64,000 nucleotides of DNA, taken from contig JAJFPB010000004.1 in NCBI GenBank assembly GCA_020881915.1, positions 1 through 64,000 of the forward strand, read 5' to 3'. The position numbers and the translations under genes are program-made. Position 1 is the stretch's first letter; each line of letters starts with the position of its first letter. The notes beneath the pieces were generated by a model. That model was not told the origin of the DNA. It searched no databases and worked only from the letters and a program-made list of their open reading frames with translations. The DNA is from Paramyrothecium sp. XJ0827 (taxonomy: Eukaryota; Ascomycota; Sordariomycetes; Hypocreales; Stachybotryaceae). Below are positions 1 through 64,000 of the stretch, one piece after another.

Positions 1-386
1 TTTAATTGATTACTTCACTTCATTTCCTGCCTTTTAATAATGGACTTCTATATCTTAAAACCCTATAACTTTAATTGTGGCCTTGCTTGCCTGGCTTGTT
101 TCCTGCTATTACTCTTCATTCTAAATTACTCTTTTTAAATCTTCTCTAAAACCCTTTTATAACTTTATTTTTGCCTCACTGGCCTGACTCTTTTCTAATT
201 ATTATCTTTAATTATTTATATGCTCTTTTTAATGCTAACTACTATTAACTTATAACTCTTTACTTTTATTTATTTTATTAAATATACTATTAAATTCTAT
301 AACCCTTATATTATCTCTTTTTATATCTTTTAATCTTTCCCTCGCGCTCTTACCTTATTACTAATTACTTTTCCTAACTATTACCT

Positions 387-555
387 AAACTCCTCCCCTA
401 ACCCTCACCATAAACCCCTCCCCTAACCCTCACTATAAACTCCTCCCCTAACCCTCACCATAAACCCCTCCCCTAACCCTCACTATAAACTCCTCCCCTA
501 ACCCTCACCATAAACCCCTCCCCTAACCCTCACCATAAACCCCTCCCCTAACCCT
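387..555. repeat. 25-bp minisatellite with telomere-like core
   Basis: About 6.7 tandem copies of a 25-bp unit of the form AAACYCCTCCCCTAACCCTCAYYAT. Copies alternate between two variants (ACTCCTC...CACCAT and ACCCCTC...CACTAT). Each unit contains CCCTAACCCT, which is one and a half telomere repeats on the strand expected at a left chromosome end. Confidence 0.9.
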
Positions 556-1684
556 TTCCCTTGCTATCTTACCTTATTACTAATTACTCCCTAATCTTAA
601 CTGTGGCCTCGCCGGCCTGGCTCTTTCCCGCTGTCGCCCTTAATTATTTATAACTCTTTTTAACTCTCCCCTAAAACCCTTCTATAACTAACCTAACTAT
701 GGCCTCGCCGGCCTGGCTCTTTTCTTGCTGTCGCCCTTAATTATTAACCCTAACCCATTTAAACCCTCCTCCCTCCCTTCTCCCTCTGACCTCCGACCTC
801 CGATCTCTACCCCTTAACCTTAACCCTATTCGCCCGGTCCGGTTCCGCCCTCTACTACTAATCCCCTAAATCCTCCCGCCTCCACATGGCCGCACATCAC
901 TTATTGTGGGTCTAACTGCCTGCTGCTTGCTTCTTTTCTAACTGCCCGCCTTATATTACATTGCAATCCCTGCTGTTTCCTTCCCTTTTGTACTTCTGCC
1001 TTTGTATATTCTGTAATCCGACTTTTCTTCTCTATTCTTCCTATATAAACCTTAACCCCTCTATCTACCCCTCCCTCCTTCTTTTACCCTTTCTTGCTGC
1101 TCTTTACCTCTCCGCTATTCGTCTTGGCTATTTATTCTAATCCTTGTCTCTACCTACCTGGCTAAACCCTTGCTTTCCTGCCTGCCTGCTTATATTGTCC
1201 GTTGCTTCTCTACTGACTTCTTTTGTTTTAATTCTTGCCTGCTAACTCTATTGACGGCCCTTCTTTTATCTTACCTAATGCCTACTGTCTCTGTCACCGC
1301 CATCTTGGCTACTGCTTGCCTTCTTGCTGCTGCTATAACTCTCGCCGTCTACGCCATGCCTGCCTCCTCCTACCTAACTGTTGTATTCACCTACGCCGCC
1401 ATTTATCTATCTCTATATCTTCACTACAACACTGGCTTCTCTGTTACCGCTGCCTTTGCTAATAACCCGTTGTCTTTACCTAATCTACTATCCGCCCTCC
1501 TCCCTTCATTATCTGCTTACCCTAACCCTTCTCATTGACTTGTTCCCATCTTAAACTAATTGGTCTGGGCCTACGTTTCGATTTTATCGTCAAATCCCGC
1601 CTAATCTATTAACACTCCTTGGTCTCTACATACTATACCATACTATCCACACTTACTCTATGGCCTGCAAACATGGGCAACCTT

Positions 1685-1795
1685 TCTCACCCTAACCATA
1701 TAAATGCAACCTCACCCTAACCATATTAATTAAACCTCACCCTAACCATATTAATTAAACCTCACCCTAACCATATTAATTAAACCTAACCTAAC
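1685..1795. repeat. Second 25-bp minisatellite
   Basis: Three near-perfect tandem copies of CCTCACCCTAACCATATTAAT plus TAAA (1,710-1,784), preceded by one diverged copy and followed by a partial one. The period is again 25 bp and the unit again holds CACCCTAACC, but the rest differs from the 387-555 array. Confidence 0.9.
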
Positions 1796-1904
1796 TGTCT
1801 CTACTCCGCCGTATAAATAATAATACCTATAACCCTCTAAAATTATATATCTCTTCTAACCTCTATTATATAATAATCTACAAATTTATATAAACCCCAC
1901 ACAT

Positions 1905-2290
1905 ATATTATTTGTCTCATGCCCGCCCCATCTTACCTTCTTACCTATCCATATAAACTTGTCCACCTCTTCTTCCCCAATTATACCCATCTCCTTTATT
2001 ATTTCCATCGTCTCGTCGTGGTAAAACCCTAACCCCGCGCCCCAAACCTTTTCTAATACACCTCTATACTGGCACTGCTTCCTTATATCTGGGCAAATGC
2101 CCCTCGTCCTCCTTTGCCGCCACCCATTGCTGGTAAATCCCCTGTGGCATCCCGCAATTAAAACACCCGCTGAAACTCGTAAACCGCCTGGCCTTAAATA
2201 CTATCTTCTTCACCTCTTCGGCCCACACCTGCGCTGCAATCCAATCTAATACTCCTCTCTACGGGCATACCCTCTCCCCGTTTATTTACG
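1905..2290 (-). pseudogene. Decayed copy of a telomere-linked helicase C-terminus
   Basis: Read on the minus strand, the segment encodes SGCFNCGMPQGIYQQW around 2,120-2,180. This is the Cys-x2-Cys ending typical of fungal telomere-linked helicases. Its order of landmarks (a TACGGGCA-like motif, TGTTTTAATTGCGG, a CAGTATAGAGG-like motif, CATATAAAC) parallels 2,690-3,080 of the neighbouring helicase, which has GGTTTTGGTGTGGG and CAGTATGAAGG at the matching places. No open frame connects the pieces, so this is a relic of a second tandem helicase gene. Confidence 0.7.
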
Positions 2291-2450
2291 CCTGACCGGC
2301 GCGGCTCTTTTCCTGCCCGGATGGTTTGTTACTCTTCTCTCTTTCCTTCTCTCTCCTCTCTCCACCCTTTTTACGCCTAACTGATGCCGCTCTTTTTCTG
2401 CCCGGATGGCTTGTTAATCTACTCTCTCATTCTCTCTTTCTTCTTCTGCC
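2287..2450. repeat. Direct repeat of about 83 bp, pyrimidine-rich
   Basis: Two copies, about 2,287-2,369 and 2,370-2,450. Each starts with TTTACGCCTRACYGRYGCSGCTC, continues TTTTYCTGCCCGGATGGYTTGTTA and ends in a long CTCT tract. The same skewed composition runs to about 2,520, where a 14-T run occurs. Confidence 0.8.
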
Positions 2451-2680
2451 TTACTGGCATTGCCTCTTTCTTTGGACGGCACTTTATTCCTTCGCTGTTT
2501 TCCTTGCTCTTTTTTTTTTTTTAAATGTCTTTATTCCAACCCTACTACTACCTAAACTACAAATATACCCTAACTCTCTCTACCTATAACTACTACACCA
2601 ACCCCTAATAATTGTATTCTCGCCCTAACCTAATATCTATTCTCTTTATACTAAATGCTCTATTCACTCCTCCTCTTCCA

Positions 2681-5600
2681 TTATCCACTTACATAACTCT
2701 GCAAATCCCCGGCACATCTCATTTGTCTCCATCCCACCCCATAACTTAATCCTCCTTCCTGCCCATGTATAAAACCCCTCGACTCTCTCTCTTGCCCACT
2801 TAACCCCTTGACCTTATCCTGGAAAATACAAACGGCTGCCCCGTAAAACCGCGCCAATACTCCTTCATACTGACATTTCCCTCCCTGTATCTTCTCGTAT
2901 CTCCCCGTCATCATCCATTACCTTCCATCCATTACAAACCTTGTATGGCAACCCACACCAAAACAACCGCTGTACGGTTCAAACCCTCGCTTTCGAAACA
3001 TCTCCTCTTCTATCCTTGCCATAACCCCGCTCACCTCTCTGTACCCTGCCGTACCCTTTAACGGGCACTCTTCCATTCTGTGCTCATCTGCCTCATCCCC
3101 ATCCGGCAAATCGCACAACACTCTGCCCAACTTTCCAAATAACCCTCCAACTCGCTCGCCATCGCCGTTTCCTCCATCATTTGCTTCCTGCTTTGCCACT
3201 CTTGGAATGCAATATCTCGTCTCTGCCGGTCGAACGCTATTTGTGCCTCTGCGTATTCGACTTCGTCTTGGTCTTGGCCTTGGTCTTGGCTTTGGTTGTC
3301 CAACTTTTCTTCTATTCGTCCGCAAACATCGCATTGCTCTTCACCTTCTTCACACCCCTCTCGATCCGTTCGACCATCCATCGACATATCCAATATCTTT
3401 CGCCGGCATTCCTCCCTCTCCACGTAATCCACACTTCTCTCCTCTCTTTCTTCCTTACACCACCCGCTCTGCTCGGCCTTTGCCTTTTGCCGCCTCTCGG
3501 CCTCTTGCTTATCTTGTTTCAACCCCGGCAAATAACAACCGCATCGCTGACTTGCCCGTCTCGTCCCGCTCGCCCGCTCTCCTGTACGTAATCTCGAATT
3601 CGCCTCGGCATCCATCCATGCACTACCAACCTTATGTCGGGTATATCGATTCCCATCCCTAATGCGTTCGTTGCCACTATAATTCTCTCTCCCATCATCC
3701 ACATCTGTAACCGTTCCTTCTTGCCCTCCTTTGTGTCGACCTTGTTGTAATATGTGCCACAACCAAACATCTCCCTAACCTCTTCACCCGTTCCACTGAC
3801 CCGCCATAAATGATCACCTTGCCGTCGTGTCCTCCACGGATCCATGCTTCTACAACCTCTTTGATCCTCTTATCTTCTGCCATCTGTGCCTCCTCTTCCT
3901 CTTGCCTCCAATGTGCCTTCCCTTTGCCCCTTGCTTTATTACTCCTATGCTCCACCTTGATGACGCTGTACCGTATGTTGCGTCGTGTTGTTTTGCTTCG
4001 AAACACTACCTCCCGCCCGGGCTGGATCGCCGCCACCTTGTAAAACTCGACCATCTCGTCCGGGCCCATCGTGGCTGTTAAAAATACCCGCTGCACACCC
4101 CACTCCCGAACCACCTTTCCGACTTCGCTTAACTTTGGCCGGAACGTTGCGCTGCCATCCATTAATGTGTGGCACTCTTCTAAAATCACTCGGTCCAAAA
4201 CACCCTGGTTTTGCAATCGGTTGACGTAATCTCGGAACCCGCCCGTCACCGCTGACTCGGGCGTCACGAAAACTATGCTTGCTGTCGGCGTTCCCTGCTG
4301 GCTGTTCCATATATGGGACGTAATTTGGAACTCCGTGCAACGTTTATGTAAATCTTCCTGCAATGCAACCAATGGCACTACAACGATCGTTGTCCCCTCT
4401 GGTGAACAATATGCCGGCAACATGAACGACAAACTCTTGCCTCCACCCGTGCTTGTGATCTGGATAATCGGCGTTTCCCCGCGATGATGGCCCGGATCAC
4501 CTTCGACTGTTGACCACGAAACTCTGTCCCTCGTCCCATCATCTGCTGTAACTGTCCGGAAATATCGACTTGCCGTAACCGATGTAATCGTCGGAATCGC
4601 CCTTCCTCCCGCTCGCTTTCGAACTGATCTCGCTTGCGCTTCCGCCCGCCCTGCGCACTCGCCCCTGTACCGAACCGAAAAATCGATGTAACTCGTGGCT
4701 GATGTTCCGGAATTCCTCCCGCATCCGCGCTGTGCCTCCTAACCCTTGTTGTAACTCTCGCGCATAAATTATACCCGCGATATGCGATTGGTGGCCGGCC
4801 TGTAAATCCGCCGCGTCATTGTCGATCCCGTCCTCGTCTTCGTATTCCACCCCGTCTTCTCCCACCCTCTTTGCAAACTTGCCTCCTAAATACCGGTTGG
4901 ATATCGCGATGGCGATGTGCCGCCATACGCTGATATTCAACCGACAACCCATTAATCGCTGGCTGATCTGCTGTAAAATTCGCCGCGCCCGATCCGGTGT
5001 CCATTTTCTTTCCCCACCCAATTCTTCCATTCAACGGGTATGGTCATATCGATGCCTTCGTCTTCCGACTGGCTTGACCGACTTGACCGACCTACCTGAC
5101 TTGACCGACTTGCCCGACTTGACCTTGCTTGTGCCAAACTCTCCTTGTTGCCAATTCCGTCCGTACTACCCTTTTCTTCTCCAAACTCCCTTTCTCCTTC
5201 CTCCTCGCTGCTATATCCCTCGTCTTCGTCGCTGTTGTGGTGCCGCTTGCGGTATGCGATCTCTTCGCTCCATAAAAATGGGCTTACTTGGTCTGCACCC
5301 TTGACCATACCCTGCACCTGCTGCCAAAACGGCAACACCAACCACAAATACCAAACCAATAATTCCCCAACCTCTCTGGGTATAAAACGGTGAATGATTT
5401 TCGCCTGGCCCGTTTGCTGGAAATTTTTATGGTATGCTGTAACGAAACATACGTCGCCGTTGTGGATAAAAATGTTGCGTGTGCCGCCGTTGCTGGTGTT
5501 CTTATACCGTATTCCTAAAATTTCCCATAATCGCGCGGGCATTGACAATAAATGCTTCAAAAACCACATCAACTCCCGGAACCGCTCCAATATTTTGCTG

Positions 5601-7482
5601 TACTCCTGCAATGCCTTCTTTTTGTACGGATGCTTTTGCTTTTCATCGGTCGAAATCCATTCTTTTTGCAGTTCCTTGCGCTGAACCAACCGTGTGAATA
5701 CCCAACCCTTGCCTTGCTCCAACCATGTGTTGCGGCTGTCCTCTAAAAACGAATAACCCACCTTGTCCTCGCTATTGTCGTCCTCCACACGATCCCACGG
5801 GATATGCGGTAACTTGCTGAACCCTTCTTCGCTGCCGTCAACCATGGCCAACTTGCATAATAACTCCCTCGCCTCGACGACGACGGCGTGTATCATTTCC
5901 GTTAATTGACCCATTGTGAACTTGGTTCGCTTGTATTGGACTTGCTCTCCTTCCAATCGATGCTGCCGCCCGCCGTTGTATTGAACCGAATGTGCATGCC
6001 GTATGTCCGTGTCTCCAATATCCAATCCATCGGGCCGGGTTGTTCTGATCGTCCGTCGCCGACACGGGTCATAAACTTACGAACCATTTTCCGTACGCGG
6101 GTGAACATGCCCGGCGTACGCTCGCGTGCTAATCTCTCCTCCATATTGTGCACCCTCCTGGTTAACTGCACCTCTTCCTCGCGTTGCCGATATGCCCAAC
6201 CGATGGCAAACATGCGGGCCACCTTGATCACGGCTGACAAAACGGGTGTATAATCCGACGGGTCGTACCAACCACCATCTTCGCGAATGCCTAATACGGC
6301 CAACGCGCTAACAATGGCATTCTGATGTTCATTATCGCCCACCTGATGATCCAAAAACAACATAACCATCTCCAAACACTGCCGATCAATTGCTCCATCC
6401 GATGGCGGATTGTTTGTTGGTTTACTCTTGCCCTGGAACGCTTCGTCGCGGGTTCGTGCATGCTGTATGAATGCATCCCACGCTGCCTGCTGTGCGCTCG
6501 TGAACTGATACGGCGGTCGTTCGTCCTCGTCTTCCTGTTGCTGCGTTCGGTACCATATGCTTGTGATCTTGCGCCATACCTCCTTATATCGTATCCATGA
6601 ATCATCTTCCATCCGCCCTTCAAACGGTTGTGCGGGTTTCTTCCCAACTTCTCGCCGGTTGATTTCGAATAACGCGGCTGTCCCAACTTTGCTCGGGCGG
6701 CATAAACCCCTCGACCATTCCATGGTACGGTCTAAACTCTCGCACACCTGCCGCAACACACCCTCTTCGTCCCCGATGGGTCCGGTCATGGCCCGCAATG
6801 CATTGCGGTCTAAACCCTTCAAATGGACTGACCAACCCACCCTGCCCAACCATGCGTTGGCCTCGAATTTCTGGTTCACTTCTTCGATCCGATCTTCTTT
6901 CTCGGCTTCCTTGAACCGCTGCTCTTGCGTACTGTGGAACTCCTCAATCTTTCGCATGATGTCTCGTTCCTCGGCTTCTGGCTCTGGTTTAACACCTGGC
7001 TCTCGAACTTCGAACCATGCACTGCCGGCTCGGGACGGGAAAAACCGTTGGCAATAAACGCCGGTCGTCCATGGCACAAGCCGCTCCGCTTGATGGGTTC
7101 TTCTTCGGGAACTATCGCCTTGTCTCCGTTCATTTTTCCACTGGTGCTTATCCGTGGCGTGATCCCGCATATGCTTCTCTCGTCGGACAATATATGGGCA
7201 CTGATTACATCTTATACCATCTGGCTGTGGCCTGGCGATGATTGGCACCGGCTCGATGGCTTCCACCGGCAACGGGTATTGTCTTAACTGCGTCTGGTCA
7301 TAAATAATTCCCGGGATTAACTTTACCGCTTGGATGATCTTCGCCCTTTCCTTGCTATCAATATCTCGATGATGTCTCCGTAAATGCGTCTGAACCTCAT
7401 CGGCAATACATGCATGCTCACATTGGTTACAAAGCATGAATGGATATTCGGGTAACTTTGTGAATGGACCGAATGCCTCCAT
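2681..7482 (-). pseudogene. Telomere-linked RecQ-like DNA helicase, frameshifted
   Basis: Equivalent to roughly 1,600 residues, starting MEAFGPFTKLPEYPF at 7,482. The N-terminus has two C2H2-type fingers (CNQCEHACIADEVQTHLRRH, then CNQCPYIVRREKHMRDH) of the OrsD/DUF3505 type common in fungal telomere-linked helicases. The helicase core follows at about 4,470-3,520. It has Walker A TSTGGGKSLSF (about 4,440-4,465), EECH in place of DEAH/DECH, FLTATMG, ATNALGMGIDIPDI and QESGRAGRDG. A Cys-containing tail ends near 2,918. The frame changes at about 5,950, 5,010, 4,555, 4,475, 3,780, 3,520 and 3,100, and a stop interrupts the tail at about 2,917. Several shifts sit in short homopolymers such as GGGGAAAG, so single-base assembly errors could mimic decay. 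The family acts at chromosome ends, and left-end placement fits. It is transcribed toward the telomere. Confidence 0.85.
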
Positions 7483-7878
7483 TTTTACTTAACCCTTAAT
7501 CGGTGGCAATGAATGGTTGAAGTTGGATTACTTAAATGGAAATGGGTTATCTCTACCTTTATTATGGCTGGCTCTATCCCCTTAACATGGCCTCCTGGTC
7601 GTCGGGACCCACTCTCAACCTCACTTCATTTACTTGGGCCGAATTTCGGATGGCCACCAGAAATGCAATTCTGCTTCATTTTAAATAAAAACATACGTGC
7701 TTAGTCTCCAAGATCGTGGCTCTCTATTGATATATATATTATGTATTTTACTGCTGTCTAACCCAAAAACCATAGACGCCACTTTGCAAAAACCATGGAC
7801 GCCAGTTTCATTAGCGCGAAAATAAAATGTATGTAATTTCAAAAACCTTTGAGTCCATGGCACAAGTCATAAGTGATA
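7483..7878. other. Upstream flank of the helicase, no gene seen
   Basis: Normal composition. A short CCATGGACGCCA / CATAGACGCCA motif repeats at about 7,770 and 7,792. No open frame with recognisable content was found. This is presumably the helicase promoter and spacer. Confidence 0.5.
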
Positions 7879-8560
7879 GGATAGCTTGATATCTTACGAA
7901 AATGGATGAACGGGATCGCCTGGTACTTACCTTTAAACTGGATGCTTTTTTGTATATTTTACCCTGGTGGTTCCAATTCAATGGGGTGTCCAACTTCAAT
8001 TCGTTTTACTGTTCAGCGGATATGCCAAGACTTTAGCTACTATGGGGTTTTAAATCGATGGACTGTCCAACGATCCGCGCATATAGGATAGCTACTATGG
8101 GGTTTTAAATCGATGGACTGTCCAACGATCCGCGCATATAGGATAGGATAGCTTGATATCTTACGAAAATGGATGAACGGGATCGCCTGGTACTTACCTT
8201 TAAACTGGATGCTTTTTTGTATATTTTACCCTGGTGGTTCCAATTCAATGGGGTGTCCAACTTCAATTCGTTTTACTGTTCAGCGGATATGCCAAGACTT
8301 TAGCTACTATGGGGTTTTAAATCGATGGACTGTCCAACGATCCGCGCATATAGGATAGGATAGGATAGGATAGACTTTAGCTACTATGGGGTTTTAAATC
8401 GATGGACTGTCCAACGATCCGCGCATATAGGATAGCTACTATGGGGTTTTAAATCGATGGACTGTCCAACGATCCGCGCATATAGGATAGACTTTAGCTA
8501 CTATGGGGTTTTAAATCGATGGACTGTCCAACGATCCGCGCATATAGGATAGGATATGTT
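7879..8560. repeat. Nested tandem repeats (267 bp, 55 bp and GGATA units)
   Basis: A long unit starting AGGATAGCTTGATATCTTACG is present twice at an exact 267-bp offset (about 7,879-8,091 and 8,146-8,358), apparently identical over at least 186 bp. A shorter unit of about 55 bp, AGCTACTATGGGGTTTTAAA through CCGCGCATATAGGAT, recurs at about 8,036, 8,090, 8,303, 8,378, 8,432 and 8,495. The units are joined by runs of GGATA. The copies are almost unmutated although they abut a RIP-destroyed block. Confidence 0.92.
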
Positions 8561-11500
8561 TTTTTTTTATTAATAAAATAGATTTTATAGTTCTATTAAA
8601 AGTATTTTTTTAATTTAAACTTTTTTTATAAATATAATATATTTTTAGAATATTCTTTATTTTTTTTAAATTCTTTTTTTTTATTTTAAGATCTTCTTTT
8701 TATTAATTAAATAGATTTTCTATTATTTACTTTAATACTTATTATAACTTCTTAAAATATAAGATTTCTTAGTTTATATTAATTTAGCTTTATTTATATT
8801 ATAAATTAAATTATAGTAATTCTCTTTTAATTATAGTAGTTTTTATTATATAATTTCTTCTAGTTTTATATTATTTATTTTATTTAAATAGTAATTTATA
8901 ATAAATATTTATTTATTTTTTTCTTAATTTTTAAGTTCCTATTTTAATATAAGTCCTAATTTATATATTTAATTAGTAATTTAATTAATTTATAGATTTT
9001 TAAATTTAAATTATAGTTTTTAAAAAAAAAAATTATTATTTAATAATATAATATTAAAAATTATTTTAAAAATTATATTATAATTATAAAATATTAAGAA
9101 ATATATTTCTTTATTAATAAATCTATTTATATATATAAATAATATCTTTTTAATTAATTTTATAATATAATTTATTTTTTTAATTTTTTTATAATAATTA
9201 AAATTAATTTATTAATTTAAAATTAATAAAACTTTAAATTACTTTAAAATTTAATTTTATAATAATTTTATATTTATTAATTATTACTTTAATTATAATA
9301 ATTTTATATATTACTTTATTATAATTTTAAATTATATTAAGAATTATTTAATTATTATATTTTATTTATAATTCTTTTATAAATAAATATTTTTATTTTT
9401 ATTTAATTTATTTTAATAAAAATATTATTAATATTTTATAGGGATTTTTATTTTATTTTATTTTAAGATTTAATATTTAAATTATAGTAATAAAATATTT
9501 ATAATAGAAGTTATTTAATATATAGTACTTATTATATTATTTTATATAATAATTAGAGATTTTTTTATTTAGTTCTTTTTTAGAAAATAAATTTATATTA
9601 AGTACTTTAATTAATTTATAATTATTAATAATTAATTATTTCTTTTATTAATTCTTTTATATTACTAATTATTACTAAGTATTTAAAATATATTTCTTTA
9701 AATATATAATATTTTTAATATTCCTTTTTATATTTTATTAAAGTAATATTATTATAAAGATTTAAAAATCTATAAAATCTTATTTTTTTTTTTTTTTATA
9801 ATAAAAATATTTTATAAAATATTTCTAATAGCTTTTTATTTAATATAACTTAGCTTTTTTTTATTTTATTTAATAATTTAATTTTATTTAATTATTATTA
9901 TTTAGTTTTTTTTATAAATTTTAATAATATTAAAAATTTTATTTATATATTATTTATAATAAATTATAAAATAATTTTTTTATATTTTATTTATTTTAAT
10001 ATTTTTATAATTAATATAAATCTTTTTATAAAATTATAATTTTATATTATTTATATATTACTTTTTTAATTTAAAATTAAAGATCTTTTATATTATATAA
10101 TAAAATAATATTTTATTTTCTTATTTTTATTAAGAAGATTTTTTTTTATTTTTTTATTAAAATATATTATATATAAGTATTATAAATATAAAATCTATAT
10201 AATATTATAATATTATAAGTAATTAATATTTATATATAAATTATTTTTTCTTTAAATTCTTAGTAATTATATATATATAGAATTTAGTAGAGCTTTTTCT
10301 ATTATAATTATATAAATAAAAATATTTTTATTTATATAGGGATTTTATTATTTTTTTTTACTTTTTATATTATATAATTTATTATTCTTTTTTAAAATTA
10401 TTATTTAAATATATTTATTTTTTATTTAAGTTCTTTAAAAATAAATTATTATTTTTATTTAATATTTTATTATTAATAATAATATTAAAATCTTTAAGAC
10501 TTAATATTTATTTTTATAATTAAATATTTAGGATTTTTATATATAATTACTTTTTATTATTTCTTTAATTACTTTTTAGAATTTTATATATATTAGTAGT
10601 TTTATAAATATATATTATATTTATAATTCTAATTTAATTATAGTAATATAATTTTAATATATTTTATTATTTTAATAATATAAATTATAATAATTTTATT
10701 AAGTTATAACTTATTTTTAGTAATTAAAATAAATCTTTCTTTTTTTTTAGAATTAATTTTATTTAAATTATTAATATTCTTAAATAAAATACTTTTTTTA
10801 TTATAATTATAATAAATAATATTTATTTTTTAAATTACTTTTAGTTTTATAAAACTAAATTTAATTCTATAGAAAATATTTACTTATTTTTATTACTTTA
10901 AATTATTAATATTATATTTAATATATAAAATATTTTTATATTATTTTTTCTTTTTTTATATTTAAAGTTATATTTATTAATCTTAATTATTTTATATATA
11001 TATTCTTTTAATAAATATTTAAATTATTTAATTTTAATAAATTTATTTTTAATATTTTTTTTATATTTATTCTAAAAAATCTTTTTATAAATTTTTTTAA
11101 TTTATTTTAATTTAAAAATAATTTACTTAAATTATATTATAAAGCTAATATATAACTTAATTTAAATTATTTTATTAAAATCTTATTTTATTTCTTAGAT
11201 TTTATTTATAATATTAAAGATTTTCTTAATATATTTTTTAAATTTATTAAAATTATTAAAAATTCTTTTTATATTTTTTTATATTTAATTCCTAATTTAA
11301 TAATATAATTTTAAAATATAAATTTAAATTAAATAAAAGTATTATTTTTTAGATTTTAAATTATAAATTTAATTTATTTTTTATTTATAATAAAGATTTT
11401 AAAGAAATATAAAAAGTAAATTTTAAGTATTATAAGAAATCCTTAAAACTTATAAAAGTTTTTATTAAAGGATTTAAACTTATATAATTTAATAATTATA

Positions 11501-12059
11501 TTTAATTTTTTTTATATTTCTTAGTATTTTATATATTTAGAAGTTTTTTAATTTAATTTTTAGTACTTTAAGTTATATAAAAATTAAGATGAGTAATTTT
11601 CTATAATTATTACTTAAGTTAAGTAATAATACTTTTAAGGTAATTAATTTTATAAGATTTAATTAATATTATAATTATATTAATTTAAATTTAATTAAAT
11701 TTAATTAAGAAATTTTAAATAAGTTACTTAAGTATTTTAATTTTATAATCTTTTTTATTATTAAAATTATTATTTAATTTCTTATTTAGATCTTTTATTT
11801 TAATATTATTTTTAAAGGAAATTTTAAATAATATTTTTTTAATTTTATTTTTATTTTTAATAATAAATATAAAGAACTTAGAACTTTTTTTTATTATTAT
11901 AAGTATTATTTTAAAGAAATAATATATTTTAAAATAAGAACTATTAATATATAATAATTAGATTTAAATTTAAGTATAAAGTAAATAATTTTATAATTTA
12001 TTATTTAATATAAGAAATAAGATTTTCTTTTAAAGTAATAAATTACTTATTATTAATTT

Positions 12060-14960
12060 ATAAGACTTTATTTCTAGAAATTAATTAAAGAATATCTTAA
12101 AGATTATATATTATTAATAGCTAGTAAATTCTAATTTAAATATAATATATAAAATCTCCTATTTATATATATAATTTCTTTTTTATAAAGTACTAAATTA
12201 CCTAGTAATTATAATCCCTTAATCTTATTCTAGATTATAATAAAGCTATAATCTCTTATATATTCCTTATTATTTATAGAAATCTTCTTTTATATAGGTT
12301 CTTATTCTTATTAAATATTTTCTTATTTTTATTTTTTTACTTCTAGTCTCTTACTTATAGCTCTTCTTTTATACTAGTATCTAGCTTAAGTTAATATATT
12401 AGAGACTAGTCTATAAATTATATTAGTAATATAGAGACTAGTCTATCTTTAAGACTAGTAGCTCTTAGGCTAATATAGTAGTTATATATTTTATTATATA
12501 AGTTTCTATAGCTTAGTTATAACCTTAGGTCAGATTATAATACTAAACTAAGAGATTATATTATAAGATATATTAAGAAATATATAATATATTAAAAGAT
12601 AAAGATATTATAATATAAACTATATAGGTTTCTAAAACCTCTACTAGTACTAATCTAATTATAGAAATTAATTTTATAGGACTTTATTATAAAGTTACTA
12701 TAATCTAAGAAACTAGAATTAAATAATAACTTTAATAATATCTTTACTATTATTAATAGATTTATAAAGTTTATATACTTTATAATTTATAATAAAATAA
12801 TTAGTACTAAAATAATAATATATTATTTTATTAAATATATTATTTTATAATATAGATTACTAAAGGAAATTATTTCTAATAAAGATATTATATTTATATT
12901 AAAATTCTAGTAGAAATTAATAATATAACTAAAGATTAATAATAAGCTAAGTACTACTTATTACTTATAAATAAATAAATAAATAAAGTACTTAAATTAA
13001 ATTATTAAAATATATTTATATTATTATATAAACTATAAATAAAATAATTAAATTAAACTATTACTAATTATATTAATTATATATAATAAATAGAAATTAG
13101 AAACTACCTAATAATTACTTTACTTTATAAATTATAGATTTAAATCTATATTTAAATAAAAAATCTAAACTAAAATAGCTAATAAAAAAGCTATAATTAA
13201 AATATAAAATATAAAAATACTATATAATATACTTAGAAAATAGTTTTATTTATTAAAAATAAAATATTTAAATTTTATAACTAAAAAAGATTAAATAAAT
13301 TAACTTTAAAGAAAAAAAATATAATTTATTTACTTAAAAAAATATAAAAATAATATAATTAAGTAATAAATTAGATTTTAAAAAATTAAAATTATTCCTA
13401 ATTATTAGAAATATTTTTTATATTATATATAAACTATATTTATTTAATATAATAAAAATATATTTAGTATTCTATATTATACTTTTAGAATTAACTAAAG
13501 ATAATAACTTTATAAAAAATAATATTAAAATCTTATTAGAAGAACTAAAATATAAAGTTAAAAGAATATTAATATAATAAATTAAAGAAAATAAAAAAAT
13601 AATATATTTTATAAAATAAAAAAATTATAATAATAATAAAAATACCTAGAAATTCCTAAAATACTTAAAAAAAAGCTAAAATAAAGCTAAAGGAATTCTA
13701 GCTATAAGTACTAAACCTAAGTTTAAAAACTTCTTCCCTAACCTAAAAGAAAACTAATTTATAGAACTAGAAATATTAGTAGTATTAAGATTATAAATAA
13801 TCTAATATTTATAGGAATTTAAAGTAATAAGAAAACCTAAAGAAGACTTAATATTATTTTTCTTATTTAATATTATTATTCTTTAATAAAATAGCTTATT
13901 ACTATAATTCTTTACTTTCTAATAAATTTTCTAGATTCTAAATAATTAGTTTATTACCTTAGTAAGCTTAAATTAGAGCTTAATTAGGCTTTTCTTAGTC
14001 TTCTTCTTCTTAGTATCTAGTTTCTTCTACTAAGTTAATAACTAAGCTATTAAATAAAAATAAAAAAATTAGTATAAGAATAAAACTAAGAAAACTAAAA
14101 TAATCTATAAGTAGAAGCTACTAGAATACTATTATAAGAATACCTATAATAGATATACTTAAGGTAATAAGATAAGCCTAAGATAAGAATCTTATATCTC
14201 TTACTATACTTAAAATAATAAATATATAGTATATTAATAAAAATAGATTTCTTAATAATATAAAATAAAAAACTTAAATACTTAGAAGACTTTTTTAAAG
14301 GCTTCTTAATATAATCTAATATAGTATTAATATAATAGTAAAAAAAAATAAAGAAAGAAGAAGGGACCTATATATATAATAAGAACTAATAATCTTAAGT
14401 ATATTTAATACTAGGCTATAAGACTTAGCCTTAGAGAGAGAAGTATTATATTATAATCTAATCTAAGATTATAACTAAGCTATAAAGTATTATATAATAT
14501 AATATATAAATACTATATTAGCCTTAAGCTACTAATCTTAGAATAAATTAGCCTCTATATTACTAATATAACTTATAGGCTAGTCCCTAATATACTAGCC
14601 TAAACTAAATACTAGTATAAAAGAAGAACTAGAAGTAAGAAACTAGAAATAAAAGAAATAAAAATAGAAAAATATCTAATAGAAATAGGGACCTATATAG
14701 AAAAAAATTCCTATAAATAATAAAAGATATATAGAAATTAAGCTAGAATAGATTATAGAATTATAACCCTATTATAAGCTATAGTAAGATTAATAGATTA
14801 TAATTACTAAATAATCTAGTACTTTAAAAAAAGAAAACTATATATATAAATAGAAGATTCTATATATTATATCTAGAATAAAATCTACTAGCTATTAATA
14901 ATATATAATCCCTAAGATATTCTTTAATTAGCTTCTAGAAATAAAATCTTATAAATTAGT
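12060..14960. repeat. Long inverted repeat of LTR-like arms
   Basis: The left arm (about 12,060-12,550) and right arm (about 14,435-14,960) are reverse complements. Shared landmarks include TATATTATTAATAGCTAGTA, GAGACTAGTCTATAAATTAT (right arm: GGGACTAGCCTATAAGTTAT) and ATAGCTTAGTTATAAYCTTAG, in inverted order. The spacer is about 1.9 kb. The arms share a core with the 0.6-kb LTRs at 17.9, 18.7 and 25.8 kb. Most differences between arms are C/T or G/A, as RIP produces. Confidence 0.75.
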
Positions 14961-15059
14961 AATAAGTAATCTATTACTGTAAGAGGGAATCCTATTTCCT
15001 ATATTAAATAATAAACTATAAAACTACCTACCCTATATTTAGGTTTAGGCCTGGTTATT

Positions 15060-15350
15060 ATATAATAGCTCTATTAAGTTCCTATATATATAGGCTAATT
15101 ATAAGCCTATAAGCCCTCTCCTAATTATATATATTTTAGACTAATAATTAGAGATATATATAGTAAAATAAATAGCTTAAGCCTTATAAGTACCTATAAT
15201 ATATTATATTATAGATATCTTTATTATTAACTTTATTATTACTATATTTAAGGTTCTAGGTATTAGATCTCCCTATTAAATTATTTTTATTATATTTAGG
15301 TCCCTATTTAAGATTCTTAAATTTAGGTTATCTTAATAAATTTCTTAATA
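15060..15350 (+). repeat. Dispersed repeat, heavily RIPed copy
   Basis: About 290 bp matching 30,565-30,860. It starts near CTATTAAGTTCCTATATATA and ends TTAGGTTATCTTAATAAATTTC. The final 100 bp (GGTTCTAGGTATTAGATCTC onward) also recurs at 27,417-27,510 and 30,930-31,034, and inverted at 27,757-27,860. Confidence 0.8.
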
Positions 15351-15465
15351 TTACTATTCTAATTTATTTTAATATAGTAATTTTAAATTATTAGGACCCC
15401 CTATTAAATATACTAAGACTTTTATTTAGTAGGGTTTTAATTTATTTAAACTTCTATTAACCCAG

Positions 15466-16096
15466 GCATTATAGATAGGCATCCTGTGATTCGTATTCGC
15501 GTTCTGGGGGAACATAATCGTCCACAAGAGTGGTTAATGCAACTATTATAGGGTCCATTATAATACGCGTCTAGGTCTCACAATGGACGCGATGCGGACC
15601 CTTGGTCATGTACAAACACTATGCTTAGTCATTTTCACGGGCCCGTGGCAATTTAAAATCCACAGGTACCCGTGATCCTAATGGCTCCCACTTACTTTAC
15701 TCGGGGCTCTGAGTCAGCAGCATAGAGAGCCATCTCGACCGTACAAAATGGTTCCTCCAAACCTTCGGGTGGCGCTGGCTCAAGCAAGGTTTCTTTCTCT
15801 CCTTTAGGCTGCTAACGAATGAAAGGACTACGTTGTAGCGAGAACTGCCCCCTCCTCTGCCCAACTGCTCCAGTTGGTGGGTGGCAGGTGATTGGTGTGG
15901 CGGTATGGTCGGAGTCAAAATGTTGTGGCGTGTTGCGCTCTGTGGCATGCGGGTCACATCAGTTATTCTCCTTTCCCCTCCATCATCAATCCCAACGAAG
16001 TTCCCTCCAACTTACCATCATCACCGCCTACGGCACTCTTGTGCCGTGGAAACGCAATGATTGAGAGGATGCACAACAAGTGAGATTGGATTTTAC
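15466..16096. other. Normal-composition flank upstream of the membrane protein gene
   Basis: Composition jumps to ordinary G+C at about 15,466, directly after the AT block. No open frame shows recognisable content. The stretch probably holds the original upstream region of the gene starting at 16,097. Confidence 0.5.
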
Positions 16097-17342
16097 ATGG
16101 CCCTCAATACAAGCTACCCTGGCACGGTGCCGCCGCCGCCCGGGATAACACCAAACTTGGATCCTTCATACACCAGCGGACAACGACTGACCATTGGTGT
16201 CGCCATCGCCTGTGTCGGCTTGGGGTCTTTGTTCTTCTTTGTGAGAGTCTTTGTCAAGCTTCGCATAGTGCGGGCGATACTGGTGGAAGATGGTAAGGGT
16301 TTCTTGAGCTCTTGACATGTTGCTTGTCATAACTTTACTAACTCGGGGAATATTCAGTATCATGTACTCTCGCTTGGGTGAACCAACCCACCATTGACTC
16401 CTTGAGGGGTCGGCTTGCTAACGATGTATTCCATAGGTTTTAGTCACGATGTATGTATCGTGCATGATCCCACGTAAGTTTGCCAAGAACGAACACGCCG
16501 AGATTCATGCTGACTCTGGTCCTAGTGGCTCATTACGGCTTAGGTCGCCATGCCTGGAACATTTCGCCTGGGTCTTTCTCGCGGTTTTTGAGGGTGAGTC
16601 TCTATTAATTCAAATATATACTGCGTCATGAACCCCTCCCCATATTCCCCAATATCCCTATGTACTGACTTCTTAGTGGGCATACATCGGCGCGATATTT
16701 TACAACCCTGCTGCATTCTTTACCAAAGTCACGCTACTGCTTCTCATCGCCCGTATCTTCACCGTCAGGAGAGGTGTATCCGCAGCGATTTACGTCTTCA
16801 TCGCACTGTTTTTCGTGGCCTACTTTATCTTTGTCATACTAAAGATCATTATCTGCAACCCTATCCCATCATATTGGGATTTGAATATCCACGGCAAATG
16901 CCTCGATCAACGCGCTATATTTCTCATAGATACTTCAATAGCCATGGTTACGGATATGATAATATTACTAGTGCCGATTCCCTTGGCTTGGTCAATGCGA
17001 CTTTCCTTCGGCAAGAGGCTGAAGATCATTTTGGTTATGGGCATTGGGGGCATCGCAGTCGGTCTTACGGTGTGGCGGTTCATCCTCACTCTTCCGCACA
17101 ACCAGGTTACGGATGGCACTTGGTCATTCATCCCTTCAACGGTCGCGACGTTAGTAACGCTTCATATAATTGACAGAGACGGTATAAGGACTGACGCGAT
17201 GAAAAGGGCCATGGAGCTGACCATTGGGCTCATATGCTCATGTATCCCGGCTGTTAATATCCTCGTCGAGAGAAGACGGTGCCCAAATTATACTTCGGCT
17301 GGCGTCACCTTATGGAACGGTGGTACTAATATAGGACCCTAA
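16097..17342 (+). CDS. Fungal rhodopsin-domain integral membrane protein, 3' truncated
   Basis: Five exons give one continuous frame: 16,097-16,292, 16,358-16,377, 16,437-16,473, 16,526-16,593 and 16,677-17,342. All introns are GT-AG and all phases agree. The protein (about 328 aa as read) starts MALNTSYPGTVPPPPG and has seven hydrophobic segments. Family hallmarks are visible: HYGLGRHAWN after the third segment, AYIGAIFYNPAAFFTKV, the glycine-rich MGIGGIAVG, and ELTIGLICSCIPAVN near the end. This is the fungal rhodopsin-domain (SAT4-like) family of plasma-membrane proteins, whose biochemical role is mostly unknown. The stop at 17,340 lies exactly where sequence turns AT-rich, so the usual cytosolic tail is missing. 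The gene probably lost its 3' end to the inserted or expanded repeat block. It may be a relic or still expressed. Confidence 0.8.
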
Positions 17343-17864
17343 GTTATTATAATGAAATAGATATAACTTATTAATTAAATATTTATATTAATAAGATTTC
17401 GGAATATTTTAATAATAATAGTATTTTTAAAAGAATTCTATATAATTATTTTAGTGTTTTAGAAATTAAATTAAATATTAATTCTAGAATTCTTAGAATT
17501 AGTTTTATATAAAGAATATTAATTATATTAAGAGGGGAAGATATTTATCTTTAAAGAAATATTTTTAAAATAAGTAATTCTTTATTATTATTTAAGTAAA
17601 TTAATATTAATAACCTTTTAGTTACTTTATATCTTAATCTTTTAATTACTTTAAATTTATTTTCTTAGGCCTAGAAAAATATATTATACCTAAATATCTT
17701 ATAACTAAGGCTTTCTTCTTAAGGTAAATATCTTAATAGCAAATTCTTAAGTATCTTATATAGGGGCTACTATAGAATTACTTCTAATTACTCTAAAAAT
17801 GGGCTTAAAAAACTTAAATTAAATATAAGTAAAGATAAAGATAATACCTCCTACTTATATATAA

Positions 17865-18512
17865 TAATCTGGGGTAGCCTTATACTAAAAGATATAAAGT
17901 AACTAAGGATTATTAGGGTTTATTTATCCTTAGATAGAATAATAGAAAAGTATCTAAAGTATATAAGGGGGTTATTACTAGTCTATAAGAGAATAGTATA
18001 GTAAAGATTATCTTAGGGACTATATATTATTAATAGCTAGTAATTTCCTATTTATTCTAAGGTAGAATTCTCCTATTTATATATTTATTATAATTACTTT
18101 ATTGGGGTAATTACTAGTATACTTAGTTTAATATACTTAGTTATAGTATATAAGTATATATATATAATTAGCCCTTTCTTTACTTAGTATTATATAGGAA
18201 TTTACCTATATTCTTAGTTCTAAGGTAATTAGGTACTAGCCCCTTTTCTACTTTATTAAGTAGGGACTATATTCTACTAAATCCCTAGAATAGTAGCTAT
18301 ATTATATCTAATATATTCCCTTATTATTTATCTAAATCTCTAATTATATTAGTTCTATATAACTATATTCTTAGTAAGAACTAGTATATATTTAAGTTAT
18401 AATCTACTAATTAGTTTATTTAGTTTTTCTATATAGTATTTATTATAATTAGTATAGATTATATTTATTCTAGACTAGCTTAGTTATAGGATTAATATAG
18501 ATTATAATATAA
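17865..18512 (-). repeat. Solo LTR of the gypsy-type element
   Basis: About 648 bp matching the LTRs at 18,647 and 25,779, with the same landmarks: GGGGTAGCCTTATAC, TAAGGATTATTAGGGTTTAT, ACTATATATTATTAATAGCT and a terminal CTTAGTTATAGGATTAATATAG. No internal sequence lies on its left. It is the most RIP-altered at its right end: the 18,647 copy keeps GGGGTTAGTGCGGGTT there. Confidence 0.75.
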
Positions 18513-18646
18513 TACTTCCCTTCCTAAGGCCTACTCTAGAGATCTAGCTATTTCTTTATATAAATTAGGTAGATTCCTAGATTTCTTTATTATAGCTTAG
18601 TAAGTATTTCTTCTTCTTTTCCCTCCCTTATAATAATCTTAGAGTA

Positions 18647-19230
18647 TGATAATTAGGGGTAGCCTTATACTGGGAGATATAAGGTAACTAAGGATTATTG
18701 GGGTTTATTTATTCTTAGATAGAATAATAGGAAAGTATCTAAAGTATATAAGGGGTTATTACTAATCTATAAGAGAATAGTATAATAAAGATTATTTTAG
18801 GGACTATATATTATTAATAGCTATTAAGTATCTATAGAGTATATATAAGAGACTTACTATCTATATAATTATCTATACTTACTAGATTACTATAATTCTT
18901 TTTAATTACTATAAGTATTTACTTACTATAATCTTTTTTACTAATACTATTCCTAAAGTATCTTTTTACTTTACTAAGTAAATACTATATTCTTACTAAG
19001 CTCTAGAATAGCTATAGTATTATATTTAATATATTCTCCTATTATATACCTAAATCTTTTACTCTATTAGTTCTATATAATTATATTCTTAGTAAGAGTA
19101 GATATTGCCTTAAGCTATAGTCTATAAGCTAGTTCCTTTATTCCTTCTATATAGTATTTATTATAGCCTAAATAGGTTATAATTATTCTGTTCTAGCTTA
19201 GTTATGGGGTTAGTGCGGGTTGTAATATAG
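18647..19230 (-). repeat. 3' LTR of the gypsy-type element
   Basis: This copy retains the less mutated end CTTAGTTATGGGGTTAGTGC-GGGTTGTAATATA. Some middle segments seen in the other copies are shorter or absent here, so it is about 65 bp shorter. Confidence 0.75.
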
Positions 19231-21929
19231 AGGCTACTATTTATTATTATCTTTATATTAATACTATTTTTAGATTTAGTTTTACTATTATACCTTATAC
19301 TTATTATTACTTAAAGGGTATAAAGTATAAAATACTATCTAAATTAAAGTATTACTAAATATATACTTATCTTAATTATTTTTATAATTTAATAAATATC
19401 TCCCTAATATTTTATAGGTTCTTTCTTTTATATATTCCCTAATTCTTACTAATTATAACTTAATTTATTAAATAATTAATAAGAATAAGAAACTAAAGAA
19501 AAAGAAAATTAAAGTAAAGAAAGAGTTACTTTATTATTAAGTTACTTTCTTTAAGTCCCTAGCTTATCTAATATAACTATATTATTAGTACTAAGCTTTA
19601 AAGAATAAAAGTACTTACTTAGTAGAGAGTACTAAGACTAAGAAGGAGGTTCTTATTAAAGAAATAGAGATTATTTTTAATATTTAATTCTTAGCTTATT
19701 TTAATATTACTTTTTCTCTAAATATAGATTAGTAGGCCTTAGATTTTAAAGCTTTATTTAATTTTAGAATTTCTTTAGTTTTAAGCTAGCTTTATTTAAG
19801 TACTTAGGTAGTTCTTAAGTATTTTTATTTTTATTATAATTTTTTTATTTAATAAAATATAATTCTTCTTTATTTTTAGTTTATTTATATATAAGTATTT
19901 ATTTTATTTTATATTTTTCTTCTTCTATAAGTACCTTAATAATTTCTTCTATAGATTTATTATTTAATATAAATTCTAAAAGTATAATATAAAATACTAG
20001 GTAGTATTTTATTATATTAAGTAACTCTAGTTTATAATTAATATCTTTAATTTTATATAAGGTTTTAAAGGATTTAAGTTTTTTATAATCTAATTTATTA
20101 CTTAGTTATATTATTTTTATATTTTTTTTAAGTAAGTAAACTATATTTCTTTCTTTAAAGATTAGCTCTAGTAATCTTTTTATATTATAATATTTCTTTA
20201 TTTTCTAATTTATAAATAAAATTTCTTATTTTATTATATTATATAGTTATTTAAGTTCTTTTATTTTAATAATAGCTAATTTATTAAGAGGTTCTTTATA
20301 TTTAATATACTTAATAGTTAGTTTAAATCTATAATTTATATAGAATAATAATATTTTAGTAGTTTCTAACTTAATACTATTATAGTAGTATTATATTATA
20401 GGTAGTTATTTTATTTAGTCTTTTTATTAGTAATTAATATAATAATAGAGATATTATTCTAAGATTTAATTTATATATTTTATTTATTTATTTATTTATA
20501 GGTAGTAGGTAGTACTTAATTTATAATTAATATTTAAAAGAGCTACTAATTCTTATTAGAACTTAAATATAAATATAGATTCTTTATTAGAAATAATTTC
20601 TTCTAGTATATTATATTAACTTATAATATACTTATAAAAGTAATATATTATATCTTTAATATTTATTACCTTATTATAAGTAATAAAATAGGTATATTTA
20701 GTAAGTTTATTAATAATAATAAAAATACTATTATAGTTATCTTTAGAGCTTAATTTCTTTAATTAGGGGAACTTAATAATAAAGTCCTATAAAATTAATT
20801 ACTAAGGTTTAGTTAGTACTAGTAATAATTTAAGATATTTATAAGATTTATATCTTAAGGCTTTAGTTTTATTATAAATATTATATTTCTTTATAACTCT
20901 CTCTATATCTTTCTTTATTTTAAAGTAATTATATATTTAATATATTACTTCTATAGTTTTTTTAATTCCCTTATATCTAATAGTATAGTACCTATAGATT
21001 TTAATTAGGATTTCTTCTTATATTTCTTCTAGAATCTATATTTAGTTATTATATATAGGTACTATACTATATTCTATACTTACTTCTATAAGTACTTCTA
21101 TAATATATATAATATATTTTTTATTTTATTTTCTAATTTTATTATACTATTTATTTTCTATTTTAATTCTATATATTTTAATTAAATTAATAGTTTTTTA
21201 TTTATAATTCTTTTTTAAGTTAAGATCTAGTAATTACTATATTACCTTAGGGATTTCTTACTTATATTTATTTTTTTAGCTTAGTATATTAGTATATTTA
21301 TTCTTAAATCCTTTTTAATAAATAATTTTATAATTAAAAAATATAAGTATTTCTATATAATAAATTTATTTTACTATTAAAGTTTATATTATAGTAAAGT
21401 AAATAATATTTTAGTAATTAATATAGATCTTAATCTTATATTCTATATCTATAAAATAATATTAGAATTCTTTAAATACTTTAATAATTATTATAAATTC
21501 TTTATTATAAATAAAGTAGTAAAGTAGGGATTTATTAATTTTCTTAAACTAAAAAGTAATAAAATATAGGAATTTATTATTTTCTATTTACCTAATAGTA
21601 GTACTAAGGGTATAATTAGAGGTATTAGTTTCTAGAATAATTTATTTCTTTAGATTAAAAGTTATTAAAATAAATTTATTAGTAATTTATTCTTTAATTT
21701 CTTTAAAGACTTATTAGGTCTCTAAGGTCTACTTAAAGAATATATCTTTTTTAATTAGATCTATTAGTAATTTAGTAATTTTCTTAAAGTATTTAATAAA
21801 GTATTTATAGTAATTTATAAATCCTAGGAAACTTTAGATATCTTTAATATAATCTATAGGGGGCTTCTATTCTTTAATTACTATAATTTTACTTTTTTTT
21901 ATTTAAATCTTATTAAATTAAATAATATA

Positions 21930-22420
21930 TCTAAGGAAGTCTACTTTATATATATAGAAATTACTTTTAGTAGATTCTACTAAGAGTTTAGTATTTTATA
22001 GTACCTAAAGTACTTTATATATATATTCTTTATATTATTCTTTATTCTCTAAGAAAATAAATATATTATTTAAGTAAATAATAATAAAGTTATTTATAAA
22101 TTCTCTTAGAATATAATTAATTATATATTAAAATATAATTAGTATATTAATTAAGCTAAATAATATTACTAAGATTTTAAAAAATCTAAATTTTATATAA
22201 AATATAATTTTCTATTTATTTCCTTTCTTTATTTTAATTAGATTATAAGTACCTTTAAGATTAAGTATAATAAAAATTATTTTATTATATAAATAATCTC
22301 TTATTTTAGTAATAAGAGATAGAAATATTTTATTTTTAATAGTAATATTATTAAATTAGTAGTAATTTATATATAAGTAGAGTTTTTTATTCTTTTTTAA
22401 AATAAATATAATAAGATATT
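21930..22420 (-). pseudogene. Reverse transcriptase domain remnant (Ty3/gypsy)
   Basis: Read on the minus strand and counting stops as RIP products, the frame gives LYLYINYY, LNLKGTYNLIKIK and FINNFIIIYLNNIFIF, then KLLVESTKSNFYIYKVDFL. These match in order the Ty3/gypsy landmarks for the YRGLN, D-L-x-x-A/G-Y, YLDD and F-LG-x-I blocks. The catalytic YLDD now reads YLNN (GAT to AAT), and several Gln codons have become stops (CAA to TAA). Both changes are the transitions RIP makes. The domain is non-functional. Confidence 0.88.
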
Positions 22421-25400
22421 TAATAAATAATATTAATTATTAAATATATTCTTTTTTAAGGTTCTTATTAATATATTTTTTTAATATTCTTAGTTCTTTA
22501 GTATTAAGATTATAAATTAATAGGAAGTAGATCTTTTTTTTATTAATTAAGTAGATTTTATAATTTTATTTTAAGTATTTAGGGAATCTACTTTTTAGAT
22601 TTTTTATAAATAGCTTTATATATTTATAGTACTTTTTTAGGATATTTATAAGCCTATTTTCTACTTCTTATTTTACTTATATTTACTTCTTAATACTATA
22701 TATAAGAATATAAATAAGATTAATTACTTTTTATTTATAGGTAAATATTACTTAGTTCTATTTATATTATATACTAGATTATATTTTATTATTAGTTAAT
22801 ACTTTAGCTTTTACCTAATAATTTTTCTATTTTAGGAAAATCTCTTTCTTCCTAAATAGGGTTTTATTATAAATATTTATTTCTTTTTTTTTCTTTAGTT
22901 TTCTTTTCTTTATTTAAGGTAATTATAATTTTATTATTATAACTTAGCTATTATTTTAATTAAAGGTAAATCTTTAGTTCTTTAGTTATAGTTTATTTAG
23001 AAATATATTAGATTATACTTATATTATATTAAGGATAATATTATAAGTAGTTCTTTATATTATTATATAAAGAATTATTTCTTTATTTATTAGTTTCTTA
23101 TTATAAATAAAAGAGATTTCTTTTATATTTATAGCTTTATATAATATTTCTTTCCTTCTCTATAGGATTTTATATTAGTTTATAAAATTAGGATTAATAT
23201 AATTTTCCTTAGTACTAATATTTATCCTAATATTAATAGTTATATTCTAAATTATAAAATTAATATAATACCCTTACTATTCTATTTATCTTTGCTTTTA
23301 AACTATAGTAATAGTTTATTATTTCTTTTTATTACCTTATAATCTAATTATAATTAATAGATCTTATTTTTTATTTAATTACTTTATATTAGAATTCTAT
23401 TAATTCTTTATTTAGTTTCTTTAATACTAATAAGTAGTTTATTACTTATTTTCTTTATATAAATAATATACTTATAGTAGATTTAATATAAGTAGTAATA
23501 TTCTTTATACTTCTAGATATACTTTTTTTTTATAGTACCTATTATCTTAGGTTCTATTTCTCTATAAAGATATATTCTTTTTACTTTATATTTTTTATAA
23601 TTATAGTAGTAATATAGATTATTTTCTATATAACTAATCTCTATAGGGCTAGATTTAGTTCTATAGGTAATAGGGGTTTTTTTCTTATAATTATAAATAA
23701 AGTACTTTATTCTATAGTAATATTTTCTTCTTAGAAGCCTATTAAGAAATTATAAGATTATTATTTTAATATATTTATAATCTTTATTTAAAAGTATATT
23801 CTTTAATTAAATATACTCTCTTCTATACTTACCTTAGAGTTTATAAAATTAATTAATCTTTATTTAATAGTATATTTAGTATTTATTAGTTTTATAGATT
23901 TCTTTTACTTTAAAGTAATATTCTTTAAAATATTTCTTACTTAATTTAAGAATTATAATTTAATACCTAAGGTAATATATTTTAATCTTCTAGTAAGGTA
24001 TTTCCTTAAATATATAGGGGTTTTCTATTTTAGTACCTTATATATATATAGGGAATATATTTTATTTTATTTTAGTAGTAAAGTAAATTAAATATTAATA
24101 TACTATATAAAATATCTATAAGATTTTATTATATTTATAGTAATTAGAATTAAATAAGGGATTATATTAAGAGTTAATAGTAAATCTTACTTCTTATAGA
24201 CTTATAGTTACTTTTATAATTACTACTTAAATATATACTTTCTAATCTTTAAAGAGTAGATTATATTACTTAATTCTAGCTTTAATTAGTATATAATTAA
24301 GTAGAAGTGAGATACCTTTAGTAGTTCCTATACTAGATTCTAATTTATTATCTAAGGGTTTATTAATTATAGGGGTTCTTTATAGTAAATTAATTAGGCT
24401 AATAATATTAAAGATATTTTTAATTATTATTTATTAATTAGGGATTTTCTTAGTAGATTCCTATTTAATAATAATATTAATTAATTATTTCTTGATTATA
24501 TTAATATTATACTAGTCTTCTTAGACTAGCTAGAAATAGGTTTTTTTTTTATTTTATAGTTTACTTTAGTAATTATAGATATAATATTCTTTCTTTTTAT
24601 AATTATAATATATAAATTCTTTATTAGCCTTCTAGATTATATTAATTTCTATAGGCCCTAATATAGTTCTAAAGGAAGTAGAAATAAATTTTTTCTTTTT
24701 CTAGTTTACTTAGTAGGGGATTTTAAAGCTTTATACTTTATTTTCTTACTTTTTTTTCTTATAGTATTCTTAGTTATAGTTATTAATTTCTACTACTTTA
24801 TATATATTTTTTAATAATAAGATTTTATTATACTTAACTTTAATAAATTTATTTTTTATATTAGGCTTAATCCTATTATAGAAGGTTTTTTTTAGAATAT
24901 TTTCTAGCTAATAGAGTAATATAATAATATAGAGGAACTTAGTAATAAACTTAGTATAGGATTTTATTTATTTAAGTAAGTTAAGGACTTATTTAGTATT
25001 ATATATCTTATTAGTAGTCCTAAAGATATATCTAATTTCTTCTTTAAATATTTAGAAACTTAAAAAAATAAATTTTATTTATTTTATTTAGAAAATAGAA
25101 GTATTATTAATATAATCTTAAAAAGTAAATTTAAACTAGATTTATATTTTTTTAATTAAATTATAAACTATAAATATAACTTTATTATAGTCTTATATAA
25201 AAAGTAAGAAATAATTTAAGTAATATACTTTAAGTAATATAATAAATATTTAGAGCTTACTTAAGGTACTATTAAAAGGCTTAGGCTTCCTAGTTTATAG
25301 AATAGCTCTTAGGTCCTTTTAGATTTTTATTATTCTACTAAGGTTTATACTTTAGAGTTATTTTAGTATTTCTTTATTTCTCTTAGATTTTTTTATATAG

Positions 25401-25778
25401 AGCTATATTATTTTAGCTATTTTCTTTTTTAGGTTCTTAATAAATTACTTAAGCTTATAGACTTATTAAATATTAAGGATATTATCTTAGAATTAATTAA
25501 GTTTTTTATTAGTAATTTAGATATTTTTCTAGATTTTTATTTATAAGGTAGTAATTTTATTATTATTATTAGAATCTAATTATAAAACTAGATCTTTATT
25601 TATAATAATATTATCTCCTAAGGGGGTTTTCTTAGGAATAACCTTAGTAGGTAGAGGCCTTAGTACTATAAAGTAGGCTATTTCCTTTCTCTTAGAGATT
25701 AACTTAATTAATTTACTTATTATTTTTAATATTACTTTAGGTATAATAATATTACTTAGAATAAGAGCTATTAATATA

Positions 25779-26430
25779 TAATAATCTAAAGTAGCCTTAT
25801 ACTAAAAGATATAAGGTAACTAAGAATTATTAGGGTTTATTTATCCTTAAATAGAATAATAGAAAAATATTTAAAGTATATAAGGGAATTATTATTAGTT
25901 TATAAAAGAATAATATAATAAAGATTATTTTAGGGATTATATATTATTAATAGTTAGTAATTTTCTATTTATTCTAAAATAGAATTCTTCTATTTATATA
26001 CTTATTATAATTACTTTATTAGAGTAATTACTAGTATACTTAATTTAATATATTTAATTATAGTATATAAGTATATATATATAATTAGCCCTTTTCTTAC
26101 TTAGTATTATATAGGAATTTACTTATATCCTTAGTTCTAAGGTAATTAGGTACTAGCCCCTTTTCTACTTTACTAGGTAGGGACTATATTCTACTAAATC
26201 CCTAGAATAGTAGCTATATTATACCTAATATATTCCCCTATTATTTATTTAAATCTCTAGCTATATTAGTCCTATATAACTATATTCTTAGTAAGAACTA
26301 ATATATATTTAAGTTATAGTCTACTAGTTAATTTATCTAGCTTTTTTATATAGTATCTATTATAACTAATATAGATTATATTTATTCTAGACTGGCTTAG
26401 TTATGGGGTTAGTGCGGGTTATAATATTAT
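25779..26430 (-). repeat. 5' LTR of the gypsy-type element
   Basis: About 652 bp, from ATAATCTAAAGTAGCCTTAT to the right end at GCGGGTTATAATATTA. It is closest in length to the solo LTR at 17,865. Confidence 0.75.
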
Positions 26431-29400
26431 ACCTAACCTAAAGTCTATTCTTTAAAGTAAAACCCTAATATCCCTAAGCTAGCTATAGGGTAGCTAGCTA
26501 AATCTCTATTAAAGAATCCCTGCTCTAATATATTATTATTAATAGTTAATAGTATAGTTATAATAAATAGTAATTAATTTAAGAAGGAAATAAAATAGGT
26601 ACTAGTAGGATATAGGGTAATTAGTAATTTAAAATAAAGATAGCTAGTAATTAAAGAATCCTTAATAATAAGAAGGATTTAGAACTGTAAAAATAAGAAG
26701 GATATATTAGCTTAATACTAATAAATATAAAGATTATATAAATTTTTTTAATATACTATATAGTTATTATACTTAATATTAAATATAATATAAAGGCTAC
26801 TAAATATAGCTAAAGAAAGATAGATATATTATAAGAAAAAGGTAAACTTAAGATTAAGTAATAATATTTAGTTAAGATTAGTTTATTTAGTACTACTAAT
26901 ATTAATTTAAGTCTTTTATAGGCTAGATTTAGTAATCTATAAAATATAATATAATAATAGTAATAGAATAATAAAGTAGAAATATATATAGTATTTATTA
27001 TTAATAAGGATTAAAGTAAGATTAAACTAGTACTAAGACCTAGTAATTAAAGATAAAGGGAGTAAGCTAGAACTTAAATACTAAGGAAATTCTAATTCTT
27101 AATATTCTCTTATATCCTAATATAGTAAATATCTTACTAAACTATATAGTATTAAAAGCTCCTTTTTAAATTTCTTAAAAGTCATATATTAATATTAGAG
27201 ACTTTAAAAAATATAAATATTAGTAACTAACTTAAAATAATATACTAAAATTATATATTTAGTATTTTACTTATTTTCTCTGATTTTTTAAAATTTCAAG
27301 AATAATTTTTCTATAATCTAAATATAAATTTTTAGAATATAGATTTAAAAAATATAATAGTAATTCTAAGAAAAAGATTAATAGGTTTCTTTAACTTTAT
27401 TATTATTATATCTAAGGTTCTAGGTATTAGATCTCCCTATTAAATTATTTTTATTATATTTAGGTCCCTATTTAAGATTCTTAAATTTAGGTTATTTTTA
27501 TAAATTTCTTAATATATTACTATAAAACTTAAGTATTAACTTTAGCTTTATTACTAATATTATTATAGTTATAGTTATAAGATTTATTTAAGTATATTTA
27601 TTAAAGACCTTAGTAATATAGTAATATTTTAATAACTTTATTAAGTTTCTATATATATATATATAATAAAATAAATAGCTTAAGTCTTTCCTCCTAGGTA
27701 CTAAGAATAAAAGATCTATTATTACTACTATTACTAAGATTATATAACTTATTATTAAGAAATTTATTAAAATAACCTAAATTTAAGAATTTTAAATAGG
27801 GACCTAGATATAATAAAAATAATTGAATAAGAAGATCTAATACCTAGAACCTTAGATATAGTAATAATAAAGTTAATAATAAAAATATCTATAATATAAT
27901 ATACTATAGGTACTTATAAGACTTAAGTTATTTATTCTAATAGGAACTTAATAGAGCTATTAAGATATTACTATATTACTAAGATCTAAATAAACCTTAT
28001 AGCTATAGCTATAGTAATACTAGTAGTAAAGCTAAAGTTAATATAAGTTCTTTAGTAATATATATTACCTAGTCTTAATAAAGTTAAATTAAATTACTAT
28101 AGTAAAGTTATTTAAAGAATAGTAATATAAAAATCTACTTATACCCTACTACCTTATTATAGCTAAAATCTCTATTTATTACTAATACTAATACTAGAAG
28201 AGCTACCTAATCTATAATAACTAATCCTTAAGATACTCTAATAGTTATTAATTAGTTTAAGTAAATAGATATATAATATATTAGAAAGACCTACTCTCTT
28301 AAGAAGCCAGAATCTTTAAAGCCTATAAATAAGAACCCTTAAAGATTATAAGTACTATTTCTATATACTAACTAAATTAGAAGCCTAAGTTATAGCTAAG
28401 GGAAATATTAAAAATAGCTTAATTATTAGTAAGATCTAGTAACTGAAGAAAAGTACTATAGATCTAATTAAAAAATAAGAACTAGATTATATCTAAGATA
28501 TAACTAATTAATTTAAAAATAAGAAGCTTAGTAAGGCTAATAAGAAGTTATTTAAGAGTATAATAAAGAGATTAGAAAAGGCCTAATAAGATAGAGTTCC
28601 TAAAGCTCTTATTATTATAGGAGATAGTTAAGTAAATTTAACTTATTTTAATTAATAATATCTATTCTTAAATTCTTATTATATAATAATATATATTATT
28701 TAATTATAAGTCTATATAAGCTACTATAGTAGTTAAGCTAATTATATGACCTATTATATAACCTAAGTAATAGTAGTAATAATAGGTCTTTTATTCTTAG
28801 TACCTAGGAGGAATATAACTTATTATATAATTAACTTAACTACCTATAATAGCTTATATAAACTTTAAATAATATATATTATTATATAATAAGAACTTAG
28901 TTTAAAAAGGAAATAAATATTATTAATTTAAATAAGTTAGATTTACTTAATTATTTACTATAATAATAAGAGCTTAGTAGTAAGTCTTATTACTTCTACT
29001 ATTTATTATAAAAGGTCTCTAGGGATATATTCTAGGGCTAATATTTAGATATTTCTAATTAAGATTATATTTCCTTAATTAAATACTTTATTTTCTTTAT
29101 ATTTCTTTTAATCTTTAGATTATAGATCTTATTTTTTAAGAAATATAACTTATTTTTAAATTTACTTAAATTCTTCTTTATTTCTTTAAAACTAATCTTC
29201 TTTTATAGCTCTTAAACTATATTATAGCTTATACTTATCTTTATATTTACTTTAATTATTTTACGATCTTCTATATTAATTAGTATTTAACTTTATTAGC
29301 TTTCTTTACTTAAGTAATCTTATTTATTAGGTATTAGAAGTAGCTCTAGATTTAATATAAAAGTCTTAATAAATATTAGGATTATAAGTAGGTTAGGTAG

Positions 29401-29469
29401 CTCTTCTAGTATTAGTATTAGTAATAAATAGATCTATAGGAGATTTTAGTTATAATAAGGGTATTATTA

Positions 29470-29625
29470 TGCTAGATATGGCACCTTGGGCCTCGACCCT
29501 TGTAAGGCCCCTAGGACCCTAGCTTAGTCAGCTAAAACCCCCTATATCTAGGAGGAATCCGGCTCCCTTAGATAGCTAGAGGAGACAAGCTTCCATATAA
29601 CCACAGACTTGATTCTTAGTGTAAT
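29470..29625. other. Small island of normal G+C inside the repeat block
   Basis: About 155 bp (GGCACCTTGGGCCTCGACCC to CATATAACCACAGACTTG) that keeps CG dinucleotides and ordinary composition, between RIP-destroyed arms. It shows no matching second copy in the window, which would explain its escape from RIP. No reading frame was recognised. Confidence 0.7.
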
Positions 29626-30564
29626 AGGTATAAGTAGATTTTTATATTACTATTCTTTAAGTAAATAACTTTACTACTATAGTTTAATTTAACTTTATTA
29701 AGACTAGATAATATATATTACTATAGAACTTATATTAACTTTAGCTTTATTATTAGTATTACTATAGCTATAGCTATTTCTCCTAGGTACTAAGAATAAA
29801 AGACCTGTTATTACTACTATTACTGAGGTCATATAATAGATCACGTGATTAGCTTAACTGCCATAGCGGCTTATATAGACTTATATATAATATATATTAT
29901 TATATAATAAGAATTTAATATTATTAATTAGAATAAGTTAAATTTACCTAATTATCTCCTATAATAGCAAGAGCTTTAGTCTATCTTATTAGGCCTTTTC
30001 TAATCTCTTTATTATACTCTTAAATAGCTTTCTATTAGTCTTACTAGGCTTCTTATTCTTAGATTAATTAATTATATCTTAAATATAACCTAATTCTTAT
30101 TTCTTAGCTAGATCTATAGTACTTTTCTTTAGTTACTAAATCTTATTAATAATTAAGCTATCTTTAATATTTCTTTTAGTTATAATTTAGGCTTTTAATT
30201 TAATTAATATATAGAAATAGTACTTATAGTCTTTAAAGGTCTTTACTTATAGGCTTTAAAGATTCTAGCTTCTTAAGAAATATTTTAAGAATTAGTTATT
30301 ATAGTAGGTCTCTTCTAGTATTAGTATTAGTAATAAATAGAGATTTTAGCTATAATAAGGCAGTAGGGCATAAGTAGATTTTTATATTACTATTCTTTAA
30401 GTAAATAACTTTATTATAGTAATTTAATTTAACTTTATTAAAGCTAGGTAATATATATTACTAAAGAACTTATATTAACTTTGGTTTTACTACTAGCATT
30501 ACTATAGCTATAGCTACAAGGTTCATTTAGGTATATCTAATAAAGATCTTGGTAATGCAGCAAT

Positions 30565-30860
30565 ATCTCAATAGCTCTATCAAGTTCCTATATATATAAA
30601 GCTAATCACAAGCCTACAAGCCCTCTCCTAATTACATCCATTTTAGACTAACGATCGGAGATATACACAGCGGAACAGATGGCTTAAGCCTTGCAAGTGC
30701 CTGTGGCATATTGTATTTATTGTAGATATCTTTATTATTGATTTTATTATTACTATATCTGAGGTTCTAGGTATTAGATCTCCCTATTAAATTATTTTTA
30801 TTATATCTAGGTCCCTATTTAAAATTCTTAAATTTAGGTTATTTTAATAAATTTCTTAAT
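30565..30860 (+). repeat. Dispersed repeat, lightly mutated copy
   Basis: The copy that matches 15,060-15,350. It keeps ACGATCGGAGATATACACAG and CTTGCAAGTGCCTGTGGCAT, where the other copy has TAATTAGAGATATATATAG and CTTATAAGTACCTATAATAT. It is useful as the unmutated reference for RIP. Confidence 0.8.
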
Positions 30861-31050
30861 AGCTTAAGCCTTATAAGTACTTATAATATATTATATTTAT
30901 ATCTCTATTATTAACTTTATTATTATTATATTTAAGGTTCTAAGTATTAGATTTTCTTATTAAATTATTTTTATTATATTTATATTCCTATTTAATATTC
31001 TTAAATTTAGATTATCTTAATAAATTTCTTAATATAGGGATTTATATATA

Positions 31051-31926
31051 AATCTACTTTAACTTATACCTAGGCCTTTCTTAGTAGCAAATCCAGCCAA
31101 GTTAGTAAGTTTATCCTCTTGTCTTCTAATGCTATGGGATCCGCAGATAAGAATTACTGAGAAATCGAGGATGGTATGGACTTTAGAAGCATCAAACACG
31201 TCGCTAATTGCTACCACATTGAAAGCCGCAACATTATGTTAATAGAGCGCTGAGTAGCGATCGCGTATTGCCTGGCTTTGGTGGAGGTAGAGAAAGCAAG
31301 CTGGGATAAGCTTGATGTAGAAGAAAAGATGATAACTTTAGGCCAAAGAAGGAAGTGAGATTGATGAGAATTGATTCTGGAGAGGAAGAGGTTAGATTAT
31401 ATTCACTTTCAGATGATAATTCATATCTAAAGCGCTGTTACTCTACCTGATAATAGTTGTAGAGTGTATCAAGACAATTCGTTCATCAGCGGTCAAGGCA
31501 AATGGCATGGACATGGACTGATTTCCAGGCATTACTCAAACAACTACAGCGGCCGGCGTTTGTATACTCGAGATACAATTGTATCACGCAAGACATTGTT
31601 CATCTCGTCAACCACAGGGCAAACTACTTTACCCTTAATCTGAGCATCAGCAATCAATCGGACCGGACAGTAGATCTGGAGGACAACTACAACCGGCAGG
31701 GCAATCACTTGAAGTCATGGTCACGAATATCACAGATGGATATATGTGGAGCATATTTATAGACTTGAAAGTTAGGCATCGAGATGTTATATATTCTACC
31801 GCCTTGATAAACGGCCTCTTGCAATATTCTTCAGCGTCTACATCACCAAAAATATAAACCAACAAATCTCATAGAACAACTTTCAATAAACAGCTCAGTA
31901 GGAACCAGCACACCCTTCCTCACGTT
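31051..31926. other. Intergenic, right edge of the repeat block
   Basis: G+C returns to normal at about 31,080. Short frames exist (for example 31,502-31,762) but show no family features. The 3' end of the dehydrogenase gene lies immediately to the right. Confidence 0.5.
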
Positions 31927-33330
31927 TCACCTGAAATTGCTCATGGGGCGAGGACCGAGCCCACATTTCTCGTAGGCCATATCAATCATCTTCATCTGGG
32001 CAATGGAATCCTCTCCAGTGACCCAGAACTGGGTCTTGCGGCCCTTGACCTTGTTGACAAACTGCTCAAGCTGGTGCCTGAAGGACATCCAGTAGACCTC
32101 GCCGGGCAAGTTGGCGAACTCACCGCCAGCCTCCTCAAAGCTGTAAGCCTTCTGGGACTTGGCCTCTGTCCACTTCTTGACAATGGCGCCTTCCTTAGTG
32201 CGGATCTCGAAGTGGCTCTTGACATCTATGCGGTGCCAAATGGCGCCGTGGATCATATCGGCCAGTCTCAGCTCTCGCGTGTAATACTTGGTCTGACCCT
32301 CTGGCAGCGAAGCGTCGGTGACCTCAGCCTCTATAGTCTTTACCTCGACCCACGCCGCTTTGTACATGGTGCCTCCGCGCAGAGTACTTGCCGCTTCGCC
32401 GATGCGGCCGCCAGGGAAGCGGAACTTGGCATTGAAATCCCAGTCACATTTGTCATGGATGCCGTCAGTGTACGAGTTTGCCTCGCAGCTGATACATTCC
32501 TCCGGGTTGGCGCCGAAAATGAGGCGCAGGGCTGCATAGTTGTAAGTGCCCATGGACATCATGGAACCGCCGGAGAGCGGGTAGTTGAAGTGGATGTCCT
32601 TCTTGGAGGTGCCCCACCAGGGGATGCTGGAGTGCGAGACGACCGAGGCCACCTCTTCCGACTTGAACATGGTCATGAACAGCTGCCATGAGGGGTGAAA
32701 GCGGGAGTGGAAACCCTCGAGAAGGACGGGACCGTTGGGCTGAGACAGTTCGGGTAGGTTGAACAGGATCTCGGCCTCGCGTGAGTTGGACACGGACGGC
32801 TTCTCGACAAGAACGCTCTTGCCAGCACGGATGGCGCGCACAGCCCATTCGTAGTGCAGAGCGTTGGGCAGCGGAATGAAGACACAGTCAATCTCGGGGT
32901 CGTCGAGGATCTCTGTGAGTTTATGATGCGTTAGAGGTGAGCAAGCAGCAAGCGTGCAGGGCCATCTCCACGACAGGAAGAGGAGGCAGCGCCGGAGATG
33001 GAGACATACCCTGATACGAATCCCGGACTTCGGGAATTCCATTAGCCTTGGCAAATGCTTCTGCCCTGGTACGATCACGCGCGGCGACGGCCTTGACAAT
33101 GACTTCCGGATGCGATTTGGCGGGGATAATCAACGACATTGGCCTATTTCATACTTGAATTCCGATACGTTTGAGCGCAAACAGCGGAAATGCGATGCAT
33201 TCCGTACAATTGACGAGAGTACTTACGCGATATTGGCAGCGCCCAAGATGCCGAACTTCAGGGCACCCTCGACCTTGGGGGGCGTGGGAGGGTTGAAGGC
33301 CGTCCACACGCGACTGAGAAAAGCTGCCAT
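31927..33330 (-). CDS. Gfo/Idh/MocA-family NAD(P)-dependent dehydrogenase
   Basis: Three exons (33,330-33,227; 33,143-33,010; 32,912-31,927) with GT-AG introns and matching phases give 407 aa. The N-terminal Rossmann fold shows GILGAANIAP near residue 27. The family motif EKP lies at about 116-118 (LVEKPS), with Lys117 the expected catalytic lysine. The C-terminal half has the alpha/beta substrate domain (GGSMMSMGTYNYAALRLIF). Closest in feel to fungal D-xylose or dihydrodiol dehydrogenase-type members, which oxidise or reduce sugar or cyclic alcohol/ketone groups with NAD(P). It is the leftmost gene of the cluster, next to the RIP block. Its part in the pathway is inferred only from position: ketone/alcohol interconversion on the metabolite, or no role if it is a bystander. 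The start is set by the only upstream ATG giving a complete Rossmann strand. Confidence 0.85.
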
Positions 33331-34414
33331 CTTGTCACTCTGCCGGGGTCAGTAAGTACGGCGAAGCTGAAGCCGGCGAGGAGGCACCTACTGCTGAAAC
33401 TATTTGACCACTTGGTGTACTGTGCAAATATCCAGAAAACGGATTGTACGTTAATGCAACAGTTTAATGCGACAACGACATAAGAACAATCTTTACTGGA
33501 GCCTGGAGCCTGGAGCCTGGGCTTGGTAGGCTTATATGCGGCCAGGGTTGATTGTGTCCCTACGTTGGTTGCCGTGCTAGTTGGTCGTGGCATTGTCAAA
33601 AGCCCGGTGGGGTGGGCCTGGACCTGTCCACCTGCACTTCCTGCAGCTCGCGCAATGAAGCAGTGGCATATTAGCGAGGATGTCTGGTCATTCGCCCATC
33701 AGCTGATCGGCCATCCCATGTGCTACAATCTGAAGCTTGCTTCCAATCACCCTTGGGCATGCAGGCACCGGGCAGGGGTGTCAAAGCACGTTCGGCGATT
33801 TATTTGAGGTGTATGTGGGTTTCGCTACCCAAAACGTACATTAATCCATTTGGTCTCGACTGCTCGGACCAACAATCTCTCTTGTCGCAAAGTGTATTGC
33901 CAAAGCCAAAGGCCGTTAGGTAGACAGGCTTGTGGTCCCTTTGTTTCCTACCCCTGAGAACAAGCACAAATGACACGCCCGTAAGGGCCCGCTGCTCTTG
34001 CCGATACCCGTCTCTGACGCACTGTCTTCGTAGCTGTCATTGCCTGCCATCTAAATCCAATAGAGCCCTGTAGTCGCATCCCTGTCTAAACTTCTGTCCA
34101 ATCATACGGCCAAAGGGTGTGACTCAAACTCTTGGGAGTGGGGGTTGCCTGTACAGTCAGCTATTTTTTACTCCCGCCTCTCCCTCGCATCGTCCACCCC
34201 CCCTTCCCCCAACTCCACATCCTCCCAAGCTCCCTGCGCTGAGCCAAGCAGTGACCTCGCTCTTCTGTTGAACAATCTGCCCCAACCCTTGGAGCGCGGT
34301 TGGCCATTGGTCCAGAAAGGCGATTTCGATCTATGACACTTGGCACGGCTGACTAGTAACCAGCAAGGAGTACAACGGAGCCCTGGAAGTCACGGCTGGC
34401 TGCAAATAACGACC
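33331..34414. promoter_or_regulatory. Divergent intergenic region between dehydrogenase and SRPBCC genes
   Basis: About 1.1 kb separating a minus gene from a plus gene, so it must hold both promoters. A threefold GCCTGGA repeat lies at about 33,496-33,520 and a C-run near 34,198. No supported reading frame was found. Confidence 0.5.
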
Positions 34415-35026
34415 ATGGGTCCTATATTGAGCGTCTCAACCAAGATCGAAATCCAAGCATCGCCAACAGTTGTTCGCTCAGTGGTATGGACAATTCATCT
34501 CGCCCTTGCTTCAGCCCGTAATTAACCAAAGTCGCAAAGTTCATGAACTTTGCTGGCTACAAGCAGTGGCAGCCTAGCTGGAACATTGCCTCTAACGATG
34601 CGGAAAAGCAACCCCTCGATCTTATGGCAGGCGATCGCCTCGTTGTTAACATGGATGGAAAGGTGCACCAGCCTATCGTTGTGGTAAGCGCCGACTCCTC
34701 TACTCTTCTGATCCTCCTGCAAATGGCTTATTGAATGTATTGCTGAAATCTTTTTGTTTCCCTTTTTCTCGCTCTAGGAGAATTCACCTGCTGCATTCAA
34801 GTGGGAAGGCTCCTTTTTCGGTCTAGGCAGCGGCGTGCATCAATTCCATTTCAGCCCGAGCGAGGAAAACCCTGGAGGCACCACCTTTGTCCAAGGCGAG
34901 GACTTTCGTGGCATTTTGATAACGCTTTCTTCGCCCTGGTGGAAGTCGAAAGAGTTCGACATGTCACCCTGGGATAAGTTCAATTCGTGTCTGAAGCAGG
35001 AGGCCGAAAAGACCGGCCGTGCCTAA
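34415..35026 (+). CDS. Small SRPBCC-fold (START-like) protein, possible cyclase
   Basis: Three exons (34,415-34,483; 34,540-34,683; 34,778-35,026), phase 0 at both junctions, give 153 aa. The protein begins with the fold's typical first strand and helix (VSTKIEIQASPTVVRSVFMN, then FAGYKQWQPSW). It continues with strands such as KWEGSFFGLGSGVHQFHF and ends with a helix. The SRPBCC fold forms a deep hydrophobic pocket used by lipid-transfer proteins, aromatase/cyclases and some pericyclases. The family predicts binding of a hydrophobic ligand, not a particular reaction. The protein lacks a signal peptide and should be cytosolic. It is convergent with the FAD monooxygenase gene, 297 bp away. Placement in the cluster suggests action on the polyketide chain, perhaps ring closure (inference). 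Confidence 0.78.
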
Positions 35027-35323
35027 ATAGGGATACTAAATCGTTCCATAAACAGTTTCCAATGACCACTCGATCTATGAGGCCATCTGTCTCGCCCAAC
35101 ATGCCATTGGGCAATCTAGTGCGGTATTTTGCCAACTGTTTGCACGATGCCAGCCCCGGGGCCGCGTGTATACTGTATTTAACGCATGAAAGACAGGCCG
35201 ACTTCTGCTTAATAATTGATGTGTTTCCAATGTCGGAGCATGAAATTTAACTATCCAAACAGTATCGAACTATTGCAGCTACTACATTTGGCTTTGTAAA
35301 GCCTACTGAGCTTTGAAATACGT

Positions 35324-36745
35324 TCAAGCTCGGGTGACCTCTTGCAACAGAATAGGAATCTCGGGCAGTGGCTTCACCTGCTGGTTGGCCGTTGTGAACT
35401 TAGCCTTGGTGTTGCTGGTTCTCTGCGTGGAGTTTTCGTTTCGCGAGTTGCGCACCGCTTCGGCTCCGCGTTCCAGCATCTCCGCATTGTAGCCGGCCAC
35501 GGCAGCCTTGACAGCGTCGATGTCCTTGCCATCAAGGTTGCTGAGGATCTTGCTGAGGTTCATGGCGTCGATAAAGGAGTGATAGCCACCCTCGCCACGG
35601 AAGGGCGTCATGGCATGTGCCGAGTCGCCGAGGAGGACGACGCGTCCCTCAGGCAGGCTGGTGAGCTCGAGGTCGCGCCAGATGTGCGGCTCCTTCTTGA
35701 TGCCACTGGCAGGAGTCTGCTCGAAGAGACCTCGGAAGCGAGGGGGCATCTCGGCAACGAGCTTCATGACGTGCTCGCGCTTCTCCTCCTGCGTGGCAGT
35801 CTGTAGCCAATGGTCAGGTTTCTCGACATTGGGGTCCGGCTGCATGAGCATCCAGTAGTGACGCCCGGACTTGCCGTCGGGCAGCACGTGATGCAGGCCG
35901 CAGAAGTTCAAGAAGCCCATGCTGGGGCTCGCGTAGACGTAGGCGCTGTGACCAAGCTCAAGCTGCTGGACGAATGCGTCGCCTGACAGGGTCACCTCGC
36001 CGACGATAGCGGCAACGGGGACAAGCTTGAGGAGTTCTGACGCGGGCTTCTTCAACAGGCGTTCTCGGACTTTGCTACTGTTAGCTAACTTGCCCTCATT
36101 GTCATACACAGGGCCATGTGGTGGCATTCTCGACCTACCGGAGCTGTTGATGCCATCGGCACCAACCAGGATGTCACCGTGGGCCGTAGTTCCGTCCTCA
36201 AAGCTGACAGACACACCATCGTCATTGTGGTCAATCGTAACAACACGCTTGCCCCATTGGATTGGAACATTGGTTGACAGCCAGTCGCGGAGGCGATAGC
36301 GCTCCGCGCGCACAATCGGTGCCTCCGGAGTGTCCTATGAGGATCCAGAATCAGTGAAGGCTGAAAACAGAGGAAAACCTTGGTGTGATAGGAACTGACT
36401 TACTTCAACTCCCAGACGGCCGGGGCGGCCTGGGAAGTACAAGCCCATCTGGGCAGGCAAAGTCAGGGGTGCCAGGTGGTTCGTTGCCTCCTTCAAGTCG
36501 GCCATGTCCGAAGGGAAGCTTGCCTGGAGCTGGTCGACAATGCTAACACTGTGTCAACGCGACCGCCATAGGCGGCACAAGAACAGAGCCGGATGCACTC
36601 ACGTGTGGATGCCTATGGCCCAACCCTGAAAGCGAGAATCGGCGTTCTCATCGCGCTCGAAAACTTCGAATGAAACGCCTTGCTTGCGAAGGCACTGGGC
36701 CAGACTGAGGCCGCCTAACCCACCACCTACAATGAGAACGTGCAT
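35324..36745 (-). CDS. FAD-dependent monooxygenase (salicylate hydroxylase-like)
   Basis: Four exons (36,745-36,603; 36,542-36,404; 36,334-36,139; 36,069-35,324) give 407 aa with agreeing phases. The last intron ends in ...AGCAAAG, restoring GADGINSSVRERLL. Group A flavoprotein monooxygenase motifs are present: GGGLGGLSLAQCL at residues 7-19 (FAD ADP-binding), GADGINS in the middle (the DG motif), and LLGDSAHAMTPFRGEGG (the GD motif). Such enzymes use NADPH and O2 to hydroxylate, epoxidise or decarboxylatively oxidise aromatic or enol substrates. No membrane segment is seen. Divergent from the BBE-type oxidase with 859 bp between starts, so the two may be co-regulated. Likely a tailoring oxidase of the PKS-NRPS product; the substrate is unknown. 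Confidence 0.87.
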
Positions 36746-37604
36746 AATTCCAGGGGCCCGAGTTACAAAGGTTTGATTTGTAAAGACAGAAGTAGGTAAC
36801 AGTGAGTTGACTGGTGTGATTAATACAACAATCTCTTAGAAACTGGGAACAAATTGGGTTATGCAATCAAATTCAGCCGAGTCGAAGAGGATTGGGGTGC
36901 CATATAAAAGTATTGTGATCGTCTACGTAACATCAACTACATTTGATGACATTTTGGCTGGCAATGAAGCTATGGGCGTCTTGGCAGGGCGTGAGGCTGT
37001 CTCCCTTTCCTCTTTGGGTTGTGTTGATGGGCATGTCTAGATGCAAGGAGCAGGTATGCACGGTTGCCGAAAAGGCCGAACGCGTGCATCAGGAGACCTT
37101 GCAAGTTGCGCCGGGGTGTCATGCACCATCGGCGATTTCTGCAGGGGTGTAAGCCAAGACCAACTGTGCATCATGTCCTGGTTCTCGGTATGGGACGAAA
37201 GATCTGGCAAGGGAACATACTGCATGAAGCTTGGACCTGCAAAAAAACGCATCGGGTATGAGCACTGCGGCATGATAGCTCGACATGCTTGGCGATCTCT
37301 TCGTGATCCTTTCCCCCACTGAACCCCTATCATCGGCGACATCTGGATCCACCGTCATGGATGGCACAGATGTGGATGAAGAGTCTACACCCTTTCAGCA
37401 TCTCACTATCGGCTATATCCACCTTGATGGTGTTTCGCCTTTTTGTGGCACTGAATGGCTTGTATTCCTGGAATGATGATACGATAGCCAATGTCGAGCT
37501 CAATGGGTTGACCATCAAAAACGGTTTTGTCCTCCACAAGCCAAGCTGCCAAAGCCTTCATTGGATCGGATTGTTCACGTATGCATTGAGCGTCACGTTT
37601 CAAC
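36746..37604. promoter_or_regulatory. Shared promoter region, FAD monooxygenase and BBE-type oxidase
   Basis: 859 bp between two divergent starts. A CATATAAAAG box occurs at 36,900-36,909, far from either start. Short frames here lack family signals. Confidence 0.5.
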
Positions 37605-39189
37605 ATGTTGCGAATTTGCCTAGCCCTGCTGTCCGCCGTGGCATTGATGCATCCAAGCGTCCTTGCGGCGTCTCCATGCTCTCTGTGCTCCGCCGCCAAG
37701 GCTCATCTCCCGGAACAGGTCGCTTACGCGAGTGGTTCAGCGTATGTGGAGTCTCAAACAATCTACTATACCGCCTGGGAGAGAGGGCTATCACCTCACT
37801 GTGTCTTCACGCCCCGGAGTGCGGCCGATGTCTCTACTTTTGTCAAGTTGATTGCTGAGTTTGGCGCCCGTGAGGCTGATGGCAGCTACAAGCCCCAGTT
37901 TGCGGTACGATCCGGCGGTCATATGCTCTGGACTGGAGCGGCCAACATTGACGGAGGCATCACCGTCGATACTCGCCACTTGAATTCGGTCACTATTAGT
38001 GACGACAAGACCATGGTCTCGGTTGGGGGCGGGAGCGTGTGGAGTGACATATACCCACAACTTGTGCCTCACAACCTCACAGTCATCGGAGCCCGGGTTC
38101 CTGGCGTTGGAGTTGGCGGCTTTACATTAGGAGGTAAGGACTGTCATGAATTTCCTAAAAATTTAGAGCCTCTACTCACTCTCACAAGGTGGCAATAACT
38201 TTCTGTCACGCCGCCACGGATGGAGCTGCGACAACGTCTACGGCTACGAAGTGGTTCTCGCCAACGGGGAGATTGTCTACGCTACTTCATCGTCCCACCC
38301 CGACCTGTGGCTTGCACTTAAGGGCGGCTCGAACAACTTCGGTATCGTCACTCGTTTCGATGTCGCGGCGTACGAACTGGGCCTCATGTTGGGAGGCGTC
38401 ATTGCTTACGAGTACACCCAGAGCGTCTTGGATGCCCAAGCCCAGGCTTGGAGCAATTTCATGAAGCCTGCCAACTTTGACGATGCAGCGCAGGCTGCAA
38501 TCATCCTTGGCTTCACTGGCAATTTTTCTGTGGCAAACATGCTTTTCTACAGTGAGGAGGTGGCAAAGCCCGTGGTCTTTGATGGTTTTACATCCATTCC
38601 GTCGCTTCTCAACACGGTTACTCTTGAAAATGTGGACGAAACAGTTAAGAACTTTGGCGCTTCGCTGCCAGCAGTCGTAGACTAGTAAGTGCCATCTCAA
38701 AACCAAGTTGCAATCTCTAATCGTCCTCACAGCGCCGTTGAGCTGACCTTTACAACCCGCAACGGCGATGCCGCCTTTTACTCCAACTTGATCAAAATCT
38801 GGGAAAACAACATCCAAGTGCTTGCAGATACTGAGGGCATCAATGTCCAGTTCCTCATTCAGCCACTTCCAGTCACCAACGGTACCAATTCCCTCGGCAT
38901 TGACGCAGGCATCACCGACGCCATTCTCTACGAACTCGTGGCCGTGTACACAAACAAGGCCGATACTCAGCTCGTGCAGAGTACACTCGATGGCATAATA
39001 AGCCGACAGACGCAACTGGCCAAGGAATCTGGGCTATACATGCGTTTCCAGTATCTGAACTATGCCGGTGTGTCGCAAAACCCAATCGGCAACTACGGTA
39101 CAAATGCGACTCTTCAGGGCGTCAGTGCCAAGTATGATCCCGAAGGTTTGTTTCAGGATGCCATGCCTGGAGCTTTTAAGCTTTTCTAG
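37605..39189 (+). CDS. Secreted berberine-bridge-type FAD-linked oxidase
   Basis: Three exons (37,605-38,133; 38,189-38,684; 38,733-39,189) give 493 aa. A signal peptide is clear (MLRICLALLSAVALMHPSVL, then AAS). The FAD-binding (PCMH) domain carries VRSGGH with His106, the expected 8-alpha-histidyl FAD attachment, then VGGGSVWSDIYP and GVGVGGFTLGGGNNFLSRRHG. The C-terminal BBE domain has FQYLNYAG and KYDPEGLFQ. In fungal clusters such enzymes perform two-electron oxidations: alcohol to ketone, desaturation, or oxidative ring formation, with H2O2 as by-product. The signal peptide points to the secretory route, so it may act on a late intermediate outside the cytosol. The bicovalent cysteine could not be placed with certainty. 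The start fits the signal peptide. Confidence 0.9.
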
Positions 39190-39804
39190 GCCAGGGGATT
39201 GTTGGAAGAAGCATGTGTATGAATAATTTGGCTGCACATGCGGTTCTGATGACTCCACCTCACTGTCCCTACCCGGGAATGATTTCCTTCATAATGGCTT
39301 TTATTGTAGCTGTATTTAGTTCTGTATCGTTAAGAATGGCTTCTCTCCCGCATTCGCCTCTTGTGTCTATCCAAACGAATAGTGAAAGGTGTGAACACAT
39401 TCTTGTCTCCCTATCTGCATTCGTCAATCTCCACCAAGACACTTTGAAACTGCTCACCCATAAAACATAGGCAACTATCCAAATAGAACGAAAGCAGGGC
39501 CACTGGAAGTGATTTCATTTTTTGAGTTGCAATATCCAATCTACCAGGCCTCGCGTCACGTCTGGTATCTTGCTTGCAAACTGCAGAACCATTGGCAGCT
39601 AGTGAGCGCCGTTCCTAAGATACTACTACAATCGGCTGGGTATGTTCACAGTCTATGATTTGATGTTGCATGAACTTTTGACGAGTTGATGGGTTAAAAT
39701 AAGCTAGCTCTTTAGATAGAAAAACACAACTGATGGCACGGGCACCGCAACGTCCGACGTTCCAAACAAGTAGACCCTTCAAGGTAAGCAATTGGGACAC
39801 ATGT
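39190..39804. other. Convergent 3' spacer, BBE oxidase and 2OG oxygenase
   Basis: 615 bp between two converging 3' ends. No gene, repeat or RNA is recognised. Confidence 0.5.
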
Positions 39805-40852
39805 TCAAGTTTGTGCTTCGATTTCCTTTGGAAGCGAGAATTGGCTTCCAAATCTCTTAACGAGAAGCTTTCCAATTGTGTCTTTGTTGGGGTCATCCGG
39901 GTTCAGCGGATTGGTGGCATCGACGTCGCCGTGCCAGAATGTCGCGCACGACAGTCTCTCGCCATCGGCCTTGTTGATGACCCTGTGTTTGGCGCTTCGG
40001 TAGATGCCGCCGGACCAGCTCTGGATCATATCGCCACAATTGATGATGTAGACATCCTCCGTGGCCGGCACGGGCAGCCACTGCTTCGTCTGCTCGTGGA
40101 ACACCTCGAGGCCATCCTTGCCGGCCTGTTGAAGCAGGACGGTGACACCGCCAAAGTCCGTGTGTGGGCCAACGCCAAACTGTCCAGGGGCAGTGGTGTT
40201 GAAGGCAGGGTAGCGGATCATCTTCATCTGTACAATTGGTCGTGTGGCAAACTCGTTGATGATGGCAGGGTCGCGGCCGAGACCCAGAAGCAGGATCTCC
40301 CAGATGGTCCGACCGAGCCTGCCCGTCGCTTGATAGTAAGACCAAACTGGGTCGTGGAACTTTTCCGCGGGTAAATCAGGCCAGACATTGGGGCAGTGAA
40401 ATCCAGGAGGAATGACAACGGGCTCCTCCCGGCCGATGTAAAAGGCCTTTGGCATAGCGTTAGCAGTCGGTACAAGCGATACGTGGTGTTGCATTCGTAA
40501 GAGTACTTGTGTTTCAAAAAAAGTAAGGAAACCAGAATCATACCTCCTTTGCATCAGGCAGAGCATCACCCTTGCGAAGCGTCATGCCCGATTCCTCGTA
40601 ACCTCTGCGTCCTTTGTTGTTGAGAAATGACAGCTTGATCTTTTCCTCTCGGGGAAGGCTGAAGAACTCCTTCAAGGCTTTCAGCAAGCTCTTCTGCTCC
40701 TCCATGGTTATGCCATGTCCCTTGACTTGGAAAAAACCAAAGTTCTTGCAGGCTTCGCGGACTTCAGAGACAACCTTGGCCACATCAGTCGGGGACGATG
40801 GGTTCAGGTACGGGGCAAGGTCAATGAGTGGAAATTCGATCTGGTTCGCCAT
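39805..40852 (-). CDS. 2-oxoglutarate/Fe(II)-dependent oxygenase
   Basis: Two exons (40,852-40,544; 40,446-39,805) give 316 aa. The N-terminal DIOX_N block is typical (FPLIDLAPYL, EACKNFGFFQVKGHGI). The jelly-roll core carries the iron ligands HTD (His198, Asp200) and His257, and the 2-oxoglutarate-binding GERLS (Arg267, Ser269). The whole resembles the isopenicillin N synthase-like superfamily. Members hydroxylate, desaturate, epoxidise or rearrange substrates using O2 and 2-oxoglutarate. It is cytosolic. The gene is convergent with the BBE oxidase and lies upstream of the P450 fusion on the same strand. A TCGATTCGA element lies about 130 bp upstream of its start and also occurs upstream of the PKS-NRPS. 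The substrate is unknown. Confidence 0.9.
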
Positions 40853-41566
40853 TATGTTGACTTCTTCTGTGATGTACTAAAAATTTGGTAGGTTGTTTGA
40901 AGTAGAGGCTGCGTTCTGTATTACATCCTTTCTAGATCTGTCTGACAAATAAATGCTTCATATGAGAAATGGAGACCGTCTTCGATTCGAATGTTGGCGA
41001 TGCAACCGAGCAGCCTCTCCTGATGATCATACGTGCTAAGAGCTCGTTCTAAGAACTGAATGTGGTCAAAGGATTATACTGCCGAATCTTCGGCGATATC
41101 AGTGCGCCCGGTCGGCAACTTTATGCTTGTCCTTCGGTCATATTATTACTAATACCAGTCAGGGTGACTGCTACAATAGTACAGATGGCAACGGTATGGT
41201 TTGTTGCGCAGTATAACGCCTGTATGCTTGGATCTACTGAACATGGTGCCGTTGTAGCGCCATTCGGGCAAAAGTCCGACATCGTGGCAGGGTGACATTA
41301 CTTGAGAATGCATTCATCAACAGCAAATCAAGGTGGCACCATCGCTGAGCAATTGAAGTAACATAATCATCTCAGGGATTTCGGCTTAGAAGCTGTTCAC
41401 GAGCACAAAGAGTCATAGCTTTGAAACCTGATCCTTCAGACACAAGTTCTTAGCGTAGTAAATCTAATGTTTTAGTATAGAATTGACAGGAGACAAGACA
41501 GATTTGTATTTTGTTTGTGTACAACCAAAATAAGGAGGGACTTGACCACAGAATGAAACTACATTT
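40853..41566. promoter_or_regulatory. Promoter of 2OG oxygenase and 3' end of the P450 fusion
   Basis: 714 bp. A 77-codon plus-strand frame at 41,062-41,295 has no family signal and is not called. The TCGATTCGA element sits at 40,982. Confidence 0.5.
40982..40990. promoter_or_regulatory. TCGATTCGA element upstream of 2OG oxygenase
   Basis: A 9-mer of the form TCG-N3-CGA, 130 bp upstream of the start at 40,852. Its reverse complement, TCGAATCGA, lies 193 bp upstream of the PKS-NRPS start. Paired TCG/CGA half-sites are typical of Zn2Cys6 regulators such as AflR, although AflR itself prefers N5 spacing. Confidence 0.35.
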
Positions 41567-44500
41567 CTAATAAACATCACTGATGTACTGGTCGTTCTTG
41601 AACTTCTCGAACCACTCAAACGCCTCGTCCGGACCCTTTCCCGTCTTCTCCATCCAGATGCGTCTCCACGTCTCGCCGCAGCTCCTCCCGAGCCGCCCCG
41701 CGCTGCCGCAGATATAGATCTTGGCACCGTTCTGGAGCAGGCCCCACAAGCGATCGCGCATCTCCCACATCATGTCAGGCACGTAGCGCGCCCCCTGGCC
41801 CCTGTCAGGCCTGGAGAAGCAGGGGACTGTCTCCACAACCCCCTCCTTCTCCCACAGCTCGAGCTCCGAGCGGTACAGGTAATCCTTGTCCGGGTGTCGG
41901 CAGCCGAAGAGGAGCAAGGCGGGCCCGAGGGGGCCTTTGCCTGTCTTTTTGACGATGGAGCGCTCTTGGACGAAGGCTCGCATGGGCGCGATTCCGGATC
42001 CGGCGGCCAGCATAACGATCGGGGTTTCAGGGCTAGTCGGGAGCTGGAACCTGACCTTGGTCGGGCGGACGAGGCACTGGATGGTGTTTCCAGGTAAGCG
42101 CGCGGCCAGGTAGGAGCTTGCCACGCCACAGAACACGCCGTGTCCACTTGTTGCGGGCGCCTCGAACACGTCAAAGGTGAGACTGGCAACTGGGCAGCCC
42201 TCGGATGTGCTTTCGGGGGCTAACGGGGTGGACGAGATGGAAAAGAGACGCGGTGTAAGTGGAAGTAGCATGTCGACGTAGACACCGAATGGCAACTTCA
42301 GGCCCGGCACCTCCTCAAGCACGTCGATAACGGAGTATCTCAGGTCCAGCAGTGTCTGATATGTCTTCTCGCTTTGCATCTTGTCCAACTGCGTGAGCTC
42401 CGCGCTGCCCTCGCCAGCCGCTGCAGCCAGCGTTCCAAGCTGCCGCTGGGTGATAGGCACGGCCAGCTCAACGCTGTGGCGCAGGAAGTGCTCGATGGCA
42501 ATGGGCTGCTTTGGCAAGAAGCTCTTGTTGCTCGACCGGACCACCATGAGGTCCTGCGCACCGAGGCTGAAGCGATTGAGAACACGGGAAATCACCTCGT
42601 CGGAGTTTTGCCCGTGCACGACGAGGTAGTCTCCCGTCCGGTACGAGGAGCCGGCCGGCAAGCGGATTTCGATGTGACGCTTCGAGTGCCCCACGGACGA
42701 GGCTGCCGATAGCTCCCGGTTGACGGTGACGACGCCAGTCTGCATCAGCTCTCCCTCGAGGAGCTGAGGTATCGTCTGCGACTTGTTCCTCTCGATATGG
42801 ACGTCCACGCCCACCTGCTCGGCCTGTGCCTGGCTGGCTCTACCCGAGATGCTCACACAAAGCTTCTCGCTCCATACTTCCCACGGACCTAGGAGATCCC
42901 GCTTGACATTGGCGAAGCCAGGCTCGAAGATGCGCTCCGCGCCGAGCTGCTCGAGCTTCTCATCGATAAGCCGGGGAACCTTGTGGTAGGTATGAACCCA
43001 GTCACTGTTCCCAGCACCAAACACGGTGAAATTGACGCCGGCCGGCAGCTTTTCGCCCGACTTGGCCAACTTCTCGATCCAGTTGACAAACTTGATGGCA
43101 TTGTACGGTGGCCTGCCCTCGTAGGATGGCGTAATTATGACACAAGGTCTGTCAGTCGGCAGCGATTCAATTGCCGAGTCCAGGTCTCGAATGTCGACAA
43201 CCTCGAGGCCGAATCCAGGGGCAGTACGGCATAGGGATTGGACCAGGCTCTCACAGGTGCCCTGATTTCCGCCAAACAAGACAGAAATGGGCCTACGAGA
43301 GTCCGATGATGAAATGACTCCGTTCAGCCGCGCCGGCTCGACCTGTTCGGGGATTAAAAGCGTCTTGCCGGCCTGCTCGGCGACCACTCCTCCAGGAATG
43401 CCCAGTGTCAGAGTCCGCCCAGGACGGCGACGCGCTCGGATCTTCAGGTTGACAGGCTTGACACCCATCTGGCCGGTCAGCTTGAGCTCGTAATCGGGAT
43501 CGACCTTCTCAAGGTTGAACTTTTGCAGCACCATGGCCATGCAGATCAGCATCTCCTGTTCTGCGAAGCCACGACCAATGCAGGCCCGCAGTCCATCGCC
43601 AAACTAAGATGGGACTCCATGTCAGCTTTGTTCAAGTTTGATACAAATTCATTCTTTCTGTCGGTATCTAGGCTGGGGTTTTGAAAGGAAGGGAGATGCA
43701 TAATAGACACTTACAGGCTTCCAAGCATTAGGAGGCATTTTTTCAAATTCGGCGTCGAGCATCCGTTCCGGGCGGAACTCATCGGTGTCGGCTCCCCAAA
43801 CATTGGGGTCGCGGTGGAAATGGCGCCAAATGCCCGAGACCATCTGTCCCTTTTTGATGAAGTACTTGCCTCCCAGGACTGTGTCTCGAGTAGAGAATCT
43901 GGTCAAGAGACTGACCGGATGCTGCATTCGCAAGGCCTCCTTCATACACGCATCGAGGTACTTGAGCTTGCGCAACATGTCATAGGTGACGACGCTGTCT
44001 CCGACAATCTCGTCGACCTCAGCCTGGGCCTTGCGAAGCGTCTCGGGGTTGCTGCATAGGTAGTAGTAGATGAAGCTGAGGGTGGAGCTGGTCGTCTCGT
44101 AGCCGCCGCCGAGTAAAGTGGGGATCTGATACAGGACATTTTCGAAACCCATCGTCTCGCCCGTCTCTCGGTCGACGCCGTGAATCATGACGTTGAGCAG
44201 GTCGTTGGCATCTGGCTTGGGGTTGTCAATGCGGTCTTGGACGATCCTTCGGCACAGATCGCGGATCTTGACAATATTTTCTTGGCGGTGCTGTTCATCC
44301 TTGTAATAATAGAAGCGGTTGAGGACATCGGGTCGGTTTGCTCGCCGGCCCGATTCAACAATGGCCTCCTTGAGTTCTTTTTGAAAGGGGTGAGGGTCCT
44401 CGGAGTAGAACTCGTTGAATCGGTATCCGTAAGCACAGAGGCCAATGGTGTCAAAGGTGAGACGCGACATGTCCTCAATAAGCTCGATCTCGTGGTCCGG

Positions 44501-45213
44501 CCCATAGCGATCCCACTTGAGGACTAGTTGCGCCGCAATATCCTGCCTGTTCCCATGGTAAGACGCGGAAGACTTTGTCAGCAGTGAACTCGCCATACAC
44601 GGGAAGGCAGCTAGTACTTACATGTCATCGAACATCTTGCTCAACCCTACAGGGCCTATATCAGAGTAGGTTAGACACCGTCTTCGTCACATCATTTCTA
44701 CCCGTTTAGAGCCAAGGAGAGTCTCATCATACCTAAAGCTGGCACTAGTAGCCTATGGGCCTTATTCCAGGCCTTTGACGTCGACTCGGCCGAGAAGAGA
44801 CCGTCACCAAATACAGCTCGCATCTCCTGGTGGAGACGGTGGGTGAATTTGATGAACCGACTGTCGTCGGCCATCTCGTTGACGAGCTCTCTGCTACCGA
44901 CAAAGACACGGGGATACGTCATGCCAAGATCCAGCTGAAATATGGGCGCATATTTGTCCATCAACTGCCAGTAGGTACGCACTGGGAGCACAGCGTCCAG
45001 GTCAGCGAGGTGGCCGACGAGGCCAAAATAGTGCTGATGCGGTGGTGACGGGATGGGGAGCATCTTGGTATGATCGATGATTTCCTCTGGGGAGTCGTCT
45101 AGCGTGGCATTTCCTTCAGCAGTGTCCATTGGGCACTTCGAAGTTGAACTGCTTTCGGCAATTTGCACCGGGCACTGCATCGTTGTGGTGACCCCCATTT
45201 TTGGCTGTAGCAA
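41567..45213 (-). CDS. Self-sufficient cytochrome P450/reductase fusion (CYP505 type)
   Basis: Four exons (45,213-44,733; 44,655-44,622; 44,546-43,715; 43,603-41,567) give 1,127 aa. Residues 1 to about 480 form the P450: GGGYETTSS in helix I, KEALR (ExxR), FRPERML, and the heme loop FGDGLRACIGRG with Cys457. A linker leads to the flavodoxin domain (LFGGNQGTCESL near 557-570; VFGAGNSDW). A ferredoxin-reductase part follows: RLFSISSTPL for FAD, GHGVFCGVASSYLA, AAGSGIAPMRAF and IYICGS for NADPH. There is no membrane anchor, as usual for CYP505 (P450foxy/BM3-like) enzymes. Known members hydroxylate fatty acyl chains near the omega end, and some act in polyketide pathways such as fumonisin. Here it probably oxidises the reduced polyketide chain (inference). 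The second exon is only 34 bp but restores GPVGLSKMFDDMQD. The start is the first ATG. Confidence 0.92.
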
Positions 45214-46093
45214 CGCACAAGCGGCTGTATGAAGAAGGGAGAAGACTAAGGACTGTTGATTGAAAACAAGTAAAGAGTGTCAAGACAAGTGATTAACGTA
45301 ATATTGAAACACTAAGAAGTGTCAAAGTAGAGAAGGAGGATACAGCAGTTAAACGTCAACTAGCTAAGACGGCGGATGGTGAGGCAAGATTCGATAGAGA
45401 GCACTTTTGTCAAAGAATTCCTGGGGACCGAGAGGAGATGAACCATTGTACACATCTGTTCGCAACAGACAATCAGGTGCCATCTGTAGGGAGACCTCAT
45501 CCCTTGGCACGCTCGCGATGGCACGTTCCTCCCAGCTGGCTGGGTGGCATCACGATATGGAGTTGTGGGGCGCAGAAGCAAGCCATGGTCATTGTCATCC
45601 GTGTTTGAGAAAAGGATTGGGGTTGGCCGATCCAGGGTAGTGAGAGACAGGGGTTGGCGGGGGCTGCGTCTGGGGTCGGCGCTATGCAGCCTAGGGGCAG
45701 GGATGAGTCGGGCATTCGGTGGTTTACGCAGGGTCCTGGCCACGCACTGGATGTGTGGGGATTCGGTGCTCAGGGGTGCCCATCGCCAAGCCTCATGGCA
45801 ACGCGGCGAAGTTGGAGCCTCGAATGCTCGGATCTGAGCCCCATGTCGACTTACTTTGGTGCGTGGACAAGGGATCATGGGCTAACGAGGTATCGTACTG
45901 GTGGCTCGGCGTCAGGAATTGCTAAATTCCCTGTGATACTTAGAAACGGCGTGTCGGCCTGGCATAATGATGAATAGTTTGCCTTCCAATTTCCCGTGTT
46001 GTGCCTCAAACTGATCTGACAATACCTGCATAACTTGCTCTGCAAATCACCACACACACACACACACAAACACCTCAATCCTCTTCCATTCCG
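45214..46093. promoter_or_regulatory. Divergent promoter region, P450 fusion and trans-enoylreductase
   Basis: 880 bp between divergent starts. A (CA)n tract lies at 46,051-46,069, close to the enoylreductase start. No convincing gene. Co-regulation of the two genes is likely from the layout. Confidence 0.55.
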
Positions 46094-47301
46094 TTGCTTC
46101 GCACCATGCCGTCGGCCAATCCCGCGGCGAGCCTGCCCAAGACGCAGACCGCCATTGTTGCCCAAGGCCCCGGCCAGCTCGCCATTCAGCAGGACGTGCC
46201 CATGCCGGCCCTTGCGCCTGACATGGCCATAGTGAAGACGGCCGCTGTGGCCATCAACCCGGCCGACGCCAAGATGCTCGACTACAGCGCCGCCAGCGGC
46301 GCCATCATCGGCTACGACTTCGCTGGCACCATCGTGGCCCTCGGGGCCGACGCCCTCGCCGCGGGCCGCTTCGCTGTAGGCGACCGCGTCGCCGGTCTTG
46401 TCCACGGTATGAACAAGTTGCAGCCTGATGTGGGTGCCTTTTCAGAGTACGTTGGCGCCTGTGCCGACCTGCTACTGAAGATTCCCGACCACATGAGCTT
46501 CGAGCAAGGCGCCAGCTTCGGCACCGGTGTCGCGACGGCCTGTCTGTCCATGTTCAAGGAGCTGGGCGTGCCTGCGTCCCTCGAGCAGCTAAGCAAGGGC
46601 GAGCCTGCTATTGGTGAGCAGCTCGAAGGCCGAGAGTTTGTTCTGGTAGCTGGCGGCAGTACTGCTACCGGTACTCGTGCTATCCAACTGTTAAAACTGT
46701 GAGTTGCTTTGATTGACACAGGACATTGTCAAGACACCAATGGATGACCTTTTGCTAACTTACATGTAGTGCTGGCCTCCGGCCCATCACAACATGCTCG
46801 CCGTCCAACTTCGACCTCGTCCTAAAGTTCGGCGCCGAGAAGGTGTTTGACTACCGGAGCCCAACCTGCGCCGCCGACATTCGCGAATACACCGGTAACG
46901 AGCTGGCCTACACCTTCGACTGCGTGACTCAAGCCGACACGACACAGTTGTGCTACTCGGCCATGGGTCGTGCCGGTGGCCGCTACGTTGCGCTGGAGCC
47001 ATTCCGAGATGCAATCGCCCAGACCCGTGACTTGACCATCGAGCCATCATGGGTCATGGTGCTCACCATCTTCGGCCGCCAGGTCGCCCTCGACGGTGAC
47101 TACGGCAGAGAGGCTCGTCCCAAAGATCGCGAGTTCGGTGCCAAGGCATTTGCAGCCGTTCAGGCGCTCCTAGATCGCGGCCTGATCGAAACCCACCCGG
47201 TCAAGCCTATGCCTGGAGGATGGGATGGCGTCGTCGAAGGTGTCGACATCATCCGCACACAAGCTCTATCTGGCCACAAGCTGGTTTATTCTGTAGCGTA
47301 A
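46094..47301 (+). CDS. Trans-acting enoylreductase of the PKS (LovC-like MDR)
   Basis: Two exons (46,094-46,698; 46,770-47,301) give 378 aa. A second in-frame ATG at 46,106 (MPSANPAAS) would give 374 aa and is equally plausible. This is a medium-chain dehydrogenase/reductase without zinc ligands. GYDFAGTIVALG is the substrate-domain strand, and VLVAGGSTATGTRAIQLLKLAG is the NADPH-binding loop with the STATGT signature of LovC/ApdC/TenC partners. These proteins supply the missing enoyl reduction to highly reducing PKSs and choose which double bonds are reduced. The neighbouring PKS-NRPS shows no working ER domain, so a partnership is strongly expected. The gene is convergent with the PKS-NRPS, about 2 kb away. 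Confidence 0.92.
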
Positions 47302-49345
47302 CAGATTTTGAACATTGAAGACGGGTCTTTACTTGTCCGGTGGAGGGAATTAGAGACCAGCCACGATCGTTTCTCTTGGAGAGTTTGGATGTGTTAGTAT
47401 ATGTATCCCTGTTGGGGATTTATGTTTGATATTGAAGAAATGTACTCTTCTCTCCAATTGTGTTCCAGCAATATCAATAGCTAGCGTTCGCACCAGCGCC
47501 GTATCTCTCAGGGCCTCCTGACATTTCCAGTTTCCCTCTCCACTAGTCTCTATTTTTTGGCAGCTTATTACTCTCCAGTTTGCCGAATTTGAAGCCGAAG
47601 ATGTTAAGTTCATGTTGTCGAGACCAAACGTAGATATAGATTTTGCACCCTGTTAGCGCATCGAACTGGCATCATCAATAGACAATATTGAGCATGCCAC
47701 TGGCAAGTTTGCTGGATGTGGTCGCATTCATCACGGTAACATTGTATTCATCGTAAAACCCTGAGACAAGACAACTTCCAAGGAAATCCTTTTGCATCCT
47801 GACCCAAGTACCATCGTAAAACCCTGAGACAAGACAACTTCCAAGGAAATCCTTTTGCATCCTGACCCAAGTACCGTACTTGGGTTGTTAAACATTCAAA
47901 ATACTGCTGCAGCCATACCTACACGATTGCAACCTTCGGAGTTGTCTATCCACAAGGCTAACTCCAGTGCTTCCTATTTGCTACTTGAGAGAAACAGAGG
48001 CGATGCGTACAGAGTGAAATCATGTGCTACTTATGTAGTGGTATCCTCTTTGGTCGAGTGCAACTCAATATGAACGAGGCATGTTCAACCGCACTAGTTA
48101 GCTCATGATCAAGGTTTGGCTGGTACCCCGTTTAGGCGGGCCTAGCCATGGGTTTGAGCTTCGGCTATACCGTTCGAGGCAGCGTGTCAAATATCCTATC
48201 GTCAACCGAGCAGTCAATTAGTTGGTTCGGATAGTCGAATAATCCAAGCTTGGCAAGGCTTTCGTTTGAGGATATGACAGTTGAAAAGGGTATAGATAGA
48301 GAAGAAAAGAACAAGAAATGATACCTAGTATAAGAGAAAGCAACATTTTCATGTTTGAAGTTTAAGAGTCAAGCGTGGGAGACCTAATGTGGTAATCATA
48401 GGACATCGACACTATTCTCGAACCTATCCACTTGTGCAGCTACTGACAACTTATCTCGAGACATGTTATGGTCTTGATGATGCATATAGCAGTAGGCCTT
48501 TCCCACAACACGATACTCGCTACCCATTCCTCCTAGAGTTTTCTGACGGCTTGCAAATTCCATTCTACCATAGAGTATGTTTTATTCTTAACCGACTAGA
48601 GTCAAGACTCGGTAGTTTCACCATTAATATAAGTTCTCTACATGGCGAACAAAAGCTGATTGGCGTTGCTTCCATGAAGTGCAAGTTTTCAGGTTCGATT
48701 GGAAAAGAGACCCGGACATTTGCAACCGGCTTAAGCATTGAAACTAGGACAGCAGAATGGAAATGGGTCTAGAAATTATTAGTTGTAAACTGAGTTTTGA
48801 TGAATCATCTCTTCAAGATGACACACATGTCATAATGGTAGACTTTTGGCAAGGTGATCACGTCGAAACGTTTAATGCCTCTTAAGTATGCTGTCTACAG
48901 GGTAGCCAGCTTCAGGATCCGTACTAAGCCTCCTGCCCCGAACACCATACATAAGTATGGATGCATACATATTATCTTGCTTGCTACCTTTACCAGTTAT
49001 AGCCTAAGAAATTCAATCAACTCGCCTTGTTAAGAAGATGGAAGAAATAAGACATCCGTAGTCAAGTTGGTGCTGAACCCCAACGAGAGAAAAGCGAATA
49101 GTCATTATGATGAACAAAAAGCGTAGGATTGACAATCTAACTACTACGCGTCTACTATGAGACCGATATAGAATCAAAACTCCTTAAACCCTTGCTGCAA
49201 AGCGCTAAATCCATAACATGAATGAAATGTCGCTAAACTCAAGCAGAAATCAAGATCGCATCCAGTAAACAGCAACAAAAGACATGACTAAACAGAAAAA
49301 AATACAATCCGACAAAAGGAAATTGACATTGGGAAACAGACGACG
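47302..49345. other. Convergent intergenic region, 2 kb
   Basis: This lies between the enoylreductase and PKS-NRPS 3' ends, unusually long for convergent cluster genes. It holds a 63-bp tandem duplication (listed separately). A 127-codon frame at 48,389-48,772 (starting MVIIGHRHYSRTYPL) has no recognisable family or coding bias and is not called as a gene. A lost cluster gene may once have been here, but no remnant was recognised. Confidence 0.5.
47749..47874. repeat. 63-bp perfect tandem duplication
   Basis: Two adjacent copies starting CATCGTAAAACCCTGAGACA and ending GACCCAAGTAC, at 47,749-47,811 and 47,812-47,874. The second copy runs into GTACTTGGG, making a small palindrome (CCCAAGTACCGTACTTGGG) at its right edge. 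No internal mismatch is visible, so it looks recent. Confidence 0.95.
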
Positions 49346-52300
49346 TTATCGTCGTGACTCGAATTTGACCCCTTCAGAACTGCTGCCCTCGACTGTGACA
49401 TCCTGTCCAGTCAGAAGATAGGCAAACCCAAGAGACTTGATGCGCCCAATCCATTGGAGTCCCGGCATCGTCTCAAGCCCAGAGCCTCCGCGCTGCTTCT
49501 CGAGGTAGTCCCGCAAGTCAGCAACCTGAACCACGATATCGCTCTGGTGATGAGTAAATCTCGCTTTAGCTCCTTCTACATTCTGGAGCAAGGCATTGCG
49601 AAGGTTCTCGGCAGCCTCCGCGGCATTCGTCATGTCCATGCGGCCATCCCAGCCAGCCATGTCAGGCATGATGTTCGACACGTCGACAAGGCTGACGAAC
49701 TCGTCCAGAACCTCCTTTGGAGAAGATGACTGCGCGGAGGGAAGGAATCGATGGATCCAGGTGGGCACGCCAAGAGCCTCGGAAGATCGCTCGAGGATCT
49801 GCTCGCTGGCCCACCGGGTAGCGATGTAACCACCACTGCTGTCCATAGGCGGCGGGTAGGCGGCGGCCGAAGTCTCGTCCTTTGTGCCGCGGGGCATCAC
49901 ACCGATGGAGGACATATAGTGAATAGGAATCTTGCGCGGCGTTGCCAGTTTGATGAGCTCTCGGGTCGCATCGACGTTGGTGGCGCGGAGCACGTGGTAG
50001 TTGTCCCAGAACGACCGAGCAGCACCCATATGAAGGATGACATCGACGCTGCCGGCCAAGCTCAAGAAGTCCTGTTCCGAAAGACCCAGCAGCGGTGAGG
50101 TCAGGTCACCGTTATGTTGAACAATCTTGTTGGAGACGGGCAGTCGGGGGCCGTCGGACTGCTTGTCGCGCACAGCGACGGCATGGATCTTGCCAATCGT
50201 CGTATCCTGAATAAGCTGCGGCAGGAGACGCTTGGCGAGGAAGCCAGTGCCGCCTGTCACAAGCACAGTCTTGGTCTCTTGGCTACCGACGGGGTGTCCC
50301 CTGGCATTGCCAAGGAAGCTGGGAATAGTGGGCGGAACAGTCTCTTGCTGCCAGTCGATAAGTTCAACCTTGATGCTATCATCTACCTTCTGTGCCATCT
50401 GGCCAAGCGTGTAGGCTGCAAGGAGATCGGCAAGAGGGATGGTGACGTTGAACATGCGACGGATGCGGGCTTGCAGGCGAATGGCGAGCAGCGAGTTACC
50501 ACCGACGAGGAAGAAGTCGGTCGAGGACCCGATATTGAGGCCGAGCTCCTTGTTGCCGAGCACCTCCTCCCAGACTTGCTTGAGCTGTTCCATTGTCGCA
50601 GACAAGACTTCGTCATCCTCGGCACTCTTGGTACGCACCGGCAGTGGCATGGCAGCAATGGCCTTGCGGTCCACCTTGGAGTGGTTGGTCAGGGGCAGCT
50701 TGTCGAGCGGGATGGCCAAGGCAGGGATCATGTACTGTGGGACGGGCAAGCGGCTCAAGACATTGGCCAGGAAGGCTTCCCTGTCTGCAGTCCCGTGGTT
50801 GGGTGAGAACACAACGTGGGCAACCAGAAGGCCGGGGTCGCCTTCGCGCAGGGTGACGACAGCTTCCCTGAGTGCTCCGCCCGCAGTGGCCAAGATGTTG
50901 CTTTCGATATCGTCCAGCTCGATTCGGAGACCACGGATCTTGACCTGGTTGTCGCCGTTCATACGGCTGTGGAATACCATGGCACCGTCCTCCCGTAGAT
51001 GGCCGATATCACCAGTGCGGTACATGCGGGTCCAGCCGTTGGCGTTATCTTCGGGCGTTGCGAAGGGATTGGCAACGAAATGCTTGTCCGTCAACTCCTT
51101 GTTCTTGAAGTAGCCCTGGGACACACCGGCGCCTCCGATGCATAGCTCGCCGGGCATACCGGCTGGGACCGGCTTCAGCTGCTCATCAACGACATAAGTA
51201 AAGTAATTGGGGAGGGAGTAACCGCAGGGGATGCGTCCGCCGCTCATGCCATCGTGGTCACGGTACTCAAGCTCCATCTTGGTGGAGGAGATCGAGATTT
51301 CTGTCGGGCCGTACGAGTTGTAAACGTGGAGCTGAGGCAGCTCGAGAGCGGCGAACTGGTCTGTGACCAAGGCGGACATAGACTCACCGCCACCGAAAGC
51401 AGCGCGCCAGGAGGTAGCATGCTTGAGATTCTCGCCGCCGAACTGCATCCACAAGAGGTACTCGGACGGGGTGGCCTTAGTGTATGTGATTGAGTACTTC
51501 TTCATCAGCTCCGTAATGGAAAGGGGGTCGCCGCGCTTGTGCGAAGGGACGATATACACAGTGCCACCGTTCACCAGGCCGGTGTAGATCTGATCGGACG
51601 AGTGGTTGAAGGTGAAGGCGCTTTGCTGCAGCACACGCTCGGCGCCCAGCTTCCATGTTTTGGTGTAACCCTCAATCTCATTGCGAAGGCCTGCGTGTGT
51701 GACCCTGATGCCCTTGGGAGTGCCCGTAGAGCCTGAGGTGTACAAGATGGCCGCGGGGGACTTGGCATCGGCAACGTTGCCGACCTGCGCCAACGGCTGG
51801 CGGCCAATAGTAGAGACGTTGATTGTGACAGCCTCTGGCACGTTGAGATGCGGAACATCCTGGACCGTAGTATTATCGGCAAGCACTGCGGCGGGCTCGC
51901 AATCGACTGCCACGGCAGCAAGGCGAGGCAGGGGATTGCGCAGATCCAGGGGCACGTAGATAGCTCCGAGGCGCATGATGGCCAGCATGGAGCAGACCCA
52001 GTCGGAGGCTGCGGTCTGGAAGACGAGAACACGTGAACCTGCGCTGACGCCAGATCCTTCCAAAGATTCCGCGATGGCGCCAATCCTCTTGATCATATCA
52101 GCATAGGTTAGGCTCTTACCGCTGTCGTCGACAAGAGCAGTCTTGCCGGGGTTCTGCTGGGCAACCTGGTCAATTCGATGCGGGAGAGTTGCAGGCCAGT
52201 CAGACTTCAGAGCCGGGCCTAGAGCCGTTTGTATTAGTCGAAATTCTCAGATATGAGTAGTATAGCTTCAGGATTACTCACCGCGGCCGATCTTGGTAGC

Positions 52301-55300
52301 GCGAGCCAGTTGCTCCTCGCTGAAGAGAGGCGTGTCCTTCAAAGTCAGGGACGCATTGCGGGAAAGGGCATCGAGAAAATGGACATAAGTGTCAAGGATT
52401 AGGTTCGCCGCGGTCGCGTCATAGAGACCCTTCTGGGTGCGGAACATGACGAGCGCATCCGAGCTACCAACCGTCACGTCGAGCGTCAGGTCATAAGCAG
52501 TTCGCCCCGGGTGGACTTCCTGGAACTCGAACTGGGTGTTGCCCCAGGGATGCTTCTCCTGCGCACCCTGGCGATAGTCGAAGAAAGCCTGGAAGAAGGG
52601 ACTATGGGTTGAAGAGCGGACAACGTTTAGCTCCTTGAGCAAGACATCAAAGGGCAATCGGGAGTTGGCGAGGGCAGCATAGGTGACGTCGCGAGCTTCG
52701 GAGACTGCTCTGGCGAAGGACTGGTTCGGCTGGCGGCGGAAGCGCAGGGTCAGCAGATTGAGGAAGAAGCCGATGCTGTTGATAACGTCGCTGTCGGTGC
52801 GATTGGCATCAGCAATGCCGATGGTGAGGTCCTGGGCTTGGGTGAAGGAGAAGAGCATCGCCTTGTAGGCAGCGAGGCAGAAGTGGAAGGGCGTGGACCG
52901 CTGGGCCTTGGAGACGGACTTGACTCGTGACATCAGCTCGGGCGAGAGACGAGCCGAGACCTGGTGGACTCCGAAGTTCCTCATCGTGGTTCTGGCAGCG
53001 GTTCGGGCCATGGGGAGGAGGGGAAGAACCGGGGGCTGCTCTCCAGCCGGGAATACACTCCGCCAGTACTTGAGCTCGTCGTCCATCTCACCATTCTCGT
53101 AGGCCTGGCGCTGGGCGCGGGAGAAGTCGGGGAACTGGCGCGGCGCTGGACCCAGGGACTGGCCGTTGTAGGCCTTTTCGAGGTCGGCAATGAAAATCTG
53201 GAAGCTGACGCCGTCCATGATGATGTGGTGGTAGTTGAACAGGAAGTAGTGTGAGGACGGCGACAGCGAAAGGACGACAAGGTCGATCAGCTCACCGCTC
53301 TCGAGGTCGAAGACGTGCTGCTGGATCTTGGCGTACTCGACGGCGACCTCGTCGACCGACCGGATCTTCTTGTGTTGCAATCGGACGGGCGAGTTATGGA
53401 GTACCTTTTGATACGCCTGGTCAGCCTCAGTCTCGTGCTCGACAAAGCATGTACGCAGCGCCTCGTGCCGCGCCGTTACCATGCGGACCGCCCTCTCCAG
53501 GTCTCCGATGCGGAGGTTCCCAGCGACGTGGTAGTAGAAGGCCACGTTGGACGTCGTTGGATCCTCCAGTAGGAGTCGCAGAAACCAGAAGCGAGATTGA
53601 CCAAACGAAATAGGCTCACTCTTTAGGAAGGTTTTGGCAGGCGGCGCTTGAGCTTGGGCCTGGGTCGGCTTGGAAAAGTAGTCCTTGCGGTCAGGCGAGG
53701 CGCTTCGCGACGAGAGTTGCGTCATGGGCGTCGACTCGCTGCCGAGGTTGTCTCGGCTCTCGGAGCCCGAGTTGTAGTCGGACGCGGAGCTTGAGGGAGC
53801 CGAGTCCGGGGTGGGGATCTCGACCACCGGCTTGGGCTTTGTCTCGACGACTGCAGATTTAGCTGGCTCTTCAGCGGCTCCGGCATATGATCCGAGGAGG
53901 TCCTCGGGGAGCTTCTCGAGCGCCCGCTCGCAGATCTCAATGACGGAGGCGCCTCCAACAATCTTAAGGACAGGAATGTCGACCTTGAGCTCCTTGAGGA
54001 ACCACGATCGGATCTCGACAGCCACCAAGGAGTCGACACCCAACTCGACGAGGGAGGTTTCAGGGTCAAGGGCGCCGTCGGTAAGCTGCAGAATCACACA
54101 GACCCTGGCCGAGAAGCATTCTATAGACAATTATCATCCGTTATTAGTGGAAAAGAATAACTCAAAATCAGAGCCTGGGGACTTACGGATAAGGATTTCA
54201 AGTGCATTCTCCTTCGATATGGCTCGAGCAAGCTGTTCGGTGACGGGAAGAGTGTTCTTCTTGCCCTGGGATCCAGAATCGGCCTCGGTGTTGTTGGCTT
54301 CGATGATGCAGTGAGAGAAACGAGGGTTCTCGAACCACGGGCCCTGAATCTCCTCGTCGTCACGGATGGTGCGGATACCAGTCGTCACGACGGCCTCAGG
54401 GATCGCCAATCGGTCCTTGGGGGAGGGAAATCCGGCGTAGATGGTCTCAGCGAACATCTGGCGGAGCTCAGTCTCGGAGATGGCCATCAGGCCAAACCTG
54501 TTCAACTGGTCCATGACCGCCTGGCCGGCCGTCTCGACGTACCCAATACCGGCTACACGGCCGATATCGAAGGTCGAGGCAGCTAGACCACGACGACGTC
54601 GCTGTCTGGCAAGGGTGTTGAGGTAGCCATTGGCGGCGGCGTAGTTGGATTGGCCGGAGTTGCCGATGACACAAGCAGACGAGGAGAAGAGGACGAAGAA
54701 GTCAAGCACCTGGTCGCGGAAGACCTGCTCGAGGTTGTTGGATCCGTCGATCTTGGGACCAAGGACTTTCTGCATGACGTCGACGGACATATTGGAGAAC
54801 AAACAGTCATGGAGGACCATGGCACCGTTCGCGACACCGGCGATGGGCGGGCAAGAAGCCTTGATGGTGTCCACGACCGCGGTGAGCGCCTTCTTGTCAG
54901 TCACGTCGCTATAGAAAGTTAGCAAGATTTGAGTGGTTATCAGGGGTGGGTAGGAGATAGAAGCTGGCTGTCACGTACAGAGAGAAGACCTTGACAACGG
55001 CGCCCGAGTCTTTGAAAGATTCGAGCCAGGTTGGGTCAATCTTGGGGTTACGACTGGTCAAGCACACGTAGCCAGCGCCGTTGGCCACCATCCATTCGCA
55101 GAGCGACCGACCGATCTGGCCGGTAAGACCGACCAAAAGATAGGTCTTGTTACGCGAGAAGAGGCGCTGCGCATCGAGGGGCCGCACGTTGACCTTGACC
55201 TGGCCGTCCGAGGGCCATCGGATGGCGCTCGTGGGCTGAACCAGCGTTGAAGAATCGTGAAGCTGCTCGAGGTCAATAACCAGTTCCTCAACGTTCTCAG

Positions 55301-58300
55301 AAGTCTCGATGCTGGAGACTGCATCGCGGAGACGAGCCGCAATGTGCTCCGTCTGCGCACCATGCTTGGGCAGCAGAGAGCTGTGGCGGGCAAAGTCAGT
55401 CGCATTTAGGGTCTTGTATCCGGTAGGAAGCACGTCGGCGATACTGACACTCAGCTCACTGGGCTGGGTAGCAGCGCTGGCTGTCAGGTCAAGCAGATGG
55501 GTGGCATGGACAGGCTGAAGTAACCTGCGCACGATGTGGCGAGGAGCACGAGGATCCAGCTTGATCCAGCTAAAATCCTGCGTCTCATCGGCACTGGTAA
55601 CGTCGCAGGTCACGGTCACGCGAACCTCGCGGCCCGCAGCACGCCGAGATAGTGCTGCGGTGAGCAGTCGATGCTCGCTCGAGCCGTGGACCACAAGGCT
55701 GCTGCCAGCGGGTATAGCATCGATGATAGACGCGGCAAGAGCCTCGTTCAAGACACCAACAAGCAACTTCTCGGCTGGCACGGCAGCATCGGGCGCTGGC
55801 ACCGTGGCAACAGCAGCTGTCTCGCGAGAGTTGGTGGCGGAGAGCGCAATTACAGGGGCGTTGGTGCCGTCCTTACCGACGGACAGATACAAGTAGGCGT
55901 CCGAAGCAATCTGCAGGGCCATCAAGCTCGAGGACTCGACCTTGACCACACCTTTGCCATCCTTCGCCGCGGAAGAGTAGAGGTCTTGCACCACGCTAGG
56001 GGCCGCCGCGCTAGCCGACAGGGCCACGGAGAGGTTGGAGCTCGAGAGGGGAATGTCGGTGCTGATGCTACGCTTGGACGAATTGAGTCGGGCATTCTGC
56101 TCGTATCTGTCCACGAGACGGGGGATCTTGAGCTGTCCGCGGTCGAGGAACGCTTCAGGTTCCTTGGACCACAGGAACTTCTGGTGCCGCTGCCTGACTC
56201 CAGGCGTCTCCCACTCGTCCAGGGCGCATTGGCGGAGCAGGTACTCTGCAATGGTCTTGGGGAGGTTGTGGCTGAGCTCGGAAACGTCGAGGTGGTTCAT
56301 GCTGATGTGGCCGGCTTCGTGGCTCATGGCACGGCTGAAGGTGATACTGGCCATGTGGTAGGGGTTGTCGATCATGGCGCCGTGGGTGATCCAAAGAATG
56401 TGCTTGGCAAGCTCGTAGAGCCGGCGCAGGCCGTCCATCTTGGCAGCCGTGATGCCCTTGAAGACGGGGGCGTCGAGATCCACAAGGTTTATGAAGGTGC
56501 TCATGGGGCTCAGAGTCCTGGCCTCTGCCTCGGTTGGTAAGCCATTGAGGACGGTGATGTTGCCGCAGAAGCGTGCGAGGTGCTCCGAGACGTCTTCGGC
56601 GAGCTGGGCGCTCTCGAGGCTGTCGTTTCCAAGGATGACAAGGCTGTCGATGTAGATGGACTTCGCCGAGCGGGCCAAGGGACGGCGCAGGAAGTTGACG
56701 GAGTCATCCACTGCCTGCGCGGCAATGATGGACAAAGGCCACGCCAGGTTGTCGATCTCTGGGGTGATGTTGTCGACGCCGGAGAAGCCGGTCTTGCGCA
56801 GCACCGAGTGCCACTCGCCAGGTGTGATTGTAGGCGCGTACTTGCGGCCATCGTCAACACCCAGCCACCAGCCCGAAAGGCCACCCATGATGTTGCTGAA
56901 GCGAATGGATCCGTTGTTGGTGATCTCGAGCAACATGAGGTAGCCACCGGGCTTCAGCAGCTGCCGGGTGTTCTTCAGCGTCTCCTCCAGCACGGCCGTC
57001 GCGTGCAGGACGTTGGAGGCGATAATGATGTCGTAGGAGCCGGCTTCGTAGCCCTGGGCAGCCGGTGACTTCTCAATGTCGAGCGTCTTGAACGTCATCT
57101 TGTCCTTGAAGTCCTTGAACAGCTGCGAGGCCTTCTCGAAAAAGCCAATCGACACATCGGTGTAGGTGTACGAGGAGAATTTCTGGCCGATGCTGCCCAG
57201 AACCGCCTTGGTAGCACCACCAGTACCGGCACCAATCTCAAGAATACGGCAATGGGGGTAGCGGTGGACGATCTGCTGCATCATGCCGGCAAGGAAGTCG
57301 TTATACCGCGCGAAGCCAAGACCCTGCTTGTAGAAGTCATCGAGCAGGTTGTTGGGCAGCATGTGCTCCAAGATGGTCGTCTCGCCGCGCACGGCAGCGG
57401 GGATGTTCTCGCCGACGGCCGAGATGAGCCTGATGTCGACGTTGTCCGCGTATCTCCCGATCAGGGCCATAATGTCGTCGCGGGTGTCTGCGGCCCAGTC
57501 CCCTCTGATGTAAGGATGCGTGCCGTTGGCGGCCATCTCCAGCACATTATCCACGTAGTCCCGGAGTGCAAGGTGGTGAGGCTGACCCTTGGCCCAGTCT
57601 TCATCGCTGATCTCCTTCTTCCAGCTGCGCACGTAGTAGTACGAAATCCTCTCGCAGGCGACACCAATCTCGGCCTCCTCGGTCGTAGGCCGGACACCTG
57701 CTGCCACGGAGGCGCCGTCTGGCGAGGCCACGTCCATCTTGGTATGCGAGAACAAGCGTCGGTCGTCGGCCTCGGTAGCGGGAGCGAATGGCTTGATGGT
57801 CAGGTCCTCGACCTGGACGAGCGCCTGCTCTCCGTCCTCGGTGAAGAGATCAATGCTGGCCGAGAACACGTCCGAATCGGCCAGAACAGCAGATACGGGG
57901 ATAGGGATCGAAGACAGGGGTAGTGCCGCGCAAAGCTCAGGGTTGATGCGGATGGAGCGGATTGAGGTGGGAACGTGGAGGGACCACAGACGCTCGTCAC
58001 CAGGAGCGGAGTAGGCAAGCATAGATGCCTGGAAGGCAACATCAAGCCAGGTGGGGTGCACCAGGTACGTGGTGGCATCGTCATCTGCGTAGTGATGGCT
58101 CAGGACCTGCACCGAGGCCTGGTTGAGCCTCCTCTTGGTCGACGACATGGTCCTGAAGGGGCCCGCGTAGCCGTATCCAAGCTTGCCTAGCGAGGCATAG
58201 AAGTGGTCAACGTCAACATCGGCCATGGACGCCGTGATGAGAGGCTTGGAAGACAGAGCATTGATGCTCGACTCGCCGTAGACGATCTTGATGCGCGCTC

Positions 58301-61300
58301 CGGCCATCAGCTCCATCTCCTGTTCGGTTCCGTTGCTGGGGCACGAGTAGCAGGAGAAATCGGCCACGGTGGTGCCTCCAGGCCTCTTGGAAGACTGAAT
58401 GGCCGTCAGAGTGACAAGGGTTTCGACGCCCGCGTTGGAGTCGTCCTCAAAGGTGATGGCTCGGGGAATATTGAGATCCAGGAGCTCAATTACCTGCACG
58501 GGCTGCTCCGCGGCAAGCATCTTGGCCGCCTCGAGGGCCATGGCGACGTAGCCAGCTGCCGGGAAGACGCACTGGCCTTGAAGCTGGTGACCCTCGAGCC
58601 AGGGGATTTCCGACACCTTGAGCACGTTATTCCAGCGGCGGTCTCGCTCGGTCGAATCAGGGCAAGGCGTGCCGAGCAGCTCGTGGAACGCCTGAGATCG
58701 GCCGCGGATCTTGCGGGAGCGGCGAGACTCGAGCCAGTGCGTTCGGTTGTGGTTCCACTGGTATGAAGGAAGGTCAACCATGAGCTTGGGCTGAGTCGTG
58801 ATGCCCGAGGCGAGATTCTCGTACGTCCGGAAATCCACGCCCTGAGCACCCAGGTAGGTCCAAACGAAGCCGAGGGCTTCCGAAAAGGCCTCGACATCGT
58901 TCTTGCCACGGCTAAGAACACCAGAGTACGGAAGAGGCGTCGGCCGGACGTCTGCAACGTTCTGCGTCGCGGGGCCCTTGAGAGCAGGATGAGGTCCGAC
59001 CTCGAGAGCATAGGTCAGGCCAGGATCACTGGCAACAGCGTTCTTGACGGCGTCGGCAAACAGCACAGCGTTGACCATGTTGTCCCTCCAGTACAGGGAG
59101 CCGAGCTCCTCGCTGGCCTCAACGGCCTCCTCGCTGGGCTTGACACTCGAGAACCAGGAGCAGGACGTGTCTCGGTCAGTGTTGGCCTTGACTCCGCAGG
59201 CCTTCAGGGCCGCAATGTACGGGTCGCTGCATGGCAGCATGTGGTGGGAGTGGTAGGCAGTATCAACCTTAAGCAGGCGGGCAAACTTCTTCTCCTCGTC
59301 GAAGACCTTCTTGGCGTGAACGATGGCATCGGCGTCTCCGGACAGGGTGACGCTGGCCGCCGAGTTGTGGGCGGCAATGGCGACGCGGCCCTTGAACGCG
59401 CGCAGGTTGATAAGCTCCTCGGCGTCTTCCCACGACGTACCGACAGCCAGCATGGAACCCTTCTGGCCTCTCTCGGCGTTGCCAGCGAGACGAGCAAACA
59501 CACCACGGTAGTAGGCAACACGGATGGCATCACGGTCCGAGAGGAAGCCCGCGGCGTACGCGGCGCCTATCTCACCAGATGAGTGGCCGACTACGGCGCT
59601 AAACTTGATTCCAGCAGCCTTGAGAAGATCAACAAGAACAATCTGCACTGCTGTACACAGCGGCTGCGACAGTGCAGCCTCGGTGATGCGTGACTTGTCG
59701 GCACCAGCGAGCATTTCGTCCTTGATACGCCACTCTGGACGGTCAGCTGCCGGGAGACTGGACAGCGCATCCTCGAGATGCTGGATCCTAGTGCGGACAA
59801 ACTCGGATGACCGGATGAGCTCCGCGCCCATGGCCGGCCACTGAGCTCCCTGCCCGGTGAAGACACCGAGAACGCGCGGAGCAGCCACCTTGAGGTTGGA
59901 GCGCAGACCGATCGTCGTGCCGGCAGCACGCGCAATGCTTGCGAGCTTCTCGTCGATGGCGCCGACCAGCTTCTCGATGGAGCTCGCGGGCAGTGCGAAC
60001 TTGTACGGGAAGTGGCTCCTGCGCGACTGCAGAGTCCACGCCAGGCTCGAGGGGTTGGTGTGGGGGTGCGCCTTCAGATATTCCGAGTACGCCTGCATCT
60101 GGGCAACCAGCGAGCCCTCGGAGACAGCGGAGAAGATGAAAGGGGTGAAAGTGGGCTGTGCTTTATCCTCCTTCACATCCTTGTCCGCTGGGACGTATTG
60201 CTCGAGAATGGCATGAGCGTTGCTGCCACCGAAACCTGGATATATGTTAGCAAGTCACGAGAGGCTGCTTCGCAGAAAATCAGTCTAACACGGGACACAT
60301 ACCAAAGCTATTGACACTGACACGGCGAGGGACACCCTCGGGCAGCTCGGGCCATGGCTTGACGGTGGTGGGAACGTGTAGTCCCTTGTAGAAGGGCTCG
60401 ATCGAAGGGTTTAGCTGCTCAAAGAGCAGGTTGGGCGGGATGAAGCCGTTCTGGATAATGCCGGAGGCCTTGAGGAGACCGGCCAGACCTGCTGCACCTT
60501 CGGTGTGACCGATGACGGTCTTGACCGATCCTACGTAAAGGGGCGTGTCGGCCTCAGGCCGGCCGAAGCACTGCGCAATAGCCGCGGCCTCCTTGGGGTC
60601 ACCGGCCTTGGTACCGGTGCCGTGAGCCTCGAAGAACTGCGGGCGGTCGTACAGGTTGTTCTCTGGGTCGAGGCCGGCGTTACGGTACGTCTTGCGGATG
60701 AGCGCGGCCTGCGCCTCAGTGCTTGGCACCGTGATGCCGTTGGAGTAGCCATCCTGATTAGCACCCGTCTCGCGGATCACACACTCGATGTGGTCGCCGT
60801 CAGCGATGGCATCGCTGAGTCGCTTGAGGACGATAGCTGCCACGCCCTCGCCACGAGCATAACCGTCTGCGCTCGCGTCCCACATGCGTGAACGGCCTGT
60901 GGGCGAAAGCATTTTCATCTTGCTCTCGAAGATGAAGACCTCTGTGTGGATCGGATGTCAGCACTCGTCTCAGATCCTTTTTGTTAATGGTAATGAACTC
61001 ACCCGGTCCCAGGATCATCTGGGTACCGCAAGCGACCGCCACACGCGTATCGCCGGTCCGAAGTGCCTGCACGCCCTGGTGGACGGCAATCAAACTTGAT
61101 GAGCATGCCGTGTCAATGGTCATGCTGGGTCCGTGCCAGTCGAAGAAGTACGACACGCGGTTAGAGATGATGGCCCTATTCGTTCCAGTGGCGAAGTAGG
61201 TTGGGATCGTGGAGAGGTCGCGGAGAAGAGTGTCGTTGTAGTCGACGCCCATCGTGCCGACGTAAACGGCTGTGTCAGAGCCGCTAAGGGACTCGATCGA

Positions 61301-61642
61301 GTGGCCACCCCGTTCGAGGGCTTCGTACACTGTCTCGAGCAGCAGCCGTTGCTGCGGGTCGATGGAGTCAGCCTCGTTGGGGCTAATGTTAAAGAAGGCA
61401 GCGTCAAAGACGCGGACGTCCTCCTGAAGCAGGTACGCATGGCGGACGTTTGTAGTGCCGTGGTGGGTTCCATCCACATGGTAGTGGCCCTTGGTGTTAA
61501 AACGGTCCGGCGTGATCTCTTGGCAGACATCACGCGGCGTCTTGATCAGCTTCCACAGAGCTGAAGGCGAGCTCGCAGCGCCGGGGAATCGGCAGCCGCT
61601 GCCGACAATGGCGATAGGCTCGGATCCCTTGTTGTTGCTCAT
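49346..61642 (-). CDS. Hybrid highly reducing PKS-NRPS synthase
   Basis: Six exons (61,642-61,003; 60,941-60,303; 60,235-54,979; 54,908-54,187; 54,120-52,282; 52,218-49,346) with five GT-AG introns and consistent phases give 3,989 aa, the usual size. Order: KS 8-430 ([23 protein letters not shown]); AT 546-860 (GHSSG, Ser645); DH about 944-1,240 (His976 in [10 protein letters not shown], Asp1158); C-methyltransferase about 1,400-1,560 (LEIGAGTGG); KR about 2,122-2,310 (Tyr2267 in SNYAAANGY); ACP (Ser2450 in GVDSL); C about 2,588-3,010 (HHIIMDG, His2717); A about 3,050-3,550 ([17 protein letters not shown]); thiolation (Ser3608 in GGNSL); R-type reductase from 3,684 ([13 protein letters not shown]). 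No ER motif is seen, so the nearby trans-enoylreductase is needed. All catalytic residues look intact except the R domain, which has Tyr3830-IAT-Arg3834 where YxxxK is expected; release may be Dieckmann-type or impaired reduction. The A domain has Asn at the Asp235-equivalent. The product is unknown. Confidence 0.95.
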
Positions 61643-63130
61643 CTTGTCTAGATTGTGTATAGTCTTGTTGGAATGATGTATAGTAATGAGCGGTAAGTCC
61701 CCGTTGGATGTTGGATGTGTCGTGGTGCTGGAGCTAACACAGTCGTGTGGCTGAGTCTACGAGCGGGAGGCTTCTTAGTGTGTAAGGGAGCGTAGACTGG
61801 AGTTGTACAAGTTGTGTATCTGGATTGGGTTGAGTCGAATCGAAACTTAGAATTCTCGAGATGTAACTTGGGGTTAATATGTCAAATCACTTTCCCTTTG
61901 ACTTCCTCTACAAGGAGGCAAGGAGACAAGGAGGCCACGCCAGTGGAGTCAACACCGAACTCAAGCCCGGCTCCGCCCCGGCGCTTGGACAATTTGCTGT
62001 GAAGCATTCCGGCAATTCGGTATCTACAACGTGCCTCCAATCCATCGGCTAAGTCTCTGTCAGAAGATGAGCTTCCGCTCGGCACTCCGTCTGCCGATGC
62101 CAGGGTCAGATTCGAAAGCAAACAGCATACCCACGCTCTCCGTAGGATCAAACAACCGAGTTCGCCGAATCGTTAAAGCAGCCCTGTGTTACGAATCCTT
62201 ACGAACCCTGAGCCACACCCTTCCACGTGGCGCATGCGCATGCCTGCATTGCATCGGGTCCGTGCAGAAAGAGGCCGATGGGTGGGTTGCATCACCGAAA
62301 TACCTTGATCTTCGGCCATATAAACCCACATTTTTTGCTAGCATTCAACCCTGCATACTTGTCGCCGACTGGCCTATGCGTTCCTAACGCACAGACGCTG
62401 CAAGCCGTCTGCGGCTCGGTGGAGTATTGCGGTGAAAGTGGCTCGTCTTGTGATCGAAGCCCTTGCTTCCAGAAGATGCACCATGACGCGTATCTAGAAG
62501 CGGCAACTCAGCTCGTGATTGGTGGTGTCGCCAGGTGAAGCTCGCATCAGGCCAATCGTCTATATGGCGATATTCTGTGACACCCCTTCGCTACTACCGC
62601 TACCGTGTATCCGGGAAAAATGCTACCAGCCTTCCAGAAACCAGGGTCTAACCATGCATTGCCAGCAAGGAGTTAGCATACATCGCACTTTCTCGGAACC
62701 GGTGGGTAACCAATCTGACCCGTGATTGATCACCGACCGAACTGCTCCACAAAACCTTTGGTCCCCAATGATAAGAGTTGCTGCTGGTAGAGCCGGTTTA
62801 GCGAGATTCGGTTACAAAATTGTGTATATATGTACGCTCTATTCAACGAATCCAGGGGTTTAAAGCCGCAAAACTTTGATCATTCAAACATCGTAACTAA
62901 TTTGCATCGCTAATACATAAGGAGAACCAAATGACGACTGTCCTAGCCTCTATTGTTACACACGACGAGTAAACTCGAAGCTACTTGCCGAGCCAAGGTA
63001 CGTGCTCATTGCCATACTGCATAGACTTCTCACTCTTTCCAGCACTCCAAGATGTCCCGGGAGCGGCTCATCCAGGCCGTGGCTGGCTGGACGAAAACCC
63101 CGGTGGTCCTTTTCGAACCTCGGTCACTGA
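61643..63130. promoter_or_regulatory. PKS-NRPS promoter and spacer to the regulator gene
   Basis: About 1.5 kb between the PKS-NRPS start and the 3' end of the regulator gene, both on the minus strand. It carries the TCGAATCGA element at 61,835. Several short frames exist in both strands without family signals. A TATATATG-like A/T stretch lies at 62,823. Nothing else is recognised. Confidence 0.5.
61835..61843. promoter_or_regulatory. TCGAATCGA element upstream of the PKS-NRPS
   Basis: Lies 193 bp upstream of the start at 61,642 and is the reverse complement of the element upstream of the 2OG oxygenase. It could bind the cluster's Zn2Cys6-type regulator (inference). Confidence 0.35.
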
Positions 63131-64000
63131 TCAGACGCGAAGTGTTTGCAGTAGGCAAGCAATTCTATGTTGCACGTCCATCATCAACCGCGAGATGAAC
63201 TCCCGACTGGTGTCAATAGAAAGCTGTTGGCTCGAGTGCTGGGCGCTCGCGTGTTCGAATCCGTCTGTTGCAGGCGGCCAAGGCTGAGACGAGAGGTAAA
63301 GACTAACAGCTTGGTTTTGCCGATTGACCAGAAAGGAACATAATTGCACGACCATGACGGACCGAATGTCCGAAAGGCCATTGTTGTTGAATCCGTCAAC
63401 CTCCACGTGGCCTGGCGACAACACGGCGTTGAAAAGGTCTGCATCACGCTGCAAAGCCGTCAGCACGAAATCATATATTCTAAGCAGTTGTGTATGGCAC
63501 GCAATAAGCAAGTGACTAATGACAGTATTGGAATGTTGGCCGGACGCGCGTATGTGGCGCGGCCCCGGTGCCGCCTTTGACTCCGCAAAGATCATACCGT
63601 TAATCGAGTTCATTGACGGCGCCGAGGGGGGCTGGATGGAGTCCCACATGTCATGGCTCGGGTTGAGGTTGCGGAGAATGCCCAGGAGATCGCCGGAGGC
63701 TGAGAAGGCTCCACAGAGGACTCCACCGAGAGCGTTCGGCCCGGGTGGGGGACTCGAGAAGTCAACGCACGTCGGGGGCTTCATGTCGACCTGAGTTTCG
63801 ATGAGCCACGCCGCGACCATTTTGAAGACGTCGCCGTCCACGAGGAGACACGGTCTGCCCTGAGGGTCAACATTCAGCTGGTCTGACACCAAAACGGCCT
63901 CATGCAGAGCCTCGGTTGAGCGGTATAATTGACAAAGACGGATGCTTAGCTGGGACAGCTGGGCAATGCCCATGTCCGGGCAATGGCCTTGGTCAGAGGG
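63131..64000 (-). CDS. AflR-like fungal transcription factor, C-terminal part
   Basis: An open frame runs from the right window edge to a stop at 63,131. About 289 codons are visible and the start lies outside. The segment HLLIACHTQLLRIYDFVLTA, then GHVEVDGF, then VQLCSFLVNRQNQAVSLYL, resembles the C-terminal regulatory half of AflR-type Zn2Cys6 proteins, where a conserved C-x-x-x-L-L-x-x-Y-D helix occurs. The N-terminal zinc cluster that would prove the class is not in the window. If the call is right, this is the pathway-specific activator of the cluster, acting in the nucleus on promoters such as those of the PKS-NRPS and 2OG oxygenase. Part of the call rests on its position at the cluster edge. 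Confidence 0.65.
   Translation of the reverse strand, partial: PSDQGHCPDMGIAQLSQLSIRLCQLYRSTEALHEAVLVSDQLNVDPQGRPCLLVDGDVFKMVAAWLIETQVDMKPPTCVDFSSPPPGPNALGGVLCGAFSASGDLLGILRNLNPSHDMWDSIQPPSAPSMNSINGMIFAESKAAPGPRHIRASGQHSNTVISHLLIACHTQLLRIYDFVLTALQRDADLFNAVLSPGHVEVDGFNNNGLSDIRSVMVVQLCSFLVNRQNQAVSLYLSSQPWPPATDGFEHASAQHSSQQLSIDTSREFISRLMMDVQHRIACLLQTLRV

What the first reader, a model, noticed from the sequence alone, without database searches (positions are those of the whole stretch)
31927..64000. Orphan subtelomeric PKS-NRPS cluster with an unusual tailoring set
One PKS-NRPS and its trans-enoylreductase sit with a CYP505-type P450/reductase fusion, a 2OG/Fe(II) oxygenase, a secreted BBE oxidase, a group A FAD monooxygenase, an SRPBCC protein and a Gfo/Idh/MocA dehydrogenase. 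I recall no characterised tetramate, pyridone or pyrrolidinone pathway with this combination. A self-sufficient P450 beside a PKS-NRPS is especially uncommon. All genes look intact.
Basis: partly seen in the sequence, partly recalled or inferred. Interest (0 to 1): 0.8.

Follow-up and report, generated by a model that had tools for sequence, protein, structure and literature searches.

The report
Fungal tetronate gene cluster, known type
Near a chromosome end, this fungus carries an intact set of genes that most likely makes a tetronate (a ring built from malic acid, not from an amino acid), closely resembling a gene set already published from another mould, so the find is real but largely of a known kind.

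Summary
An apparently intact cluster at about 31.9-64.6 kb has a 3,989-aa PKS-NRPS, trans-enoylreductase, P450/reductase fusion, 2OG-Fe(II) oxygenase, BBE-type oxidase, group A FMO, SRPBCC and Gfo/Idh/MocA proteins, and a Zn2Cys6 regulator that runs past the window. The interpretation needs changing. The A domain has Asn where amino-acid-activating domains have Asp (position 235), in an aspartate-like pocket (NHDKFGSISK). That code is shared by 79 of 84 related hybrids; 36 of 36 longer NRPSs, and 4 of at least 5 other hybrids of this genome (the 4 sampled), have Asp. The 2OG enzyme's closest solved relative is TraH, a tetronate decarboxylase. I read a malate-derived acyltetronate pathway, not a tetramate or pyridone one. 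A very similar published set exists: the tho cluster of Aspergillus flavipes (December 2025) has PKS-NRPS, trans-ER, P450/CPR fusion, alpha-KG oxygenase, two FAD monooxygenases, oxidoreductase and regulator, and yields tetronates. A close P450/CPR relative shares a contig with at least 12 of the 84 hybrids. The nearest relative is Paramyrothecium foliicola (PKS-NRPS 96%). Product and most tailoring roles remain open.

The parts
31927..33330 (-). Gfo/Idh/MocA oxidoreductase, 407 aa, 3 exons (33227-33330, 33010-33143, 31927-32912)
   Evidence: splice sites; PF01408 E 5e-20; best PDB relative a sugar 3-ketoreductase, 85 bits
34415..35026 (+). SRPBCC (polyketide cyclase-like) protein, 153 aa, 3 exons (34415-34483, 34540-34683, 34778-35026)
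   Evidence: PF10604 E 1e-8
35324..36745 (-). Group A FAD monooxygenase, 430 aa, 3 exons
   Evidence: gene model; PF01494 E 7e-21; only distant PDB relatives (best 75 bits)
37605..39189 (+). BBE/VAO-type FAD oxidase, 493 aa, 3 exons; N-terminal hydrophobic segment (signal peptide by eye); flavin-linking His in RSGGH kept, the usual Cys absent (one covalent link expected)
   Evidence: PF01565; alignment read by eye; 90.7% to P. foliicola over its whole length
39805..40852 (-). 2OG-Fe(II) oxygenase, 316 aa, 2 exons; TraH-type
   Evidence: best PDB hit TraH 9ig3, 300 bits against 206 for TropC
41567..45198 (-). Self-sufficient P450/NADPH-P450 reductase fusion, about 1,119 aa, 4 exons (second exon about 3 codons short in my model)
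   Evidence: with its last exon as query the next best match in the genome is 40-44%
46106..47301 (+). trans-acting enoylreductase, 374 aa, 2 exons
   Evidence: LovC 3b6z best PDB hit, 270 bits
49346..61642 (-). PKS-NRPS, 3,989 aa, 6 exons: KS-AT-DH-MT-KR-ACP-C-A-T-R* (no ER domain found by Pfam)
   Evidence: 96.3% to P. foliicola over its whole length
63131..64000 (-). Zn2Cys6 regulator, one exon; its start lies outside the window at about 64609
   Evidence: PF00172 E 3e-6

Best explanation
This is a malate-using PKS-NRPS cluster that makes a 3-acyltetronic acid. The iterative PKS with its trans-ER builds a reduced, possibly C-methylated beta-ketoacyl chain. The A domain loads L-malate instead of an amino acid, and the C domain joins it through its hydroxyl as an ester. 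The terminal reductase-like domain closes the ring by Dieckmann condensation, releasing a 5-(carboxymethyl)-3-acyltetronate. The TraH-like 2OG oxygenase then removes the malate carboxyl oxidatively, leaving an exocyclic methylene. The P450/reductase fusion probably hydroxylates the acyl chain. BBE, FMO, SRPBCC and Gfo/Idh carry out later oxidation, ring closure and reduction in an order that cannot be read from sequence. Shown: domains, gene set, A-domain code, closest relatives. Inferred from relatives: malate, ester, Dieckmann release, decarboxylation. Guessed: P450 position and the later steps.
For: A-domain code NHDKFGSISK: Asn at 235 and Lys at 278 (Asp-type codes have Lys at 278 and Gly at 301; recalled). 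79 of 84 related fungal hybrids have the identical code and one more differs only by an alignment gap, while 36 of 36 longer NRPSs in the same hit list (one A domain each) have Asp235. Four other proteins of this genome with KS, KR, A and R parts in hybrid order all have Asp235; at least one more such gene (C10 about 1.434-1.445 Mb) was not sampled. 2OG: TraH is the best solved relative; position 99 reads Thr, which PMC13083874 gives as allowed (Q, S or T) in the TraH/ThnC clade but not in the hydroxylase and ring-expansion clades, where Gln is fully conserved. Lys at 191 and Phe at 214 also fit; D112 and K114 are kept but are common to all those clades. The gene set matches tho, whose thoE+thoB gave tetronates; the NMR given there (H2-5 to C-6, an acid or methyl ester) fits a CH2-carboxyl arm (my reading). 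PMC7421883 lists no Knoevenagelase, trans-ER, P450 and alpha-KG as the marks of its acyltetronic clade III-B. No alpha/beta-hydrolase was found among the gene models and the gap ORFs scanned. P. foliicola's annotation fuses P450/CPR and 2OG into one protein (P0121), as their adjacency here would suggest.
Against: No characterised family member (CaaA, TraA, ThnA, ThoE) could be aligned directly, as their sequences or papers were not held; the link goes through homologues and published descriptions. Substrate codes are predictors, not proof. In the TraH alignment the 2OG here has a lid loop 4 residues shorter, so N102, which touches the substrate carboxyl in TraH, has no counterpart; and changing Q99 of TraH to Ser mostly abolished decarboxylation of crustosic acid. 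The substrate, or even the reaction, may therefore differ from TraH's; the alignment in this loop is also uncertain. Co-expression of thoACDGHI with thoEB gave no further compounds, so the tailoring steps are unsupported even in the best-matching relative. Terrestric acid's P450 (TraB) is not described as a reductase fusion in the passages I read.
Confidence: 0.8

Rival explanations
1. Tetramate pathway: the A domain activates aspartate (or another amino acid) and Dieckmann closure gives a 3-acyltetramic acid.
For: The pocket is Asp-like apart from residue 235 (Asp code recalled). Most of the named product groups in PMC7421883 are tetramates, pyridones or pyrrolinones.
Against: Asp235 is missing in this protein and in 80 of 84 relatives, yet present in the 4 other hybrids sampled from the same genome. 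A four-member clade with Asp235 (DFDKFGSIAK) exists inside the family as a contrast. The closest published gene set gives tetronates.
Confidence: 0.11
2. Reductive release: the terminal R domain makes an aldehyde that is closed to a pyrrolinone or related ring.
For: The terminal domain keeps a glycine motif and the Tyr of the SDR triad; 25 of 84 relatives keep the Lys as well.
Against: The triad Lys is Arg here (GYIATR) and in 59 of 84 relatives; no Knoevenagelase-type hydrolase was found in the cluster.
Confidence: 0.06
3. Side question, not exclusive with the others: only PKS-NRPS, trans-ER, 2OG, P450/CPR and perhaps BBE belong to the pathway; FMO, SRPBCC and Gfo/Idh are neighbours.
For: Only PKS-NRPS, P450/CPR, BBE and (by annotation fusion) 2OG were shown to co-occur in other genomes. 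FMO, SRPBCC, Gfo/Idh and trans-ER were not searched for co-occurrence.
Against: The left edge is an AT-rich gene-poor stretch, so these genes sit inside the same island. The tho cluster also lists FAD monooxygenases and an oxidoreductase.
Confidence: 0.25

Closest known systems
tho cluster, Aspergillus flavipes LY1-5 (talactones; PMC12843353)
   Same: PKS-NRPS of the same domain order, trans-ER, bifunctional P450/CPR, alpha-KG oxygenase, FAD monooxygenases, oxidoreductase, regulator
   Different: tho lists an SDR (ThoI), not found here; an SRPBCC protein is not listed in tho. Whether ThoC/ThoH/ThoG are BBE, FMO and Gfo/Idh was not stated in what I read. Sequence identity not testable here.
tra cluster, Penicillium crustosum (viridicatic, crustosic and terrestric acids; PMC8648635, PMC13083874)
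   Same: PKS-NRPS plus ER make an acyltetronate; the TraH decarboxylase is the closest solved relative of the 2OG here
   Different: TraB is described as a P450 hydroxylase with no mention of a reductase fusion in the passages read; the 2OG here lacks part of TraH's lid loop; the wider tailoring set was not compared
thn cluster, Trichoderma harzianum (trihazones; Zhu 2021, known only through citing papers)
   Same: tetronates from a PKS-NRPS; ThnC decarboxylase. A hybrid from T. guizhouense (P0084), possibly the ThnA orthologue (inference), is 60.8% identical to the one here over its length
   Different: no P450/CPR named from a harzianum-group Trichoderma is among the 21 closest; gene list not seen
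CaaA, carlosic acid and agglomerin F, Aspergillus niger (Yang 2014, described in PMC5381763)
   Same: malate-activating PKS-NRPS with trans-ER, as described there
   Different: paper not held; sequence not compared
CYP102/CYP505-type self-sufficient P450s (BM3, SoP450)
   Same: P450 and reductase in one chain, aligned nearly over the whole length to SoP450 9wuc (672 bits)
   Different: part of a biosynthetic cluster; substrate unknown; CYP number not assigned

Membership tests
Acyltetronate (malate) PKS-NRPS, clade III-B of PMC7421883 | trans-ER present | tested here: met
   374-aa LovC relative
Acyltetronate (malate) PKS-NRPS, clade III-B of PMC7421883 | no Knoevenagelase (alpha/beta hydrolase) | tested here: met
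   none among the gene models or the 10 gap ORFs scanned; the other intergenic ORFs were screened only by coding score
Acyltetronate (malate) PKS-NRPS, clade III-B of PMC7421883 | alpha-KG oxygenase of the TraH/ThnC kind | tested here: met
   TraH best PDB hit; Thr99, Lys191, Phe214 fit the clade as reported, but the lid loop is shorter and N102 has no counterpart; activity not shown
Acyltetronate (malate) PKS-NRPS, clade III-B of PMC7421883 | P450 homologous to 'P450 (III)' | tested here: inconclusive
Acyltetronate (malate) PKS-NRPS, clade III-B of PMC7421883 | A domain without the amine-binding Asp235 | tested here: met
   Asn235; that this marks the family is my inference
Acyltetronate (malate) PKS-NRPS, clade III-B of PMC7421883 | groups with CaaA/TraA/ThnA in a tree | not testable with these tools
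   sequences not available; the tree was built with homologues of unknown product only
tho-type cluster | P450/CPR fusion, alpha-KG oxygenase, trans-ER, PKS-NRPS and regulator together | tested here: met
tho-type cluster | short-chain dehydrogenase (ThoI) | tested here: not met
   none among the gene models of 31.9-64.6 kb; nearest SDR-like prediction I saw is at contig 100.6 kb (by eye)
tho-type cluster | more than 60% identity gene by gene | not testable with these tools
Tetramate/pyridone PKS-NRPS | amino-acid-activating A domain (Asp235) | tested here: not met
   Asn235
Tetramate/pyridone PKS-NRPS | ring-expansion P450 (expandase; pyridones only) | not tested
   no expandase sequence at hand; the only P450 found is the reductase fusion
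Self-sufficient P450 (CYP102/CYP505 type) | heme, FMN and FAD/NADPH domains in one chain | tested here: met
   PF00067, PF00258, PF00667, PF00175

The most novel reading that the evidence does not exclude
The nine-gene set diverts a malate-derived tetronate into a scaffold not yet described: a self-sufficient P450 and a BBE oxidase oxidise the acyl chain, and the SRPBCC protein closes a further ring on the tetronate. In the same family, the four hybrids with DFDKFGSIAK would be a natural switch between hydroxy acid and amino acid (malate and aspartate), giving tetramates on an otherwise equal assembly line.
Probability: 0.25. Interest if true: 0.55.

Novelty: new member of a known kind. Interest (0 to 1): 0.3.

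Why it matters
The finding corrects a likely misassignment: a tetronate rather than a tetramate pathway. It offers a simple marker (Asn235 in place of Asp235, with Lys278) by which malate-using hybrids might be told from amino-acid-using ones. It also shows that a P450/reductase fusion recurs with such hybrids in at least a dozen genomes, and in the one published relative I could read its function is unassigned. If the later tailoring steps are worked out, the cluster may give a new tetronate structure, but the kind of pathway is known.

Tried and rejected
A first Pfam scan of 10 ORFs in the gaps found no SRPBCC gene, and a trial splice of two pieces gave none either. A first reading of the A-domain code had positions 299 and 301 out of register; corrected. 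I considered and set aside tetramate/aspartate use, reductive release, and a unique lineage-specific cluster (see rivals). Same-contig evidence supports but does not prove neighbourhood: several shared contigs are megabases long, and only Polytolypa (AJ80_03303/03306/03312), Zasmidium (PRZ48_008233/008234/008236) and Apiospora hydei (PG997_010137/010130) show tags within 9 of each other. The tree has weak nodes (0.0 to 0.74) between the family root and the 22-member group of the window's protein, so I draw nothing from its deep order. A literature search for the gene combination by name found nothing; the tho paper came from searching the predicted product class. Searches for Paramyrothecium or Myrothecium tetronates and for the malate code listed no such report in the held library.
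Full report
What is there. The window is the first 64 kb of a 5.6-Mb contig of a 51.8-Mb fungal genome. From the contig end inwards come ORFs with an OrsD-type domain and a DEAD helicase (3.7-7.5 kb), then an AT-rich stretch of about 23 kb. In the 4-kb bins from 8 to 32 kb the TA/AT ratio is 1.11-1.44 and (CA+TG)/(AC+GT) is 0.0-0.61, against 0.47-0.69 and 1.13-1.38 from 32 to 64 kb, as expected of repeat-induced point mutation (interpretation recalled). The cluster begins at 31.9 kb. I wrote a small gene finder trained on long ORFs of this genome and refined its output by eye. It gives nine genes: Gfo/Idh/MocA, SRPBCC, group A FMO, BBE oxidase, 2OG-Fe(II) oxygenase, P450/CPR fusion, trans-ER, PKS-NRPS and a Zn2Cys6 regulator whose start lies about 609 bases beyond the window. 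Pfam supports each. To the right lie an OPT-type transporter gene piece (about 68 kb) and a peptidase-like gene (70.7 kb) (names by eye), which I take as outside the cluster.

Are the genes intact? As far as sequence tells, yes. The PKS-NRPS model aligns end to end with a P. foliicola protein (96.3%, one 2-residue gap), the BBE at 90.7% and the 2OG at 96.8%; the P450/CPR aligns at 93.7% with a 3-residue shortfall at a tiny exon of my model. The catalytic motifs I searched for in KS, AT, DH, MT, KR, C and A domains and the carrier sites are present. The other five genes have open frames but were not compared with an orthologue. The organism is a close relative of Paramyrothecium foliicola (Stachybotryaceae; inference from identity).

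What the PKS-NRPS does. A homology search with the A-T-R part gave 1,304 hits among 1,632 scored candidates, 120 listed. Of these, 84 are shorter than 5,000 aa and are fungal-type hybrids by their domains; the other 36 are longer NRPSs, bacterial where named. The A-domain code, read in register with GrsA positions, is NHDKFGSISK here. It is identical in 79 of 84 hybrids, one more has an alignment gap, and 4 read DFDKFGSIAK; 36 of 36 longer NRPSs have Asp at position 235, one A domain each. I fetched the four best other matches of this genome: their codes are DAFTMAAICK, DLAVFGIISK, DMANIGSWGK and DLLAVAVITK, each with Asp235. All four have KS and KR matches upstream on the same strand, so they are hybrids; a fifth candidate (C10 about 1.434-1.445 Mb) was not sampled. 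Asp235 holds the amino group of amino-acid substrates, and Lys278 with Gly301 is typical of aspartate-type pockets (both recalled). An aspartate-like pocket without the amine anchor fits L-malate, the hydroxy analogue of aspartate. CaaA of A. niger is reported to activate malic acid, join it by an ester and release a tetronic acid by Dieckmann closure (passage in PMC5381763). The R-type domain has Tyr but Arg in place of the triad Lys, as in 59 of 84 relatives; 25 keep Lys. PMC7421883 (outline and sections 5 and 6 read) reports that no residue set was found that separates Dieckmann from reductase domains, so this is only suggestive.

The 2OG enzyme. Its best solved relative is TraH (300 bits, against 206 for TropC), the crustosic acid decarboxylase. 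PMC13083874 (passages) says that position 99 is Q, S or T in the TraH/ThnC clade but always Q in the hydroxylase and ring-expansion clades, that 191 is K/R and 214 Y/F, and that D112 and K114 are conserved in all clades. From the alignment the protein here has T, K and F at 99, 191 and 214, and keeps D112 and K114. This favours the decarboxylase clade. Against it: the lid loop here is 4 residues shorter, so TraH's N102, which contacts the substrate carboxyl, has no counterpart, and a Q99S change in TraH mostly abolished decarboxylation of crustosic acid. A different tetronate substrate is the likely reason, but a different reaction is not excluded. ThnC, another clade member, acts on a tetronate in the trihazone pathway (same source).

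The P450/CPR fusion and how common it is. It aligns nearly over its whole length with SoP450, a P450/CPR of known structure; with its last exon as query the next best match in the genome is 40-44%. All 12 lie in ranks 1-21, none in ranks 22-120. In three species the locus tags lie within 9 numbers of each other (Polytolypa hystricis, Zasmidium cellare, Apiospora hydei). So the fusion recurs with this PKS-NRPS family in several fungal classes (classes recalled), but for 72 of the 84 hybrids no such match was listed.

What is already published. The tho cluster of Aspergillus flavipes LY1-5 (PMC12843353; parts 1 and 2 of 5 and passages read) comprises ThoE (PKS-NRPS), ThoB (trans-ER), ThoA (bifunctional P450/reductase), ThoC and ThoH (FAD monooxygenases), ThoD (alpha-KG oxygenase), ThoF (regulator), ThoG (oxidoreductase) and ThoI (SDR). 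ThoE with ThoB gave ten tetronates, talactones A-J; adding thoACDGHI gave no further compounds. ThoE is stated to be 57.9% identical to ThnA. Differences from tho: no SDR found here, and an SRPBCC protein that tho does not list.

Proposed pathway. Steps 1-4 (chain, malate loading as ester, Dieckmann release, oxidative decarboxylation) are inferred from relatives. Hydroxylation of the acyl chain by the P450/CPR is a guess by analogy with TraB, which hydroxylates viridicatic acid before ring closure (passages of PMC8648635). For BBE, FMO, SRPBCC and Gfo/Idh only the reaction class can be named.

Limits. FMO, SRPBCC, Gfo/Idh and trans-ER were not tested for co-occurrence. The absence of reports on Paramyrothecium tetronates rests on searches (12 papers listed in each) of an open-access library that lacks most subscription journals.

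Noticed in passing
genome C12 about 1058513-1122868 (-), C2 about 1349618-1395154 (-), C12 887082-913904 (+): NRPS genes with uninterrupted reading frames of 24,978, 17,657 and 12,306 aa.
   Followed up: no
proteins P0102, P0111, P0112, P0113 (Madurella fahalii, Penicillium canescens twice, Lasiosphaeria ovina): Four relatives of the PKS-NRPS carry the A code DFDKFGSIAK instead of NHDKFGSISK and form one clade with support 1.0: a possible natural switch between malate and aspartate.
   Followed up: partly
window 8001-31000, with 16677-17339: AT-rich (6-38% GC in 2-kb bins), RIP-like gene-poor stretch with a relic matching the fungal rhodopsin domain.
   Followed up: partly
window 3698-7488: ORFs in different frames with an OrsD-type domain and a DEAD helicase near the contig end, resembling telomere-linked helicase genes (the resemblance is recalled).
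   Followed up: no
window 47749-47875: Perfect tandem duplication of 63 bp between the converging trans-ER and PKS-NRPS genes.
   Followed up: no
window 7875-8552: Tandem copies of a 267-bp unit (100% matches) and of a 55-bp unit where the AT-rich stretch begins.
   Followed up: no
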